A stretch of DNA of 64,000 bases from the NCBI RefSeq assembly GCF_006546625.1, contig NZ_VIAR01000002.1:124001-188000 (forward strand). Direction: 5' to 3'. Origin of the DNA: Haloflavibacter putidus. GTDB taxonomy: Bacteria; Bacteroidota; Bacteroidia; Flavobacteriales; Flavobacteriaceae. The translations under genes and the position numbers were made by a program. Of this stretch, positions 1 to 64,000 are shown in pieces (position 1 is the stretch's first letter; each line of letters begins with the position of its first letter). Under the pieces are notes generated by a model. That model did no database searches. It was not told the DNA's origin and saw only the letters and a list, made by a program, of their open reading frames with translations.

Positions 1-1014
1 AAAAAAGAGCCGGAAAAAGAAGAAGAATGGACGTACCGTTTGTCTGTTGGCAGACTACTTAAAATTGGGTTAACCTCCAATTATCTGCGCGGTATAGGCT
101 TGTTATTTTTTCTTTACGGAACAATTCAAAGCGAGATAAACCAATTTGCTGTAGATAACGAAGTAGTAGGAGATGCATCTGAATTTATGTCTAACTCTAC
201 CGAAATTATTTTTAAAAGCGCTTTGTACATTTTTATTGGCGCAATTTTACTTTTTTTTGCCGGTTTGCTTATAACCGTAGTAGAAGTTTTTATAAAATAT
301 TACAATCTTAAATTAACGCAAACCAAAACTAGTTTGCTGTTAGAGATGGGTTTAAAAACCACTAAACATATTGCGCTAAAGCCAAAAAGGGTTCAGCTTT
401 ATCGGGTGCTTACCAATCCCATTCAAAAAAAGCTAAATTTATATGAGGTGCAATTGGCAATTGCCGGAAGCACAGATGGTTTAAGTAAAAACAAAGTAAA
501 AATCCCCGGCTTAAAACAAGAGTTTTTAAAACATATTCATCGTTTTATATTTGATAAACCTTCTGAAAACGGAACGGTTTATAAACCTCATAAGATTTGG
601 ATTTTCCGTAAAGTAGTACGTTTTTCTATTATTCCTCTATTATTAATAACAGGATTAAACTTTATTTTTGAGTTTTCAGAATGGCATTATATTCTTCTAT
701 TTGGTGCTGTATTTTTAATTTTAGTAAGTGTTTATCAGTTTTTTGCTTATAGAAAGACTTATCTAAGTATATCGCCAAATTTCATTAGAAAAAATATAGG
801 TTTATGGAATCAAAAACAGGAAATTGCGGAGATATTCAAATTTCAAGGCGTTAGTATAAAGCAGCCTTTTTGGTACAAAAAAAGAGGGCTAGTAAATATT
901 ACTCTGCATACAGCCGGGGGCGATTTGCATTACAGATTTATTTCTGAAAGTGTAGCTAAAGAAATTAATTATATACTGTATAAAATAGAAACATCCACAA
1001 AAGCGTGGATGTAA
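1..1014 (+). CDS. PH-domain (bPH2/YdbT-like) membrane protein, 5'-truncated by the window edge
   Basis: The reading frame is open from base 1 and has no stop before the first possible start (a TTG at 40), so the true start lies outside the window. The visible part begins with a charged stretch (KKEPEKEEEW), then two hydrophobic segments (RGIGLLFFLYGTI and the stretch ALYIFIGAILLFFAGLL). A soluble part follows, then two more membrane segments and a C-terminal domain. Hydrophobic pairs separated by repeated soluble modules are typical of bacterial PH-domain proteins of the YdbS/YdbT type. The role of this family is poorly known; in Bacillus, YdbST is linked to resistance to antimicrobial peptides. 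Family assignment is from architecture only. The stop codon lies inside a terminator-like hairpin. Confidence 0.6.
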   Translation, partial: KKEPEKEEEWTYRLSVGRLLKIGLTSNYLRGIGLLFFLYGTIQSEINQFAVDNEVVGDASEFMSNSTEIIFKSALYIFIGAILLFFAGLLITVVEVFIKYYNLKLTQTKTSLLLEMGLKTTKHIALKPKRVQLYRVLTNPIQKKLNLYEVQLAIAGSTDGLSKNKVKIPGLKQEFLKHIHRFIFDKPSENGTVYKPHKIWIFRKVVRFSIIPLLLITGLNFIFEFSEWHYILLFGAVFLILVSVYQFFAYRKTYLSISPNFIRKNIGLWNQKQEIAEIFKFQGVSIKQPFWYKKRGLVNITLHTAGGDLHYRFISESVAKEINYILYKIETSTKAWM

Positions 1015-1028
1015 CTATTTTTATTTGT
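991..1028 (+). terminator. Rho-independent terminator overlapping the stop of the PH-domain gene
   Basis: An 8-bp perfect stem, ACATCCAC (991-998) and GTGGATGT (1005-1012), with a 6-nt loop, is followed by a T-rich run. The stem includes the last sense codons and the first base of the stop codon. The convergent E1 gene ends 20 nt downstream. Confidence 0.6.
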
Positions 1029-1047
1029 ATTTAAATTGCAGGTTTAT

Positions 1048-3450
1048 TTAACGCAAAGCCGTAAATTTACTTGGGTTTACTTCATTAAAAATTCCGTAAA
1101 CCTTTTCAAAAATATCCTCGGCAGAAGGTTTTGAGAAATAATCGCCATCTGTACTGTACGCAGGTCTATGCGCTTTGGCAGATAAAGTTTGCGGTTTACT
1201 ATCTAAATATCTATAAGCATTTTGTTTGTCTACAATTTCAGATAAAATATAAGCAGAAGCTCCTCCTGGCACATCTTCATCAATAACCAATAATCTGTTG
1301 GTTTTTTGCACACTTTTTACAAGATCTTGGTTAATATCTAAAGGCAACAGCGATTGTACATCTATAACTTCTGCATCTATACCAATTTTCGCCAATTCCT
1401 CTGCGGCTTCCTCTACAATTCTAAAAGTAGAACCGTAAGAAACCAAGGTAATATCTTTACCTTCTCTTACTGTTTCTATAACGCCAATAGGCGTTTTAAA
1501 TTCGCCTAAATTATCTGGCATTTTTTCTTTAAGACGGTAACCGTTAAGCGATTCTACAATAAGTGCCGGCTCGTCGCTGGCCAATAAAGTATTGTAGAAA
1601 CCAGCGGCTTTGGTCATGTTTCTTGGCACCAAAACGTGAATTCCTCTAATTAGATTTATAATACCACTCATTGGCGAACCGGAGTGCCAGATACCTTCTA
1701 AACGGTGTCCACGCGTTCTAACAATTAATGGTGCTTTTTGTTTTCCTTTGGTACGATATTGTACGGTTGCCAAATCGTCACTCATAATTTGCAACGCATA
1801 CAAAAGATAATCTAAATACTGAATTTCTGCAATAGGGCGTAAGCCTCGCATTGCCATCCCGATACCTTGACCCAAAATGGTGGCTTCTCTAATCCCGGCA
1901 TCGTCTACACGTAAAACGCCGTGTTTTTCTTGCAAGCCTTCCAAACCTTGGTTTACATCGCCAATATTACCGGAATCTTCCCCAAAAATTAAGGTTTCCG
2001 GTTTGGTTTCGAAAATCTTGTCAAAATTATCACGTAAAATTAAACGCGCATCTACCATTTCTGCATCTTCTGCATAATTTGGTTCTACGCCTTCTATATT
2101 TTTGGCAGCCCATTCACTTTCACTATATAAATGACTGCTATAATCCGGTTGATGTTCGTTGCGGTAATTCTCAATCCAAGAAACCAATTCTTGTTTTTCG
2201 GCACTGCTTTCTTTAATTAAGTAGTGCAAGGTTTTACGCGCAGTTCTTAAAAGGTGATGCTTTTCTGGTTCTTTACGATTTTTAAGATTTTCTATTAAAC
2301 TCTTTATTTCCTCGTTATGCGCTACTTTTTCTAAAATGCCCAACAAGGTTTTTTTGTCTTCTTTCTGTGGTGCCGTAATAGCTTTCCAAGCGGCTTTTTT
2401 ACCTTCTCGTACTTGTTTTTTGGCGTCTTTTTCTATTTTATCCAGTTCTTCTTCGGTTGCAATTTCAGAAGAAATCATCCATTGGCGCATCTTTAGGTTA
2501 CAATCGTTTTCTTTTTCCCAATCTAAACGATTTTTATCTTTATAACGCTCATGAGAACCAGAAGTAGAATGTCCTTGTGGTTGTGTAAGCTCTATAACGT
2601 GAATTAACACCGGCACGTGTTCTTCACGCGCAATTTTTTCTGCTTTTTGGTAAGCTTCTATAAGTGCTGGATAATCCCAACCTTTTACTTTTATAATTTC
2701 GTAACCTTTATGCTTGTTATCGCGCTGGAAACCTTTTATAATTTCTGAAATATTTTCTTTGGTGGTTTGGTATTTTGCCGGTACAGAAATTCCGTACTCG
2801 TCATCCCAAACATTAATTACCATTGGCACTTGCAGTACGCCACCGGCATTTAAAGTTTCCCAAAACAAACCTTCGCTAGTACTTGCGTTCCCTATAGTTC
2901 CCCAAGCAATTTCGTCGCCGTTTTTAGAGAAATTTTCGGCATCTATACCTTTTACATTTCTATAAACCTTAGAAGCTTGTGCCAAGCCCAAAAGTCGGGG
3001 CATTTGTCCTGCGGTAGGGGAGATGTCCGGACTGGAGTTTGGTTGCTCGGTTAGATTTTTCCAGCTGCCGTCTTCATTTAAACTATGCGTTCCAAAATGT
3101 CCGCCCATTTGTCGGCCACCAGACATAGGTTCTTGCTTAATATCTGTGTTGGCGTAAAGTCCTGCAAAAAACTCTTCTACGCTAAGCAGACCTTTTGCCA
3201 TCATCAAGGTTTGATCTCTATAATAACCAGATCTAAAATCACCATCTTTAAAAGACTTTGCCCAAGCTAATTGTGGTACTTCTTTACCGTCTCCAAAAAT
3301 ACCAAATTTAGCTTTTCCGGTTAGTACTTCTCGTCTACCCAACAGGCTACATTCGCGGCTAGTAACCGCAATTTTATAATCGTTTATTACCTGTTCTTTG
3401 AATTCGTCAAAGGAAATATCTTTATCTTTAGTAAGCGTATCGTTCTGCAT
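1048..3450 (-). CDS. Fused E1 alpha/beta subunit of a branched-chain or related 2-oxoacid dehydrogenase complex
   Basis: This is a thiamine diphosphate-dependent decarboxylase of about 800 residues that joins the alpha chain (N-terminal half, ending near residue 400) and beta chain (C-terminal half) of an E1 enzyme. The alpha half shows MGGHFGTHS and WGTIGNASTSEG. The beta half shows IFGEDSGNIGDVNQG, VDDAGIREATILGQG and IAEIQYLDYLLYA, followed by a transketolase C-terminal domain (VIDVQSLLPLDI, VDEDVPGGASAYI-like). Such fusions are standard in Bacteroidota, where they are usually annotated as 2-oxoisovalerate dehydrogenase. The exact substrate cannot be read from sequence. The frame opens 18 codons earlier (3504), but MQNDTLTK at 3450 is preferred: a -7-like box (TATCTTCG, 3481-3474) would place transcription start downstream of 3504. 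No E2 or E3 gene is nearby. Confidence 0.85.
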   Translation of the reverse strand: MQNDTLTKDKDISFDEFKEQVINDYKIAVTSRECSLLGRREVLTGKAKFGIFGDGKEVPQLAWAKSFKDGDFRSGYYRDQTLMMAKGLLSVEEFFAGLYANTDIKQEPMSGGRQMGGHFGTHSLNEDGSWKNLTEQPNSSPDISPTAGQMPRLLGLAQASKVYRNVKGIDAENFSKNGDEIAWGTIGNASTSEGLFWETLNAGGVLQVPMVINVWDDEYGISVPAKYQTTKENISEIIKGFQRDNKHKGYEIIKVKGWDYPALIEAYQKAEKIAREEHVPVLIHVIELTQPQGHSTSGSHERYKDKNRLDWEKENDCNLKMRQWMISSEIATEEELDKIEKDAKKQVREGKKAAWKAITAPQKEDKKTLLGILEKVAHNEEIKSLIENLKNRKEPEKHHLLRTARKTLHYLIKESSAEKQELVSWIENYRNEHQPDYSSHLYSESEWAAKNIEGVEPNYAEDAEMVDARLILRDNFDKIFETKPETLIFGEDSGNIGDVNQGLEGLQEKHGVLRVDDAGIREATILGQGIGMAMRGLRPIAEIQYLDYLLYALQIMSDDLATVQYRTKGKQKAPLIVRTRGHRLEGIWHSGSPMSGIINLIRGIHVLVPRNMTKAAGFYNTLLASDEPALIVESLNGYRLKEKMPDNLGEFKTPIGVIETVREGKDITLVSYGSTFRIVEEAAEELAKIGIDAEVIDVQSLLPLDINQDLVKSVQKTNRLLVIDEDVPGGASAYILSEIVDKQNAYRYLDSKPQTLSAKAHRPAYSTDGDYFSKPSAEDIFEKVYGIFNEVNPSKFTALR

Positions 3451-3611
3451 GCGTTGAATTTTTTTAGTGCTAGCGAAGATAAGAAAAATACTATTAAATT
3501 TCAACTAAAAAAGGAACCTATATATTATGAATTTTTTAGTGAAAAAGAAATGTATTGTGAATATGAAAATAAATGTATTGTTTTAAAGCTTTTTTTTACG
3601 GAAAAAACAAT

Positions 3612-6455
3612 TTAATACCAACGACGCGTAAATAATTTAGTAAGCGTATTAAAATCTAAAGAAACAATAAAACGTATTTTTTGGTCGTAGTCTGGTTGTG
3701 CAATTTCCCAACCTAGATTAGAATATACAGGAAAGAAAATCTCAAAATAGTCTTGTACTAAATTTACGCGAATTCCAGAATCGTAAACAAAATCAGCACT
3801 TTGTCCTTTATTTTTTAGAAAACCAACATCGCCGTAGGCCAAAATCCAATTCCATATAGTAACGCTAGAGTTTAAGGTGCTTATCCACTGGTTGGCAAAT
3901 GCAGGTTCTAATTGCGATTTAAAACCACCTTCTGCTTCAATAAACTGCTGACTAAATAAACCGCTGCTTTCGCTACGGCCATAGTAATTATAATCAAATA
4001 GATAATCTGTAGGTCGATCTAAAGCAAAGCTAAAATAATCTGAATCGTGGTTATCGTTATACAAAAACAAGCCGCTAAAGAATCTAAACTCTAACTGCCG
4101 GTTATTCAAAAATAATTTTCGCCATTTTGTAGTTATCGATATTTTACTGAATTTTTTTGCAACCTGATAATCTATATTATTGGTGTAATAATCTGTAAAA
4201 TTACGGTTGCTATAATTGTAATATATGTTAAGCACGCTATAATCTGGCTCGTCTACAGGATTTATAGAAGATTTGTCCCTAAAAACATTTACACTTCTAA
4301 TAATTAATTGCTGAGCTTGATTGGCACGCAAATTTTCGTCTCTAAATCGAATGTTTAAAAAAGGAGAAAATTTGTGATAATACAAATCTTTGGCATAGGA
4401 ATATCTGGTGCCGCTAAAACCATATTGTACCGCACTCAATTCTTCATTTCTGTATTGATGTGTGTTAGAAATAAATGCAGAACCCACCAAAGCGCCACTA
4501 TTTAAACCAATTTTAGGAGCTATTTTATAGTTAAAAGTTTTGCGTAAAAAGGTCTTGTTATACAATTTAGGACCAATAGTTAAACCGTCGTAAAGGTTGT
4601 AATCAAATTCTGGCATTATAAAAAATTGCTGGTAGCGGCTATCTTCTACATCCTGCAATAAGCGTAATTGCAATGGTTTATTTAATAAAGTACTTACGCG
4701 GTGGTAGTTATTACGTTCGTTTATTTCTGGGATAACATGTTCATAATTTAAGGCAATTCTATCTGCATCATCTCTAGCAATACGCACTGTTTTTTCTTGG
4801 TTAAAACCTTCTACCCAAAGTTTTGAAACTATACTGTCGTTTTTTATAGTATATAAAGAAACCGGCATCTGGTTTTCGTAGCGGTTTTTTAGGGTCACCT
4901 CCAGACTATCTTTAGATTTTTTTACGCGTTTTATCTTAAAATCTATAAGAGTATTACTTTGTACGTAATCATTAAAAAACCAATCTGCGTTTTTTTGACC
5001 ATATTTTTTTAAGATTGCCCGAAAATCTTCCGGGTTCACCGTTTGTAACTTATAATTTTGATAAAATTCTCGAATTGTTTTAGATAAAGCATCATTTTGT
5101 AAATAATCATTCAAATAGTTAAAACCAATCCCCGCTTTGTAAGGATTTGCAATGTTTTTATTGAATTTCACCAAAGAATCTTGTGGGGTAGTTAAAGCTT
5201 GGTCTAAATTTAAACGCGCCATATTTTGGTACAACATCGCATATTGACTATTAAAATCTAAGTCTGCCGCGTGAAACCAGCGTATACCAATTATATCACT
5301 AAAGTTTCCTATTAATTTTACGTCCGGATAAAAAACTTCTACATATTCTATCATTAAATAAATGTGAATAGCGTCTAATAACCAGCGTTCTTCGCGCGGA
5401 TTTAAGCGTAAAGTATTTTCTAAGTATTTTTTTGCAATAGTCTTCAGCAATTTAATATCGTATTGAAAACCATCTGGAAACGGTCGTATAAATTCTGGTA
5501 ATTGGTTAAAACCATATACCGGATTCACTTGGTAATCTTCCTGCGTAAGCAATAATTTTTTATGCGGATAATCTCCTAATTTTGTCTGTAGAAAATGAAG
5601 AACCCTATCTGTAATTAAAGCTCTTACTTCCGGCTGAATTTTACCTTCTTTTATGTTGGTTACCACTTGGGTAACATCTGTGTCGATGTTTCTAAAAGTA
5701 TCGGAATTTTTAATTAGATATAATTCGGTATTTAATTGGTTTTTACCAATTAGTTCTATCTGTTTGCTTTGCGTATTTTTTAATTCTTCGCTGATTTGGG
5801 TAAGGTTAGAATACACTTCATATTCCGGCGGAAGCTCTAAATCTATTTTCAAATCCATTAAAGGAAAAAACAGGTCGTTTAAATCTTTATTGCTGTAAAA
5901 ATTCCATTTGTTGGTATAATTTACCGGCGTTATAAGCCAGTATTTTAATTTAAAATTCTTATTTTCATAACCATAATTGCTAAAACGATGGTGCGGCGGT
6001 CTTACCCGGTAATTCAAATTTAAAGTAATACTGTCGCCGGGTTTTAATTTCCGTTGCAACGGAATTGCAATAACATCTGGATGCTTTTCCGGTCTAATCC
6101 AGTTTGTAACTTTATCTTTATTTATCTTTACGGAATTGATAAAAGTAAAACCCCTATCTGCTTTTTTGGCGTAATGAAAACTGCGTATATAATCTTCTGC
6201 AAAACGTTTTCCAAGAGGGGTGGTTTTACTTTTGTAGCTGTTGTTCCAATCGTTTAGGTAGAGGGTATCTAAATTTTTGGTAGATTGATTGGTATAAACA
6301 ATAGCTTGGTCTAACAATAATTCCCTTTCTAAACTATCGAGTTTTACCGCTACCTCAATATTGGTTTGGGCGTAACTGCTATAGTTGTAAAAACCAAGCA
6401 GAAACGCCAAAGTAAAAATTATTTTAAAAAACTTTTGGTCAATAAACGGAATCAT
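3612..6455 (-). CDS. Exported M1-peptidase-like protein without zinc site, fused to an outer-membrane beta-barrel
   Basis: A signal peptide (residues 1-30, cut after SSYAQ) leads into a region laid out like gluzincin M1 aminopeptidases, with beta-rich N-terminal domain and a helical segment near 335-375. Residues from about 590 to the end have alternating aromatic/polar strands and finish in RRWY, as outer-membrane barrels do. Where M1 enzymes carry HExxH plus a downstream glutamate, this protein reads KTIAKKYLE (338-346) and WLLDAIHIYL (358-367). None of the two histidines and two glutamates is present, so peptidase activity is unlikely. The gene begins 1 nt after the stop of the LOG-family gene, so the two are probably cotranscribed. 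Barrel fusion is seen directly as strand pattern; the M1 relationship is inference from layout. Confidence 0.65.
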   Translation of the reverse strand: MIPFIDQKFFKIIFTLAFLLGFYNYSSYAQTNIEVAVKLDSLERELLLDQAIVYTNQSTKNLDTLYLNDWNNSYKSKTTPLGKRFAEDYIRSFHYAKKADRGFTFINSVKINKDKVTNWIRPEKHPDVIAIPLQRKLKPGDSITLNLNYRVRPPHHRFSNYGYENKNFKLKYWLITPVNYTNKWNFYSNKDLNDLFFPLMDLKIDLELPPEYEVYSNLTQISEELKNTQSKQIELIGKNQLNTELYLIKNSDTFRNIDTDVTQVVTNIKEGKIQPEVRALITDRVLHFLQTKLGDYPHKKLLLTQEDYQVNPVYGFNQLPEFIRPFPDGFQYDIKLLKTIAKKYLENTLRLNPREERWLLDAIHIYLMIEYVEVFYPDVKLIGNFSDIIGIRWFHAADLDFNSQYAMLYQNMARLNLDQALTTPQDSLVKFNKNIANPYKAGIGFNYLNDYLQNDALSKTIREFYQNYKLQTVNPEDFRAILKKYGQKNADWFFNDYVQSNTLIDFKIKRVKKSKDSLEVTLKNRYENQMPVSLYTIKNDSIVSKLWVEGFNQEKTVRIARDDADRIALNYEHVIPEINERNNYHRVSTLLNKPLQLRLLQDVEDSRYQQFFIMPEFDYNLYDGLTIGPKLYNKTFLRKTFNYKIAPKIGLNSGALVGSAFISNTHQYRNEELSAVQYGFSGTRYSYAKDLYYHKFSPFLNIRFRDENLRANQAQQLIIRSVNVFRDKSSINPVDEPDYSVLNIYYNYSNRNFTDYYTNNIDYQVAKKFSKISITTKWRKLFLNNRQLEFRFFSGLFLYNDNHDSDYFSFALDRPTDYLFDYNYYGRSESSGLFSQQFIEAEGGFKSQLEPAFANQWISTLNSSVTIWNWILAYGDVGFLKNKGQSADFVYDSGIRVNLVQDYFEIFFPVYSNLGWEIAQPDYDQKIRFIVSLDFNTLTKLFTRRWY

Positions 6456-6456
6456 T

Positions 6457-7146
6457 TTAAAAGTTTGGACTCAAATTAAACTCATCATAGAATTTATCTA
6501 GAATCTCTATTACCTCGTCTGCTGTATCCACAATTTGTACCAAATCTACATCTGCGGCGCTAATATTTTTAAAACTGTCTAAAAGCGTACTTTTTACCCA
6601 ATCAAAAAGGCCGCCCCAAAATTCGGTTCCAACCAAAATAATCGGAAATTTGTCTATTTTATGCGTTTGTATTAACGTAATAGCTTCAAAAAGCTCATCT
6701 AAAGTTCCAAAACCACCGGGCATAACCACAAAACCTTGCGAATATTTTACAAACATTACTTTGCGCACAAAGAAATAATCAAAATCTAAGTTCTTGTTTT
6801 TATCAATATACGGATTATCGTGTTGTTCAAAAGGCAAATCTATATTTAAACCAACAGAAGTACCGCCGGCCAAATGTGCGCCTTTGTTTCCCGCTTCCAT
6901 AATGCCGGGACCGCCGCCGGTAATAACGCCATAACCGTGTTCTACAATTTTTTCGGCAACCTTGGTGGCCAATTTATAATATTTATGTTCAGGATCTGTT
7001 CTGGCAGAGCCAAAGATGGATACACAAGGGCCAATTTCGCTCATTCTTTCGTAGCCGTGTACAAACTCGCTCATTATTTTAAAAAGCGCCCAGCTATCGT
7101 TTGTCTTTATTTCGTTCCAGGCCTTGTTTCGTTGTTCGTTTCTCAT
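6457..7146 (-). CDS. LOG/TIGR00730 family Rossmann-fold protein (nucleoside monophosphate phosphoribohydrolase type)
   Basis: A cytosolic protein of 229 residues carrying both family signatures: GGGPGIMEAGNKGA in the N-terminal half and PGGFGTLDELFEAITLIQT in the C-terminal half. These form the nucleotide site of LOG enzymes, which release the base from (cytokinin) nucleoside 5'-monophosphates; YgdH/PpnN of E. coli is a distant relative with purine nucleotide activity. The bacterial substrate is unknown here. The gene is followed at 1-nt spacing by the M1-like/barrel gene and preceded by uvrA 31 nt upstream in the same direction, so all three could share transcripts. Confidence 0.85.
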   Translation of the reverse strand: MRNEQRNKAWNEIKTNDSWALFKIMSEFVHGYERMSEIGPCVSIFGSARTDPEHKYYKLATKVAEKIVEHGYGVITGGGPGIMEAGNKGAHLAGGTSVGLNIDLPFEQHDNPYIDKNKNLDFDYFFVRKVMFVKYSQGFVVMPGGFGTLDELFEAITLIQTHKIDKFPIILVGTEFWGGLFDWVKSTLLDSFKNISAADVDLVQIVDTADEVIEILDKFYDEFNLSPNF

Positions 7147-7176
7147 TTATTGTATTTTTAAAATCTGCAAAATTGG

Positions 7177-10008
7177 CTAATGTAGTTCTTTTCTTAGAAA
7201 TTTTGCGGTATAGCTCTTTTTATGTTTGCTTACTTTTTCTGGCGTGCCTTCTACCATTATTTTCCCGCCATCTTTTCCGCCTTCATAACCAATATCAATA
7301 ATGTGATCTGCTAGTTTAATTACATCCATATTATGTTCTATAATCAAAACGGTGTTACCCTTATCGGTAAGTTTATTTAACACTTGCAATAAAACTCTAA
7401 TGTCTTCAAAATGTAAACCTGTAGTTGGCTCGTCTAAAATATAAAATGTATTGCCGGTATCTCTTTTAGAAAGTTCTGTAGCCAATTTTACACGTTGTGC
7501 TTCGCCACCAGAAAGTGTAGTGCTTTGCTGCCCCAACGTTATATATCCTAAACCAACATCTTGAATAGTTTTTAGTTTACGGAAGATTTTAGGAATATGC
7601 TCAAAAAAGCTGGTAGCTTCTTCTATAGTCATATTTAAAACATCACTAATAGATTTACCTTTATAGCGAATTTCTAAGGTCTCCCGATTAAAACGCTTGC
7701 CCTGACAATTTTCGCATTCTACGTGAACATCTGGCAGAAAATTCATTTCTATAACGCGCAAACCTGCTCCGCGACAAGTTTCGCAACGACCGCCTTTTAC
7801 GTTAAAACTAAAACGTCCCGGTTTATAACCTCTTATTTGTGCTTCGGGGGTTTTGGCAAACAAACTTCTAATTTCTGAAAAAACACCGGTATAAGTAGCC
7901 GGATTAGAACGTGGTGTTCTGCCAATAGGAGATTGGTTTATATCTATTACTTTATCTGCATTATCCAATCCTTTAATGCTTTTGTAAGGCATTGGCTCTT
8001 TTACGCCGTTAAAATAATGCGCATTCATAATCGGGTATAATGTACCGTTAATTAAACTAGATTTTCCGCTACCGGAAACGCCGGTTACTACAATCATTTT
8101 CCCTAAAGGAAGTTTTACATTTACGTTTTTCAGGTTGTTGCCGGTAGCGCCTTTTAGCTCGATAAACTTTCCGTTGCCTTCGCGTCTTTCTTTTGGAATT
8201 TCAATAGCTTTTTTGCCATTTAAATAAGATGCAGTAAGCGTGTTGTGTTTTCGTATTTGTTTTGGAGTGCCCTCGCTTATAATTTCGCCACCATGTTTCC
8301 CCGCAAAGGGACCAATATCTATAACGTGGTCTGCGCTTTCTATCATATCTTTATCATGCTCTACCACAATTATAGAGTTGCCAACATCGCGCAGGCTAAT
8401 AAGAGAATTAATAAGTTTTTCGTTATCGCGTTGGTGTAAGCCAATACTGGGTTCGTCTAAAATATATAAAACGCCAACCAGTTGCGAGCCAATTTGCGTT
8501 GCCAAACGTATGCGCTGCGCTTCGCCGCCAGATAAACTCTTAGAGCCTCTGTTTAACGAAAGATAGGTGAGCCCAACATCTACCAAAAACTGTAAACGGG
8601 TCCGAATTTCTTTTACGATTTCTTCGGCAATTTTCCATTTGTTTTTACTGAAGTGTTTTGACAAATCTTCAAACCAACTGCTTAATTCTAAAATGTCTTT
8701 TTGGGCCAGCTCGGCAATGTTTAAAGAATTTATTTTAAAATGAAGCGACTCTTTTTGCAATCTGCTGCCGTTGCACTTGGGGCAAACCACATTGTCCATA
8801 TATTCTTTTGCCCAGCGTTTTAGCGAGCGCGAATCGTTGTTATGGTAGGTGTTTTCTATAAAGGTTGCAACACCTTCAAAATCTATTTTATATTTTCTGG
8901 TAACTCCCAATTCTTTAGAAGTAACTTCAAAGCGTTCTTTTCCCCCAAACAAAATCATATCCAAAGCTTCTTTGGGTATATCTTTTATCGGGTCTGATAA
9001 TTTAAAATCAAAACGTTCTGCAATAAGCTGCATTTGCTTAAACGCCCAATTCTTTTTTTGTGCACCGTGGGGCTCTAAACCGCCATTTTTAATAGATTTT
9101 TTAGCATCTGGAATAATCTTATCTATATTTACTTCATACAAATGCCCAATACCGTTACATTTTGGACAAGCACCTTTGGGCGAGTTAAAAGAAAAATTAT
9201 TTGGCTCTGGATTGGGATAGGAAATTCCGGTGGTAGGACACATCAAATTTCTACTAAAAAAGCGTGGTTCTTTTGCGTCGTGCTCCAAGACCATCATTAC
9301 ATCGCTGCCTTGGTTCATAGCGGTATTTATGCTTTCAGAAAGGCGTTTATCTAAATCTTTAGAGTCGTTTATTTTTAGCCGGTCTATTACCACCTCTATA
9401 TCGTGGGTTTTATACCGGTCTAATTTCATACCTTTTTCTATATCTCTAATTTCGCCATCTGTACGCACTTTTACAAAACCTTGTTTTGCCACCTGCTCAA
9501 ACAACTCGCGGTAATGACCTTTTCTAGAACGTACTATAGGCGCAAGAATATTTATGCGCTTGTCTTTAAACTCTTTTTTAATTAAGTTTTTTATTTGCGC
9601 ATCTGTATAGCTAACCATTTTTTCGCCGGTTCTATAGCTATACGCATCGCCGGCACGAGCAAATAAAAGACGTAAAAAGTCGTAAATTTCTGTAATGGTG
9701 CCAACTGTACTTCTTGGGTTTTTACTCGTGGTTTTTTGTTCTATCGCAATTACGGGAGATAGACCGTCTATTTTATCTACATCCGGTCGTTCTAAACTAC
9801 CAAGAAACTGCCTGGCGTACGCAGAAAAAGTTTCTATATACCTGCGTTGACCTTCTGCATAAATCGTATCAAAAGCCAAAGAAGATTTTCCGGAGCCAGA
9901 GAGTCCGGTAATAACTACTAATTTTTCGCGTGGTATGCTAACATCTATGTTTTTTAGATTATGCACCCGCGCACCTAAAACATCTATTTTTTCGTCGAAA
10001 TTTGCCAT
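7177..10008 (-). CDS. uvrA: Excinuclease ABC subunit A (first of two UvrA paralogues)
   Basis: This is the damage-sensing ATPase of nucleotide excision repair. It has two ABC ATPase modules: Walker [15 protein letters not shown] near the N-terminus and [14 protein letters not shown] in the second half, each with a signature (LSGGEAQR) and Walker B ([16 protein letters not shown]). Zinc modules are visible: CPKCNGIG in the first insertion, CPKCNGSR, and CETCRGAG paired with CENCQGKRF in the C-terminal zinc finger. Length (943 residues) is normal. The start at MANFDEK (10008) is preferred over an in-frame codon at 10020 because the -7 promoter element sits at 10032-10025, putting transcription start near 10019. 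A second UvrA lies at 36733-39522. No uvrB or uvrC is nearby. Confidence 0.95.
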
Positions 10009-10024
10009 AATTTTTTGCAAGCTG

Positions 10025-10032
10025 CAAAGTTA
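10025..10032 (-). promoter_or_regulatory. -7 element (TAACTTTG) of uvrA
   Basis: Read on the minus strand this is TAACTTTG, a match to the Bacteroidota -7 consensus TAnnTTTG. No clear -33 TTTG is seen at the expected distance. Its position implies a very short leader and favours the MANFDEK start of uvrA. Confidence 0.45.
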
Positions 10033-10183
10033 GTTAAAAGCTTGAATTTTAGAAAAAAACCTTCTTAAAGCTTTTGTAAATTGTGTTTGGGAGTTGATAC
10101 ATTTAGCAATAAAAATTGCCCCACTTTTCTGAAGCTCAAAATAAATAAGTTTATCTTTATTGTAATTAAATAGCAATAGTTTT

Positions 10184-10227
10184 TTCCGTAAAGAAAAAAT
10201 TGGAATTTAAATGACGTTTTCCGTAAA
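10184..10227 (-). repeat. Two same-orientation copies of the CTTTACGGAA motif in the uvrA-acpH gap
   Basis: TTCCGTAAAG occurs at 10184-10193 and again at 10219-10228, 35 bp apart (start to start), in a 224-bp gap that contains no gene. A third copy, in opposite orientation, lies at 10862 beyond the ACP phosphodiesterase gene. These are the densest intergenic copies of the dispersed motif in the window. Confidence 0.7.
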
Positions 10228-10232
10228 GGAAT

Positions 10233-10829
10233 TTAAGACAAAGAGTTTAGATTTTCTCGTTCGTGCTTTGCAAAAAGCTGTATTTCCTCAAAAAAACCGG
10301 TAAACTCTGTTTCATAAAGTAAGTAGTCTTCTTTAATGTCTTTTACAGCTTTATCTAAATAAATATCTGTTTTTACACGCCCATTCATTTGCCATAAAAT
10401 TTGCTCTAAACCTTCTAAATTTCTATAACTAAATAACCAATTTTGTTCTACCATTATGGGATAAAAGCGCTGTACATTTTTTGGTAAAACATCAAAGTTT
10501 TTATCGAGCAATGTATAAAAATCCTGCACAAAATCTTTTAATGGCTGTTTATGATAAACCTGCCAGTTTTTTGCCAAAAAATGATCGTACAAAACGTCTA
10601 CAATTACTGAGGCATAATGGCTGTATTTAGGAAATAAACGGTGCGTACTTTTAAAAACCGTGGGATGCGCGTCTGTAAACGTATCTATTTTGCGGTGCAA
10701 TAAAATGCCTTGTTGCAACTTAAACGGATATTTTTTATAGCTTTTTCCTTTTATAGAATCTGCCATAAAATTACCAATCTTTAAAAAATCGTCGTTTCCG
10801 GAAAGATAAATATGCGCGAGAAAATTCAT
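10233..10829 (-). CDS. acpH: Acyl carrier protein phosphodiesterase (AcpH/DUF479 family)
   Basis: A 198-residue protein with the family hallmarks: MNFLAHIYLSG at the N-terminus, GNFMADSIKG, GILLHRKIDTFTDAHP and VIVDVLYDHFLAKNW. Members of this HD-related family remove the 4'-phosphopantetheine arm from holo-ACP. The conserved histidines and aspartates (HRKIDTFTDAH, YDHF) are present, so the enzyme should be active. It is a single leftward gene with a 172-bp gap before the divergent glmM, and one CTTTACGGAA copy in that gap. Confidence 0.85.
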   Translation of the reverse strand: MNFLAHIYLSGNDDFLKIGNFMADSIKGKSYKKYPFKLQQGILLHRKIDTFTDAHPTVFKSTHRLFPKYSHYASVIVDVLYDHFLAKNWQVYHKQPLKDFVQDFYTLLDKNFDVLPKNVQRFYPIMVEQNWLFSYRNLEGLEQILWQMNGRVKTDIYLDKAVKDIKEDYLLYETEFTGFFEEIQLFAKHERENLNSLS

Positions 10830-11001
10830 AAAGTAAAACTAATCAAAAATATAGTAGCAACTTTACGGAATGCTAAAATCTTTAGAAAACGAAGGCTTTG
10901 TAAAAATTATCCTAAAATACAGCAAAGCAAAGCAAGGGTTCGGGTTATAATTTTTATATTTCTGCTTTCAATATAAATCAACTTTAGAAACGATATAAAG
11001 A

Positions 11002-12384
11002 ATGACATTAATAAAATCAATTTCAGGAATTAGAGGAACTATTGGCGGAAAAGTAAACGAAAACTTAACCCCAATAGATGCTGTAAAATTTGCGGCGGCA
11101 TACGGCACGTGGATTAAAGAACAGCGCCAAAAAGAAAATTACCGCGTGGTAGTAGGTCGCGATGCGCGCATCTCTGGCGAAATGTTACAAGAATTGGTAA
11201 TGCAAACCTTGGTAGGAATGGGAATTCACGTTATAGACCTCGGTTTATCTACCACGCCAACCGTAGAAATGGCCGTCCCGATGGAACACGCAGACGGCGG
11301 CATAATTTTAACCGCAAGCCATAATCCAAAACAATGGAATGCCTTAAAATTATTGGATTCTAAAGGCGAATTTTTAGACGGAAAAGAAGGCGAAAAAATA
11401 TTAAACATTGCAGAAAAAGAAGCTATTTCCTTTTCGGAAGTTGACGATTTGGGCAAAATAACCATGAACGATGCGTATATAGATTTGCATATTGAAGAGA
11501 TTTTAAAATCTAAATGGGTAGATGTAAACGCGGTAAAAAAAGCTAATTTTAGAGTAGTGGTAGATGGTGTAAATTCTACCGGAGGTATTGCCATTCCGCG
11601 TTTGTTAGAAGAAATGGGCGTAGATGTCGTGAAGTTGTATTGTGAGCCAACCGGAGATTTTCCGCATAATCCTGAGCCGCTTAAAGAACACTTAAAAGAT
11701 ATTTCTGATTTGGTAGTTAAAGAGAAAGCAGATTTTGGCATTGTGGTAGATCCAGATGTAGATAGGTTGGCTTTTATTGACGAAAACGGTAATATGTTTG
11801 GCGAAGAATATACGTTAGTGGCTGTAGCCGATTATATTCTAAGTAAAAAAGCAGGCAATACGGTAAGCAATTTATCGTCTTCAAGAGCTTTACGGGATGT
11901 AACCGAAAAACACGGCGGAAGCTATCAAGCCAGCGCAGTGGGCGAAGTAAATGTGGTAAAATTAATGAAAGATACCAATGCAATTATTGGCGGAGAAGGA
12001 AACGGCGGTATAATATTCCCGGAGTTGCATTATGGGCGTGATAGTTTAATAGGAACAGCTTTATTCTTAACCCATTTGGCAGAAAAAGACATCTCTGTTT
12101 CTGCATTACGCGATACCTATCCAGATTATTTTATGAGTAAAAATAAAATAGAATTAACGCCCAAAATAGACGTAGATAAGATTTTGGAAAGTATGGCGCA
12201 ACGTTATAAAGATGAAGAAGTTTCTACCATAGACGGTGTAAAAGTAGATTTTGAAGATTCTTGGGTGCATCTTAGAAAATCTAATACAGAGCCAATAATA
12301 AGAATCTACACAGAAGCAAAAACAGAACAACAAGCCGAAAATCTAGCAGAAAAAATCATAGAAGAAATAAAAGAGCTTTGTTAA
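11002..12384 (+). CDS. glmM: Phosphoglucosamine mutase
   Basis: This enzyme interconverts glucosamine-6-phosphate and glucosamine-1-phosphate for UDP-GlcNAc and so peptidoglycan and LPS precursor synthesis. It opens with ISGIRGTIGGK, has the phosphoserine loop TASHNP with S106 as the phosphorylated residue, the metal-binding DPDVDRLA motif, and the C-terminal phosphate loop RKSNTEPIIRIYTEA. The length of 460 residues fits the family. Phosphomannomutase is the nearest alternative; the GlmM-like start and size favour GlmM, but substrate preference is inference. A strong bidirectional terminator separates it from convergent fumC. Confidence 0.85.
   Translation: MTLIKSISGIRGTIGGKVNENLTPIDAVKFAAAYGTWIKEQRQKENYRVVVGRDARISGEMLQELVMQTLVGMGIHVIDLGLSTTPTVEMAVPMEHADGGIILTASHNPKQWNALKLLDSKGEFLDGKEGEKILNIAEKEAISFSEVDDLGKITMNDAYIDLHIEEILKSKWVDVNAVKKANFRVVVDGVNSTGGIAIPRLLEEMGVDVVKLYCEPTGDFPHNPEPLKEHLKDISDLVVKEKADFGIVVDPDVDRLAFIDENGNMFGEEYTLVAVADYILSKKAGNTVSNLSSSRALRDVTEKHGGSYQASAVGEVNVVKLMKDTNAIIGGEGNGGIIFPELHYGRDSLIGTALFLTHLAEKDISVSALRDTYPDYFMSKNKIELTPKIDVDKILESMAQRYKDEEVSTIDGVKVDFEDSWVHLRKSNTEPIIRIYTEAKTEQQAENLAEKIIEEIKELC
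11101..11101. other. Placeholder-free note: no RNA genes found in the window
   Basis: I looked through the intergenic stretches on both strands for cloverleaf, rRNA, tmRNA and CRISPR-like structure and saw none. This entry marks only that negative result and is not a physical feature. Confidence 0.3.
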
Positions 12385-12410
12385 AATTGGACTAATATTT
12401 CGACCAACAA

Positions 12411-12456
12411 AAAATCCGTCTAAGAACATAAAAGTTTTAGACGGATCTTTATTTAT
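12411..12456. terminator. Bidirectional terminator between glmM and fumC
   Basis: A 10-bp perfect stem, ATCCGTCTAA (12414-12423) with TTAGACGGAT (12437-12446), is flanked by an A-run on the left and T-rich sequence on the right. It can stop transcription from both convergent genes. Confidence 0.75.
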
Positions 12457-12488
12457 TCTCTAAAAATAACTACGTATTTTCTAAAAAA

Positions 12489-13886
12489 TTAATCAATTTT
12501 TCCTACCATATCTTCGGGTTTAACCCATTTATCAAATTCTTCTTCGGTAGTGTAGCCTAAATTAACCGCTTCTTCTTTTAAAGTTGTACCGTTTTTGTGG
12601 GCAGTATTGGCAATTTCGGCAGCTTTATAATAACCAATTTTGGTGTTTAATGCGGTTACCAACATCAAGCTGTTTTTTAACATCGTATCTATACGCTCTT
12701 GGTTTGGTTCTATGCCGGCAGCGCAATGTTCGTCAAAAGAAACAGAAGCATCGCCTAAAAGTTGTGCACTTTGCAATAAACTTGCTGCCATTACTGGTTT
12801 AAAAACGTTTAGTTCAAACTGACCTTGCATCCCGCCAACGGCAACACCCGCATCGTTACCAATAACTTGCGCGCAAACCATGGTTAAAGCTTCGCATTGC
12901 GTAGGATTTACTTTTCCGGGCATAATAGAAGAACCCGGCTCGTTGGCCGGAATGTTAATCTCTCCAATTCCGCTTCGTGGTCCCGAGGCCAACATTCTAA
13001 TATCGTTACCTATTTTATTTAAACTTACCGCCAATTGTTTTAAAGCCCCGTGGGTTTCTACCAAAGCATCGTGGGCGGCCAAAGCCTCAAATTTATTTTT
13101 GGCAGAGGTAAAGGGTAAATCGGTTAGCTCTGCTATTTTTTTAGCAACATTTTCTGCATAACCATCTGGTGTGTTTAATCCTGTTCCTACTGCAGTGCCG
13201 CCCAAAGCCAATTCTGCCATATGCGGTAACGTGTTTTTTAAAGCTTTTAAACCGTGGGTTAATTGCGAAGCATAACCACCAAATTCTTGTCCCAGGGTTA
13301 GGGGAGTGGCATCCATAAAATGCGTACGGCCAATTTTTACTACTTTTTTAAAATCTTCTGATTTTTTCCGTAAAGTATCGCGCAATTGCTCTACGCCAGG
13401 AATTGTGGTTTCTACCAATTTTTTATAAATGGCAATATGCATTCCTGTAGGAAAAGTATCATTAGAAGATTGCGATTTGTTTACATCGTCGTTTGGTTGT
13501 AATGTTTTATCGCCTTCACCAATTTTCTTTCCTGCCAATTGATGCGCACGATTGGCAATTACCTCGTTTACGTTCATATTGCTTTGCGTACCAGAACCGG
13601 TTTGCCAAATTACCAACGGAAATTGATCGTCATGTTTTCCTTCCAAAATCTCGTCACAAACCTTGGCAATCAAATCTCTTTTTTCTGTAGAAAGTACGCC
13701 GGCAGCTTCGTTGGTAAAAGCTGCTGCTTTTTTTAAGTATGCAAAGCCGTAGATGATTTCTAACGGCATAGAACCGGCGGGTCCAATTTTAAAATTATTT
13801 TTAGAGCGTTCTGTTTGTGCGCCCCAAAGTTTATTGGCCGGCACTTTTACTTCGCCCATCGTGTCTTTTTCTATTCTATATTCCAT
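12489..13886 (-). CDS. fumC: Class II fumarate hydratase
   Basis: A 465-residue TCA-cycle enzyme that hydrates fumarate to L-malate. It begins with [15 protein letters not shown], contains the substrate-site stretches [13 protein letters not shown] and [17 protein letters not shown], and the superfamily signature [15 protein letters not shown]. The length and iron-free architecture match class II enzymes rather than the Fe-S class I. A TAAATTTG -7 box lies upstream (minus strand 13920-13913). One CTTTACGGAA copy is embedded in the coding region, read as L-R-K. Confidence 0.95.
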
Positions 13887-14184
13887 TTGCGTGTGTTATT
13901 TTAAGGTTTTTACAAATTTAAACATTTAGCCGCTCAATTACCTTTAAATTGAAAATAGAATTTTGTTTTGCTTTACGGAATTGCCTCGGCTGTAAATCAA
14001 AATTCTAGAGAGTTTGATTTATAGAATTGCAGCTTACAGGAGAAATTTCAGCTACAGCTAAAATCATAAATAAAAAATCTGAACCTAAGCAGGGCGCCAT
14101 AAGCAGAATATATTTTTTAACTTTTCTTTGCAATTAATTTTAAAATATACTTATCTTTGAACAAATTCTTGAAATTTAAAAATT
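13887..14184. other. 298-bp intergenic region between divergent fumC and a small membrane-protein gene
   Basis: The region holds the fumC -7 box at its left end, a CTTTACGGAA motif at 13971-13980, and a complete promoter for the rightward small gene at its right end. The middle shows no open frame or stable hairpin that I can support. Confidence 0.6.
14127..14159 (+). promoter_or_regulatory. Bacteroidota-type promoter of the 63-residue membrane protein gene
   Basis: TTTG (14127-14130), a 21-bp spacer and TATCTTTG (14152-14159) match the -33/-7 consensus TTTG / TAnnTTTG for the primary sigma factor of this phylum. The start codon is at 14185. Confidence 0.7.
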
Positions 14185-14376
14185 ATGTTTGAGTTTGATC
14201 AGTATATCGGGTTTTTGATTTTTATGGGAATCGCAACTATAGGATTTTGGTTGATGATTTTTTTAATAACTTTTGTAGTGCCTTACTGGATTGGTGGTGC
14301 GGTAAAAGATATGATTCGTGAAAGAAAAGAAAAGAAAAACCAAAATAACGAAACCACGGTAGAACAGTTAAAATAA
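14185..14376 (+). CDS. Small single-gene membrane protein of unknown function
   Basis: A 63-residue protein with a short polar head (MFEFDQY), one or two hydrophobic segments (residues about 8-42, including two stretches broken near a proline and two glycines), then a charged tail (MIRERKEKKNQ). It is supported as a real gene by a complete upstream promoter and a perfect downstream terminator, so it is an independent transcription unit. I do not recognise a family. Confidence 0.6.
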   Translation: MFEFDQYIGFLIFMGIATIGFWLMIFLITFVVPYWIGGAVKDMIRERKEKKNQNNETTVEQLK

Positions 14377-14393
14377 TATATAATTACCAGATA

Positions 14394-14429
14394 AAAAAAG
14401 GGAAGCAATTAATTTTGCTTCCCTTTTTT
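14394..14429. terminator. Bidirectional terminator between the small membrane protein and the TonB receptor
   Basis: A 15-bp perfect stem (AAAAAAGGGAAGCAA with its complement) and a 6-nt loop gives a T-run on both strands. It serves both convergent genes. Confidence 0.85.
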
Positions 14430-14447
14430 GTTGGATGGTTTTCTAGC

Positions 14448-16949
14448 TTAAAAACCACCGCCATCTCCTTCTTCATAATTATTTTGACTTCCTTGACGAG
14501 AACCACGCTGATCGTTAGGTTGGTTAAATCTGTAAATTAAAGAAGCCGTAATTTGTCTCTCTCTCCATTGAAATTCGCTATCTGTTACTACATTTTCTGT
14601 AACCGTGTAACTATTTCTTTTTCTCGAGTTGAGAACGTCTCTTATATTTAAAGAAGCGGTTAGCGTGTTTTCTACCAATTCTTTACTAAAAGCAAGGTTT
14701 AAAGAGAAAATACCATCTGTTTCAGATTGGGCGCTTTCTCGCGGACCGCGGTAAAAACCTGTAGTTTGCCAATCTATGCTGCCGGGTAAATTAACTTTAG
14801 AACTAAAACGACCAAACCAGCTGGTACTTTTATTGCCATAATCTACGCCTTCAAATTCACCTTCAGACTCCCGACTAAAAAAGTTAAAACTTGCATTTAA
14901 TCTAAGCCATTTTGCCGGATTATAAATTGTACCTACTTCTGCACCAAAACGCTCTTCTGTAGATAGGTTAATTGGTAAAGTACGCACAATTGGTATACCA
15001 TCTGTGGTTTCGTCTGTATTGCCGGTATCTTCAGGGTTAAGTTGTATTCTTTCAAAAGCATCAGTTTCACGTTGATAGTAGATTGAGCCGGTTAAGGTTA
15101 ATTTGTCCCATTTTTTTAAATAACCCAAATCAAAAGCACTTGAAAAAGATGGATCTAAGTCTGGGTTACCTTGAAAGATATTTGTTCTACTAGATCTCGA
15201 GGGGAACGGGTTGATATACCAACTCCGAGGTCTGTTTATTCTCCGGTTATAGCCTAAAGTAATATTTTCGTCTTCGCTAAGCTCGTAAGTTAAGTTTATG
15301 GTAGGGAAGAGCTCTAAATAATCTTTTTCAAAATTGGTTTCAAAAGCAAAACCAACTTCTTCTTCCAAATCTGTTTCAGGCAAAGCAGTATCTAATTCTC
15401 CCTTTAGTTTTGTTTGCTCTAAACGCAAACCAACCAAGAAAGAAAAATCACCAAATTTATTACCATATTGAGAATAAACCGCATTTACATTTTCGGTATA
15501 GGTAAATTTGTTGCTTAAACTCAAGTTTGGTTCAAAGTTGCCGGTGTTTTGGTTTAATGTATCTAATGAATAATCTGTTACTTCTTCTTCAAAATTACTA
15601 CGAAAACCAGCTTCAAATTGTGCTTCGCCTATTGGTAAAACATAATCTGCTTGTATCAAAAATTCGTTTTGTGTTTCTTTTTCAAATATCTTTTCCTTAT
15701 CTAAAAATGTTGTAGTAGGAAAAGTTATGTTTTCTTCAATAGTAGTTGGTCTGTCTTCGTTATCGTAAGAATACTGAAAATCTGCCATTAATTTATGGCC
15801 TTCGTCGTTAAACCTATTTTGGTAATTTACAGAAGCCTGGTAACTTTTATCGTCTTCTTTTTCTATTTGCTCTCGAAGCGTACGACTGTCTAATGTATTA
15901 TCTACAAACCTGCTGGTATTGTTTTTTGTTACGTCTTTATCGTCTCCAAAACGTGTAAAGAAGCTACCGGTAACAGACGATTGCTCGTTTAAGAAATACT
16001 CCATTCCTATATTGGCATTAAAACCATTATATCTTCTGTCATATTCGCGGTCTTCTATAATTTTATCAAACGAACCGGTTTTATACCTATTATCAAAAAA
16101 AGCATTTCCTGGAGACTTTCTATAGTAATTACCAATGGTGGTAAAAATATTAAAATCGTCTGTACGTAGATTTAAATTGGTAGAAATATTAGAATTTGTA
16201 GGATAGCCAACATTTGCAGAAACAGAACCGTTAAAACCTAGGGTTTTTTCTTTCTTTAAAATAATATTTAAAATTCCTGCAGAACCTTCGGCATCGTATC
16301 GTGCAGATGGACTCGTGATAACTTCTACACGCTCTATAGCATCTGCCGGTAATTGCTGAAAAACATTGGTATCTCCAAATCCGGCCATTGCAGAAGGTTT
16401 CCCGTTTATTAAAATACGAACGTTTTCATTTCCGCGTAAGCTAATACCACCTTCCATATCTACTGTTACAGAGGGTACATTATTTAAAGCATCACTCACT
16501 GTGCTACCTTGTGTGGTAAGATCTTTACCAATATTGTATATTTTTTTGTCTAAACGTATATCTACTTCTGTGGTTTCTGCGCGTACCACCACTTCGTCCA
16601 AACTGTCGGTATCTAAGCCTAACCTTACGGTACCTAAATTTATATTAGAAGTTACTTTTCTGTTCTCAACTATTTTCGGCTCAAAAGAAATATATTCTAT
16701 CAAAATCGTATATGTTCCCGGAGTAACTTCTACAGAGAACTCGCCGTCAAAGTTGGTAACACCACCTTGATCGCTTTTTTCTCCGGAAGGATCTTTAAAC
16801 GTAATTGTAGCATATTCTAAGGGAATACCGGCATCTTTATCTACCACATTACCGGTTACGGTTTTTTTACCTTGAGCAAAACTTAAAGCAGGGAAAAGAA
16901 TAAATAGCAAAAAGAAATTTCTTGCCAAAAATTTGGGACGTAGTTTCAT
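14448..16949 (-). CDS. TonB-dependent outer-membrane receptor with carboxypeptidase-regulatory N-domain
   Basis: A signal peptide (residues 1-25, ending SFAQG) is followed by a carboxypeptidase-regulatory-like domain (about 30-115; VTGNVVDKDAGIPLEYATI) and a plug domain (about 130-235) that carries SDALNNVPSV, SLRGNENVRILINGKP and YDAEGSAGILNIILKK. The rest is a long outer-membrane barrel of the OMP_b-brl_3 type. Such receptors import bulky ligands with energy from TonB, but the absence of a SusD partner gene argues against a polysaccharide locus. The substrate is unknown. The tail is Gly/Asn/Gln-rich (EEGDGGGF), so the usual terminal aromatic is F. Confidence 0.85.
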   Translation of the reverse strand: MKLRPKFLARNFFLLFILFPALSFAQGKKTVTGNVVDKDAGIPLEYATITFKDPSGEKSDQGGVTNFDGEFSVEVTPGTYTILIEYISFEPKIVENRKVTSNINLGTVRLGLDTDSLDEVVVRAETTEVDIRLDKKIYNIGKDLTTQGSTVSDALNNVPSVTVDMEGGISLRGNENVRILINGKPSAMAGFGDTNVFQQLPADAIERVEVITSPSARYDAEGSAGILNIILKKEKTLGFNGSVSANVGYPTNSNISTNLNLRTDDFNIFTTIGNYYRKSPGNAFFDNRYKTGSFDKIIEDREYDRRYNGFNANIGMEYFLNEQSSVTGSFFTRFGDDKDVTKNNTSRFVDNTLDSRTLREQIEKEDDKSYQASVNYQNRFNDEGHKLMADFQYSYDNEDRPTTIEENITFPTTTFLDKEKIFEKETQNEFLIQADYVLPIGEAQFEAGFRSNFEEEVTDYSLDTLNQNTGNFEPNLSLSNKFTYTENVNAVYSQYGNKFGDFSFLVGLRLEQTKLKGELDTALPETDLEEEVGFAFETNFEKDYLELFPTINLTYELSEDENITLGYNRRINRPRSWYINPFPSRSSRTNIFQGNPDLDPSFSSAFDLGYLKKWDKLTLTGSIYYQRETDAFERIQLNPEDTGNTDETTDGIPIVRTLPINLSTEERFGAEVGTIYNPAKWLRLNASFNFFSRESEGEFEGVDYGNKSTSWFGRFSSKVNLPGSIDWQTTGFYRGPRESAQSETDGIFSLNLAFSKELVENTLTASLNIRDVLNSRKRNSYTVTENVVTDSEFQWRERQITASLIYRFNQPNDQRGSRQGSQNNYEEGDGGGF

Positions 16950-17231
16950 GAACAGTTTTTCTTTTTAAGACTAATCTTTATGTAAATAGTTTAATGGGTA
17001 ATCCCGAAAATTTTACAGAATTTTAAAAAATCACGTTTTTTGAGGTGCTTTTTTTGATTAAGAGCTTGAAAATGTATCTTTTAATTTATTTTCTTTTTTT
17101 TAAAATTTTACGGAATTTTATCTTACCCAACAATTAATTTTTCCGTGAAGTAAAAAACACAGCACTTTATCTACGGCTTGCTAATTTCTAAAGCTTTGTT
17201 TTTAATAGGAAAGATTTGTATCTTAAAATTT

Positions 17232-18386
17232 ATGATACGAAAGATAAACACAGAGAAAATTCCCATAAAACTATGGTTAGAAGATATTGAAGAAGGCGCT
17301 TTGCAACAAGCAAAAGATTTGGCCAACTTAGAAATAGCTTTTAAACATATTGCTATCATGCCAGATTCTCACCAAGGCTACGGAATGCCGATTGGCGGGG
17401 TTTTGGCCACAAAAGACGCAATTATTCCAAATGCTGTTGGCGTAGATATTGGCTGCGGAATGTGCTGCCTGCGAACAGATTTGAAAGAAATAAACACCGC
17501 AGATTTAAAAAACGTTATGAAGCAAATACGGCAAACTGTTCCTGTGGGTCATAAGCACCACAAAGAAAAACAGGATGAGAAGTATATGCCTGTTTTAAAA
17601 GAAAATCTGCCAATAGTTTCTAAAGAATACGAGCGAGGGAGAGATCAGGTAGGGACTTTAGGTGGTGGCAATCATTTTATAGAAATTCAGCGCGGTTCAG
17701 ATGATTATATCTGGATAATGGTACATTCCGGCTCCAGAAATATTGGTTATACAACAGCCAAACATTATCACGAAAAAGCAATAGAAGAGACCAAAAAACG
17801 CGGTAATAATGTACCAAAAGATCTTTCTTATTTTATTCGTGGTACAGAATATTATGATAATTATTTTAAGGAAATGAATTATTGTATCGAGTTTGCCTTG
17901 CAAAATAGAAAATTGATGATGTATAGGGTAAAAGAAGCCTTTACGGAATTGTTACCGTCTGTACAATTTTCAAATTTTATTAATAAACCACATAATTTTG
18001 CTGCTTGGGAAAGGCATTTTGAAGAAAATTTAATGGTACACAGAAAAGGTGCCACCCGCGCCGAAGAAGGCGAGTGGGTGATGATACCCGGCTCACAAGG
18101 CACAAATTCTTACTTGGTTAGAGGCAAAGGAAATGCCAAGTCTTTTAATTCTTGTTCGCACGGTGCCGGCAGAGTTATGAGCCGAACCAAAGCTAGAAAG
18201 TCGCTAAACTTTAAAGAAGAAGTAGCTCAATTAAAAAACAAGGGAATTCTACATGCTTTACGTCATAAAAAAGACTTGGACGAAGCACCAGGCTCATACA
18301 AAGACATTAAAAATGTTATGCGCTTGCAAAAAGATTTGGTAAACATAGTGGTAGAGCTAGCGCCATTGGGAGTAGTTAAAGCTTAA
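17232..18386 (+). CDS. rtcB: RtcB-family RNA ligase
   Basis: RtcB joins RNA 2',3'-cyclic phosphate or 3'-phosphate ends to 5'-OH ends using GTP and Mn2+. Metal and nucleotide residues are visible: DIGCGM with C75, GGGNHFIE, HSGSRNIG, and SCSHGAGR with H310 as the expected guanylated histidine. The protein is 384 residues from MIRKINTEK, slightly shorter than E. coli RtcB. The frame extends 18 codons upstream, but that part has an unlikely hydrophobic composition for a cytosolic ligase, so 17232 is chosen. No RtcA or archease gene is adjacent; its job may be RNA repair. A CTTTACGGAA copy lies at 17939 in the coding region. Confidence 0.9.
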   Translation: MIRKINTEKIPIKLWLEDIEEGALQQAKDLANLEIAFKHIAIMPDSHQGYGMPIGGVLATKDAIIPNAVGVDIGCGMCCLRTDLKEINTADLKNVMKQIRQTVPVGHKHHKEKQDEKYMPVLKENLPIVSKEYERGRDQVGTLGGGNHFIEIQRGSDDYIWIMVHSGSRNIGYTTAKHYHEKAIEETKKRGNNVPKDLSYFIRGTEYYDNYFKEMNYCIEFALQNRKLMMYRVKEAFTELLPSVQFSNFINKPHNFAAWERHFEENLMVHRKGATRAEEGEWVMIPGSQGTNSYLVRGKGNAKSFNSCSHGAGRVMSRTKARKSLNFKEEVAQLKNKGILHALRHKKDLDEAPGSYKDIKNVMRLQKDLVNIVVELAPLGVVKA

Positions 18387-18444
18387 ACATTCCTGATAGT
18401 TTAAAATAATCTACCTAAATCTAAATCAATGTTACAATACAGAA

Positions 18445-18792
18445 TTAGCGTTTTTTACCGCGGTAATTTAAGTATACTTCGTATTGCTGCCCTGTTAATA
18501 TATTCCGAATTTCTTTATCTTGGTTCTTTACTACTGCTTCTATGGCATCACGTTTTTTGGCCATACTCATTCCAGAATTAATAATTTCGTTGCGTTCTAT
18601 ATAAAACTCGGTCAATTTCTTTTTTACCAAAACTTCTTGTTTTCCGGTTAGCGCTAATTGTTCTTTTAAGATTTCTGTTTTCTGTTCTACACGTTTCTCG
18701 ACCTCTGGTATAGGTTCAGATTGTAATCTATCTTGTGTAAAACCACTGAGGCTTAAACTTATAAATGCAAAAAATAATAGTAAAGTTCTCAT
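18445..18792 (-). CDS. Small exported Spy/CpxP-like helical protein (paralogue 1 of 3)
   Basis: A 115-residue protein with a signal peptide (ending GFTQD) and a helical body. The body reads LALTGKQEVLVKKKL near residue 46 and ILTGQQYEVYL near 99, resembling the LTxxQ repeats of Spy/CpxP periplasmic chaperones. The same arrangement recurs in the next two genes upstream, which share about the same spacing between the two motifs. A role as a periplasmic helper or metal/stress sensor partner is inference from this resemblance. Confidence 0.65.
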   Translation of the reverse strand: MRTLLLFFAFISLSLSGFTQDRLQSEPIPEVEKRVEQKTEILKEQLALTGKQEVLVKKKLTEFYIERNEIINSGMSMAKKRDAIEAVVKNQDKEIRNILTGQQYEVYLNYRGKKR

Positions 18793-18858
18793 AGTTTAAG
18801 GTTTAGTTTAAAATTAAAAAATAGATTGTAAGGACTTAGTTAATAAGTAGTTAAAATA

Positions 18859-18892
18859 AAAAACCGTCTTAAAGCAAATTAAGACGGTTTCG
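18859..18892 (-). terminator. Terminator of the second Spy-like gene
   Basis: A 12-bp stem (AAACCGTCTTAA 18861-18872 with its complement 18879-18890) is followed on the minus strand by a T-rich run. It lies directly after the stop of the 130-residue gene, so the three related genes are not simply one transcript. Confidence 0.8.
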
Positions 18893-18915
18893 TTATTAGA
18901 ACTGTAACGATTTAA

Positions 18916-19308
18916 TTATTGTCTTCGCGGTGCGTTTCTTACACGTTTGCGCATTTCTCTCATTTTATTTCTTTTAATATCGTTGTATCTGTCAGATTGT
19001 GCATCTGTCAAATAGCTTTCTATATTAGATAAACTTTCTTCTAAAGAAGATTTTATCTCTTTGCGTTTTTCACGGCTAGATAAATCAGACTGGATTATTT
19101 CGTTTTTACGCTCGTAATATTTTTCAAATTCTTTACTGATGCGTTCTTGCTGGTCATCGTTCAATTGTAACTGATTTGTTAAAACAGCTATTTGGTTATC
19201 AACTTTCTTTGCAGCCCTATCTTCTGATGTTCTATGCAATAAAGATTGTGCGCTTGCAAAATGAACGCTCATTCCAATTATCGTTAAGGTTAATAGTAAT
19301 TTTTTCAT
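18916..19308 (-). CDS. Small exported Spy/CpxP-like helical protein (paralogue 2 of 3)
   Basis: A 130-residue protein with a signal peptide ending in FASAQ. The mature part is a charged helical region: LQLNDDQQERISKEF near residue 49, then YERKNEIIQSDLSSREKR, then YLTDAQSDRYNDIKR near 100. Its tail is strongly basic (MREMRKRVRNAPRRQ). The two LTxxQ-like positions align with those of the flanking genes. A perfect terminator follows it, so it can be expressed alone. Function is not known. Confidence 0.65.
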   Translation of the reverse strand: MKKLLLTLTIIGMSVHFASAQSLLHRTSEDRAAKKVDNQIAVLTNQLQLNDDQQERISKEFEKYYERKNEIIQSDLSSREKRKEIKSSLEESLSNIESYLTDAQSDRYNDIKRNKMREMRKRVRNAPRRQ

Positions 19309-19465
19309 GGTGTGTATTAGTTTTTGTTTGCGCTACTAATATAACGGCTATGCTTAACAATCTGGTTAACAATTCGTTAAAAATCGATTAAAACTATCAT
19401 AAATTCGATTAATATCATCTTTAGTGGCAAATGAGTAGATAAATCGCAATATAGGTTATCACTCT

Positions 19466-19873
19466 TTAAAGAGGACCTAGAGACCTTTCCTTATAAATTG
19501 ATTCTGAGGCTTTTTCGTGTTTTTTCCGAATTTCTCTTTTACGTTGTAAATAATAATTAAATTGGTAGCGGGTAAGAATATCTGCCAATTCAGATGTTTT
19601 CCGTACATCTATACGTTGCAACCATTTCTTTTTTCGTTCGGGACTCCAGTTGGCAGCCATTACTTTTTGGCGTTGCACTTCATGAACCATTAGAGCATTG
19701 CGCACTAGAAGTCTTTGTTCGCCGCCAAGAGCTAACATTTTGGCTAACTCTCTAACCTCATCTTCGGCTTTTTGTTTTATAGAGGGAGTTGCTTCTCTTA
19801 ATAAAAGGTGATGTTGCGCAGAAATGTTTTGAAACAGAAAAAAGGAAAATAAAAGTAAAACTAATCGTTTCAT
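19466..19873 (-). CDS. Small exported Spy/CpxP-like helical protein (paralogue 3 of 3)
   Basis: A 135-residue protein with a signal peptide ending in NISAQ. The body carries LALGGEQRLLVRNAL near residue 48 and ILTRYQFNYYLQRKR near 101, aligned with the other two copies. It is the most diverged of the three: the central part has NWSPERKKKWLQ in place of the SSREKR-type motif. The tail is basic and polar. It probably arose by tandem duplication with its neighbours. Confidence 0.6.
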   Translation of the reverse strand: MKRLVLLLFSFFLFQNISAQHHLLLREATPSIKQKAEDEVRELAKMLALGGEQRLLVRNALMVHEVQRQKVMAANWSPERKKKWLQRIDVRKTSELADILTRYQFNYYLQRKREIRKKHEKASESIYKERSLGPL

Positions 19874-19950
19874 AAATCTTTAATTTGATTAACAAAGACA
19901 AACTAAAGTTACCTTTATTTTCCGTTAAAAAATCTTAGCAATTTGCTAAA

Positions 19951-20292
19951 TTATAGCAAATCTTTAATCTTTTCTGGTGGTCTGCCAATTACTGCTTTGC
20001 CGTTTTTTTCTACAATAGGACGTTGAATTAATTTTGGATGCTCGTGCATCGCTGTAATAATTTCGTCTTCAGACAAATCTTTTCCTTTGTAGTTTTCTTT
20101 CCAAACTTTCTCGTTGGTACGTACAAGTTCTTTGGCGGGCATATCTAACAATTTTAGTAAACTTTTAATTTCTTCCTTTTCTAAAGGTTGGTTTAAATAT
20201 TTTACAATCTGAAAAGTAGTTCCAGATTCTTCTAAAATTTTTAAGCCTTCGCGCGACTTACTGCAACGCGGATTGTGGTATATTTTTATCAT
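19951..20292 (-). CDS. ArsC-family (arsenate reductase/YfgD-like) thioredoxin-fold protein
   Basis: A 113-residue protein with the ArsC motif HNPRCSKSREGL (C10), ELVRTNEKVWKE, LIQRPIVEKNGKAVIGRPPEKI at the C-terminus. This is the glutaredoxin-linked ArsC family, in which the cysteine near the N-terminus attacks arsenate. In Flavobacteria the gene often stands alone without arsB or arsR, as here, so a general thiol-reductase or stress role is possible. Family membership is secure; arsenate reduction is inference. Confidence 0.85.
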   Translation of the reverse strand: MIKIYHNPRCSKSREGLKILEESGTTFQIVKYLNQPLEKEEIKSLLKLLDMPAKELVRTNEKVWKENYKGKDLSEDEIITAMHEHPKLIQRPIVEKNGKAVIGRPPEKIKDLL

Positions 20293-20392
20293 TTTATTTT
20301 GTTATTTGTTAATTGGTAGAATAGTTAACTTGATGATTAGTTAATTGGTGAATAAGTTAAAAAAATAATTCAAAACTCAAAACTAATATAGT

Positions 20393-21494
20393 TTAACTTT
20401 CCTCTTGTTGGCCCATCATCATAAGGTAAGCTTTTAAAAATGCGTCTAAATCGCCATTCATCACGGCATCTACGTTACCAGTTTCCTCTGCGGTGCGTAC
20501 ATCTTTTACCAATTTATAAGGATGCATTACATAATTGCGAATTTGCGAACCCCACTCAATTTTCTTTTTACTTGCTTCAATATCTTCGCGCTGTTCCAAT
20601 TGTTTTTGCAATTCTAATTCATACAATTGCGATTTTAGCATCTGCATTGCACGCTCACGGTTGTCGTGTTGCGATCTGGTTTCAGAACAAGATATATGAA
20701 TCCCGGTAGGGTGGTGCACCAATTGCACTTTGGTTTCTACTTTGTTTACATTTTGTCCGCCGGCACCACTAGATCTTGCTGTGGTAATTTCAATATCAGA
20801 AGGATTTACAGTAATTTCTATAGAATCGTCTACCATTGGGTAAACATATACCGATGCAAAAGAAGTATGTCGCTTCGCATTACTGTCAAACGGCGAAATT
20901 CTTACCAAACGATGAATACCGTTTTCACCCTTTAACCAACCAAAAGCATAATCGCCTTCAATTTCTAAAGTCACTGTTTTTATGCCGGCCACATCGCCAT
21001 CCTGATGGTTTAATTCTTTAATTTTATAACCGTGTTTTTCTGCCCACATAATATACATCCGCATAAGCATAGAAGCCCAATCACAACTTTCTGTTCCTCC
21101 TGCGCCAGCGGTAATTTGCAAAATAGCGGTTAAGTCATCGCCTTCTTCCGAAAGCATATTCTTAAACTCCAATTTTTCAATATGGTCTAAAGCACTTTCG
21201 TAACGTTTTTCTACGTTTTCTTCTTCGGCTTCTCCTTCTTTATAAAATTCGTAAACTACTTCTAAATCCTCAACCAAAGTCTGGGCAGTTTCATAATCTT
21301 CTACCCACTTTTTTTCGTTGTTTAGCGCGCGTACAACTTTTTGCGCTTCTTGCGGATTGTCCCAAAAATCTGGCGCAAAGGTTTTTTCTTCTTCGTTGCT
21401 TATTTCTATTCGTTTAGCAGCAATGTCAAAGATATTGTTTTAGGGCGGTTACACGATCTTGCAAGTCTTTTATATTATCTTGGCCTATGCTCAT
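20393..21494 (-). CDS. prfB: Peptide chain release factor 2, with programmed +1 frameshift
   Basis: RF2 reads UGA and UAA stop codons and releases the finished peptide. The gene is in two frames. A 22-codon first frame (ATG at 21494) ends at an in-frame TGA (21428-21426). The second frame continues 344 codons to 20393, giving a 366-residue protein, normal for RF2. The stop-reading motif SPF is at 200-202 and the catalytic GGQ at 245-247. The CTT TGA C slip sequence is at 21431-21425. A ribosome must skip one T, so the factor controls its own synthesis. The start is set by the upstream promoter. Confidence 0.95.
21425..21431 (-). promoter_or_regulatory. prfB: prfB autoregulatory +1 frameshift site (CTT TGA C)
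   Basis: On the minus strand the first frame ends ...CAA TAT CTT TGA, and the +1 frame resumes with GAC ATT GCT. This is the same CUU UGA C heptamer used in E. coli prfB. The G-rich Shine-Dalgarno-like stimulator found a few bases upstream in E. coli is absent: the preceding codons are CTA AAA CAA TAT. That agrees with the general lack of Shine-Dalgarno use in this phylum. Confidence 0.9.
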
Positions 21495-21520
21495 TTCTTT
21501 ACGGATTTGTTTATTGCTAA

Positions 21521-21550
21521 CAAAATTAAAATTTAGACCTGTTTCTCAAA
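21521..21550 (-). promoter_or_regulatory. Bacteroidota-type promoter of prfB
   Basis: On the minus strand, TTTG (21550-21547), an 18-bp spacer and TAATTTTG (21528-21521) match TTTG / TAnnTTTG. The prfB start codon follows 26 nt downstream, and the divergent threonine aldolase starts at 21600. Confidence 0.65.
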
Positions 21551-21599
21551 ACTTTTTCCGGTCTAATTCTTAGTTTTATACCCAAAGAAGAAAAAGTAT

Positions 21600-22625
21600 A
21601 TGAAAATAGACCTAAAAAGCGATACGGTAACCAAACCAACGCCCGCAATGTTAGAAGCAATTATGAATGCAGAAGTAGGCGACGATGTCTATAAAGAAGA
21701 TCCTACGGTAAACGAATTAGAGTCGCGCTTGGCTAAAATGTTTGGTAAAGACAAAGCGCTGTTTTTCCCTACCGGAAGTATGGCCAACCAAGCGGCCATA
21801 AAATTACACACCCAACCCGGCGAACAACTTATTTGCGATAAATGGGCGCACGTTTATAATTACGAAGGCGGCGGCGCTTCGTTTAACAGCGGTGTTTCGT
21901 GTAGATTATTAGATGGTAATCGCGGAATGGTAACAGCGGAACAGGTGGAAGCAGCTATCAATCCACCGGACTTTTACCACAGTCCGTTAACTTCTTTGGT
22001 TTGTTTAGAAAACACGACCAATAAAGGTGGTGGAGCGTGTTATGACTTTACGGAAATTGAAAATATCCGTAAAGTTTGCGATAAAAACCAACTGGGTTTG
22101 CATTTGGATGGCGCGCGTTTGTTTAATGCTTTGGTAGCCAAAAACGAAACTCTCAAACAATATGGCGAAGTGTTCGATACCATTTCTATTTGTTTATCGA
22201 AAGGCTTGGGCACGCCATTGGGCTCTGTTTTAATAGGCGAAGAAGCTTTAATGAAAAACGCCATGCGTGTTCGGAAAGTTTTGGGTGGCGGAATGCGACA
22301 AATAGGGTTTATGGCCGCAGCAGGTTTGTATGCCTTAGAAAATAATATAGAACGCTTGAAAGAAGACCACCAACGCGCAAAAGAACTGGGCAAAATTTTA
22401 GAAGAACAAGAATATATTAAAGAAGTAGAGCCGGTAGAAACCAATATTATAATTTTCTATCTAAACGAAACAGTTTTAAGTCAGCAGCAATTTATGCAAA
22501 AACTGGAAGAAAAAAACATAGGTATAAGCGCAATGGGCGAAGGTAAAATGCGAATCGTAACGCATTTGGATTATACGGGAGAGATGCATGAGAAGCTTAT
22601 CAATTTTTTACGACATTTCAATTAA
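21600..22625 (+). CDS. ltaE: Low-specificity L-threonine aldolase (PLP-dependent)
   Basis: This enzyme cleaves L-threonine or L-allo-threonine to glycine and acetaldehyde. The 341 residues open with DLKSDTVTKPTPAMLEAI, include EDPTVNELE and FPTGSMANQ, LHLDGARLFNA, and the PLP lysine K201 in CLSKGLGTPLGSVL. The arrangement is that of fold-type I beta-eliminating lyases in the threonine aldolase family. It is monocistronic, divergent from prfB. A CTTTACGGAA motif and a CTTTACGGAT variant occur 9 bp apart in its coding region near 22046-22074. Confidence 0.9.
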   Translation: MKIDLKSDTVTKPTPAMLEAIMNAEVGDDVYKEDPTVNELESRLAKMFGKDKALFFPTGSMANQAAIKLHTQPGEQLICDKWAHVYNYEGGGASFNSGVSCRLLDGNRGMVTAEQVEAAINPPDFYHSPLTSLVCLENTTNKGGGACYDFTEIENIRKVCDKNQLGLHLDGARLFNALVAKNETLKQYGEVFDTISICLSKGLGTPLGSVLIGEEALMKNAMRVRKVLGGGMRQIGFMAAAGLYALENNIERLKEDHQRAKELGKILEEQEYIKEVEPVETNIIIFYLNETVLSQQQFMQKLEEKNIGISAMGEGKMRIVTHLDYTGEMHEKLINFLRHFN

Positions 22626-22676
22626 ATTTTAACAAGAACTTATTTTTTATTACTAGAGTTTAAAATTTACTTCCTT

Positions 22677-22684
22677 TAGCTTTG
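22677..22684 (+). promoter_or_regulatory. -7 element (TAGCTTTG) of the peroxiredoxin-like gene
   Basis: TAGCTTTG matches TAnnTTTG and lies 11 bp before the start codon at 22695. No clear -33 TTTG is seen, only a TTTA. The leader would be very short. Confidence 0.4.
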
Positions 22685-22694
22685 AAATAAAAAC

Positions 22695-23210
22695 ATGAAA
22701 AATTTTAAGCCAAGACAAGAAGTACCAAAATTAATTGTAGAAACCGTAAGCGGATTAACCTACAATTTAAAAGAACAGCAACCAAAAAACTTTACACTTG
22801 TAATTTTTTATAGAGGTTTGCACTGTCCCGTTTGTAAATCTTATTTAGAAGAATTAAATACGTTAATAGAGGATTATAAGAAAAAAGGTGTCGACGTAAT
22901 TGCTGTTAGTGCAAACTCAAAAGAAGTAGCAAAAAAAACTGTTGAAGAGTGGGATATAAAAAATGTAACTATAGGGTACGGAATGGATATTAAAGAAGCT
23001 AGAAAATGGGATTTATATGTTTCTGAAGGAATAAAAGATGAAGAACCAGAAGTGTTTTTTGAACCAGGTCTTTTTTTAGTAAAACCCGATCAAACTTTAT
23101 ACGCTGGAGCTATTCAAACAATGCCATTTGCTAGACCAAAATTAAAAGAGTTGTTAAAATCTATCGATTTTGTGTTAGATAAAGATTATCCGGCTAGAGG
23201 AGAAGCTTAA
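22695..23210 (+). CDS. Peroxiredoxin-like AhpC/TSA-family protein
   Basis: A 171-residue thioredoxin-fold protein. After LVIFYRGLHC it has C44-P-V-C47, a CxxC in the position of the peroxiredoxin active site, then VDVIAVSANSKEVA, typical of the AhpC/TSA domain. The CPVC arrangement is found in a subgroup of AhpC-like proteins usually annotated as peroxiredoxin-like rather than in classic Prx. It has no signal peptide, so it is cytosolic. Peroxide or disulfide reduction is inference. A perfect terminator follows. Confidence 0.8.
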   Translation: MKNFKPRQEVPKLIVETVSGLTYNLKEQQPKNFTLVIFYRGLHCPVCKSYLEELNTLIEDYKKKGVDVIAVSANSKEVAKKTVEEWDIKNVTIGYGMDIKEARKWDLYVSEGIKDEEPEVFFEPGLFLVKPDQTLYAGAIQTMPFARPKLKELLKSIDFVLDKDYPARGEA

Positions 23211-23214
23211 GAAT

Positions 23215-23244
23215 AAAAAACCGGAATTTAAATTCCGGTTTTTC
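23215..23244. terminator. Bidirectional terminator between the peroxiredoxin-like gene and ybaB
   Basis: AAAACCGGAATTT meets AAATTCCGGTTTT in a loop-less palindrome with flanking A and T runs, between convergent genes. Confidence 0.85.
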
Positions 23245-23257
23245 CCATATTTATTAC

Positions 23258-23572
23258 TTATTTAAACATATCCATTCCCGGAATGTTTGGCATACCATCT
23301 TTTGCTACGGCTCCAAGTTCTGCTTCGTTTACTTCGGTGGCTTTTTCTATGGCTTTATTTACCGTTAACACCAAATAATCTTCCAATTGCTCTTTGTCTT
23401 GCAACAACTCTTCGGCAACTTCAATATTTTTAATTTCGCGGTTGGCCGTAATGGTAACTTTCAAAAGATTATCATTAGAATTTTCTTGCAAAGTAACGCT
23501 GTTTAGACGCTCTTTTGTTTCTTCTACTTTTTTCTGCGTTTCTTGCAGTTTGTTCATCATATCTCCAAACAT
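23258..23572 (-). CDS. YbaB/EbfC-family nucleoid-associated protein
   Basis: A 104-residue protein with the YbaB pattern: [19 protein letters not shown] coiled helix, the beta-strand [22 protein letters not shown], then a second helix ([17 protein letters not shown]) and a Met/Gly-rich tail (PNIPGMDMF). Family members form dimers and bind DNA in the nucleoid. There is no dnaX-recR neighbour, unlike in Gammaproteobacteria. Confidence 0.85.
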
Positions 23573-23659
23573 AGCTTATCGTTTTTTTGTTTAAACACAA
23601 AAATACAGATTCTATCTAATTCCTATTCCAAATTAATGCATTATCTCTTTTTGAAACCT

Positions 23660-23667
23660 TAAATTTG
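23660..23667 (+). promoter_or_regulatory. -7 element (TAAATTTG) that fixes the start of the protease II gene
   Basis: TAAATTTG matches TAnnTTTG and overlaps an upstream in-frame start-like codon at 23665. Transcription would begin after that codon, so the start at 23686 is the usable one. Confidence 0.5.
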
Positions 23668-23685
23668 CGTTTCAAAATTAAATCT

Positions 23686-25749
23686 ATGATTCAGACCGAG
23701 ATAATTCCGCCCAAAGCGAAAAAAATAGCCAAAAAATTAAGCATCCATAACCACGAACGTGTAGATAATTATTTTTGGATGAACGATAGGGAAAACCAAA
23801 ATGTCTTAAATTATTTAAAGGAAGAAAATGCGTATAACGATGCGATGACGGCACATACCAAAGAATTTCAAAAAGATTTGTTTAAGGAAATGAAGGCGCG
23901 CATTAAAGAAGATGATAGCTCGGTTCCTTATAAAAAGAATGGCTATTGGTATTATGTGCGTTTTGAAACCGGTGCAGATTATCCGGTTTACTGCCGAAAA
24001 AAAGAAAGTTTAGAAAACACCGAAGAAATTTTGTTTGATTGTAACGAAATGGCCAAAGACCACGCTTATTTCAAATTATCCGGAATTAGCATAAGTCCAG
24101 ATAATACTATGGCGGCTTTTGGCGTAGATACGGTGAGCCGAAGAAAATATACCATACAAATAAAAAACTTAAAGACCGGCGAAATCTATCCGACTAAAAT
24201 AGAAACTACTACCGGAAGCTCGGTTTGGGCCAATGATAATAAGACGTTGTTTTATACGAGGAAAGACGAAGAAACCTTGCGATCTAATCAGATTTACCAG
24301 CATATTTTAGGAGAAAAACCCGAAAATGATATTTTGGTTTACCAAGAAGACGACGATACCTTTAATACCTATGTTTATAAATCTAAATCTAGAAAATATA
24401 TAATTATAGGTAGCAGCAGCACGATGAGTGACGAATATCGTATTCTGGATGCCAATACGCCGAGAGATAATTTCAAATTATTTGCTCCGCGAGAACGTGG
24501 TTTAGAATATGGTATTGCACATTTTAACAATCATTTTTATATTCTTACCAATAAAGACAAAGCCACCAACTTTAAATTGATGAAAACGCCTGTGGTAAAA
24601 ACCAATCCGGAAAATTGGGAAGAAGTAATTGCACACCGGGAAGAAGTTTTGTTGGAAGATGTAGACATTTTTAAAGAATATTTGGTGGTAACAGAGCGTT
24701 TTCAAGGTTTAAATAAAATTAGGGTAATCCGTTGGGATGATACCGAAGATTTTTATCTGCCTTTTAATAGCGAAACCTACACCGCTGGGACTGGCAGTAA
24801 CCCAGAATTTGATACTACTATTTTACGCTATGCGCATACCGGTTTGGCTTCGCCGGCTTCTGTTATAGATTATGATATGAAGGCAAAAACCAGTAAGGTG
24901 ATGAAAGAACAGGAAGTTTTAGATCCTGGTTTTGATAAAAATAATTATGCATCAGAGAGAATTTGGGCTACAGCAAAAGATGGGAAAGAAATACCAATTT
25001 CTTTGGTTTACAAAAAAGGAATTGAACGAAAAGGCAACCGACCTTTATTACAATATGCTTACGGAAGTTATGGCCATACCACAGATCCTACTTTTTCTAC
25101 CAGCAGGTTAAGTTTGTTGGATCGCGGATTTATTTTTGCAATTGCTCATATTCGGGGAGGCGAATATTTGGGTAGAAAATGGTACGATGACGGAAAATTG
25201 CTGCATAAAATGAACACCTTTACAGATTTTATCGCGGCATCTGAGTATTTAATTCAGCAAAAATATACTTCTGCCAAACATTTATACGCTATGGGCGGAT
25301 CTGCCGGCGGAATGTTAATGGGCGGTATTGCCAATATGGCGCCAGAATTATATAACGGTATTATTGCCGCAGTGCCTTTTGTAGACGTTCTTAGTACGAT
25401 GTTAGACGATACCATTCCGCTAACGACGGGAGAATATGATGAGTGGGGCAATCCAAATCAAAAAGAATATTATGAATATATGAAAAAATATTCGCCTTAC
25501 GATAATGTAAAAGCGCAAGACTACCCGAATATGCTAGTAACCACCGGGTTTCACGATTCGCAAGTACAATATTGGGAACCGGCAAAATGGATTGCAAAAT
25601 TACGAGAAATGAAAACAGATAATAACAAATTATTATTTCATATTAATATGGATGCGGGGCATGGCGGCGCTTCGGGACGTTTTGAAGCGTTAAAAGAAGT
25701 CGCAGAAGATTATGCATTTTTATTAGACTTAGAAGGAATTACTGAATAA
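23686..25749 (+). CDS. ptrB: Prolyl oligopeptidase-family serine peptidase (protease II / oligopeptidase B type)
   Basis: A 687-residue S9A enzyme with an N-terminal seven-bladed propeller (VDNYFWMNDRENQNVLNYL at the start) and a C-terminal alpha/beta hydrolase. The catalytic triad is S539 in MGGSAGGM, D624 in GFHDSQVQYWEP, and H659 in DAGHGGASGR. These positions and the GSAGG nucleophile elbow fit oligopeptidase B, which cuts short peptides after basic residues. It lacks a signal peptide, suggesting a cytosolic place. Whether it prefers basic residues or proline is inferred only from sequence similarity. Confidence 0.88.
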   Translation: MIQTEIIPPKAKKIAKKLSIHNHERVDNYFWMNDRENQNVLNYLKEENAYNDAMTAHTKEFQKDLFKEMKARIKEDDSSVPYKKNGYWYYVRFETGADYPVYCRKKESLENTEEILFDCNEMAKDHAYFKLSGISISPDNTMAAFGVDTVSRRKYTIQIKNLKTGEIYPTKIETTTGSSVWANDNKTLFYTRKDEETLRSNQIYQHILGEKPENDILVYQEDDDTFNTYVYKSKSRKYIIIGSSSTMSDEYRILDANTPRDNFKLFAPRERGLEYGIAHFNNHFYILTNKDKATNFKLMKTPVVKTNPENWEEVIAHREEVLLEDVDIFKEYLVVTERFQGLNKIRVIRWDDTEDFYLPFNSETYTAGTGSNPEFDTTILRYAHTGLASPASVIDYDMKAKTSKVMKEQEVLDPGFDKNNYASERIWATAKDGKEIPISLVYKKGIERKGNRPLLQYAYGSYGHTTDPTFSTSRLSLLDRGFIFAIAHIRGGEYLGRKWYDDGKLLHKMNTFTDFIAASEYLIQQKYTSAKHLYAMGGSAGGMLMGGIANMAPELYNGIIAAVPFVDVLSTMLDDTIPLTTGEYDEWGNPNQKEYYEYMKKYSPYDNVKAQDYPNMLVTTGFHDSQVQYWEPAKWIAKLREMKTDNNKLLFHINMDAGHGGASGRFEALKEVAEDYAFLLDLEGITE

Positions 25750-25838
25750 TTAAAAAAAAACATGTAAATTTGCCGTGTTTTGTACAAATCTAGTTTTATT
25801 ACAACAGCATTTGTACTCTTAATAAGAAACATCAATTT

Positions 25839-26879
25839 ATGAGAGAAGACTTACAGGTTTATAACGATGTATTACAACTCATAGGTGATACCCCTCTAAT
25901 CAAATTAAACCGTATAACAAAAGACTTTGATGGTGATTTTTATGCCAAAGTAGAAGCATTTAATCCCGGTCATAGTACAAAAGATAGAATTGCGCTTTAT
26001 ATTATTGAAGAAGCAGAACGCAAAGGAATTTTAAAACCGGGAGACACTATAATAGAAACTACCTCTGGCAATACAGGTTTTAGTATTGCAATGGTAAGCG
26101 TAATAAAAGGTTACGATTGTATTTTGGCAGTAAGCTCTAAATCTTCTACAGATAAAATAGACATGTTAAAAACAATGGGCGCAAAAGTTTATGTATGTCC
26201 CGCGCACGTCTCTCCGGACGACTCCAGATCATATTATCAGGTAGCCAAACGTTTGCACCAAGAAATGAAGGGTTCTGTTTATATCAATCAATATTTTAAC
26301 GAGCTTAATATAGATGCGCATTACCGCACAACCGGGCCAGAAATCTGGAAACAAACCGAAGGTGAAATTACGCACCTAATAGCGTGTAGTGGTACCGGCG
26401 GCACTATTTCTGGTACTGCGAGATATTTAAAAGAACAAAACCCTAACATTAAAATTATAGGTATAGATGCTTATGGTTCGGTATTAAAAAAATACCACGA
26501 AAGTAAAGAATTAGACCCTAGCGAGATTTACCCTTACCGAATTGAAGGTTTGGGAAAAAACCTAATTCCTACTGCTACAGATTTTGATATTATAGACAGG
26601 TTTATAAAAGTTTCTGATGAAGCTGCCGCGCATACAGCTCGTAATATTGCTCGCACAGAAGGTCTTTTTGTGGGCTATACCAGCGGAGCGGCTTTTCAAG
26701 GCGTAAAACAACTGGAAGAAGAAGGTGAGTTTGATGCAGATAGCAAAGTAGTTATTATTTTCCCGGATCACGGTTCGCGTTATATGAGCAAAATTTATAG
26801 CGACAACTGGATGCAAGAGCAAGGTTTTTCGGATAGCGAAAACAATGTAGGAGCAGAGAAAGTAGAATATATAAAGTAA
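25839..26879 (+). CDS. capA: PLP-dependent cysteine-synthase-like enzyme, probable cysteate synthase of sulfonolipid synthesis
   Basis: A fold-type II PLP enzyme of 346 residues. The PLP lysine is K48 in [16 protein letters not shown] binds the substrate carboxylate and [10 protein letters not shown] the cofactor phosphate. Generic annotation would be cysteine synthase or cystathionine beta-synthase. The next gene is an SPT-like synthase, and the capnine pathway of gliding Bacteroidota uses CapA, a CBS-related enzyme making cysteate from O-phosphoserine and sulfite, followed by CapB. That pairing makes CapA the more likely role here. A conventional cysteine or cystathionine synthase remains possible. 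It starts 86 bp after the ptrB stop, with TAAATTTG at 25765. Confidence 0.65.
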
Positions 26880-27079
26880 TCCGTAAAGTAAACGGATAAA
26901 GCTTTAATTAAGTCGAGGATTAACTTTGGTTTATGCTTATTATCAAACTGAATTTTGCTAAAATACGATAGGTAGTAAACTGTAGAATAAAGAAGAACAT
27001 CTTAGTTACATCTTTTTGACTAAGAGGTGATTATATTAAAAAATCAAGTCGTTTAGAAAGCTGGTAAGGTTTATATTAG

Positions 27080-27087
27080 TACTTTTG
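27080..27087 (+). promoter_or_regulatory. -7 element (TACTTTTG) upstream of capB
   Basis: TACTTTTG matches TAnnTTTG 25 bp before the start codon at 27113. A TTTA at about 27054 could be a weak -33. This suggests capB has its own promoter besides any readthrough from capA. Confidence 0.45.
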
Positions 27088-27112
27088 CCGCTTGGTTTAA
27101 AATCAAAATTAC

Positions 27113-28372
27113 ATGGTAGATTTATTTGCAAAAATATATAAAGATAAAGGGCCGTTAGGAAAATGGGCCAGTCAAGCAGAAGGATATTTTGTATTTCCAA
27201 AATTAGAAGGAGAGATAAGTAATCGTATGAAATTTCAAGGAAAAGAAGTTATTACTTGGAGTGTGAACGATTATCTTGGCTTAGCCAACCATCCTGAAGT
27301 AAGAAAAGTAGATGCCGAAGCCGGTAAAAAATACGGTTCTGCTTATCCAATGGGCGCAAGAATGATGAGCGGCCACACAGAACTGCACGAACAACTACAA
27401 AACGAGCTAGCAGAGTTTGTTAAAAAAGATGCGGCTTATTTGCTTAATTTTGGTTACCAAGGTATGGTAAGTACCATAGATGCTTTGGTAGGAAAAGACG
27501 ATGTTATTGTGTACGACGTAGATGCACACGCTTGTATAATAGATGGCGTTAGATTGCATTTAGGAAAACGTTTCACTTACAAACACAACGATGTAGAAAG
27601 TATTGAAAAAAACCTTAAACGTGCAGAAAAAATAGCAGAACAAACCGGCGGCGGAATTTTATTAATTTCTGAAGGTGTTTTTGGTATGCGAGGAGAGCAA
27701 GGCCGATTAAAAGAAATTGTTGCCCTTAAAGAAAAATACAATTTTAGACTTTTTGTAGATGATGCCCACGGATTTGGTACTTTAGGAAAAACTGGAGCCG
27801 GAGCAGGAGAGGAGCAAGGCGTGCAGGACGATATTGATGTTTACTTTGCTACTTTTGCAAAATCTATGGCCAGTACGGGTGCTTTTATTGCGGCAGATCA
27901 AGAAATTATAGATTATTTAAAATATAATCTGCGCTCGCAAATGTTTGCTAAATCTTTGCAAATGCAACTGGTGGTTGGTGCTTTAAAACGTTTGGATATG
28001 CTGCGCAGCATGCCAGAATTAAAAGATAAACTTTGGGAAAATGTAAATGCTTTACAAAGCGGCTTAAAAGAACGCGGTTTTGATATTGGAACTACCCAAA
28101 GTTGTGTAACTCCGGTTTACCTGAAAGGAACAGTACCTGAGGCAATGGCTTTGGTGCGAGATTTACGCGAAAATCACGGTGTTTTCTGTAGTATTGTTGT
28201 TTATCCTGTAATTCCTAAAGGACTTATTTTACTACGTATGATTCCTACTGCATTGCACACAATGGAAGATATTGATATTACTTTAAAAGCTTTCTCTGCT
28301 ATAAGAGAAAGATTAGAAAGCGGTTTATATAAACGTATGTCTTCTGGAGTTTCTGAAACTTTAGGAGCGTAA
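27113..28372 (+). CDS. capB: Alpha-oxoamine synthase, probable cysteate-C-fatty acyltransferase or serine palmitoyltransferase
   Basis: A 419-residue fold-type I PLP enzyme of the alpha-oxoamine synthase family. Visible sites are YLGLANHPEV, SGHTELHEQL, DAHACIIDG, GVFGMRG, FVDDAHGFGTLG and the PLP lysine K250 in TFAKSMAS. These enzymes join an acyl-CoA to an amino acid with loss of CO2: serine for sphingolipids, cysteate for sulfonolipids. Preceding CBS-like gene suggests cysteate, giving dehydrocapnine, as shown for Capnocytophaga CapB. Alternatives are serine palmitoyltransferase and KBL; no reductase or bioF partner is adjacent. The long N-terminus before SVNDYLG matches SPT-like proteins. 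Confidence 0.7.
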   Translation: MVDLFAKIYKDKGPLGKWASQAEGYFVFPKLEGEISNRMKFQGKEVITWSVNDYLGLANHPEVRKVDAEAGKKYGSAYPMGARMMSGHTELHEQLQNELAEFVKKDAAYLLNFGYQGMVSTIDALVGKDDVIVYDVDAHACIIDGVRLHLGKRFTYKHNDVESIEKNLKRAEKIAEQTGGGILLISEGVFGMRGEQGRLKEIVALKEKYNFRLFVDDAHGFGTLGKTGAGAGEEQGVQDDIDVYFATFAKSMASTGAFIAADQEIIDYLKYNLRSQMFAKSLQMQLVVGALKRLDMLRSMPELKDKLWENVNALQSGLKERGFDIGTTQSCVTPVYLKGTVPEAMALVRDLRENHGVFCSIVVYPVIPKGLILLRMIPTALHTMEDIDITLKAFSAIRERLESGLYKRMSSGVSETLGA

Positions 28373-28392
28373 AAATCCCATAAAATATACTA

Positions 28393-28424
28393 AAAAAAAG
28401 ACGCTTATTGAGGCGTCTTTTTTT
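28393..28424 (+). terminator. Terminator after capB
   Basis: AAAAGACGC and GCGTCTTTT pair around a short loop, with a T-run on the plus side. The complementary strand gives a second T-run, so it may also serve the convergent outer-membrane gene. Confidence 0.75.
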
Positions 28425-28439
28425 ATATTAATTATTTAA

Positions 28440-29684
28440 CTACAGAAAGTTGTATCCTAAAGTAAGAGATACTTCTCTTAATTTGGCGGTGTAGTTATAG
28501 TTAGAAATTAGCGCGCGTGCAGGAACATAATTTAATTCTACAGAAAACTTTCTATTATAATTGTAGCCTGCACCAAAACTAATGCTATTGGTAGATTCGT
28601 AGAAAGTATAGTCTCTAGATCTTTCAAAAGCAAAGCTAGAACTTGGAACAAAAAATTGCTGATAGTATCTTGCATTAATAAAAATACTTGATTCTTCATT
28701 CAAGAAGAAGTAATAGCGTATGCCTGCTTGCGCGCCAAAACTGTTATACTCTACATTTACATTTTCGTTATTGGTAAAATAATCACTATCTAAAGTATTT
28801 TTTACAAACGTTTGTGACTTATAATGAGTATATAAGGGTTCTAGAATTAAGCTCCATTTATTATTATTAAAAGGTAAAGTATATTCTAATTCTACACCTA
28901 TTTTATAACCTAATTCATAATCTAAACTAGCACTTCGATCAACACCTATAGATTGTAAAAAAGTAAAATCTACTGTAGAATATGTTACACCAGGTCTTAT
29001 AGACAAAGCAAAAGCATCTTTTTTATGATTATCTTTATCGTAATAGGTCGTATAATTTTCATCTTTACACGAGTTATAATCCTCAAATATTTTTTTTAAG
29101 TTTCTTTCTTTATAATCCAATCCGGTCACCTTTCTAGTGGTAATGGTTTCGCAATCTAAACTATTTAAAATTTGCTGTTTATAATATTCATTAACAGCCA
29201 ATTTGGGTGTATTGCCATTTTTACTCACCATATATTCTTTAAAAACTAATTGTTGAGGGGTTCCAGATCCTTTGCTGTAAAAATATTTATTATTGGTTTT
29301 ACTAGAACTATATACGTATAGCTTAGCATTACCATCTGTCAACTTTTCTAAATAAATTGTTTTTTCTTTAAAAAGGGGATTTCTTTCAAAATCTAAATCT
29401 TTTAATTTAGTGGCCGATGTGTCCAGCTTTACCGTAAATCTTTCATATTCCTTAAAATTATCAAATGCAAACAACTTTGCATCGTCAATAGCTATAATTT
29501 TTGTTGACGAACTTGGGGTTTCCCTATACTCAAAAGTAGTTGGTGTATATTTCCAATCTTCATATTTTATATATCCGTCTACTTTGTTTCCAAAATCATT
29601 AATATAAAAACCTTTTTTGTACTCTGTCTGGGCATAAAGTCCATAACCAAATGTTAGGAACATTACTAATAGAATGTTTTTCAT
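28440..29684 (-). CDS. Exported outer-membrane barrel protein of unknown function
   Basis: A 414-residue protein with a signal peptide (ending in YAQTE). Residues about 20-220 are a polar soluble module (FYINDFGNKVDGYIKYEDW, LKKIFEDYNSC). The rest is a barrel of alternating strands (ALSIRPGVTYSTVDF, FGAQAGIRYYF) with a terminal RALISN...TLGYNFL. Phe at the penultimate region and Leu at the end resemble outer-membrane signals. This general layout is common in Bacteroidota but I know no function. An in-frame upstream pair of cysteines (CETIT, NSCKD) is noticeable. Confidence 0.6.
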   Translation of the reverse strand: MKNILLVMFLTFGYGLYAQTEYKKGFYINDFGNKVDGYIKYEDWKYTPTTFEYRETPSSSTKIIAIDDAKLFAFDNFKEYERFTVKLDTSATKLKDLDFERNPLFKEKTIYLEKLTDGNAKLYVYSSSKTNNKYFYSKGSGTPQQLVFKEYMVSKNGNTPKLAVNEYYKQQILNSLDCETITTRKVTGLDYKERNLKKIFEDYNSCKDENYTTYYDKDNHKKDAFALSIRPGVTYSTVDFTFLQSIGVDRSASLDYELGYKIGVELEYTLPFNNNKWSLILEPLYTHYKSQTFVKNTLDSDYFTNNENVNVEYNSFGAQAGIRYYFFLNEESSIFINARYYQQFFVPSSSFAFERSRDYTFYESTNSISFGAGYNYNRKFSVELNYVPARALISNYNYTAKLREVSLTLGYNFL

Positions 29685-30025
29685 AGTATAAAGTTAGATT
29701 AAAAGCCACAATATTAACAATTTTTTTAAATTACTACCTACTATATATACCCAAATATTAAACCAATAGAAACTTTTTTTGAAAATAAAAAACCGCTAAC
29801 TTGAGAGTATAAACCTGTAGAAAAATTCAAATTTCTGTATTGGTTTGGAAACGAAAATATTGCCTGCTATTTAGAAAAAAAGTTGCGTTATAGAAAAAAG
29901 TTTTAAAACAAAACCAAGTATCTTCTTTTACTTTTTTGTTGAAACAAGAATATATTTATCTACTTTACGGAAATTATAGCGGTGAAAGACATAGGGTTAT
30001 CAACCTGAAGAATAATTTTGAAACT
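29685..30025. other. 341-bp AT-rich intergenic region
   Basis: No credible coding region. One CTTTACGGAA copy is at 29963-29972. A low-complexity TTC/TTT-rich run just to the right belongs to the basic/acidic tail of the next gene. Any further structure is not supported. Confidence 0.5.
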
Positions 30026-30979
30026 TTACTCTGGTTGTGCCTCAATCTCTATCTCTTTTTCTTTTTCTTCCTCTTCTTTCTTTTTGTCGTTGCGATTTTT
30101 TATAATTATTTCATCTTCAGAATGCATATCTAATCTATACGAAACCCCCATTGCAACTTTCCAGCGAGAAGGCGTGTCTTTAAAATTGATTAATCCGGAG
30201 AGATCAAACTGTAAGTTTTTTGTAAGTAGAAAAGCGCCTCCCAATCTGGCAATGTTATCTGCATAAAAATCGCTTTTAATCGCTTGGTATTCGCCAAAAA
30301 CAGAATAACGACTGTTTATAGAATGGGTAAGGGTGAAAATCCCTGCATACGAAGGAAAGTCTGAGGTTGGCATATCTGCTATAAGATTCGTTACAAAAAC
30401 CCATCGGCCCCAATTGTGTTGGGTTATAGCCGCAAATTTTGGAGACATAGCGTCTTGTCCCGGTGGCAGGTAAGGATTGTCGTCACTAAGCACATTTAAA
30501 CCAGCGTAAACAGCAACAGCCGGAATTAAATCGCGCCATTTAAATTTAGTGTTATTGGCTTTCCAGCTATAAAGATTGGCTTTAGGATCTGATAGGTGTT
30601 TAAAAGGGTCAAATGCTAAATATTTTACTCCTATAGTATTACTTTCAAAATTGGCATAAGAATTTTTTTCTATAAGTCCGCCAACCGGCATAGAAACTTC
30701 TGAGTTTAAATAGGTACCTCGAATACTAATTTCTAATTGTTCTAAAAATATTCCGTAACGCAACGCATAATCTACACCAAATTGATTGGTTTCTGTATTG
30801 AGTAAATTGTGCTCATCGCTACCAAATTTTCCGCCGGCTTCCAGCTGTAAAACCTGCGTACCAACTGCAAACGCACCTTGTGATTCTCCTGGTCTATCAG
30901 AGTTTATAGTTTCTGTATATTGAGCAAATAGGGGCGAGAAGCTAAAAAATAAAACAAGTAAAAATAGTGGTTTACGCAT
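30026..30979 (-). CDS. Transporter-like outer-membrane protein (phenol-degradation MetA-type family)
   Basis: A 317-residue exported protein. A signal peptide (MRKPLFLLVLFF... ending LFAQ) is followed by NSDRPGESQGAFAVGTQVLQLEAGG, the opening motif of a large family of beta-barrel transporters in Bacteroidota. Repeated strands follow (GVDYALRYGIFLEQ, FVTNLIADMPTSDF, SRYSVFGEYQAI). The C-terminus is a long lysine/glutamate tail (KNRNDKKKEEEEKEKE), which is unusual for a barrel and may be cytoplasm-exposed or a post-barrel linker. The start at MRKPLF is chosen because the -7 promoter element overlaps the upstream codons. Confidence 0.65.
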   Translation of the reverse strand: MRKPLFLLVLFFSFSPLFAQYTETINSDRPGESQGAFAVGTQVLQLEAGGKFGSDEHNLLNTETNQFGVDYALRYGIFLEQLEISIRGTYLNSEVSMPVGGLIEKNSYANFESNTIGVKYLAFDPFKHLSDPKANLYSWKANNTKFKWRDLIPAVAVYAGLNVLSDDNPYLPPGQDAMSPKFAAITQHNWGRWVFVTNLIADMPTSDFPSYAGIFTLTHSINSRYSVFGEYQAIKSDFYADNIARLGGAFLLTKNLQFDLSGLINFKDTPSRWKVAMGVSYRLDMHSEDEIIIKNRNDKKKEEEEKEKEIEIEAQPE

Positions 30980-31000
30980 CGTCAATTTAGTTTTAAGCAT

Positions 31001-31008
31001 CAAATATA
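31001..31008 (-). promoter_or_regulatory. -7 element (TATATTTG) that fixes the start of the transporter gene
   Basis: On the minus strand the sequence is TATATTTG, a full TAnnTTTG match overlapping an in-frame TTG and next to an ATG. Transcription would begin downstream, so the start at 30979 is used. Confidence 0.55.
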
Positions 31009-31064
31009 GATAGATTTTTACGATTTTTTATGACTAAAAAAGGCTTTTTAATGGTTTATATTAA

Positions 31065-31072
31065 TAATTTTG
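31065..31072 (+). promoter_or_regulatory. -7 element (TAATTTTG) of the DUF4834-YfhO operon
   Basis: TAATTTTG lies 15 bp before the start codon at 31088, giving a short leader. It is the likely promoter for the four rightward genes to 36590. Confidence 0.5.
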
Positions 31073-31087
31073 CGGAAAAAGTAAAGT

Positions 31088-31369
31088 ATGTACGAAGCAT
31101 CATTTACGGGCGTAATAAAGACTATTCTAATAATTCTTTTGGTTTATTTTGGGGTTAAACTTTTTTTTAAATGGTTTGGACCTTCCATATTAAAATATAT
31201 AATGAATAAAGTTGGAAGCAATATCGAAAAAAAGTTTCGGGAGCAACAGGGCTTTAATAACCAAAACCATAAAAGCGAGGAAGAAACGCTTTCCCAAAAA
31301 AAAACTACTAAGAAAACAAAATCCAATAAAGACGTTGGAGAGTACATAGAATACGAAGAAATTGATTAA
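31088..31369 (+). CDS. DUF4834-like small membrane protein
   Basis: A 93-residue protein with one transmembrane helix (TGVIKTILIILLVYFGVKLFFKW) and a polar, lysine-rich tail that ends in acidic residues (GEYIEYEEID). The head-helix-tail layout is that of the Flavobacteriaceae family usually called DUF4834. It is 24 nt upstream of the YfhO-like gene in the same orientation, so the two are likely cotranscribed. Function unknown. Confidence 0.6.
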   Translation: MYEASFTGVIKTILIILLVYFGVKLFFKWFGPSILKYIMNKVGSNIEKKFREQQGFNNQNHKSEEETLSQKKTTKKTKSNKDVGEYIEYEEID

Positions 31370-31393
31370 TTTACCAACCTCTATCTTAAACTA

Positions 31394-33826
31394 ATGTCCA
31401 TGACGTTTAATTGGAAAAAGTTTCTACGCCATTTTTTTGTTTTAATTGGTTTTATTGCCGTTTCGCTTATTTACTTTTACCCGGTATTACAGGGTAAAGT
31501 TATTTACCAAAGTGATATTGCTCAATACCAGGGAATGGCAAAACAACAAAAAGATTTTATTGCCAACGAGAACGAGCAACCTTATTGGACAGATGCCGCT
31601 TTTGGCGGAATGCCAACTTACCAATTAGGTGCAAACTATCCATACAATTATATTAAAGAAATAGACCGCAGCCTTCGTTTTTTGCCACGGCCGGCAGACT
31701 ATCTTTTCTTATATTTTATAGGGTTTTACATTTTACTATGTTGTCTAAAAATAGATTATAGGTTAGCGGCCGTTGGCGCTTTAGCCTTTGGTTTTTCTAC
31801 CTATTTAATAGTTATTCTTGGTGTTGGGCACAACGCAAAAGCTCATGCCATTGCTTATATGCCACTGGTTCTGGCAGGTATTATTACCACTTTTAGGAAA
31901 AAATATATTACCGGCGGTTTACTCTTAACTTTTGCGATGGCTTTAGAAGTAAATGCCAATCACCCGCAAATGACCTATTATCTTTTGCTTTTGGTTATTG
32001 TTTTGGGCATAGCTTATTTTATAGATTATTTCAGAAAAAAGCAATTAAAAACCTTTTTTACCGCTTTGGGCGTTATGGTAATTACGGTTGTAATTGCGGT
32101 AGGAACAAACGCTACCGGCTTGCTGGCCACAAAAGAATATTCAGAATTTAGTACACGCGGACAAACCGGTTTAACTATTAACAAAGATGGTTCTGTTAAA
32201 AAAGAACAAGGTTTAGATTACGATTATATTACAGAATACAGTTATGGCTGGTTAGAAAGTTTTAATCTTTTTATTCCCAGATTTATGGGTGGTGCCAGTA
32301 CAGAAACATTAGATTCTGACTCAGAAACCTATAAAGCTTTGCGGCAAATAGGGGCATCGCCTGCGCAAGCAGACAATTTTATTAAAAATGCTCCTACCTA
32401 CTGGGGAGATCAAACCTTTGTAGGCGCGCCGGCTTATATTGGAGCAGGTGTTATTTTCTTAGCTGTTTTAGCACTTTTTTTGGTAAGAGGCAGAAAAAAA
32501 TGGTGGTTGGTAGGCGGCTCAGTTTTGGCCTTGTTACTTTCTTTTGGCGATAATTTCTCGGTTTTAACCAAGTTTTTTATAGATAATGTACCGTTGTACA
32601 ATAAGTTTAGAGCAGTTTCTTCCATACAGGTAATAATAGAACTTTGTTTGCCAATTTTAGCAATAATTGGTTTATCTAAAATCTATAAGCCCGATGTAGA
32701 AAATTCAGAAAAGTTAGAAGCTTTAAAATGGAGTACAGTAATTACCGGCGGTTTGGCATTGTTGTTTTTATTATTAAAATCTATGCTGTTTGATTTTTCT
32801 TCGACTTCAGACAGAATGTATATCGAACAATTAGGACCGGATTTTGTTAGCGCTCTAAAAGCTGACCGTGCTGCAATCTTTACGGAAGATACAATTAGAA
32901 GTTTAATTATTGTTTTGGTGGCAGCAGGATTTATATGGTTTTACCTTAAAGGGAAATTATCTAAAGGAGTTAGCATTGTTGCGCTTGGGTTGTTGTTAAT
33001 GGTAGATCTTATTAATGTAGATAAACGCTATGTAAATAACGAAGATTTTGTGAGTAAAAAAGCTATGGAACAGCCTTTTCAGGCAACCGGAGCAGACAAA
33101 GAAATTTTACAAGACAAAGGACATTTTAGAGTTTTAGATCTAAGCGGAAGTCCGTTAAATTCTGCCCGAGCCTCTTTTTTCCATAATTCGGTTGGGGGAT
33201 ATCACGCTGCCAAACCAGGCAAAATGCAAGAACTTTTTGATTTTCATATTTACGAAGGAAATCAAGAAGTATTAAACATGCTCAATACCAAATACACTAT
33301 TATTTCCAATCAAGGGCAAACTATGGCGCAATTAAACCCAAATGCTAATGGCAATGCTTGGTTTGTAAATAAAGTTGTACCGGTAAAAAATGCCAATCAG
33401 GAAATTTTGAGTTTAGATACACTTCAAACAAAGCAAACTGCGGTAGTTAATGAGAAGTTTTTAGAATATATTTCAAAACAAAATTTTAATCCTTCGCCAA
33501 AAGACAGTATTACATTGCAGTCGTACCAACCTAATGAGTTAGTTTACACCTATAATATAGATTCTCCTCAATTGGCGATTTTTTCAGAAATTTATTATCC
33601 ACACGGGTGGAAAGCTTTTGTAGACGGAAAACCTATAGAGCATTTTAGAGCAGATTATGTTTTACGTGCTGCGGTTTTACCGGCAGGAACGCACGAATTG
33701 GTTTTTAAATTTGATCCTGAAGTTGTTAAAACCGGTAGCACGATTACTATAATTAGCGGCGTAGTTTTATTGCTGGTATTAATTGGCGGCATTTGGTTTT
33801 TGTACAAAGAAAATAAACCGTCTTAA
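31394..33826 (+). CDS. YfhO-family multi-spanning membrane protein
   Basis: A 810-residue protein with about a dozen hydrophobic segments and a large extracytoplasmic region, the layout of YfhO/GT-C-like integral membrane proteins. N-terminal landmarks are FLRHFFVLIGFIAVSLIYFYP, QSDIAQYQGMAKQQ and TDAAFGGMPTYQLG; the DIAQYQG segment resembles the acidic loop of GT-C enzymes. The C-terminal domain (KTKQTAVVNEKF, PHGWKAFVDGKPIEHFRADYVLRAAVLPAGTHELVF) is a beta sandwich. Family members are implicated in transferring sugars onto envelope glycans, and the next genes are a glycosyltransferase and a flippase. Enzyme activity here is inference. Confidence 0.75.
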   Translation: MSMTFNWKKFLRHFFVLIGFIAVSLIYFYPVLQGKVIYQSDIAQYQGMAKQQKDFIANENEQPYWTDAAFGGMPTYQLGANYPYNYIKEIDRSLRFLPRPADYLFLYFIGFYILLCCLKIDYRLAAVGALAFGFSTYLIVILGVGHNAKAHAIAYMPLVLAGIITTFRKKYITGGLLLTFAMALEVNANHPQMTYYLLLLVIVLGIAYFIDYFRKKQLKTFFTALGVMVITVVIAVGTNATGLLATKEYSEFSTRGQTGLTINKDGSVKKEQGLDYDYITEYSYGWLESFNLFIPRFMGGASTETLDSDSETYKALRQIGASPAQADNFIKNAPTYWGDQTFVGAPAYIGAGVIFLAVLALFLVRGRKKWWLVGGSVLALLLSFGDNFSVLTKFFIDNVPLYNKFRAVSSIQVIIELCLPILAIIGLSKIYKPDVENSEKLEALKWSTVITGGLALLFLLLKSMLFDFSSTSDRMYIEQLGPDFVSALKADRAAIFTEDTIRSLIIVLVAAGFIWFYLKGKLSKGVSIVALGLLLMVDLINVDKRYVNNEDFVSKKAMEQPFQATGADKEILQDKGHFRVLDLSGSPLNSARASFFHNSVGGYHAAKPGKMQELFDFHIYEGNQEVLNMLNTKYTIISNQGQTMAQLNPNANGNAWFVNKVVPVKNANQEILSLDTLQTKQTAVVNEKFLEYISKQNFNPSPKDSITLQSYQPNELVYTYNIDSPQLAIFSEIYYPHGWKAFVDGKPIEHFRADYVLRAAVLPAGTHELVFKFDPEVVKTGSTITIISGVVLLLVLIGGIWFLYKENKPS

Positions 33827-33835
33827 TTTTTATAA

Positions 33836-35122
33836 ATGAAGAAAGTTTTAATCGTTGCTTATTATTGGCCACCGGCCGGCGGTCCCGGCGTGCAACGTTG
33901 GTTAAACTTTGTAAAATACTTGCCGGAGTTTGGGATAGAACCTATAGTTTACGTTCCTGAAAATCCAAGTTATCCCATTATAGATAAAAGCTTGGAAAAA
34001 GAAATTCTGCCACAGCTAAAAATTATCAAAAAACCTATTTTAGAGCCTTACAAATTGGCTTCTTTATTCGCTAAAAAAGAAACCAAAGAAATAAGCGCAG
34101 GTTTAATAAAAACCAAAGAAAAAACCAGTGTTCTACAAGAAGTTTTACTTGCCATAAGAGGAAATTTATTTATTCCCGATGCCCGGAAATTCTGGGTAAA
34201 ACCATCAGTTAGCTTTTTAAAAACGTATCTGCAAGAAAACGAAATTAAAACCATAATTACCACCGGTCCGCCGCATAGTTTACATTTAATTGGTTTAAAA
34301 CTTCAGCAAGCGCTAAACATTACTTGGATTGCAGATTTTCGGGACCCGTGGACGAGTATTGGTTATCATAAAAAATTAAAACTTTCAAAAACTTCCGCAA
34401 AGAAACATCGCGAGCTCGAGAAAGAAGTTTTGCAAAACGCATCACATATAATAACCACCAGTTTTAGTACTAAAAAAGAATTTGAACAACTAACGCCAAA
34501 ATCCGTTAGCGTTATTACCAATGGTTACGAAACCTATAAAAAGCCAGTAGTAAAACCAGATAATTATTTTACAGTGGCGCATATTGGTTCTTTACTTTCA
34601 GAAAGAAATCCAAAAATGCTGTGGCAAGCGCTTTCAGAGTTAACACGGGAAAACAAAGCTTTTAAAGAAGCATTTCGTTTGCTTTTGGTAGGGAAAGTAA
34701 GTACAGTAGTAGAGCAAATGCTAAGAAAGTTTGAATTGGGAAGTTATCTGGATAAAAAGGGTTATGTGACGCACGAAGAAGCCATAAAATTTCAGTACGA
34801 ATCTAATTTGTTGCTATTGATAGAAATAGATAAACCCGAAACCCAGGCAATAATACCCGGTAAGTTATTTGAATATCTTTATACCAAAAAACCTATCTTG
34901 GCAATTGGTCCTGAAAATTGGGATGTACAAATAATTTTAACGCAAGTAGGAGCAGGGCAAAGTTTTTTATACAATCAAAAAAATGCCATAAAAAAAGATA
35001 TCTTAAAAGTTTTTGAAGCTTATCAAGAAAATAAATCCCAATTGCAATTACACGATTTGGAAGAATTTTCTCGTAAAAACCTCACAAAAAAACTGAGCAA
35101 ATTAATAGAATCTGCCGTATAA
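33836..35122 (+). CDS. Family 4-type glycosyltransferase
   Basis: A 428-residue GT-B enzyme. It opens with VLIVAYYWPPAGGPGVQRWLNFVKYL, a common opening of GT4-type enzymes, followed by TTGPPHSLHLIGL. The C-terminal half contains HIGSLLSERNP, LLLVGKV, YLDKKGYVTHEEA and PGKLFEYLYTKKPILAIGP, which form the nucleotide-sugar site with the E of KLFEYL. Sugar donor and acceptor are not predictable. It sits 9 nt after YfhO and 4 nt before the flippase, which points to a shared envelope-glycan pathway. Confidence 0.8.
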   Translation: MKKVLIVAYYWPPAGGPGVQRWLNFVKYLPEFGIEPIVYVPENPSYPIIDKSLEKEILPQLKIIKKPILEPYKLASLFAKKETKEISAGLIKTKEKTSVLQEVLLAIRGNLFIPDARKFWVKPSVSFLKTYLQENEIKTIITTGPPHSLHLIGLKLQQALNITWIADFRDPWTSIGYHKKLKLSKTSAKKHRELEKEVLQNASHIITTSFSTKKEFEQLTPKSVSVITNGYETYKKPVVKPDNYFTVAHIGSLLSERNPKMLWQALSELTRENKAFKEAFRLLLVGKVSTVVEQMLRKFELGSYLDKKGYVTHEEAIKFQYESNLLLLIEIDKPETQAIIPGKLFEYLYTKKPILAIGPENWDVQIILTQVGAGQSFLYNQKNAIKKDILKVFEAYQENKSQLQLHDLEEFSRKNLTKKLSKLIESAV

Positions 35123-35126
35123 TTTT

Positions 35127-36590
35127 ATGGGAATAATTGTAGACCAATCGTTTAAAAATTTAATTACTACCTATTTTGGTTTTGCAATAGGAGCAATAAA
35201 TGTTCTGTTGCTCTATCCCAATTTTTTTACGCCTAAACATTATGGTTTAATTACTTTTTTGTTATCTGCAAGCACTTTGCTTTGGCCTATAATGTCTTTT
35301 GGCGTAAACCACACATTAATAAAATTTTACAGTGGGTATACTAAACAAATAGATAAGCAGGGTTTATTAAGTTTAGCTATGTTTTTACCTTTGGGCGTTG
35401 GTTTAATTTTGGGGTTATTCGGTTTGTTTTGTAACCAAGCTATTTTAGGTTATTTTACTAAAAACCCTATTGTGCAACCCTATGTTTGGCTCATTTTTGT
35501 AATTGCTATTTTTAGCGCTTATTTTGAAGTTTTTTATGCTTGGGCCAAATTAAAATACAAAAGTGTTTTTGGTAATTTTATGCGCGAGGTTTTTCATAGA
35601 GTTTGCGTAAGTATTTTGCTGGTTCTGGTTTATTTGGAAATTATAGGGATAGAAAGCTTTGTTTATTTGCTTACCGGTGTTTATTTTATAAGGGCGTTAA
35701 TTATAAAAATTTATGCCTTTAGCCTTGTTAAACCTAGTTTGAAATTCCGGTTTCCGCATAATAAAATAGAAGTTTTTAAATATAGCTTTTTAATTTTTAT
35801 TGTTGGTTCTATAGCCATTGCTTTACTAGATTTAGACAAAGTTATGATAGAACATTATTTGCCAATAGAACAAGTTTCTATTTATGGTATTGCCGTATAT
35901 GTTGCAACGGTTATTGCCGTTCCCGCAAGGGCAATGAATCAAATTTCGCATCCAATTACGGCCAATTTATTAAACAATAAAAATTTTGAAGAATTGCGTA
36001 CGCTATACACAAAAAGCTCTGTAAGTCTTTTGATAGTTAGCGGACTTATATTTGTGATTATTGTTACCAATATTAATCAAGTATACGCACTAATGCCCGA
36101 AATTTATCAAGTAGAGATTGGTATTATTTTGCTTTTGGCGCTTATCAAACTTTCTGATAATATGTTGGGTAATGCCAACAGTATTTTATTTAATTCTAAC
36201 TATTACAAACTTATCTTGTTACTTTCTGTGGGGCTTATAGTTTTTGCTTTTTTAACCAATTTATGGTTAATACCAAAATGGGGCTTGGTAGGAGCAGCTG
36301 TAGCAAGTTTTATAACCTTTATTGCTTACAACATCACAAAACTACTGGTGGTCTTACAAAAATTTAAAATGCATCCGTTTTCTAAAAACACAGCTTTTAT
36401 TCTGCTTTTTATTGCATTATTTACCGCGGGTTTTTATTATATAGATTTTAATATTAATCCCGTAATTAATATTTTATTAAAGTCTGGTTTTATTAGTGTG
36501 TTGTATGTTTTTCTGGCATATAAATTAAACTTTTCAGAAGATATTAATTTGTTGATAAAAAAGTTTTTACGGAAGGTTTTTGCCAAATAG
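35127..36590 (+). CDS. Wzx-like oligosaccharide flippase
   Basis: A 487-residue inner-membrane protein with about 14 hydrophobic segments and no signal peptide, typical of the MOP superfamily polysaccharide flippases (MATE/Wzx type). The N-terminal part reads SFKNLITTYFGFAIGAINVLLLYPNFFTPKHYGLI. It begins 4 nt after the glycosyltransferase stop and closes the operon before a terminator. It probably moves a lipid-linked glycan to the periplasmic face. A CTTTACGGAA-like core (TTTACGGAA) is at 36566-36574 within the coding region, read L-R-K. Confidence 0.8.
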   Translation: MGIIVDQSFKNLITTYFGFAIGAINVLLLYPNFFTPKHYGLITFLLSASTLLWPIMSFGVNHTLIKFYSGYTKQIDKQGLLSLAMFLPLGVGLILGLFGLFCNQAILGYFTKNPIVQPYVWLIFVIAIFSAYFEVFYAWAKLKYKSVFGNFMREVFHRVCVSILLVLVYLEIIGIESFVYLLTGVYFIRALIIKIYAFSLVKPSLKFRFPHNKIEVFKYSFLIFIVGSIAIALLDLDKVMIEHYLPIEQVSIYGIAVYVATVIAVPARAMNQISHPITANLLNNKNFEELRTLYTKSSVSLLIVSGLIFVIIVTNINQVYALMPEIYQVEIGIILLLALIKLSDNMLGNANSILFNSNYYKLILLLSVGLIVFAFLTNLWLIPKWGLVGAAVASFITFIAYNITKLLVVLQKFKMHPFSKNTAFILLFIALFTAGFYYIDFNINPVINILLKSGFISVLYVFLAYKLNFSEDINLLIKKFLRKVFAK

Positions 36591-36616
36591 AATTGATTTC
36601 TGTGCAATAACAAAAA

Positions 36617-36650
36617 AGAAAAGCCCTAACAGTATCTGTCAAGGCTTTTT
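36617..36650 (+). terminator. Terminator at the end of the YfhO/glycan operon
   Basis: AAAAGCC...ACAG pairs imperfectly with CTGT...GGCTTTTT around a 3-nt loop, then a T-run. On the minus strand it would have an A-rich rather than T-rich end beyond it. Confidence 0.7.
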
Positions 36651-36732
36651 CTAACTAACCAACCAAAAAATTTATTATCATGATTGCAAAGCAATGTGAC
36701 AATCTATTAATATTTAAGCAAACTCTGTGCCA

Positions 36733-39522
36733 TTATTTTAGTTTTGGTTTTAGATATTTTGCTGTATACGATTTTTTGCTTTTTACTATTTCTTCCGGCG
36801 TACCGCTAACTAATAAATTTCCGCCGTTTATACCGCCTTCGGGACCTAAATCTATTATATAATCTGCGCATTTTACCAAATCTATATTATGTTCTATCAC
36901 CACAATAGAATGGCCTTTTTCTATAAGGGCATTAAAAGATTTGAGCAATTTTTTTATATCGTGAAAGTGTAAACCGGTGGTGGGTTCATCAAAAATAAAC
37001 AGAGTTTTATTTTTGGTGATTCCTTTGCCAAGAAAAGAAGCCAATTTTATACGCTGTGCCTCTCCACCAGAAAGTGTTGCAGAACTTTGTCCTAATTTTA
37101 CATAGCCTAAACCAACATCTTGCAAGGGTTGCAAACTTTTTCTAATTTTTTTCTCCTTATGTTCTCCAAAAAATGCAACCGCATCGTCTATGGTCATATC
37201 CAAAACGTCGTGAATAGACTTATTTTCAAATTTTACTTCTAAAACTTCGTCTTTAAAACGCTTTCCGTCGCAAGCTTCACATTCTAAATGCACATCTGCC
37301 ATAAACTGCATTTCTATGGTAACTTCGCCTTCGCCTTTGCAAATTTCGCAACGACCGCCTTCTACGTTAAAACTAAAATGTTTAGGTTTAAAGTTTCTTA
37401 TTTTTGAAAGCTTTTGATTAGAAAATAAATTTCTAATATCGTCATAGGCTTTAATGTAGGTTACGGGATTAGAGCGAGAAGAACGGCCAATAGGGTTTTG
37501 ATCTACAAACTCTACGTTTTTTACATTACCAAATTTACCTTCAATTTTAGAAACCTCGCCTAATTTTTGTCCGTAGCCGTCTGTCTCTTTTAAAATTGCA
37601 GGATATAGAATGTTTTTTACCAAAGTACTTTTTCCACTTCCCGAAACCCCGGTCACCGCCGTAAAGACACCAAGCGGAAAACGCACATCTATATTTTTTA
37701 AATTATGCTCTCGCGCGCCAATTATATCGGTATAATATTTATATTCTCTTCTTTCTTTTGGCACTTCGATAGCGAGGTCGTTGTTTAAATATTTTGCTGT
37801 TAAAGAAGATTGTTTTAAAATTTCCATAAAGTTACCCGTAGCAACAACTTCGCCGCCGTGACTACCAGCTTCGGGTCCAATATCTATAATTTCGTCTGCG
37901 GCTTTCATAATATCTTCGTCGTGTTCTACCACAACCACGGTATTGCCAATGTCGCGAAGTTGCTTTAAAACCCGTATCAAATTCTCTGTGTCTTTGGGGT
38001 GCAAACCTATAGAAGGTTCGTCTAAAATATACATAGAACCAACCAAGCTACTACCCAAAGAAGTTGCCAAATTTATACGTTGCGACTCTCCGCCAGATAA
38101 AGTATTTGATTTTCTGTTTAATGTAAGATAGCTTAAGCCAACATCGTTTAAAAATTTTAACCTGCTGCAAATCTCTTTTAACAAGCGTTTAGAAACTTTG
38201 GCGTCGTGCTCGTTTAATTCTAAATTTTGAAAAAACGTATACACTTCGTCCAATGGCTTTTCTACCAAATGTGTTATTGGCGTATCGTTAATTTTTACAT
38301 ATTCTGCTTCTTTTCTTAATCGTTTTCCTTTGCAGAGGTTACATTTTGTTTTTCCGCGGTAACGTGACAACATTACCCTGTTTTGAATTTTATAGGCTTT
38401 GGCTTCCAACTTTTCAAAAAAAGCTTCTAAACCGGTAAAATGTTTATTTCCTGTCCATAATAATTCTTTTTGCGCCTCGGTGAGTTCATAAAACGGTTTA
38501 TGAATTGGAAAATCAAATTTATGCGAATTATTTACCAACTGGTCGCGATACCAACTCATACTTTCTCCGCGCCACGGAAAAATGGCGTTTTCGTAAACAG
38601 ATAAATTAGTGTTAGGAAAAATAAGTTCTTCGTCCAGACCAATTACATCGCCATAACCTTCGCATTTGGGGCAAGCGCCGTACGGATTGTTAAAGCTGAA
38701 TAAATGCACATTGGGTTCAGAAAATTTAATACCATCCAGCTCAAATTTATTGCTAAAATGCTGCCTGCTACCATCTTGCATTTTTTCTATAAACAACTCA
38801 CCTTTACCTTCATAAAAAGCGGCATCTAATGCATCTGCCAGTCGGTTGTAAAAATCTTCGTCGTCTTTGGTAATAATCCGGTCTACTACCAATTCTGTTT
38901 CTTCTTTTTTTAGCGTATCCAAATCGGCTTCGTCTATACGCATTACTTTGTTGTTAGATTTTATTCGGCTATAGCCTTGTTGTGCCAAAACCTTTATTTT
39001 TTCGCTAAGACTTCTACCTTCTTCCACATAAATTGGAGCAATAAGTAAAAGTTTTTCCCTTTCGGGGAAAGATTTAATGTAATCTATAACATCACTAACG
39101 CGATCTTTTTTAACTTCTCTGCCCGAAATGGGGGAGTAGGTTTTACCAACGCGTGCGTACAGCAATTTTAAATAGTCATAAATCTCTGTAGAAGTTCCTA
39201 CGGTAGAACGCGGGTTGGTAGAATTTACTTTTTGCTCTATGGCAATGGCCGGCGCAATACCTTTTATGTAATCTACTTTTGGTTTGTTTAACCTGCCTAA
39301 AAATTGACGCGCATAAGAAGATAAACTTTCTACATAACGTCGTTGACCTTCTGCATACAACGTGTCAAAAGCCAAGCTAGATTTTCCCGAGCCGGACAAA
39401 CCGGTAATAACTACCATTTTATTACGAGGTATTACCGCATCTATATTTTTTAGGTTGTGCAATTTTGCACCTTTAATTATAATATTTTCTTTCGGATTTA
39501 TTTTCGACAAGTCTTTCTGCAT
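36733..39522 (-). CDS. uvrA: Excinuclease ABC subunit A (second UvrA paralogue)
   Basis: A 929-residue ABC ATPase of the same build as the protein at 7177-10008. Walker A motifs are [14 protein letters not shown] and [13 protein letters not shown]; signatures are LSGGESQR and LSGGEAQR. The zinc cysteines are CPKCEGYG, CNLCKGKRL, CEICKGEG and CEACDGKRF. Both copies appear functional and differ throughout in non-motif regions, so they are old paralogues, as is common in Bacteroidota. A TATCTTTG -7 box (minus strand 39547-39540) lies upstream. Which of the two serves nucleotide excision repair is not evident. Confidence 0.9.
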   Translation of the reverse strand: MQKDLSKINPKENIIIKGAKLHNLKNIDAVIPRNKMVVITGLSGSGKSSLAFDTLYAEGQRRYVESLSSYARQFLGRLNKPKVDYIKGIAPAIAIEQKVNSTNPRSTVGTSTEIYDYLKLLYARVGKTYSPISGREVKKDRVSDVIDYIKSFPEREKLLLIAPIYVEEGRSLSEKIKVLAQQGYSRIKSNNKVMRIDEADLDTLKKEETELVVDRIITKDDEDFYNRLADALDAAFYEGKGELFIEKMQDGSRQHFSNKFELDGIKFSEPNVHLFSFNNPYGACPKCEGYGDVIGLDEELIFPNTNLSVYENAIFPWRGESMSWYRDQLVNNSHKFDFPIHKPFYELTEAQKELLWTGNKHFTGLEAFFEKLEAKAYKIQNRVMLSRYRGKTKCNLCKGKRLRKEAEYVKINDTPITHLVEKPLDEVYTFFQNLELNEHDAKVSKRLLKEICSRLKFLNDVGLSYLTLNRKSNTLSGGESQRINLATSLGSSLVGSMYILDEPSIGLHPKDTENLIRVLKQLRDIGNTVVVVEHDEDIMKAADEIIDIGPEAGSHGGEVVATGNFMEILKQSSLTAKYLNNDLAIEVPKERREYKYYTDIIGAREHNLKNIDVRFPLGVFTAVTGVSGSGKSTLVKNILYPAILKETDGYGQKLGEVSKIEGKFGNVKNVEFVDQNPIGRSSRSNPVTYIKAYDDIRNLFSNQKLSKIRNFKPKHFSFNVEGGRCEICKGEGEVTIEMQFMADVHLECEACDGKRFKDEVLEVKFENKSIHDVLDMTIDDAVAFFGEHKEKKIRKSLQPLQDVGLGYVKLGQSSATLSGGEAQRIKLASFLGKGITKNKTLFIFDEPTTGLHFHDIKKLLKSFNALIEKGHSIVVIEHNIDLVKCADYIIDLGPEGGINGGNLLVSGTPEEIVKSKKSYTAKYLKPKLK

Positions 39523-39610
39523 AGTTTATCAATAAGCTGCAAAGATAATTAAACTAGCACGTGCAAAAAAGCCAAGAATTTCTTTTAAAACTGTTAAAAT
39601 TTTTAACTTA

Positions 39611-39643
39611 TTTGGTTTTCTTAAAGATATGTTGTTATATTTA
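39611..39643 (+). promoter_or_regulatory. Promoter of the ECF sigma factor gene, with a long leader
   Basis: TTTG (39611-39614), a 21-bp spacer and TATATTTA (39636-39643) match TTTG / TAnnTTTG except for the last base. The start codon is at 39759, so the transcript would have a leader of about 110 nt, long for this window. I see no riboswitch-like fold in it. Confidence 0.6.
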
Positions 39644-39758
39644 CGCCCACACAAAAACCCCAGTTGCCTATAACATACAGTTACTCTAATTAACTTAAAT
39701 TTTACGTGAACGTAGATCTTTCAAAACTATTGTTTTGAATTTAAAGAGGAAAAACTGT

Positions 39759-40346
39759 ATGAAGAAAATAAAAACTACTACCGATGCGGTTTTGGTAAAA
39801 CAATATATCGCAGGCAACGAAGAAGCACTTTCTCAACTTATTAACCGGCACCAGCAAAGAATTTATAACTTTATATTTTCTAAAGTTTTTGATAAGGATG
39901 TAACCGAAGATATTTTTCAAGATACTTTTATAAAAGTAATACGCACTTTAAAACGCGGTAAATATAACGAAGAAGGAAAATTTGTGCCGTGGGTAATGCG
40001 TATAGCGCATAATTTGGTAATAGACCACTTTAGAAAAAGCAACCGGATGCCTAAATTTGAAGGCAAAGGAGATTTTAATATTTTTTCTGTAATAGAAGAT
40101 GGTGGTTTAGATGCCGAAAAAGAAATGGTAAAAGACCAAATAGAAAGTGATGTTCGCGGCTTAATAAAAGAATTGCCAGAAGATCAACGCGATGTTTTGG
40201 TTATGCGTATTTATAAAGATATGAGTTTTAAGGAAATTAGCGAGCGCACAGGGGTTAGTATTAATACTGCCTTAGGAAGAATGCGTTATGCTTTGATAAA
40301 TATGCGCAAAGTAATAGACAAGCATAATATAGTTTTGACGCGTTAA
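39759..40346 (+). CDS. ECF-type RNA polymerase sigma factor
   Basis: A 195-residue sigma-70 family protein. Region 2 reads LVKQYIAGNEEALSQLINRHQQRIYNFIFSKVFDKDVTEDIFQDTFIKVIRTL (promoter melting and -10 recognition). Region 4 reads LPEDQRDVLVMRIYKDMSFKEISERTGVSINTALGRMRYALINMRK with an HTH for -35 recognition. The start at MKKIKTT (39759) is preferred over an in-frame codon at 39735 because the RNA leader and sequence favour it. No anti-sigma gene follows, only a 51-residue protein 59 nt downstream. Confidence 0.85.
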   Translation: MKKIKTTTDAVLVKQYIAGNEEALSQLINRHQQRIYNFIFSKVFDKDVTEDIFQDTFIKVIRTLKRGKYNEEGKFVPWVMRIAHNLVIDHFRKSNRMPKFEGKGDFNIFSVIEDGGLDAEKEMVKDQIESDVRGLIKELPEDQRDVLVMRIYKDMSFKEISERTGVSINTALGRMRYALINMRKVIDKHNIVLTR

Positions 40347-40405
40347 GGCAATATGCTACTGTTTTGTACGTTATTATTTTGCTAACCCGTACAAAACATT
40401 TTTTG

Positions 40406-40561
40406 ATGGCAAAACTTTACTTAAATCCTTCCAAAGAAGAAAAAACAGCTAAGCCTTTGCGGCCAAAAAAAGAAACCATAGATTTTTTACTGAATTATTC
40501 TAAAGCTTTATGCATTACAAACAGTAAAAACGCTATGCAATTTGATACCCTGCTAAACTAA
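40406..40561 (+). CDS. Small 51-residue protein downstream of the sigma factor
   Basis: A cytosolic polypeptide of 51 residues starting MAKLYLNPSKEEKT and containing KPLRPKKETIDFLLNYSKALCI, ending FDTLLN. Similar short proteins follow this ECF sigma factor in other Flavobacteriaceae as far as I recall, which supports a real gene. It has no transmembrane segment, so it is not a classical membrane anti-sigma factor. Function unknown; a regulatory partner of the sigma factor is one possibility. Confidence 0.55.
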   Translation: MAKLYLNPSKEEKTAKPLRPKKETIDFLLNYSKALCITNSKNAMQFDTLLN

Positions 40562-40566
40562 ACTTT

Positions 40567-40600
40567 GAAAAACCCGGAAAAACTATTTTCGGGTTTTCTT
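40567..40600. terminator. Terminator between the sigma operon and nth
   Basis: AAAACCCG(G)AAAA pairs with TTTTCGGGTTTT across a short loop, with one bulged base. It overlaps the last codons of the convergent nth gene. Confidence 0.65.
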
Positions 40601-41248
40601 ATTTTTGTGGTACGCTTGTATGACGCTTTTTCTACCTATTTTTTGGGTAATTTCGTCTTGCTCTAAATTCCAACCGCGGGCCGGACAATATTCTCTTCCG
40701 TAAAGTATAATTTGTATATGCAGTTTATTCCATATTTCTTTAGGGAAAAGCCGTTTGGCATCTTTTTCTGTCTGTTTTACGCTTTTGCCCGTAGATAAAT
40801 TCCAACGATACATAAGTCTGTGTATATGCGTGTCTACAGGAAAAGCCGGTACATTAAAAGCTTGTGACATTACAACGCTGGCAGTTTTGTGTCCTACGGC
40901 TGGTAACTCTTCCAGCGCTTCAAAACTGGCGGGAACCTTTCCGTCGTGCTTTTCTAACAAAATTTCTGACAAACCGTAAATTCCTTTTGCTTTCATAGGC
41001 GATAAACCTACCGGTTTTATTATTTCCCTTATTTCTTCCACACTAAGTGTAAGCATTTTTTGCGGTGTATCTGCTTTTTTAAAAAGAATAGGGGTAATCT
41101 CATTTACTTTTTTGTCTGTGCTTTGAGCAGATAATAAAACTGCAATTAATAAAGTGTACGGATCTCTATGGTCTAACGGGATGGCAACTTTGGGATATAT
41201 CTCATTTAACTTATTTATAACAAACGCAACTTTTTCTTGTTTGGTCAT
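40583..41248 (-). CDS. nth: Endonuclease III without the usual 4Fe-4S cysteines
   Basis: A 221-residue HhH-GPD DNA glycosylase/AP lyase. The helix-hairpin-helix reads LEELPAVGHKTASVVM, with catalytic K121, and D139 is in FPVDTHIHRL. These match the K120/D138 pair of E. coli Nth, so catalysis should be intact. E. coli Nth has a C-x6-C-x2-C-x5-C cluster loop; here the region reads REYCPARGWNLEQDEI with a single C188. The iron-sulfur cluster is therefore absent. I recall this pattern in other Flavobacteriaceae. A CTTTACGGAA core lies at 40696 (antisense). It is divergent from bcp. Confidence 0.85.
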   Translation of the reverse strand: MTKQEKVAFVINKLNEIYPKVAIPLDHRDPYTLLIAVLLSAQSTDKKVNEITPILFKKADTPQKMLTLSVEEIREIIKPVGLSPMKAKGIYGLSEILLEKHDGKVPASFEALEELPAVGHKTASVVMSQAFNVPAFPVDTHIHRLMYRWNLSTGKSVKQTEKDAKRLFPKEIWNKLHIQIILYGREYCPARGWNLEQDEITQKIGRKSVIQAYHKNKKTRK

Positions 41249-41278
41249 TTTGGCTATTTTTAAACAAAAATAAGAATT

Positions 41279-41728
41279 ATGATAACATTAGAGCCGGGCG
41301 ATAAGGCGCCTAATTTTTCTGTGCACGACCAAGCCGGAAATAAACACCAATTAGAAGATTATAAAGGAAAAAAGTTAGTCATCTTTTTTTACCCGAAAGC
41401 AAATACGCCGGGTTGCACGGCAGAAGCTTGCAATTTGCGCGATCACTGGCGTAACTTTCAAGATAATAACTTTGAAATATTGGGTGTGAGTGCAGATTCT
41501 CCCAGAAAACAACAAAACTTTAAAGAAAAACACGATTTGCCTTTTCCGTTAATTGCAGACGAAAGCAAAGAAATGATTGAGGCTTTTGGCGTTTGGGGAC
41601 CAAAAAAGTTTATGGGAAAAGAATACGAAGGTATTTTACGTACTACTTTTATTATAGACGAAGAAGGTAAAATAGAAGAGATAATTAAAAAGGTGAAAAC
41701 CAAAACCCACGCCGAGCAAATCTTGTAA
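41279..41728 (+). CDS. bcp: Thiol peroxidase, bacterioferritin comigratory protein type
   Basis: A 149-residue peroxiredoxin (PrxQ/Bcp). The peroxidatic cysteine is C46 in TPGCTAEACNLRD and the resolving cysteine C51 five residues later, an arrangement typical of this group. A GVSADSPRKQQNFKEKHDLPFPLIAD stretch follows. It reduces hydroperoxides with thioredoxin. The gene ends directly at the convergent aroB stop codon without spacing. It shares a short divergent promoter region with nth. Confidence 0.92.
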   Translation: MITLEPGDKAPNFSVHDQAGNKHQLEDYKGKKLVIFFYPKANTPGCTAEACNLRDHWRNFQDNNFEILGVSADSPRKQQNFKEKHDLPFPLIADESKEMIEAFGVWGPKKFMGKEYEGILRTTFIIDEEGKIEEIIKKVKTKTHAEQIL

Positions 41729-42796
41729 TTATTCGGCATAAAAATTAAAGGCCTCTTTAATTAAAGAGTTAGAAACTTTGCAGTCTATTATAGGTTTACC
41801 AATTTGTTCTAGAAGCACAAAGTTTATGTTACCGTGCGAGTTCTTTTTATCAAATTTCAGTAAATCTATAATGGGCTGTATGTCTTCATCGGCAAAGGCA
41901 ACACGCTGAAAATTATGCAGAATAACTGCTTTTATTTCTGCTAATTCTTTGCCGGACAAGCCGGTTAATTTGGTAGAAAGATAAGCTGCTAAAATCATTC
42001 CAATAGCTACTGCTTCACCGTGCAGCAAACTCTTTTTAGCAGTGTTTTGCATAAAATATGATTCTATGGCGTGCCCCAAAGTATGACCAAAATTAAGGGT
42101 TTTACGTATACCATCTTCTTCTAAATCTTGGCAAACAATAGTGTTTTTTATTATAACAGATTCGTAAATAAGTTGCTCTAAGTCTTTAGAGCTTAATTTG
42201 CTTAAGTCTTTCATTTTCTTCCAATAAGCAGCGTCGTAAATAAGGCCGTGTTTAAGCATTTCTGCTAAGCCACTGCGCATTTCTTGTTGTGGCAAGGTGG
42301 CTAGATAAGCAACGTCTATAAGCACCATTTCCGGATTATTAATCACACCAATCTGGTTTTTTAAGTAGCCTAAATCTATTCCGGTTTTACCGCCTACAGA
42401 GGCATCTACCATTGCTAAAAGACTGGTTGGTATATTTATATAAGCAATACCGCGTTTAAAGGTAGAAGCTACAAAACCGCCTAAATCTGTAACCACGCCA
42501 CCGCCTAAGTTGATTAGCAAAGCTTTACGATCTGCTTCAAAATCTGATAGCGTTTCCCATAGCGCTTGGCAGGTTTCTAAGTTCTTATGTTTTTCGCCTT
42601 CTTCAATTTCTAAAACTTCTATATCAATATTGGTTTGTAGTTGTTGCAGAAATAGCGAAGCACAAAATTTTTGTGTGTTGACGTCTGTAAGAATGAAAAT
42701 TTTGGATGGCTGTAATTTTTGTAGCATTTCATTGAGCTGCAAATACCCCGGTTTTCCAAAATATATAAAGTTGTTAACAGATTGAATAGACTTCAT
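41729..42796 (-). CDS. aroB: 3-dehydroquinate synthase
   Basis: A 355-residue NAD-dependent enzyme of the shikimate pathway that converts DAHP to 3-dehydroquinate. Motifs include INLGGGVVTDLGGFVASTFKRG, PTSLLAMVDASVGGKTGID, GLAEMLKHG and LNFGHTLGHAIES, which hold NAD and the metal ligands. An in-frame start 15 codons upstream begins a hydrophobic stretch, so MKSIQSV (42796) is preferred. The gene shares a stop-to-stop junction with convergent bcp and is divergent from the proline dehydrogenase gene. Confidence 0.92.
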   Translation of the reverse strand: MKSIQSVNNFIYFGKPGYLQLNEMLQKLQPSKIFILTDVNTQKFCASLFLQQLQTNIDIEVLEIEEGEKHKNLETCQALWETLSDFEADRKALLINLGGGVVTDLGGFVASTFKRGIAYINIPTSLLAMVDASVGGKTGIDLGYLKNQIGVINNPEMVLIDVAYLATLPQQEMRSGLAEMLKHGLIYDAAYWKKMKDLSKLSSKDLEQLIYESVIIKNTIVCQDLEEDGIRKTLNFGHTLGHAIESYFMQNTAKKSLLHGEAVAIGMILAAYLSTKLTGLSGKELAEIKAVILHNFQRVAFADEDIQPIIDLLKFDKKNSHGNINFVLLEQIGKPIIDCKVSNSLIKEAFNFYAE

Positions 42797-42860
42797 TAAA
42801 ATTTGCGTTAAATACAGTGCGAAATTAAAAAGAATAATCAAATTATTGTTTCTTGCAGTT

Positions 42861-42868
42861 TATATTTG
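42861..42868 (+). promoter_or_regulatory. -7 element (TATATTTG) of the proline dehydrogenase gene
   Basis: TATATTTG is a full TAnnTTTG match 20 bp before the start codon at 42888. The -33 element is not clear. Confidence 0.5.
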
Positions 42869-42887
42869 TAAAAACTTTCAGTAAAAA

Positions 42888-44078
42888 ATGGTTACAAAAA
42901 TATTTAATAACACCAAGCGCGCATTTGCTTTAAAAAGTGATAAAGATTTAAAAAAAGCTCTGTGGATTTTTACGTTAATGAACAAAGGTCCGCTTGTAGA
43001 TATTGGTACGCGCGCAACCAATTTTGCATTGTCTATACATTTGCCAATAGAAGGGCTTATTAAAAAAACAATTTTTGATATGTTTTGTGGTGGAGTTTCG
43101 AAAGAAGATTCGTTAGACATCATAAAAAAAATGCACGAAATGCACGTGCATAGTGTTTTAGATTACTCTTCGGAAGGAAAAGAAACCGAAAAAGAGTTTG
43201 ACAAAGCTATGAATATTAAAATGGGTTTAATTCGCTTTGCAAAAGAACACGGCGAGATTCCTTTTACAGTTTTTAAACCAACCGGGGTTGGGCGTTTTGC
43301 CATTTGGGAAAAAGTTTCTGCGGAAGAAACCTTAACACAAAAAGAACAAAAAGAGTGGGAAAACATTCAAAAACGCGTAGATAACATTTGCAAGTTAGCG
43401 CACGAATTAGGTATACGCATACTGGCAGATGCAGAAGAAAGCTGGATGCAAAATGCAGCAGACGATTTGCTAGAAGAGATGATGTCAAAATACAACCAAG
43501 AAGAAATTATTGTCTATAATACCTTACAATGCTACCGTTGGGACCGTTTGCAGTATATAAAAGACTTACATAAACGCGCCAAAAATAAGGGTTTTAAAAT
43601 AGGCGTTAAAATTGTGCGTGGCGCTTATATGGAAAAAGAAAACGAACGCGCTTCTAAAAAAGATTACCCTACTCCAATTTGTGAAGATAAAGAAGCTACA
43701 GACGTTAATTTTAATGCGGTTTTGTATTATGCAATGCAGCACCTAGATGAAATAAATCTTTATATAGGTACGCATAATGAAGTAAGCAATTATTTGGCCA
43801 TGCAATTAATGGATGAAAAAGATATAGCTAAAGACGATGACCGCATTTGGTTTAGTCAATTATTTGGTATGAGTGATCATATTAGCTTTAATCTTGGACT
43901 AAATGGTTATAATGCAGCCAAATTGGTGCCATTTGGACCAGTTAGAGACGTTATACCTTATCTTATTCGTAGAGCGCAAGAAAACTCATCTGTAAAAGGT
44001 CAAACCGGTAGAGAGCTGGCATTATTGCGAGAAGAGAAGAAGCGTAGAGATGGGCAATTTGTGAAGCGTATTGCTTAA
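42888..44078 (+). CDS. Stand-alone proline dehydrogenase
   Basis: A 396-residue FAD enzyme with the PRODH barrel. Family landmarks are YSSEGKETEKEFD, EFGIRILADAEES-like (LGIRILADAEESWMQ), IVYNTLQCYRWDR, GVKIVRGAYMEKENERA, IGTHNEVS and FGMSDHISFNL. It oxidises proline to pyrroline-5-carboxylate, passing electrons to the respiratory chain. The protein is a single-function form without the P5C dehydrogenase half of PutA, as is normal in this phylum. A terminator follows. Upstream, TATATTTG supplies a promoter. Confidence 0.88.
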   Translation: MVTKIFNNTKRAFALKSDKDLKKALWIFTLMNKGPLVDIGTRATNFALSIHLPIEGLIKKTIFDMFCGGVSKEDSLDIIKKMHEMHVHSVLDYSSEGKETEKEFDKAMNIKMGLIRFAKEHGEIPFTVFKPTGVGRFAIWEKVSAEETLTQKEQKEWENIQKRVDNICKLAHELGIRILADAEESWMQNAADDLLEEMMSKYNQEEIIVYNTLQCYRWDRLQYIKDLHKRAKNKGFKIGVKIVRGAYMEKENERASKKDYPTPICEDKEATDVNFNAVLYYAMQHLDEINLYIGTHNEVSNYLAMQLMDEKDIAKDDDRIWFSQLFGMSDHISFNLGLNGYNAAKLVPFGPVRDVIPYLIRRAQENSSVKGQTGRELALLREEKKRRDGQFVKRIA

Positions 44079-44100
44079 TTTAGCGCTTTTTTAACTACAT

Positions 44101-44128
44101 AAAATCTGCCTATCCCGGCAGATTTTTT
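44101..44128 (+). terminator. Terminator after proline dehydrogenase
   Basis: AAAATCTGCC pairs with GGCAGATTTT around a 6-nt loop, followed by T-rich sequence. Confidence 0.8.
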
Positions 44129-44156
44129 ATTTTTAAGATAAACTAAAGCTGCAAAA

Positions 44157-45104
44157 ATGAAAGAAAAACTAATGGTGCTAAAAAAAACCTATCAAAACTG
44201 GATGAAAAATGATCCTTTTCAGCACAGTGCGGTAGTAGCTTATTACACGCTTTTTTCTCTTCCTTCCTTACTGCTAATTGTAACCTGGATTGCCGGCTAT
44301 TTTTTTGAAAGGTCTAATGTAGAAGAAAAACTAATAAACGAAATTGCAGATATTATCGGGCCAGAAACCGCCACTTCTATCCAATCTATGGTAGAAAAAG
44401 CGGCAATAGAAGACGGCAGTTTCTTTACTTTAATCATTAGTATTGGCGTTTTGGTATTTGGTGCTACCGGGGCATTTTTTCAGCTTAAACAAGCTATGAA
44501 TAATATTTGGAGCGTACGCCCAAAAAACGAAAATATTAAAGGGATAATCTTAGATAGAGTAATATCTCTGGGGATGATTTTTGTTATAGGTTTTCTAATG
44601 TTAGTTTCGTTGGTAGTCACTACGCTAATTTCTTATTTAAGCGATTATATTAGCGTCTATGCACCAGAATTAACCTCTTACGGCGTAGCAGTAATAAACT
44701 TTCTGTTAAGTTATATTTTTATTGGTTTTTTATTTGCCAGCATTATTCGCTTACTTCCCGATATCAAAATTAAATGGAAAACAACTTTTATTGGTGCTTC
44801 TTTAACTACTATTTTATTTTTAATAGGTAAATACGTTTTGAGTTTTTATTTTGGTCAAAGCAATCCGGCATCGGTTTATGGCGGGGCCTCTTCTGTGGTC
44901 TTAATTTTATTGTGGGTATATTATTCGTGTATGATTTTGTTTTTTGGTGCAGAATTTACTGTACAATATGCTTTGTATAAAAACGAAGATATTCAACCCA
45001 GTAAATTGGCGGAACCTGCTTATTATCAAGAATTAGAAGAACTAAAACAAAAACGCCGAGATATAGAACACAATAAAAAAGATTTAGATAAACTTTCTCC
45101 TTAA
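44157..45104 (+). CDS. YihY/BrkB-family inner-membrane protein
   Basis: A 315-residue protein with about six transmembrane segments. Family landmarks are AVVAYYTLFSLPSLLLIV near residue 25, FGATGAFFQLKQAMNNIWSVRP near 105, and VYGGASSVVLILLWVYYSCMILFFGAEFT near 240-270. A charged cytoplasmic tail follows. This group is often called ribonuclease BN in old annotations, but that activity belongs to a different protein. Function is unknown; envelope homeostasis is inferred. Confidence 0.85.
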   Translation: MKEKLMVLKKTYQNWMKNDPFQHSAVVAYYTLFSLPSLLLIVTWIAGYFFERSNVEEKLINEIADIIGPETATSIQSMVEKAAIEDGSFFTLIISIGVLVFGATGAFFQLKQAMNNIWSVRPKNENIKGIILDRVISLGMIFVIGFLMLVSLVVTTLISYLSDYISVYAPELTSYGVAVINFLLSYIFIGFLFASIIRLLPDIKIKWKTTFIGASLTTILFLIGKYVLSFYFGQSNPASVYGGASSVVLILLWVYYSCMILFFGAEFTVQYALYKNEDIQPSKLAEPAYYQELEELKQKRRDIEHNKKDLDKLSP

Positions 45105-45141
45105 GTCTTTTTAACGTAATTCTAATTTTTTTTATTAAAGG

Positions 45142-45176
45142 TTTAGGAATAATAAAATAAACAGTGTTTAATTTTG
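45142..45176 (+). promoter_or_regulatory. Promoter of the PfpI-family gene
   Basis: TAATTTTG (45169-45176) is a full -7 match with a weak -33 (TTTA 45142-45145) at 23 bp. It overlaps the region of an upstream in-frame codon (45164), so the start at 45209 is the usable one. Confidence 0.5.
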
Positions 45177-45208
45177 TAAAAAATATTTTTAATTATAAAA
45201 AAAACACT

Positions 45209-45757
45209 ATGGAAAAGAAAATTGCAATATTAGCTACAGACGGATTTGAAGAAAGCGAATTAAAATCGCCAAAAAAAGCGATGGAAAAAGAAGGCTTTGA
45301 TGTAGACATTGTTAGCTTAAAAAGCGGAAAGATTAAAGCTTGGAGCGATGGTAATTGGTCTAACGAATACGATGTAGATAAAACAGTAGACAAAGTTAGC
45401 GCCAAACAATACCACGCTTTGGTTTTACCCGGCGGAGTAATAAATCCGGATTTATTAAGAGTAGAAGAAGATGCTTTGGTTTTTATTAGAGACTTTTTTA
45501 AGCAAAGCAAACCCGTTGCCGCAATTTGTCACGGGCCTTGGTCTTTAATTAATGCAGATGTGGTAGAAGGCAGAACAATGACATCTTACCACTCTATAAG
45601 AAAAGATCTGGAAAATGCCGGCGCACTTTGGGTAGACAAAGAAGTGGTGGTAGACGAAGCTCTTGTAACCAGCAGATCTCCAAAAGATCTAGATGCATTT
45701 AACGATAAGTTAATTGAAGAAATTAAAGAAGGAAAACACGATTTACAACACGCATAA
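45209..45757 (+). CDS. DJ-1/PfpI-family protein (glutamine amidotransferase-like class I)
   Basis: A 182-residue protein with the PfpI pattern. IAILATDGFEESE holds the acidic residue, LVLPGGVINPD follows, and the nucleophile elbow AAICHGP contains C107 next to H108. These match PfpI/YhbO proteins, which act as deglycases or stress chaperones in other bacteria. The TSYHSIRKDLENAGALW region is the family's C-terminal part. The gene is monocistronic with a promoter at 45169 and a terminator at 45795. Substrate is not predictable. Confidence 0.85.
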   Translation: MEKKIAILATDGFEESELKSPKKAMEKEGFDVDIVSLKSGKIKAWSDGNWSNEYDVDKTVDKVSAKQYHALVLPGGVINPDLLRVEEDALVFIRDFFKQSKPVAAICHGPWSLINADVVEGRTMTSYHSIRKDLENAGALWVDKEVVVDEALVTSRSPKDLDAFNDKLIEEIKEGKHDLQHA

Positions 45758-46144
45758 GCAGATTTGAATAAATTTTCGGTAAATCTTACCTAATAAAAAG
45801 CTGACTTTTTTAAGTCGGCTTTTTTTTGCTAATTTCATAAGGCAATCATTCCTTAAAGTATTGCTAAAATTTAAACAGAAATTTTTATAAAATAAGTATT
45901 AATTTAAAAGTTTACAGTTAAAGTATATGCTTATTTCAGCTATCTAAACACTTTAAATTTTAAACTCTGCACTTATAATGCAGAATTATTTAATTTAGCT
46001 TAGCTCATATTACTAACAATTTTTCCTGAGCTATAAATACTTGCTAATTAATCAAATTAAACCGAAAATTTTCCGCAAATAATTCCCTAAAGTATAAATT
46101 ATTTATTAATTTTGAATCATTCTAAATAATGTAAAAAGATAAAC
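45758..46144. other. 387-bp intergenic region with a terminator and a -7 element
   Basis: The left end holds the PfpI terminator. The right end holds TAATTTTG (46107-46114), a -7 element for the cupin gene. Between them is AT-rich sequence with a few short imperfect repeats and no supported gene. Confidence 0.55.
45795..45828 (+). terminator. Terminator after the PfpI-family gene
   Basis: AAAAGCTGACTT pairs with AAGTCGGCTTTT (one G-U) around a T-rich loop, followed by a run of eight T. Confidence 0.8.
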
Positions 46145-46489
46145 ATGAAATTAGCTTCTTTAACTTCGGCAATAGAATACCAAGAAAAGCGTCCGGCAAT
46201 AAAAGTTTTATTAGAAACCGCGTCTGGAAAAGAAATAAGAATAGCTTTTAAAAAAGAGCAGATTATGAAAGAGCACAAAACGCCTTTCCCAATTATAGTA
46301 GAAATTTTTGATGGAGAAATAGAATTTGGAGTAAACGGTGACAAACATAACTTAAAAAAAGGTGCTTTGGTTGGTCTAGAAGGAAACGTGCCGCACGATT
46401 TAAAGGCTTTAAAAGACAGTATAGTTCGGCTTAGTTTAAATAAAGCAGATAGCGCAAAACGCGTAGAAAATGTAGCAAAAGAATCTTGA
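46145..46489 (+). CDS. Cupin-fold protein
   Basis: A 114-residue beta-rich protein. The run IVEIFDGEIEFGVNGDKHNLKKGALVGLEGNVPHDLKALKDSIVRLSL fits a cupin core with a glycine turn and a terminal histidine (VPHDL), but the double-histidine metal motif of metal-dependent cupins is incomplete, so it may be a regulatory or degenerate cupin. Its stop codon TGA overlaps an ATG (TGATG) that begins a methyltransferase remnant, so it was once the first gene of an operon whose later genes have decayed. The gene itself is open throughout and seems intact. Confidence 0.75.
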   Translation: MKLASLTSAIEYQEKRPAIKVLLETASGKEIRIAFKKEQIMKEHKTPFPIIVEIFDGEIEFGVNGDKHNLKKGALVGLEGNVPHDLKALKDSIVRLSLNKADSAKRVENVAKES

Positions 46490-47065
46490 TGAGCCATAAA
46501 GCCATAAATACAGAAGAAGGATATTAGATTTTGACCAATATGGGCAAAATGTATTGCGTCCAAGAGATAAAGAACTTACTTTAAAGTTAGTAGATCCCTT
46601 AAGTTTTAAGAAGCAAAATAATTTGATAGAGTTTTCGCCGGGCATAGATTACGGTATGAATCTTATTAAAAAAGAATCCTGAACCTATACCGGTATCGAA
46701 CTTATTGAAGAGGTTGCTACCAAATTAAACAAACAATACAGTAGGGAAAACGTAAAATTATAAATACTAATGTGGCTAATGTTGGTCTAAAAGAAATCTA
46801 AATTAACGTTGGATCTTCTTTAGCGCAAAATGAATGGTGCGAACTATTAACGAAAAAGGATTTAAAATAAAGGAAGTGTATAAAAACCTTATGCAACATT
46901 AGAACCGATTAGAGTTAAGAAAGATGAAGGTTTTTTTTGAACTTATAACTGGGATATTACCTAATATCACATCCCAAAGAGAAAAAAGAATTTAAACAAA
47001 TGCGGAGAATTTTTAGGCATTATAAAAACCAAATGGCCGCCTTTGCAATTGTTGCAGAAAAATAA
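46489..47065 (+). pseudogene. Remnant of a class I SAM-dependent methyltransferase
   Basis: Starting at an ATG that overlaps the cupin stop, the frames carry methyltransferase pieces in order but interrupted by stops and shifts. These are QYGQNVLRPRDKELTLKLVD; then EFSPGIDYGMNLIKKE in place of motif I; then YTGIELIEEVATKLNKQYSRENVK; then NTNVANVGLKE; then AQNEWCELLTKK; and a family-like C-terminus NQMAAFAIVAEK ending in a stop at 47063. The stretch between the last two helices of the SAM domain is missing, which implies an internal deletion. It cannot make an active enzyme. Identification rests on the order and spacing of fragments. Confidence 0.7.
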
Positions 47066-47097
47066 CGAAACAGTATTAAACCTTAAAAATAGAATCT

Positions 47098-47502
47098 ATG
47101 AAACAAACAGCTAACGCCGTATGGAGTGGCTCGGTAAAAGAAGGAAAAGGTAAAATAACCACTGCCAGTAAAAGCCTAGATAAAGCAGCATACTCGTATG
47201 CATCTAGGTTTGAAAACGAATCCAGATGAGTTGCTTGCAGCATCGCATGCAGGTTGTTTCGCAATGGCTTTAAGCCTTATTCTAGGTAAGAAGGTTTTAC
47301 TCCAGATTCTTTAGAAGTTTCTGGTGCGGTAACTATGAATGCAGATGAACTGGAGTTAACAGAGTCGCATTTAGACCTTAAAGCTAAAATACCAAATATA
47401 GATAAAGACAAGTTTATGGAGTGTGCCCACACGGCAAAAGATAATTGCCCGGTAAGCAAAGCTATATCACTTAAAATCACTATGGAAGCAACGCTTTTAT
47501 AA
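47098..47502 (+). pseudogene. Frameshifted osmC-type peroxidase gene
   Basis: The frame opens MKQTANAVWSGSVKEGKGK, reads ASRFENES and stops at a TGA. In the +1 frame it continues [19 protein letters not shown] with the first catalytic cysteine. A second shift near 47285 leads into [34 protein letters not shown] and DNCPVSKAISLKITMEATLL, ending at TAA (47500-47502). All family parts are present in order, including the two cysteines (HAGC and NCPV), but two frame breaks kill it. It is the product of decay from an intact organic hydroperoxide resistance-type gene. Confidence 0.85.
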
Positions 47503-47746
47503 AATTTAGATTTGGCAAGGTTTGCCGGAAATACCAAGTATTTTATGCTCTTTGTCTATTACGGCAAAGAATATTTTATTTGAGAGCAACTAGTTAGTAG
47601 TTTATTAAAAAAGAAAATTTTACTTTACGGAAAAAGAAAATGCAGAACTGCTCAAATATTGAACTTTTATCAATATTTAGCTACTAGAAATGTAGCAGTA
47701 TAGCTTATATTTAGTAAAAATTTTTCAGTAGAAAAATAATACAAGT

Positions 47747-48110
47747 TTGTTTATTAGGAATAAAGAAAACTCTAAAATCATTTATACCATAGGGCATTCT
47801 ACCCATAGTTTGGAAGAATTTCTGGCTATGCTAAAAGCTGCCGAGATAGAAATGTTGGTAGATGTAAGAAGTTTTCCTGGCTCACGTAAATTTCTACATT
47901 TAAAAAAAGAAGCCTTAGCAGAATCTTTACCGGGAGAAAACATTGCGTACAAACATTTAAAAGCTTTAGGCGGCAGAAGAACGCCAAAGCCAAATTCAGC
48001 CAACGTGGCGCAATAAATCGTTTAGGGGTTACGCAGATTATATGTAAACCGATGCTTTTAAAGAAATGGTAATAGATATAAAAAAGCAGAAATTCAAAGT
48101 TCCCCAACCT
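47747..48110 (+). pseudogene. Truncated and frameshifted DUF488-family gene
   Basis: The frame reads IIYTIGHSTHSLEEFLAMLKAAEIEMLVDVRSFPGSRKF, the characteristic opening of DUF488, then HLKALGGRRTPK and a stop at 48016. One base further the same domain resumes as WRNKSFRGYADYM, a TAA, then TDAFKEMVIDIKKQK. The C-terminal cysteine-containing part of the family is not found. The start is uncertain, as no ATG precedes the IGHSTHS motif. Product non-functional. Confidence 0.8.
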
Positions 48111-48174
48111 GTGACAAGCATAAAGAATAGGATTAAAGCTGACCATATCGAAAAATATGTAAACTTACTTTAGG

Positions 48175-48498
48175 TTATTCTTTAAAGAGCCAACCTAATC
48201 CTAATCTACTAAGCATTTTTTTTTCAAAAGCCCAAAAGAATTTAAACTGCCCGAAAATCCATCCGTTAAAAACCAGAAGTACTTGGTAAATAGGAAATAT
48301 TAAGGCTATACGTAAAAAATAATAAATAAATCCGCCAAAAAAGAAACTTTCCGAAAAGTTGTCTCTAGTAAGGTTTAATAAGTCTAAAACAGGCTTAGCC
48401 AGATATGCGGAAAGCGAGCCGGTTATGGCAAAAACAATAAAAATTATAGTTAGCTGAAAGTTAGAGCTAATGCCCCAACGTTCTTTTAATTTCTTCAT
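48175..48498 (-). CDS. Small inner-membrane protein (possibly DUF6787 family)
   Basis: A 107-residue protein with two clear transmembrane helices (about 15-35 and 55-85). It opens KKLKERWGISSNFQLTIIFIVFAITGSLSAYLA and contains FYYFLRIALIFPIYQVLLVFNGWIFGQFKFF. Basic residues flank the helices, and it ends in LGLGWLFKE. I recall this pattern as a DUF found in Flavobacteriaceae, but the number is uncertain. Its start overlaps the stop of the lipoprotein gene by 4 bp (ATGA), so the two are translated together. Confidence 0.65.
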   Translation of the reverse strand: MKKLKERWGISSNFQLTIIFIVFAITGSLSAYLAKPVLDLLNLTRDNFSESFFFGGFIYYFLRIALIFPIYQVLLVFNGWIFGQFKFFWAFEKKMLSRLGLGWLFKE

Positions 48499-48878
48499 AA
48501 GTCTTGTTTATATTTCTCCTGAAAATAAATAAAGTAATTGTACAAGTTGTAATGCACTTCTTTGCCGTACTCGCGATTTTCGTCATAATTTATCTCAGAG
48601 AGGTATAGCTCTTTATCATATTCTGAATTATCGACCCGCTTATTAAAATTGTTTATAAAATCAGTATTTTTTTCTTTTAAAAACCCTAATTTATAGGTGT
48701 TTATTTGCGGCTGGTTCTTTTTCCAAGCTATAAACCCCGGTTCTTTTATAAGAACTTCATAAGTTAAATGTTGGTTATTACCTTGAGAAGAATTTTCATT
48801 TTGCCCAGAATCGTTTTGGCTTGTTTTACACGCGTTAAGCAAGAGTATAAGAGAAAAAAGACTTAGAATGTTTTGCAT
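48495..48878 (-). CDS. Small lipoprotein of unknown function
   Basis: A 127-residue protein with a lipoprotein signal: MQNILSLFSLILLLNAC, where cysteine 17 follows a L-L-L-N-A lipobox, so it should be anchored in a membrane. A Ser/Asn/Gln-rich stretch (KTSQNDSGQNENSSQGNNQ) links to a folded domain with FIAWKKNQPQINTYKLGFL and ends in NYFIYFQEKYKQDL. It overlaps the following membrane-protein gene by 4 bp. Function unknown; I recall related Flavobacterial lipoproteins of unknown function. Confidence 0.65.
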   Translation of the reverse strand: MQNILSLFSLILLLNACKTSQNDSGQNENSSQGNNQHLTYEVLIKEPGFIAWKKNQPQINTYKLGFLKEKNTDFINNFNKRVDNSEYDKELYLSEINYDENREYGKEVHYNLYNYFIYFQEKYKQDL

Positions 48879-48884
48879 AATCTA

Positions 48885-49640
48885 TTAATTACTGGTTAGT
48901 TCTGCAAAATCTACAATAAAACTATCGGGGTATTTTTTATCTACGCGTTTTTTAAAACGTTCTGCTTTATCACGTTTATTAAAGTTTCCTATTACCAAAG
49001 AGTATATTTTTACACCGTTTATATCTTTTACTTGTACGGTTATATCTTTTTGATAACTGCTTTTCAAGTTATCTGCCAATCTAATCAAATTTGCTAGTTC
49101 TTGAAAACTCCCAATTTGTACCCCAAACCAATCTGGTTTAATCCGGTTTATAGAAAGTTCATAAAACTCTTCGGGTTGTACGGTATTGACAGGACTCTGA
49201 CTTTGATTGCCGGTTTGATTTGTATCTACATTTTTGGTATTTGTATTGGTACTTGCCACACTGGGCTCTAAATCTTGAATATTGTCTCCGGGATTGCCAA
49301 CAACTTCAATAATAACATCGGTTACGCCGGCTCCTATAAAATCTAAATTTTTTGCAGCAGATCTGGATAAATCTATAATTCTTCCGCCAACAAAAGGTCC
49401 TCTGTCGTTTACTTCTACTACGGTAGATTTATTGTTGGCCATATTGGTAACACGTACTTTTGTACCAAAAGGCAAATGTCTGTGGGCTGCCGTTGGTTTA
49501 TTATGATGATATTTTACCCCGCTTGCGGTTAAACGCCCTTCAAATTTATTGGCATAAAAAGAAGCTTTTCCTGTTTGCACTTGCGCGCTGGCAGCGGTAA
49601 TTATAAATACTGCTATAAGTAAACTTAGTAGGTTTTTCAT
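48885..49640 (-). CDS. rlpA: RlpA-like septal ring lytic transglycosylase with SPOR domain
   Basis: A 251-residue exported protein. A signal peptide (ending ASAQ) precedes an RlpA double-psi barrel (residues about 25-115) with GKASFYANKFEGRLTASG, AAHRHLPFGTKVRVTN and VEVNDRGPFVGGRIIDLSRSAAK. An Asn/Thr-rich linker leads to a C-terminal SPOR domain (about 170-250; WFGVQIGSFQELANLIRLADNL) that binds denuded peptidoglycan at the septum. The conserved histidine and aspartate of the barrel (HRHLPFG, NDRGPF) are present. It is 1 nt from the SerA-like gene. Confidence 0.88.
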   Translation of the reverse strand: MKNLLSLLIAVFIITAASAQVQTGKASFYANKFEGRLTASGVKYHHNKPTAAHRHLPFGTKVRVTNMANNKSTVVEVNDRGPFVGGRIIDLSRSAAKNLDFIGAGVTDVIIEVVGNPGDNIQDLEPSVASTNTNTKNVDTNQTGNQSQSPVNTVQPEEFYELSINRIKPDWFGVQIGSFQELANLIRLADNLKSSYQKDITVQVKDINGVKIYSLVIGNFNKRDKAERFKKRVDKKYPDSFIVDFAELTSN

Positions 49641-49641
49641 A

Positions 49642-50595
49642 TTATAGATTAGTTTGATTTAGGATTAATTCCGCAATTTTTAAACTTTCTTTTTCCCGAA
49701 CATCTACGCTTCTGGCAGCAATATTGGGACTAAGTGAAATTGCAGGATTCATTAATAATTGAATTTCTGGCGTTGGTTCTTTTTCAAAACGGTCTAAACC
49801 TGCAAAACGTATTTTTTTGTCGTCTAAAGCTTTAACCAAAGCTACTTCGTCTATAAGTTTGCCGTTGGTTACATTTATTATACCTGCATTTGGTTTTATT
49901 TTGTCCAACTCTGTTTGGCCAATTGTATACTGTTTTTGGGGAGCATTGTGTAAACTTAGAAAATCTGCAGCTTTTAAAACTTCTTCTTTGCTGTGGGTTT
50001 CTAAGGTAAATTCTAATCGTTGCCCGTTTGCAAAGCTTAAGCTAAGCGTTTTTGCCTCTGTGTTTCTGTCGCAAAGCATTACCTTCATCCCTAAACCTAA
50101 AGCCATTTTTGCAACTTCCGTGGCAACGCTATTCCAACCAATTAAACCTAAAGTTTTACCCTCTAACTCTAGCGCATTGGTATAACTTTTTTGCAAGCTT
50201 TTAAAATTTGTTTCGCCTTCTAATGGCATATCCCTGTTTGCATTGTGTAAATTTCTTGCGCCAGAAAATATATGCGCAAACACCAATTCTGCCTCGCTTC
50301 TAGCAGAGACGTCGCCACAGTTTACAACAGTAATGTTATTAGTTTTAGCAACATTTAAGTCTATATTCGTGTTATTTTCTGCCGTATTGATTATTAGCTG
50401 CAAAGAAGAACAATCTTCTATAATACCTCTATGTATTTCGGTGTCTTTACCAATAACCACCGCTTCAATTTCATGTTCTTTTAAATAATTTTTTAGTTGT
50501 GCTTGAGCTACTTTAGCCATTTTTAATTCTAAAGGCTTATCTTTTAATAAGTTTAAGGCTTTGGCCGAAATTTTATGATTAATTAGTATTTTCAT
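49642..50595 (-). CDS. SerA-like D-3-phosphoglycerate dehydrogenase homologue with lost catalytic residues
   Basis: A 317-residue member of the D-2-hydroxyacid dehydrogenase family, next to serC where serA normally lies. It is open and full length for the short (ACT-lacking) form. Nearly all functional motifs have changed. The glycine-rich NAD motif reads GLIGWNSVATEV (151-162) instead of GxGxxG. The catalytic arginine site reads NVTNGKL with N244, and the histidine site reads SPNIAARS with N291. Only E273 of the Arg/Glu/His triad remains (FEKEP). The substrate loop GGVGxDNID reads TAENNTNID. It keeps PLEGETNF and family spacing. It is either a pseudoenzyme or a neofunctionalised protein. Confidence 0.85.
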   Translation of the reverse strand: MKILINHKISAKALNLLKDKPLELKMAKVAQAQLKNYLKEHEIEAVVIGKDTEIHRGIIEDCSSLQLIINTAENNTNIDLNVAKTNNITVVNCGDVSARSEAELVFAHIFSGARNLHNANRDMPLEGETNFKSLQKSYTNALELEGKTLGLIGWNSVATEVAKMALGLGMKVMLCDRNTEAKTLSLSFANGQRLEFTLETHSKEEVLKAADFLSLHNAPQKQYTIGQTELDKIKPNAGIINVTNGKLIDEVALVKALDDKKIRFAGLDRFEKEPTPEIQLLMNPAISLSPNIAARSVDVREKESLKIAELILNQTNL

Positions 50596-50609
50596 TCGTC
50601 AAATTTCAA

Positions 50610-51671
50610 TTAAATATTCTTTTCTAATTCTTGCATGGTTTGTACTAAAAGTTCTACACTTTCTATAGATAAAGCATTGTACATAGATGCGCGATAACCG
50701 CCTATTGTTCTATGACCTTCTAGACCGTTTATTTCTGCTTTTTGCCACAAATCATTAAATTTATCGCTTAGGCTTTCGTCCTTTAAGAAAAAAGTGGCGT
50801 TCATCATAGAACGATCTTCTTTTTTGGCAAAACCGTAAAATAAAGGATTTCGATCTATTTCTTTATAAATTAATGCGGCTTTTTTTCGGTTTTTAGATTC
50901 TGTAGCAGATATTCCCCCTTGTTTTTCAAGCCATCTTAAATTCAGTAAAGCCACGTAAATTGCGTAAACCGGAGGAGTATTAAACATACTTTTACGTTCT
51001 ATATGCGTTTGATAACTAAGCATAGAAGGCACATTAGGTTTTATTTTTTTGAGCAATTCTTTTTTAATAAGTACCAATGCCGTTCCTGTTGTACCAATAT
51101 TTTTCTGGGCTCCTGCATAGATAAGATCAAATTGATTATAGTCTATTTTTTTCGAAAAAATATCACTACTCATATCGCAAATCATCGGGATTCCTATTTG
51201 CGGAAATTCTTTTAGCTGCGTGCCATAAATAGTATTGTTGCTGGTGCAATGAAAATAATCTACTTCAGGAATTGAATAATTTTTAGGAACGTAATTGTAA
51301 TTTTCATCTTTTGAAGAAGCTACTTTTATTGCTTCCCCAAACAATTCTCCTTCTTTTATGGCTTTAGAGGACCAGACTCCGGTATCTAAATAAGCCGCTT
51401 TTTTTTGAAGAAAATTATAGGCAACCATCAAAAATTGCATACTGGCGCCACCGTGCAAAAAAAGCGCTTCATAATCTTTGTTTTGCAAATCTGCCATTTC
51501 TAAAGCCAGCGCTCTTGCTTCTTCCATAATGGCAACAAAAGCATCGCTTCTGTGCGAAATTTCTAAAATAGAAAGTCCGCTGTTGTTATAGTTTTCTACG
51601 GCCGCAGCAGCTTCTTTAAAAACGCTTTGCGGCAAAGTACAAGGTCCGGCGCAAAAATTATGCTTTCTCAT
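50610..51671 (-). CDS. serC: Phosphoserine aminotransferase
   Basis: A 353-residue PLP enzyme that converts 3-phosphohydroxypyruvate and glutamate to phosphoserine in serine and PLP synthesis. It opens MRKHNFCAGPCTLPQSVF and has HGGASMQF and the PLP lysine in IYAGAQKNIGTTG. GHRTIGGYRASMYNALSIESVE is the conserved C-terminus. All active-site residues seem intact, in contrast to its downstream SerA-like neighbour. It overlaps the acyl-CoA reductase stop by 14 bp and lies 14 bp upstream of the SerA-like start. Confidence 0.92.
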   Translation of the reverse strand: MRKHNFCAGPCTLPQSVFKEAAAAVENYNNSGLSILEISHRSDAFVAIMEEARALALEMADLQNKDYEALFLHGGASMQFLMVAYNFLQKKAAYLDTGVWSSKAIKEGELFGEAIKVASSKDENYNYVPKNYSIPEVDYFHCTSNNTIYGTQLKEFPQIGIPMICDMSSDIFSKKIDYNQFDLIYAGAQKNIGTTGTALVLIKKELLKKIKPNVPSMLSYQTHIERKSMFNTPPVYAIYVALLNLRWLEKQGGISATESKNRKKAALIYKEIDRNPLFYGFAKKEDRSMMNATFFLKDESLSDKFNDLWQKAEINGLEGHRTIGGYRASMYNALSIESVELLVQTMQELEKNI

Positions 51672-52722
51672 AACGTAAATTGCTTAAAAAATGCAAGGTA
51701 TCTACTCCGTCTGCATAATCGGTTAAAGCTGGATGCTGACTTTCTCCAAAATCTACATGTTTTGAGGAAGAAGAAACGATGCATTGTAATTTTTTTTCAT
51801 CGTTTTTTAACTTTACGGAAAGTTCTTCTTCGTTATTATAGTATTCGTAAAACAAACAAGCAATAGGAGAAGAGTAGGAGGTGTCTTCTTTTAAAACAAG
51901 AAAATTATTGTCTAGCAATTTTATATTGCTCATTAAATATACCGCTTTGTTATAATCGTAATTATTGGCATATTTATGATGATTAATAATTGGGTGCCAA
52001 TCATAAATAGCTTCAAAAAATACGCTAAAATCATAATTTTTAGGCACAAAAAGTTTGGAAACATTTCTACAGCCTAAACCGTAATATCTAAAAATATCTT
52101 CGGCAAGGGCTTTTAATTGCTGTGTAGTTTCTTTGCCGGTTAAAATAGCTACAGCATTTCTGTTTTTTCTTATAATTGCCGGTTTTTTCCTAAAGTAATA
52201 ATCAAAATACCGGGCGGTATTGTTGCTTCCGGTAGCAATTACAGCATCAAAATTTTTGAGTTGTTCTTTTTCAAAAGCGATTAAATTTTCAAAATCTTTG
52301 TTATACTTAATAAGTATTTCGGCTAAAGCCGGTAACAAAAACTTATCGTTAGAAGACATTTTCACCAAGGCTTTATTACCCGATAAAAGCACGCTAAGAA
52401 AATCATGAAAGCCAACTAAAGGAATATTTCCTGCCATAATTATAGCAACTGTCTTTTGGGAGGTAGGAAAAGTATAAGCCGCCGTCCAATTTTCTAATTT
52501 TTCTTTGGTGAGGGCTTGCGACCATTGGTTTAAAGCAAAATAGATATTCTCTTTGGTAAACCAGCCATTATGTTGCAAGCTTACTTCTATAGCTTCAGCC
52601 AGTTTTTTATGTTCTGGGGTTAAAGCAGATTCGTTATTATTTTCTTCGGAAAATTGGGTAATATGCTCCTTTAAAAAATTTCCTACGGCAGTAAAAGCTT
52701 TTATACGGGTTTCTAGTCTCAT
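51658..52722 (-). CDS. LuxC-like acyl-CoA reductase
   Basis: A 354-residue protein with family motifs: an AIIMAGNIPLVGFHDFLSVLLSGN stretch that forms the cofactor site, KMSSNDKFLLPALAEI, ATGSNNTARYFDYYF, and the catalytic-type cysteine in YYGLGCRNVSKLFVP. Such proteins reduce fatty acyl-CoA to aldehyde and resemble LuxC of luminescence systems, but no other lux gene is present. The serC overlap suggests translational coupling. Substrate is unknown. It shares a divergent promoter region with ferredoxin; the ferredoxin -33 element begins 5 bp from its start. Confidence 0.8.
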   Translation of the reverse strand: MRLETRIKAFTAVGNFLKEHITQFSEENNNESALTPEHKKLAEAIEVSLQHNGWFTKENIYFALNQWSQALTKEKLENWTAAYTFPTSQKTVAIIMAGNIPLVGFHDFLSVLLSGNKALVKMSSNDKFLLPALAEILIKYNKDFENLIAFEKEQLKNFDAVIATGSNNTARYFDYYFRKKPAIIRKNRNAVAILTGKETTQQLKALAEDIFRYYGLGCRNVSKLFVPKNYDFSVFFEAIYDWHPIINHHKYANNYDYNKAVYLMSNIKLLDNNFLVLKEDTSYSSPIACLFYEYYNNEEELSVKLKNDEKKLQCIVSSSSKHVDFGESQHPALTDYADGVDTLHFLSNLRYEKA

Positions 52723-52726
52723 ATAA

Positions 52727-52758
52727 TTTGGTTATGAATGCTAATGGCTTTATTTTTG
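52727..52758 (+). promoter_or_regulatory. Promoter of the ferredoxin gene
   Basis: TTTG (52727-52730), a 20-bp spacer and TATTTTTG (52751-52758) are perfect matches to both elements of the Bacteroidota consensus. The start codon is at 52789. The left end touches the divergent acyl-CoA reductase gene. Confidence 0.8.
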
Positions 52759-52788
52759 TACAAAGTTACATAATATAAAAGGAAAAAA

Positions 52789-53139
52789 ATGGCAATAATT
52801 ATAACAGATGAATGCATAAATTGTGGTGCTTGTGAGCCAGAGTGTCCAAACACCGCAATTTACGAAGGAGCAGATGATTGGCGTTATGCAGATGGTACCG
52901 ATTTGGAAGGCGATGTCGTCTTGCCCGACGGAAAAGAAGTAAATGCCCAAGAAACCCAAGAACCCGTAAGCGACGAGTTTTATTATATTGTACCCGATAA
53001 ATGTACCGAGTGCAAAGGTTTTCACGACGAGCCACAATGTGCTGCCGTTTGCCCGGTAGACTGTTGTGTTCCTGATGACGATCACGTAGAAAGCGAAGAA
53101 ACCTTGTTAGAAAAACAAGCTTTTATGCATAATGAATAA
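52789..53139 (+). CDS. Dicluster 4Fe-4S ferredoxin
   Basis: A 116-residue electron carrier. The first cluster uses C9, C12, C15 and C19 ([13 protein letters not shown]). A 50-residue acidic insertion follows, then C72, C75, C84 and C88 for the second cluster ([21 protein letters not shown]) with extra C92 and C93. The protein ends in an acidic tail. The layout with a long insert between the cluster motifs is typical of this phylum. It is expressed from its own promoter and terminated by a strong hairpin. Its partner enzyme is not evident. Confidence 0.92.
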
Positions 53140-53158
53140 AACTTTGCACAGAAATTAA

Positions 53159-53193
53159 TAAAAAAAGCTCTCAGAAATCTGAGAGCTTTTTTT
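53159..53193. terminator. Bidirectional terminator between the ferredoxin gene and the DUF6799-like gene
   Basis: AAAAAAAGCTCTCAGA pairs with TCTGAGAGCTTTTTTT around a 3-nt loop. The two flanking runs provide T-tracts on both strands. Confidence 0.85.
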
Positions 53194-53213
53194 ATTAAAG
53201 GGTATTCAGTTTA

Positions 53214-53696
53214 TTACCGTTTAATTCTATATTTTTTAGAAACTACGATATCTGCTTCGGGGTCGTAGCTTTTTAAGATGAAGTTACCTTCATCGTCAAA
53301 GAAACCAATAGAATGCTTGTCATCGATAATTAAAAAGTAGGCGTTATTATCATCTATTTTTCTAATTTTACCATATTCTTGCATACGACCATCCTTCATT
53401 TTCATCATTACATAACCTTTATTGTCTTTTCTAACAGTAAATTGATCGCCATCTACCATCATAGCTTTAGTAGCACTAAAACTCTTTTTTCTGGTTACAC
53501 TTTGGTTGGTTTCATCGCTATTTTCTAACTCTAAAGTTTCTGCTTGTTTATGTTTTCGTTGTTTAACATCTACATTTACGCCTTTACTTGATTTAGTAGT
53601 CGTTTTTACCGTTGTGGTTTTTTCCAATCTATCTTCATTTTGTGCAAAACCTGTAGTTACTGCACCTAAGGCCAAAATTATTAATAAACGTTTCAT
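53214..53696 (-). CDS. Exported protein with a DUF6799-like module
   Basis: A 160-residue protein with a signal peptide (MKRLLIILALGAVTTGFAQ). A Thr/Lys/Asn-rich stretch (KTTTVKTTTKSSKGVNVDVKQRKHKQ) links to a compact domain with GDQFTVRKDNKGYVMMKMKDGRMQEYGKI and DKHSIGFFDDEGNFILKSYDPEADIVVSKKYRIKR. The first piece recalls DUF6799, which is usually a periplasmic repeat unit in this family. The basic linker is unusual for such a small export. Function unknown. Confidence 0.55.
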   Translation of the reverse strand: MKRLLIILALGAVTTGFAQNEDRLEKTTTVKTTTKSSKGVNVDVKQRKHKQAETLELENSDETNQSVTRKKSFSATKAMMVDGDQFTVRKDNKGYVMMKMKDGRMQEYGKIRKIDDNNAYFLIIDDKHSIGFFDDEGNFILKSYDPEADIVVSKKYRIKR

Positions 53697-53848
53697 AATA
53701 GTTGTTTTTTCTAATTTTACACAAATATAAGGCTTGGGCTTGTTAATTTATTATAAGTAAAAACTAATGTTTACTTAATCTTTACGGAAGGAAAGCGTTT
53801 GTTTACCCAAACATTTTTTATATTTGCAACTTTTTAAAATAAACGATT

Positions 53849-54943
53849 ATGAAAGCAGGAATTGTTGGCTTGCCAAATGTGGGAAAATCTACTTTGTTTA
53901 ACTGTTTGTCTAATGCCAAAGCGCAGAGTGCAAACTTCCCTTTTTGTACAATAGAGCCAAATATTGGGGTGGTTAACGTGCCGGATCCGCGTTTAAAAGT
54001 TTTAGAAGATTTGGTAAAACCAGAAAGGGTATTGCCAGCTACTGTAGAGATTGTAGATATTGCAGGCTTGGTAAAAGGAGCCAGTAAGGGAGAAGGTTTA
54101 GGCAATCAGTTTTTAGGTAACATTAGAGAAACAGATGCAATTTTGCACGTTTTGCGTTGTTTTGATAACGATAATGTGGTACACGTTGATGGCAGCGTAG
54201 ATCCCATACGCGACAAAGAAACCATCGATATGGAACTGCAACTAAAAGATTTAGAAACGGTAGAAAAGAAATTAGACAAAGTTAAACGTGCCGCTAAAAC
54301 CGGTCAAAAAGAAGCGCAAAAAGAAGAAGCTGTTTTATTAAAGCTTAAAGAAGGCTTAGAAGCCGGTAAAAATATTCGTGCTTTAGATATAGATAAAGAA
54401 GACCGTGTAGATTTTGTAAAACCTTTACAATTTATAACAGATAAACCGGTATTATATGTATGTAATGTAGACGAAGAAGCTGCAGTTTCTGGTAATCAAT
54501 ATGTAGAGCAAGTTAAAGATGCCGTAAAAAACGAAAATGCCGAAGTTTTGACGCTTGCCGTAGGAATAGAAGCAGATATTGCAGAATTAGAAGATTATGA
54601 AGAGCGCAAAATGTTTCTAGAAGATATAGGTTTAAAAGAAGCGGGCGCCGCAAAACTTATTCAGGCTGCTTACAAATTGCTTAACCAACAAACCTATTTT
54701 ACAGCGGGAGAAAAAGAAGTAAGAGCTTGGACGATTCCTGTTGGTGCGACCGCTCCACAGGCCGCGGGAGTAATTCATACAGATTTTGAAAAAGGTTTTA
54801 TACGTGCAGAAGTTATTAGTTATGCAGATTATGAAAAGTACAAAAACGAAACCAAAATTAAAGAGGCAGGTAAACTAGGTGTAGAGGGAAAAGATTATAT
54901 CGTACAAGATGGCGATGTAATGCATTTTAGATTTAATGTGTAA
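53849..54943 (+). CDS. ychF: YchF/Obg-like GTPase/ATPase
   Basis: A 364-residue P-loop protein of the TRAFAC class. G1 is [16 protein letters not shown]3 is [16 protein letters not shown], and G4-like residues NVDE replace the NKxD of GTPases, which fits the ATP preference of YchF. The C-terminal TGS domain reads [37 protein letters not shown]. YchF associates with ribosomes and is involved in redox and stress responses. It is monocistronic. The upstream gap holds one CTTTACGGAA copy (53781) and a weak promoter. Confidence 0.95.
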
Positions 54944-54981
54944 GCAAAGCTTTTTTAGCAGAAAACGATATAATAATTAAA

Positions 54982-55007
54982 GAAAGTCCGGGAACGGGCT
55001 TTTTTTA
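54982..55007 (+). terminator. Terminator after ychF
   Basis: AAAGTCCG pairs with CGGGCTTT (one G-U) across a 4-nt loop, followed by a T-run. Confidence 0.7.
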
Positions 55008-55174
55008 TAGGGTATTTTTACACTTTTATCGAAAAGCTAAGGAGTAATCTTATTATTAAAGAAATGTTAATATATTTCGGTACAAAAATTTATGCTTGCT
55101 GTAAAATACATATTTTTAGATGTAGGCTAAAAACTTTACATACAAATGTATTTCATGAGTTTAAATAAAAATAT

Positions 55175-57364
55175 ATGTTAAGGTACTTTTGTATTTTATT
55201 TTTCGCGCTATTTATCTTGTCTGCATCTTCGCAAGAATATGAAGATATTGCCACAGATTCTTTGGAGCAATATTTAGAAGAATGTTACGAGCACTTTGAG
55301 AAAAGTGAATTTGTAGAATCCGTAAAGATTGCCAATAAACTTTTAGATGCATCGCATAAAAAAGATAACAAACATTTTAAAGCAGAAGCCTATTATTTTC
55401 TTGGTTTAGTAGACGAAATAACCAGAAGTTACGATAGAGCAGAAGTAAAGTACTTAAAATCGCTGTCTATCGTAAAAGAGCTGAAAGATACTTTATTTAT
55501 TGTAGATATTTACAACGGATTAGGAAGTGTTACTGCTTTAAAAGACAAGAATTTTAAAAAATCAGAAGCTTATTATCTTGAAGGCTTAGATCTTGCAGAA
55601 AAAATTAATTCGCAATACACCGCTACTTTAACTTTAAATTTGTGTTGGAATTATTTAGACCAAAACAAACCAGAAAAGGTTACTCCATATGTTAGTCGGT
55701 TACAAAGTTACCTGAAAAACCCTCCAGACGATGGCGACGAACCACTTACACGAAGCAGTATTAACCACGTTTTAGGTAGATATTATACACACAAAAACAG
55801 GTTTGAAAACGCAGAACGTTTATTTAAAAAGTCTATTGCGTTAGGAAAAAAGCACGATTTGTACGAGCAATTGCAATATGCTTATTTATATAGTAGCAAA
55901 GCTTACGCGAAAAATAATAACCACCAAGCAGCGTACAAACATTTACAAGAGCATTTAAAATATAAAGAAATATTTGTAAACAGAGATCTCACAGAAAAAC
56001 TAAGGGCAGAAGGTATACGATTTAAGCTTGCCGAATACGAACGAGCTTTAGAAACTTCTAAACGAGGCGAAGAGCTTATGGCTTCTATTGCTGCCTCGCG
56101 CAATAAATTAATTTGGGTTTATACATTTGTTTTTGTGGTGCTACTCATATTATTGATAATCATTTTTAAAGAAAACCGCACCAAAAGAAAATTAATTAAG
56201 TTTCTAAACCAAAATAACGAAGCTTTAAAAAGAGCCAACCAAAAAGCAGATGCGGCAGCCAAGATAAAATCGCAATTTATTAATAGCATAAGCCACGAGA
56301 TTCGCACTCCGTTACACGGTGTAGTTGGTATAACTTCTCTTTTATTGGCTGAAAAAGAAATTTCTGACGGGAATAAACAGCTTCTCGAATCGCTTAAATT
56401 CTCTGGAGATTATCTGTTAAGTTTAATTAACAATGTGTTGCTAATTAGTAAAATAGATAACCACAAAGTAAAAATAAGACCAAAAGAAACAGATTTAAAA
56501 AGCTTTACGGATAATATTACCAATTCTGTACAATTTTCTGCAGAAAAAAATGATTGTCAGGTTCACGTAGATTTGTCGCGCGATATTCCTTCAAAAGTAA
56601 TGATAGATAGCACGATACTTTTTGAAATTTTAATAAACCTGATAGAAAATGCAATAAAATTTACTAAAAGCGGAAAAGTAATTCTATCTATAAAATTGGT
56701 GCAAGAAAAAGAAAATAAACTTGTCTTACAGTTTGCCGTAACAGACAATGGTGCCGGAATACCAAAAGATAAAAAAGAAGAGATATTTAACGAGTTTTCG
56801 CAAGTTAACCTAGACACCAGTATTATGGAAGGAACCGGCTTAGGACTTTCTATAGTAAAAAAATTGCTTGATTTGATGGATAGCGAAATACAAGTAGAAA
56901 GCAAATTAGGGAAGGGTACTACTTTTTATTTTGACTTAATCTGCGCTAAAATTAAAGATACACCAGCTCATAAAAAACTGGTAACCAACAAAAAATTGCT
57001 TGCCAACGCTCGCATTTTGCTTATAGAAGACAATAAAATTAACCGTATGGTCATAGAGAAATTCTTATCTGCTTACCAGGTTAATTTAGATATAAAAGAC
57101 GAAGGTAAAGAAGGTTATCAAGCAATAACTCAAAATGAATACGATTTAATTTTACTCGATATTAATATACCCGGTATGAATGGCTTTGAAATATCCCAAA
57201 AAGTTCGAGAGACGCAAAACAATGTTCCTATAATTGCTGTAACAGCTTCAGAATTACGAGAAATTCAAGAAAAAGCAGATCTTGCCGGTATAGATGATAT
57301 TTTAATAAAGCCATTTAGCAAAGAAAAACTAGTGGCAATTATAGAAAAACATCTACTTAAATAG
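55175..57364 (+). CDS. TPR-containing hybrid histidine kinase with receiver domain
   Basis: A 729-residue two-component protein. A signal sequence (MLRYFCILFFALFILSASSQ) leads to tetratricopeptide-like helices (about 25-275), then a transmembrane helix at about 310-335 (KLIWVYTFVFVVLLILLIIIF). A coiled-coil follows, then HisKA with H374 in INSISHEIRTPLHG, a HATPase (NLIENAIKF, DNGAGI, GTGLGLSI) and a receiver with D662 in LLDINIPGMNGFE and conserved K in LIKPF. It senses a periplasmic input and passes phosphate to its own receiver. No DNA-binding response regulator is adjacent, so the output partner is elsewhere. Confidence 0.9.
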   Translation: MLRYFCILFFALFILSASSQEYEDIATDSLEQYLEECYEHFEKSEFVESVKIANKLLDASHKKDNKHFKAEAYYFLGLVDEITRSYDRAEVKYLKSLSIVKELKDTLFIVDIYNGLGSVTALKDKNFKKSEAYYLEGLDLAEKINSQYTATLTLNLCWNYLDQNKPEKVTPYVSRLQSYLKNPPDDGDEPLTRSSINHVLGRYYTHKNRFENAERLFKKSIALGKKHDLYEQLQYAYLYSSKAYAKNNNHQAAYKHLQEHLKYKEIFVNRDLTEKLRAEGIRFKLAEYERALETSKRGEELMASIAASRNKLIWVYTFVFVVLLILLIIIFKENRTKRKLIKFLNQNNEALKRANQKADAAAKIKSQFINSISHEIRTPLHGVVGITSLLLAEKEISDGNKQLLESLKFSGDYLLSLINNVLLISKIDNHKVKIRPKETDLKSFTDNITNSVQFSAEKNDCQVHVDLSRDIPSKVMIDSTILFEILINLIENAIKFTKSGKVILSIKLVQEKENKLVLQFAVTDNGAGIPKDKKEEIFNEFSQVNLDTSIMEGTGLGLSIVKKLLDLMDSEIQVESKLGKGTTFYFDLICAKIKDTPAHKKLVTNKKLLANARILLIEDNKINRMVIEKFLSAYQVNLDIKDEGKEGYQAITQNEYDLILLDINIPGMNGFEISQKVRETQNNVPIIAVTASELREIQEKADLAGIDDILIKPFSKEKLVAIIEKHLLK

Positions 57365-57453
57365 CGGGCATAAAAAAAAATAAATACTTTCTAAAAAAGA
57401 GGTTTTATTTTCGCTTAAAACCTACTATATTAGCCGTACAGCATTAATCTTAT

Positions 57454-59313
57454 ATGGCACAAGAAACAAAGTACACCGAGGATAATATACGGTCGTTAGA
57501 CTGGAAAGAACATATTAGGATGCGCCCGGGTATGTATATTGGTAAATTGGGCGATGGTTCTAGCGCAGATGATGGTATTTACATTCTTCTAAAAGAGGTT
57601 TTAGACAACTCTATAGACGAATTTGTAATGGGTTCCGGCAAAACTATCGAGGTTTCTATTCAAGGCCAACGCGTAATTGTACGCGATTACGGACGTGGAA
57701 TTCCCCTAGGAAAAGTGGTAGACGTAGTTTCTAAAATGAATACCGGTGGTAAATACGACACAAAAGCTTTTAAAAAATCGGTTGGGTTAAATGGGGTAGG
57801 TACCAAAGCGGTAAATGCATTGTCCAATTTTTTTCGAGTAGAATCTAACAGAGAAGGTAAATCGGCTGCAGCCGAATTTGCTCAGGGAGAAATTCAAGAA
57901 GAAGAGTTTCTAGAAGAAACTTCGCGCAGACGCGGTACCAAAATTACTTTTGTGCCAGACGATAGTATTTTTAAAAAATACAAATACCGTTCTGAGTATG
58001 TGAGTAAAATGCTTAAAAACTACGTTTATCTCAATCCGGGATTAACCATTGTATATAACGGCGAAAAATTTTATTCAGAAAACGGATTAAAAGATTTACT
58101 GTCAGATCGTATAAACGAAAACGATAGACTTTTCCCAATTATTCACCTTCGCGGAGAAGATATAGAAGTTGCCATAACCTACAATAAAACACAATACAGC
58201 GAAGAATACAATTCTTTTGTAAACGGACAACATACCACGCAAGGCGGGACACATCAATCTGCTTTTAGAGAAGCCATTGTAAAAACAGCACGAGAATTTT
58301 ACGGAAAGAATTTTGATGCCAGCGATATTAGAAAATCTATCGTTTCTGCAATTAGTATTAAAGTAATGGAGCCGGTTTTTGAAAGTCAGACAAAAACGAA
58401 ACTAGGCTCTACAGATATGGGCGGTAAATTGCCAACGGTACGTACCTATATTTTAGACTTTGTTAAACGACAGTTAGATAATTATTTACACCGTAATCCA
58501 GAAACAGCCGAGAAACTTCAGAAGAAAATATTACAAGCAGAAAAAGAGCGTAAAGATTTATCCGGAATACGAAAATTGGCGAAAGAACGGGCTAAAAAAG
58601 CCAGTCTGCACAATAAAAAATTAAGAGATTGCCGTATACATTTGGGCGATGTAAAAAAAGAACGCAACTTAGAAACAACCTTGTTTATAACAGAGGGAGA
58701 TTCGGCTAGCGGTAGTATAACAAAATCCAGAGATGTAAATACACAAGCGGTTTTTAGCTTAAAAGGAAAACCTTTAAATTCTTACGGTCTAAGCAAAAAG
58801 ATTGTTTACGAGAACGAAGAATTTAACCTTTTGCAAGCAGCCTTAAATATAGAAGATTCTATAGAAGAGTTGCGTTATAACAATGTGGTAATAGCCACAG
58901 ATGCAGATGTAGACGGGATGCACATTAGGTTGTTGTTAATTACTTTTTTCCTGCAATTCTTTCCGGAATTGATTAAAGAAGGACATTTATATATTTTGCA
59001 AACCCCGCTTTTTAGGGTACGAAATAAAAAAGAAACCTATTATTGCTATTCTGAAGAAGAAAAACGCAATGCGATTAATAAGTTAAGAGGAAAACCGGAA
59101 ATTACACGATTTAAAGGTCTGGGAGAAATCTCTCCAGATGAGTTTAAATATTTTATAGGCGAAGATATTCGCTTAGATCCGGTTATGATAGATAAAGATA
59201 CCGGTATAGAAGATTTACTGAAGTTTTATATGGGAAAAAATACAAGCGACAGGCAAGAATTTATTATAGATAACCTGCGAGTAGAGTTGGATGTAGTAGA
59301 AGAACTTCAGTAA
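57454..59313 (+). CDS. parE: DNA topoisomerase IV subunit B
   Basis: A 619-residue type II topoisomerase ATPase. The GHKL site is visible as VLDNSIDEF and GRGIPLG. The Toprim domain starts near E414 in [17 protein letters not shown] and contains [11 protein letters not shown]. These match both ParE and GyrB, but the pairing with the parC-type gene, the shorter size and the absence of GyrB-specific insertions favour ParE. Its product works with ParC to decatenate daughter chromosomes. It starts an operon parE-parC-mscL: 39-bp gap to parC. A CTTTACGGAA core is at 58298, read F-Y-G-K. Confidence 0.85.
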
Positions 59314-59352
59314 AAAAAGTATAAATTAAAACGCGATTAGTTTTATTGCTTA

Positions 59353-61980
59353 ATGGATATAGAAAACCCAAACGAAGAAAACGAACAGAATAATATAGAA
59401 GAGAATAACCAAGAGGTTTTAACCAAAGTTTCCGGTATGTATAAAGACTGGTTTTTGGATTATGCCTCTTACGTTATTTTAGAGCGTGCAGTGCCGGCCG
59501 TAGAAGATGGTTTTAAACCGGTGCACAGACGTATAATGCATTCTATGAAAGACCTGGACGATGGCCGCTACAATAAAGTTGCCAATATTGTAGGACATAC
59601 AATGCAATACCACCCGCACGGCGATGCTAGTATTGCAGACGCTATGGTGCAAATTGGTCAAAAAGAATTATTGATTGATACGCAAGGAAACTGGGGTAAT
59701 ATTTTAACCGGAGACCGCGCCGCTGCGCCAAGATACATAGAAGCGCGTCTTTCTAAATTTGCGTTAGAAGTTGTTTTTAACCCAAAAACAACCGATTGGC
59801 AAAATTCTTATGACGGTCGTAAAAAAGAACCGGTGACCTTGCCGGTAAAATTTCCTTTACTTTTAGCGCAAGGAGCAGAAGGTATTGCGGTTGGATTGAG
59901 CACGCGTATTTTACCACACGATTTTAACGAACTTATAGACGCTTCCATAAAGCATTTAAAAGGTAAACGTTTTAAATTATTTCCAGATTTTCCTACCGCC
60001 GGTATTATGGATGTAAGCAATTACAACGATGGTTTGCGCGGCGGCAAGGTGAGAATACGGGCTAAAATTAATCAAAGAGACAAAAATACGCTGGTTGTTA
60101 CCGAAATACCTTATGGCACTACAACTTCCAGTTTAATAGACTCGGTTATAAAAGCCAACGAAAAAGGCAAGATTAAAGTAAAACATATAGAAGATAATAC
60201 GGCAGAAAATGTAGAAATACTCATTCATTTACCCAATAATTTATCGCCAGATAAAACTATAGATGCGCTGTACGCTTTTACCAATTGCGAGATTTCTATA
60301 TCGCCATTAAGTTGTATAATTATAGATCATAAACCACATTTTATTGGGGTTTCAGAAATTTTACGACTTAGTACAGACCACACTTTGTCGCTCTTAAAAA
60401 AAGAGTTAGAAATAAAGTTGCACGAGCTGGAAGAACAATGGCATTTCTCTTCTTTAGAACGAATTTTTATAGAAAAAAGAATTTACCGAGACATAGAAGA
60501 AGAAGAAACTTGGGAAGGCGTAATTGCTGCCATAGACAAAGGTTTGCAACCGCATATTGGGCATTTAAAAAGAGCCATAACTACAGAAGATATTACGCGA
60601 TTAACAGAAATAAAAATCAAACGCATTTCGCGTTTTGATCTAGATAAAGCACAACAAAAAATTGATGCTTTAGAAGATGAAATTGCACAAGTAAAACATA
60701 ATCTAGACAATTTAATTGCCTTTGCAATAGCCTATTTTGAAAGTCTTAAAAAGAACTATGGTGAAGGCCGCGAACGTAAAACAGAATTGCGTTTGTTTGA
60801 AGATATAGAAGCTACAAAAGTGGTTATTCGCAATACAAAATTGTACGTTAATAGAAAAGAAGGTTTTATTGGTACTTCTTTACGGAAGGATGAATACGTA
60901 ACAGATTGTAGCGATATAGACGATATTATTTGCTTTACGGAAGATGGGACAATGCGCGTAACCAAAGTAGACAGTAAAACCTTTATTGGCAAAAATATTA
61001 TTCACGTTGCTGTTTTTAAGAAAAAAGACAAACGCACTATTTATAATGTTATTTATAAAAACGGCAAAGGCGGTAATAATTACTTAAAACGTTTTGCAGT
61101 AACGTCTATAACCCGCGATAGGGAATATAGTGTTGGTAAAGGAAAACCTGGCACGCAAGTACTTTATTTTTCGGCCAACCCTAATGGCGAAGCAGAAGTG
61201 GTTACCGTATATTTACGCCAAAAAGGACAGCTTAAGAAATTAAAATTTGAAGTAGACTTTGCCGACTATAAAATTAAAGGAAGAGGCGTAAAAGGAAATT
61301 TAATTACCAAACACGCCGTTAAGCGAATTGAACTAAAAGAAGAGGGTGTTTCTACTTTAAAACCAAGAAAAATTTGGTTTGACGATGTCGTGCAACGTCT
61401 AAATACAGATGAAAGAGGAGAACTGATAGGAGAGTTTAAAGGCGAAGACAGAATTTTGTTGGTAACGCAAGATGGTTTAGTAAAAACCATTGTTCCGGAA
61501 CTAACTACACGTTTTGATGAAGCATACGTGGTATTGGAAAAATGGATTCCCGAAAAACCAATCACAGCAGTTTATTGGGAAGGAGAAAAAGAGCGGTATT
61601 ATGTAAAACGTTTCCTAATTGAAAATCCAGAAAGAGAAGAACTTATTATTACCGAGCACCCTAAATCCCAATTAGAATTAATTTCTACAGATTATATACC
61701 GCTGTTAGAAATGGTTTTTAAAAAAGCAAAAGGCAAAGAAAGAAAACCAAACGAAACGCTTAATTTAGAAGAGTTTATTGCTGTAAAAGGTATAAAAGCC
61801 CAAGGCAATCAATTAACCACAGATAAGGTAAAACAACTAAATTTACTAGAACCCATTGCCTATAAAGAAGAAGACGAAGAAGAGGAAGTTACTGAAAATA
61901 ACAAGAATCAGATAGAAGAAGAAAAAGACGATAACGCCAATAACAAAAAAGATGACGAGTCGCAACCTACGTTGTTCTAA
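59353..61980 (+). CDS. parC: DNA topoisomerase IV subunit A
   Basis: A 875-residue enzyme. Its winged-helix breakage domain has VHRRIMHSM and HPHGDASI, and the active tyrosine is Y128 in APRYIEARLSKFA. A coiled-coil gate (LEDEIAQVKHNLDNL) and a C-terminal beta-pinwheel (VTSITRDREYSVGKGKPGTQ) follow. The last 40 residues are highly acidic (EEDEEEEVTENNK). The missing GyrA-box and operon with parE favour topoisomerase IV. Two TTTACGGAA copies lie within it, at 60879 and 60934, in different frames (L-R-K and F-T-E). Confidence 0.85.
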   Translation: MDIENPNEENEQNNIEENNQEVLTKVSGMYKDWFLDYASYVILERAVPAVEDGFKPVHRRIMHSMKDLDDGRYNKVANIVGHTMQYHPHGDASIADAMVQIGQKELLIDTQGNWGNILTGDRAAAPRYIEARLSKFALEVVFNPKTTDWQNSYDGRKKEPVTLPVKFPLLLAQGAEGIAVGLSTRILPHDFNELIDASIKHLKGKRFKLFPDFPTAGIMDVSNYNDGLRGGKVRIRAKINQRDKNTLVVTEIPYGTTTSSLIDSVIKANEKGKIKVKHIEDNTAENVEILIHLPNNLSPDKTIDALYAFTNCEISISPLSCIIIDHKPHFIGVSEILRLSTDHTLSLLKKELEIKLHELEEQWHFSSLERIFIEKRIYRDIEEEETWEGVIAAIDKGLQPHIGHLKRAITTEDITRLTEIKIKRISRFDLDKAQQKIDALEDEIAQVKHNLDNLIAFAIAYFESLKKNYGEGRERKTELRLFEDIEATKVVIRNTKLYVNRKEGFIGTSLRKDEYVTDCSDIDDIICFTEDGTMRVTKVDSKTFIGKNIIHVAVFKKKDKRTIYNVIYKNGKGGNNYLKRFAVTSITRDREYSVGKGKPGTQVLYFSANPNGEAEVVTVYLRQKGQLKKLKFEVDFADYKIKGRGVKGNLITKHAVKRIELKEEGVSTLKPRKIWFDDVVQRLNTDERGELIGEFKGEDRILLVTQDGLVKTIVPELTTRFDEAYVVLEKWIPEKPITAVYWEGEKERYYVKRFLIENPEREELIITEHPKSQLELISTDYIPLLEMVFKKAKGKERKPNETLNLEEFIAVKGIKAQGNQLTTDKVKQLNLLEPIAYKEEDEEEEVTENNKNQIEEEKDDNANNKKDDESQPTLF

Positions 61981-61989
61981 GTTAGTAAG

Positions 61990-62427
61990 ATGAAGATAAT
62001 TAAGGAGTTTAAAGAGTTTGCCATAAAAGGTAATATGATAGATATTGCCGTTGGGGTAATAATTGGGGCCGCTTTTAACAAGGTTATAGATGTTCTGGTA
62101 AAAAAAATTATGATGCCGCCACTGTCTATGCTTACCAGTGGTATTAATTATGAAGACAAAAAGTTAATACTACAAGAAGCGGTAGAAGTAAACGGCGAGA
62201 TTACTTCGCCGGCCATTGCCATAGAATATGGTGAGTTATTTACTGCTTTTTTAAACTTTTTAATAATTGCTTTTGTGGTTTTTATGGTAATCCGGGCAAT
62301 GAACAGACTTCGTAAAAACGCACAAGATCCCGAAAACAAAAAGACCGTTACCCCAAAAGACATCGAACTTTTATCGGACTTAAAAAACCTTATGCACGAG
62401 CAAAACGAACTTTTAAAGAAGAAGTAG
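61990..62427 (+). CDS. mscL: Large-conductance mechanosensitive channel
   Basis: A 145-residue inner-membrane channel of homopentameric form, which opens under osmotic downshock. TM1 is AIKGNMIDIAVGVIIGAAFNKVIDVLV and TM2 is LFTAFLNFLIIAFVVFMVIRAMNRL, separated by a periplasmic loop. The C-terminal helix NLMHEQNELLKKK is also visible; its last codons form the first part of the 62-bp direct repeat that recurs 880 bp downstream. It lies 9 nt after the parC stop and is the last gene of the parE operon. Confidence 0.95.
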   Translation: MKIIKEFKEFAIKGNMIDIAVGVIIGAAFNKVIDVLVKKIMMPPLSMLTSGINYEDKKLILQEAVEVNGEITSPAIAIEYGELFTAFLNFLIIAFVVFMVIRAMNRLRKNAQDPENKKTVTPKDIELLSDLKNLMHEQNELLKKK

Positions 62428-62463
62428 GTTGGATTTTATGAGGTGTTGGACATAATTTAAAAC
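62402..62463 (+). repeat. 62-bp direct repeat, copy 1 (3' end of mscL and following bases)
   Basis: The 62 bp starting at 62402 covers the last eight codons and stop of mscL plus 36 bp beyond. It matches 63281-63342 at 57 of 62 positions. Its sense is the same in both copies, so it is a direct repeat. It flanks a CPBP protease gene. Confidence 0.85.
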
Positions 62464-62474
62464 CAACCAAGTAA

Positions 62475-63191
62475 ATGATAGGAATTTTAGTCGCAATTGC
62501 CATTTCTTGGTTACTTCTATACTTAATAGAAAAGAAGAATATTTTAGCATTAGGATTTCTTCCAATTGCAAAAAGGTTAAAACAATTCTTAATCGGATTT
62601 TTAATAACTGGAATACTTTGCGTTCTTGACCAATTTTTAGAATCATATCTAAAATCATCAACTTGGATTCTGAACGAAGATATTACTGGCGGGATTATTT
62701 TAAAATCATTTTGGTGGGATGTTAAATCCGTATTGACAGAAGAATTAATTTTTCGTGGAGCTTTGCTGTATATTCTAATTCAAAAAATTGGCTCACGTAA
62801 AAGTATATTGATTTCCGCCATTGCATTCGGAGTTTATCATTGGTTCTCTTTTGGAGTTTTAGGAAATATAATGGCAATGATTTTAGTTTTTATCGGGACT
62901 GGGCTAATGGGCTATGCTTGGGCTTGGGCTTTCTCGAAAACCAAATCGATAATGCTACCTTTCGGACTTCATTTAGGCTGGAATTTTATTTATAACACTA
63001 TATTTTCAAACGGACCATTAGGCGAATTGATGTTTATTTCAAAAGGCGGAAATGAATTAACTGATTGGATTTCACTGCTAAACTTTGTTAGTGGTTTAGT
63101 AATAGTTCCAATTTTAATTTTATTTTATGTCAAGTATTTTGTGAAAGACGAAACAAAACTAAATACAGGAGCGAAGAAAAAATATGCTTAA
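62475..63191 (+). CDS. CPBP-family intramembrane metalloprotease
   Basis: A 238-residue multi-spanning protein. The motif-1 pair is E89-E90 with R94 in TEELIFRGALLY; motif 2 is FGVYHWFSFG; and the third is HLGWNF, giving the HxxxN/B type active site. These residues are intact. Bacterial CPBP proteases process membrane-anchored peptides, and eukaryotic relatives (Rce1) cut CAAX proteins. The gene stands alone and is bracketed by direct repeats of the mscL 3' end, so it looks inserted. Its start (62475) lies 12 bp after the repeat. Confidence 0.8.
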   Translation: MIGILVAIAISWLLLYLIEKKNILALGFLPIAKRLKQFLIGFLITGILCVLDQFLESYLKSSTWILNEDITGGIILKSFWWDVKSVLTEELIFRGALLYILIQKIGSRKSILISAIAFGVYHWFSFGVLGNIMAMILVFIGTGLMGYAWAWAFSKTKSIMLPFGLHLGWNFIYNTIFSNGPLGELMFISKGGNELTDWISLLNFVSGLVIVPILILFYVKYFVKDETKLNTGAKKKYA

Positions 63192-63280
63192 CACCATACA
63201 AACACGCGTTCACCATATTAAAACGCTATGTAGGATAAAAAAGTAAATCAAAAACACCAAACATCACTCCATCCAAGAGT

Positions 63281-63342
63281 AAAACGAGCTTTTAAAGAAG
63301 AAGTAGGTTGGATTTTAGGAGGTGTTGGTATTAATTTAAAAC
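63281..63342 (+). repeat. 62-bp direct repeat, copy 2 (downstream of the CPBP gene)
   Basis: This copy still encodes the mscL C-terminus N-E-L-L-K-K-K and stop in the same frame, although no mscL body precedes it. It differs from copy 1 at 5 positions. The short stretch before it shows no similarity to mscL. Confidence 0.85.
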
Positions 63343-63349
63343 TTAAAAT

Positions 63350-63783
63350 ATGGAAATAATTAATACAAATATTGGATGGTTGATTTTCATCGCTATTACA
63401 GCATCTATATTTATTTATAAAAAAGCACAAAAAGCCCCGATGTTAATACGTGTAAATTTGAAACAACTAAAAAAATTAAAGGTTTACCTCACGATAATTT
63501 AAACCTTATCAAGCAGGCTTTGAAAAATGCTGGTTTTAATAAAGTTGGAATCGATGAGGATAAAAACTGTTTTTACGCGAAAACTACATTTTCAATGTCC
63601 TCATTTCTTGAATATATCGAAATATCCTATCAAAATACTCAAAATAAAACTGAATTAAAGTTTAAATCTATATGTGCTTTACCTACTCAGATTTATGATT
63701 GGGGAAAAAATAAAAGAAACTTTGAAAGGTTCGAAAAAGAGATAGATCAGCTACTCAGTGTTAATAAAACTTCTTTATCTTAA
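63350..63783 (+). pseudogene. Frameshifted gene for a small single-span membrane protein
   Basis: The first frame begins MEIINTNIGWLIFIAITASIFIYKKAQKA and runs into an early stop. A single-base shift near 63437-63441, in a stretch of five A, G and four C, reopens it as DVNTCKFETTKKIKGLPHDNLNLIKQALKNAGFNK, then KNCFYAKTTFSMSSFLEY, YDWGKNKRNFERFEKE and a stop at 63783. Together they give one protein of about 144 residues with a short N-terminal membrane anchor. Either the gene is broken or the shift is a sequencing error in a homopolymer. No family recognised. Confidence 0.65.
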
Positions 63784-63953
63784 ATTTGGAGTTTTAGAAG
63801 TTTAAAGGTGAAAACTTAAAAAATCGGCTTGTGCTTAGCCAAAAAATAATAGCTAACTATCACTATATTAGATACATAAAAGAGCGTTACGCGTCATTTA
63901 AATGAAGTTATTTCCCGAAATAGGTTAACCGAAAATTAATAAATAAAACTAGT

Positions 63954-64000
63954 ATGAAAATAATATTCTTAATTCTGACTTTACTATTCACACAACTATT
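63954..64000 (+). CDS. N-terminal fragment of an exported protein, cut by the window edge
   Basis: An ATG at 63954 opens MKIIFLILTLLFTQ, a typical Bacteroidota signal peptide start, and runs off the window after 15 codons. A preceding 170-bp gap has no supported feature. Confidence 0.4.
   Translation, partial: MKIIFLILTLLFTQL

Follow-up and report, generated by a model that had tools for sequence, protein, structure and literature searches.

The word CTTTACGGAA is strongly over-represented throughout the genome of the Mesonia strain examined here (G000). It probably serves as a DNA uptake sequence both here and in the sister species (G005), a reading to which we assign a probability of about 0.6. 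In the window, by which we mean the whole 64-kb stretch of DNA that was analysed, 24 exact copies of TTTACGGAA were found on both strands (18 + and 6 -), spanning positions 113 to 60942, compared to a mean of 1.65 and a maximum of 5 in 100 dinucleotide shuffles. An earlier note on this DNA had claimed this count, with 18 copies on one strand, as well as a strong over-representation, and both were reproduced, as was the division into 18 copies of one form and at least five of another: a search for CTTTACGGAW returned 23 copies compared to 0.35 expected, comprising 18 CTTTACGGAA and 5 CTTTACGGAT (Table 1). When 9-mers of the window were ranked by their excess over a third-order Markov model, CTTTACGGA came first, with 23 copies compared to 0.68 expected. 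Nine of these 23 were intergenic by our own ORF calls, the same number that had been placed between genes before on a base of 24 TTTACGGAA.

Table 1. Copies of CTTTACGGAW in the window, with their state in the sister species G005 and, where given, in the further genomes G001, G003 and G006.
Word	Position	Strand	Context	Basis	State in other genomes
CTTTACGGAA	112..121	+		CTTTACGGAW search	unaligned to G005
CTTTACGGAA	604..613	-		CTTTACGGAW search	intact in G005
CTTTACGGAA	6126..6135	+		CTTTACGGAW search	intact in G005
CTTTACGGAA	10184..10193	-	intergenic	search + ORF calls	intact in G005
CTTTACGGAA	10219..10228	-	intergenic	search + ORF calls	not intact in G005
CTTTACGGAA	10861..10870	+	intergenic	search + ORF calls	intact in G005
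CTTTACGGAA	13366..13375	-		CTTTACGGAW search	intact in G005
CTTTACGGAA	13971..13980	+	intergenic	search + ORF calls	intact in G005
CTTTACGGAA	17939..17948	+		CTTTACGGAW search	intact in G005
CTTTACGGAT	21497..21506	+	intergenic	search + ORF calls	intact in G005, G001, G006
CTTTACGGAA	22046..22055	+	half of inverted pair with 22065..22074		intact in G005
CTTTACGGAT	22065..22074	-	half of inverted pair with 22046..22055		intact in G005
CTTTACGGAT	26879..26888	-	directly behind gene end	search + ORF calls	intact in G005
CTTTACGGAA	29963..29972	+	intergenic	search + ORF calls	unaligned to G005
CTTTACGGAA	32878..32887	+		CTTTACGGAW search	intact in G005, G003
CTTTACGGAA	40696..40705	-		CTTTACGGAW search	intact in G005
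CTTTACGGAA	47623..47632	+	intergenic	search + ORF calls	intact in G005
CTTTACGGAA	51811..51820	+		CTTTACGGAW search	intact in G005
CTTTACGGAA	53780..53789	+	intergenic	search + ORF calls	intact in G005
CTTTACGGAT	55318..55327	-		CTTTACGGAW search	one base different in G005
CTTTACGGAT	56503..56512	+		CTTTACGGAW search	intact in G005
CTTTACGGAA	60878..60887	+	within parC-type gene 59353-61980 (PF00521)		intact in G005
CTTTACGGAA	60933..60942	+	within parC-type gene 59353-61980 (PF00521)		intact in G005, G003

The excess is not limited to the window. Across the 2.92-Mb genome, CTTTACGGA(A/T) occurs 843 times (about 0.29 per kb) compared to 17 occurrences of the reversed pattern. With 420 copies in forward and 423 in reverse orientation, the one-way facing described in the earlier note (18:6) is true of the window and not of the genome. 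The Markov and codon controls, as well as the statistics on the architecture of the copies, cover 461.6 kb of the genome, in which the word again supplied the strongest 9-mer, observed 120 times compared to 5.4 under a third-order Markov model, and CTTTACGGAA ranked first among 25,200 letter permutations, with 99 copies compared to a mean of 0.7. The Markov-model excess in both the window and the 461.6 kb rules out base composition as the main cause, and codon use is ruled out by the genic copies, which number 80 compared to 4.5 after synonymous shuffling (maximum of 8 in 40 rounds). Since the excess is genome-wide and outlives both controls, the outcomes that the earlier note had named as refuting were not observed, and the suggestion of selection at the DNA level was upheld. 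One-mismatch forms displayed a mild excess only, and copies were no more evenly spaced than random (KS p 0.46), both of which count against an uptake sequence. Over-representation of a short word beyond composition and codon use is also a property of the uptake words of Neisseriaceae (DUS) and Pasteurellaceae (USS).

As with DUS and USS, copies of the word are kept better than the DNA that flanks them, as judged from one species pair over one 64-kb region. Of the 21 window copies alignable to G005, 19 are intact (12/13 genic, 7/8 intergenic), whereas the rate for 9-mers in general is 42.5% (binomial p 6.6e-6), and the two genomes are identical at 186 of 189 bases within copies compared to 1067 of 1199 in flanks. 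For Neisseria DUS, excerpts of published work give a conservation of 97% compared to approximately 85% for average conserved sequence (PMC2397512). When G005 copies that are aligned but altered in G000 were considered, five of the six differed by one base. These sister differences resemble point changes rather than insertions, which argues against a self-propagating or defence-related mark (e.g., the site of a species-specific methylase or of a mobile element) whose spread is unrelated to uptake. Such a mark would fit a word that is taxon-restricted, variable among species and conserved once present; however, restriction sites are usually avoided rather than enriched, and the enrichment runs against this tendency, so that we regard this explanation as quite unlikely.

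Relatives were sampled at 60-360 kb each, leaving out of the sample analyses G013, in which three short contigs (4970 bases) had no usable letters. The word is abundant in 7 of 16 Mesonia and at or near background in 9, and Mesonia-like density was found in none of 394 non-Mesonia Flavobacteriaceae genomes (highest count, 109). The comparison with related Flavobacteriaceae proposed in the earlier note places the word in part of Mesonia, and not in the family generally. The relatives display dialects by clade, namely CTTTACGGAA, CTTTACGGATT and CTTDDCGGAA (D = A/G/T), which have a CTT..CGGA frame in common, as dialects of DUS and USS have a common core; the ParE tree was built without G012. Uptake sequences of Neisseriaceae are likewise described, in excerpts of PMC3630211, as forming dialects by clade. 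A core common to all Mesonia was rejected in a CGGA-anchored test, in which the sampled word-less species displayed no comparable word, and the idea of a dialect in every species was therefore dropped. The TTGCTGAAG/CTTCAGCAA-type words of G010, G011 and G014 were also set aside, as they may be codon effects. De novo scans of named 20-kb loci (those of at least 12 kb among 80) revealed no similar word, these loci being too short for exclusion. DUS and USS are rare in recently acquired DNA. At the CRISPR-Cas end of contig C1 there is one copy of the word in 27 kb, but the EF-G/SecY cluster, which is core DNA, has none, and this counts against an uptake sequence.

This distribution bears on a Chi-like recombination hotspot, for which the reader would be a nuclease of the AddAB/RecBCD type. 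Chi words are short, dense and largely within genes, as is the word studied here, and G000 encodes two PF12705 proteins approximately 5 kb apart that have the sizes of AddB (938 aa) and AddA (1059 aa). However, an AddB-like protein is present in 16/16 Mesonia while the word is abundant in 7, which weakens this explanation: judged by the presence of the nuclease, the word is not common to the relatives that have it. The change of the word within one genus, as well as the 39 of 120 copies that lie between genes, also speak against it.

Intergenic DNA accounts for 13.1% of bases in the 461.6 kb, so that these 39 copies make the word approximately 3-fold denser between genes. Gene calls were derived from our own ORF script rather than curated annotation, and depending on the script the counts are 80-81 genic and 38-39 intergenic. 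In gaps between genes of the same direction, 18 of 22 copies are closer to where the upstream gene ends than to where the next one starts, compared to 49 of 93 for other CGGA words. Such a preference for gaps and for gene ends is what a regulator binding site, a terminator or another RNA element might produce. When inverted partners were sought up to 45 bases away, 6/120 copies indeed had one of 9-10 bases, compared to 10/5000 random places. Four of these six copies make up two inverted pairs of full copies. Inverted partners of at least 6 bases are at the random level (13% of copies compared to 15% of random places), leaving 114 of 120 copies with no long partner; judged by the inverted repeat that precedes the T run of a terminator, hairpin terminators are ruled out as the main cause. 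No Rfam family above cut-off was detected in the window, copies in tandem gaps are split 11:11 by direction, and two thirds of all copies are genic, with both strands represented. Taken together, these data make a regulatory or RNA element decidedly improbable. Genic copies are 52 sense and 29 antisense; 12 of the 29 antisense copies fall in the first fifth of the gene, a peak that sense copies lack (10, 7, 11, 15 and 9 by gene fifth).

Strong strand polarity was not found in G000 or in the M. algae stretches, the genomes being in contigs. There is nevertheless a weak regional signal (p 0.015-0.03), which counts somewhat against an uptake sequence: in G000, orientation is correlated (rho 0.20, p 0.03 for each) with the gene strand and with the GC skew of the region, and in M. 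algae contig C1 it differs from one 100-kb bin to another (p 0.015). The correlation with GC skew, which is rho 0.21 (p 0.19) for the 39 intergenic copies, and the differences among bins are what a Chi-like site might leave. The five G000 pieces displayed no difference in orientation (p 0.25), contrary to a Chi-like site. Moreover, neighbouring copies have a common orientation in 61/115 cases in G000, 50/101 in the M. algae stretches and 39/70 in M. algae contig C1. A 75:25 bias predicts 62.5% co-oriented neighbours, and the chance of so few is 0.02, 0.005 and 0.15, respectively, which argues against a bias of that size, a weak bias being compatible with these data from contigs. Given these results, a Chi-like function appears unlikely. 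Chromosome-organising sites, KOPS-like or otherwise, whose reader would be a nucleoid protein or a DNA translocase, would likewise be short words with hundreds of copies genome-wide. However, polar guidance needs strong replichore polarity, KOPS themselves pointing strongly to the terminus; this was not seen, and the orientation tests rule out a strongly polar chromosome word as the main cause. Within-genus dialects and near-background counts in 9/16 species are also unexpected for a basic chromosome function, and we consider this explanation very improbable. Both orientations with no general bias are typical of DUS and USS. The earlier note had drawn three analogies, to uptake sequences, to Chi and to KOPS, without settling on a role; the lack of strong polarity speaks against KOPS and weakens Chi, so that an uptake sequence fits best of the three.

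If the word is an uptake sequence, a surface receptor of the natural-competence machine would bind word-bearing double-stranded DNA, which would then pass inward across the outer membrane and on to ComEC, DprA and RecA. More frequent uptake and recombination of word-bearing DNA would lead the word to accumulate genome-wide, where biased gene conversion, a selective advantage of taking up kin DNA, or both might maintain it. A change of receptor could change the word in turn, giving rise to species dialects with the common CTT..CGGA frame, and loss of uptake specificity would allow the word to decay. Binding of the word by a receptor, its effect on uptake, the natural competence of these species and the identity of the reader are all inferred. 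ComEC and DUF5689 are each present in 16/16 Mesonia, with or without the word, and competence genes do not discriminate word bearers from non-bearers, which counts against the uptake reading. The comEC locus of G000 has three copies of the word, all within comEC.

A candidate receptor is suggested by a protein with DUF5689 and DUF5017 encoded directly behind a CarboxypepD_reg/Plug barrel in G000. In Riemerella, a pair of barrel (RS04915) and DUF5689 protein (RS04920) is described, in excerpts of PMC8459023, as essential for transformation. Confidence in the AlphaFold model was intermediate (mean pLDDT 76, pTM 0.55). The DUF5689 protein is divergent, being 36% identical between G000 and G001 (median 70% for 31 window proteins, two below 40%) and 54% between G000 and G003 (median 68% for 27 window proteins, six at or below 55%). 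On the DUF5689 tree, presence of the word is clustered, with 2 changes compared to a shuffled mean of 5.5. The word-less G004 groups with G000, G005, G003 and G015, and word bearers occur in both deep receptor types. The tree thus follows the word imperfectly, and the DUF5689 protein is a candidate specificity determinant.

Neisseriaceae and Pasteurellaceae take up DNA with type IV pili. No match above cut-off to PF00437, the type IV pilus/type II secretion ATPase, was found in 6/7 word bearers; G000, G005, G003, G015, G001 and G006 have weak sub-cut-off matches only, and matches above cut-off are present in G012, G002, G013 and G014. Judged by PF00437 alone, the pilus machinery that accompanies ComP-type neisserial DUS was not detected in those six bearers. 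We tentatively put forward, at somewhat under even odds, a fuller version in which an independent, pilus-free uptake sequence of Bacteroidota would be read by a TonB-type barrel and a surface lipoprotein with an OB-like domain and an adhesin-like jelly roll, the dialects would act as a mating barrier and the word would have been lost in part of the genus. If the uptake reading is true, self-tagging of DNA would have evolved repeatedly, with the case in Bacteroidota independent, and a new kind of receptor would be indicated, since most bearers lack PF00437 above cut-off. It would also provide a testable handle on gene exchange among marine flavobacteria, in that the word of a species would predict the DNA taken up.

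To our knowledge, Neisseriaceae and Pasteurellaceae are the only families with established uptake words. In Neisseria, DUS are bound by ComP, a minor pilin of the type IV pilus, whereas six of the seven bearers described here have no PF00437 match above cut-off. According to excerpts of earlier studies, Neisseriaceae DUS (ATGCCGTCTGAA and dialects) resemble the Mesonia word in being 10-12-mers with hundreds to thousands of copies in both orientations, conserved above their surroundings, common between genes and present as core-sharing dialects (PMC3630211, PMC2397512, PMC2346458). They differ in sequence and phylum, uptake in Mesonia is putative, and the Mesonia word is less dense than most Neisseria dialects in the excerpts of PMC3630211. 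Pasteurellaceae USS (AAAGTGCGGT, ACAAGCGGTC) are likewise short with no general genomic orientation bias, and one orientation is commoner in reading frames, as far as excerpts of PMC2346458 describe them; the Mesonia word has its own sense excess. USS differ in sequence, the gene-end bias of the Mesonia word is partial, and its receptor and uptake are putative. Chi sites of RecBCD/AddAB are also short, mostly genic and genome-wide, while the Mesonia word is without strong polarity, variable in the genus and not abundant in 9 relatives with an AddB-like protein; KOPS share its shortness and genome-wide spread and are terminus-polar, whereas the word is not. Excerpts of Riemerella transformation studies offer no specific word (PMC7965970, PMC8459023), and R. 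columbina is described there as preferring its own DNA, with only A-rich, low-complexity k-mers as putative words (PMC7965970). The Riemerella machinery has a parallel in G000, where two adjacent genes encode the domains of RS04915 and RS04920.

Exact counting bore out the earlier note's 24 copies of TTTACGGAA in the 64-kb window (18 on the plus strand, 6 on the minus strand), against 1.65 expected from dinucleotide shuffles. The 10-mer CTTTACGGAW (W = A/T), hereafter the word, occurred 23 times there (18 with a final A, 5 with a final T) compared to an expectation of 0.35. The excess is not confined to the window, as the whole Haloflavibacter putidus genome (2,923,547 bases, 53 contigs) contains 843 copies and 17 of the reversed pattern. 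The strand excess that had also been claimed holds in the window but not genome-wide (420 forward, 423 reverse), and is hence local. Under a third-order Markov model, CTTTACGGA was the strongest 9-mer (120 copies vs. 5.4 expected) in a 461.6-kb sample made up of the window and 20 stretches from contigs C1-C4. Position 10 was occupied by A in 82% of copies and by T in 14%, C was rare at position 11 (3%), the flanks were weakly biased (T-rich before the word, A-rich after), and one-mismatch forms displayed a mild excess. Of the 25,200 letter permutations, CTTTACGGAA, counted with its complement, ranked first, with 99 copies vs. a mean of 0.7; the next unrelated one, with 42 copies, is a piece of a CRISPR repeat.

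Based on our own ORF calls, the 120 copies comprised 52 genic sense, 29 genic antisense, and 39 intergenic, with intergenic DNA making up 13.1% of the sample. When synonymous codons were shuffled within each gene, 4.5 copies resulted (no more than 8 in any of 40 rounds) compared to 80 observed, indicating that neither protein sequence nor codon use produces the word, which is independent of both. The shuffles themselves favored sense over antisense (3.5 vs. 1.0), so the genic sense excess requires no special cause. The density per kb was 0.55 in tandem gaps, 0.90 in divergent gaps, and 0.80 in convergent ones. Of the 22 copies in tandem gaps, 18 lay closer to the preceding gene's end than to the following gene's start, compared to a 49:44 split for other CGGA words there; the copies avoid the promoter side. 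Spacing was compatible with an exponential distribution (KS p 0.46). Two 35.7-kb stretches lacked copies, one carrying EF-G, SecY, and many short genes, which we take to be the ribosomal-protein cluster, and the other carrying genes of accessory appearance. A single copy was present in the 27 kb at the CRISPR-Cas end of C1. An inverted partner of 9-10 bases accompanied 6 of 120 copies compared to 10 of 5000 random places, and partners of at least 6 bases were no more frequent at the 120 copies than at random places.

Coordinates of additional features observed in the analyzed DNA
Feature	Location	Details
CRISPR array	G000 (H. putidus):C1:114833-118065 (L014)	42 matches to repeat core CAATGAGGTGCGATTG or complement; adjoins Cas6, Cas3, Cas1 genes
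UvrA-type gene	window, 7177-10020	
UvrA-type gene	window, 36733-39522	
Third UvrA-like protein	L017:6852-11348	1498 aa

A 75:25 orientation bias would predict 62.5% same-orientation neighbors. The observed fractions were 61/115 in H. putidus, 50/101 in Mesonia algae stretches, and 39/70 in M. algae contig C1, the chance of so few under that bias being 0.02, 0.005, and 0.15, respectively. In H. putidus, orientation showed a weak correlation with regional gene strand and with GC skew (rho 0.20 and p 0.03 in both cases); for the 39 intergenic copies, rho was 0.10 and 0.21, neither significant. Orientation did not differ significantly among five pieces of this genome (p 0.25), and varied among 100-kb bins of M. 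algae C1 (p 0.015, small counts). No strong polarity of the word was seen on the contigs tested; the regional signal is weak, and a slight bias may exist. A Chi-like recombination site would be expected to be polar, and is a less likely explanation.

We also aligned the window to the sister species, G005 (89.4% identity, 61,840 bases). There, 21 of 23 copies were alignable and 19 intact (genic 12/13, intergenic 7/8), compared to 42.5% of all 9-mers (p 6.6e-6 for 19/21) and 112/264 ACGGA 9-mers away from copies. Identical bases amounted to 186/189 within copies and 1067/1199 in flanks. Conversely, among 28 G005 copies, 19 were intact in H. putidus, 6 differed (5 by one base), and 3 were unaligned. 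This resembles the conservation given for the Neisseria DUS, 97% vs. about 85% (PMC2397512).

The window's ParE shares 90% identity with ParE of M. algae and 89% with ParE of Mesonia hippocampi, and the ParE DNA of these two species is identical to that of genomes G003 and G009, respectively; judged by ParE, the window is Mesonia DNA. Among 16 Mesonia genomes, the word was most abundant in G005 (906), the nearest to H. putidus (ParE DNA 91.4% identical), and in H. putidus itself (843), followed by G015 (324), M. algae (292), G001 (239), G012 (231), and G006 (224); counts were low in G007 (56), G008 (30), and the remaining seven (7-22). In sampled stretches, CTTDDCGGAA (D = A/G/T) emerged as the dialect of M. 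algae and G015, with 865 copies in the whole M. algae genome (reversed control 53) and 734 in that of G015 (reversed control 82); G007 had 266 vs. 71, with weaker excesses elsewhere (e.g., G008 124 vs. 85, G009 87 vs. 47). CTTTACGGATT is the dialect of G001 (116), G006 (109), and G012 (113), with 53 copies in H. putidus, 55 in G005, 35 in G015, 20 in M. algae, and at most 13 in the other nine. The frame CTT..CGGA is common to all dialects. In a survey of 397 Flavobacteriaceae, the three Mesonia genomes had 843, 239, and 224 copies of the word, and the highest counts outside the genus were 109 (vs. 21 reversed; G333, genus g113, 5.0 Mb) and 78; a separate set of 44 non-Mesonia genomes, partly from other families, peaked at 74. 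With CGGA as the anchor, the word-less Mesonia sampled yielded no comparable word. Six word-less species form one clade in the ComEC tree, making loss of the word there plausible; the ParE tree leaves the base of the genus without resolution. A Chi site would be predicted to be shared among relatives that keep the nuclease, and an AddB-like protein is present in all 16 Mesonia, so Chi fits less well than uptake; KOPS, terminators, and regulators fit worse.

Sampled stretches from 15 Mesonia genomes contained another word, GCTTNCGCGGAA, in which three bases separate CTT from CGGAA. It occurred in the seven genomes rich in the first word and in G007 (0.013-0.083 per kb), and once in 220 kb of G008; it was absent from the samples of G009, G011, G014, G010, G004, and G002. 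This could be the first word with altered spacing, or an additional uptake word. TTGCTGAAG/CTTCAGCAA-type words were several-fold enriched in G010, G011, and G014 samples, possibly a codon effect.

ComEC was present in all 16 Mesonia. PF00437, the type IV pilus/type II secretion ATPase family, exceeded the cut-off patchily (G002, G012, G013, and G014), with only weak sub-cut-off matches in the other twelve, including six of the seven word-rich genomes. DUF5689 was found in all 16, in a protein that ranks with the more divergent ones. Its AlphaFold model (mean pLDDT 76) matched adhesin and carbohydrate-binding jelly rolls, as well as the telomerase factor Teb1, an OB-fold protein (E 2e-5, low TM-score). 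Across Mesonia, the DUF5689 gene (L261-L276) is highly divergent and has a tree at odds with those of ParE and ComEC, suggesting replacement by exchange; word-less G004 clusters with H. putidus, G005, M. algae, and G015, and word-rich genomes fall into both deep types. In H. putidus, the 2.0-kb comEC contains the word three times; the DUF5689 gene contains it once, in both H. putidus and G005. Transformation of Riemerella is reported to require, among others, ComEC, DprA, ComF, and RecA, as well as a DUF5689/DUF5017 protein and an adjacent carboxypeptidase-regulatory-domain barrel (PMC8459023). H. putidus carries the domains of this pair side by side, in a CarboxypepD_reg/Plug barrel of 929 aa and, immediately behind it, a DUF5689+DUF5017 protein of 448 aa, the start of which appears lipoprotein-like to us. 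The DUF5689 protein is a candidate receptor for the word.

A comparable word in Bacteroidota did not turn up in open-licence papers, in part among the best 20, 15, or 10 of thousands of matches; for Riemerella and F. johnsoniae, only A-rich k-mers are listed (PMC7965970, section 16). High density, near absence of polarity, independence of codons, strong conservation, greatest abundance in permissive DNA, and division into species dialects characterize the word. We regard it as a putative uptake sequence, with a probability of roughly 0.6, and these traits are the signature given for uptake sequences (PMC3630211, PMC2346458, PMC2397512).
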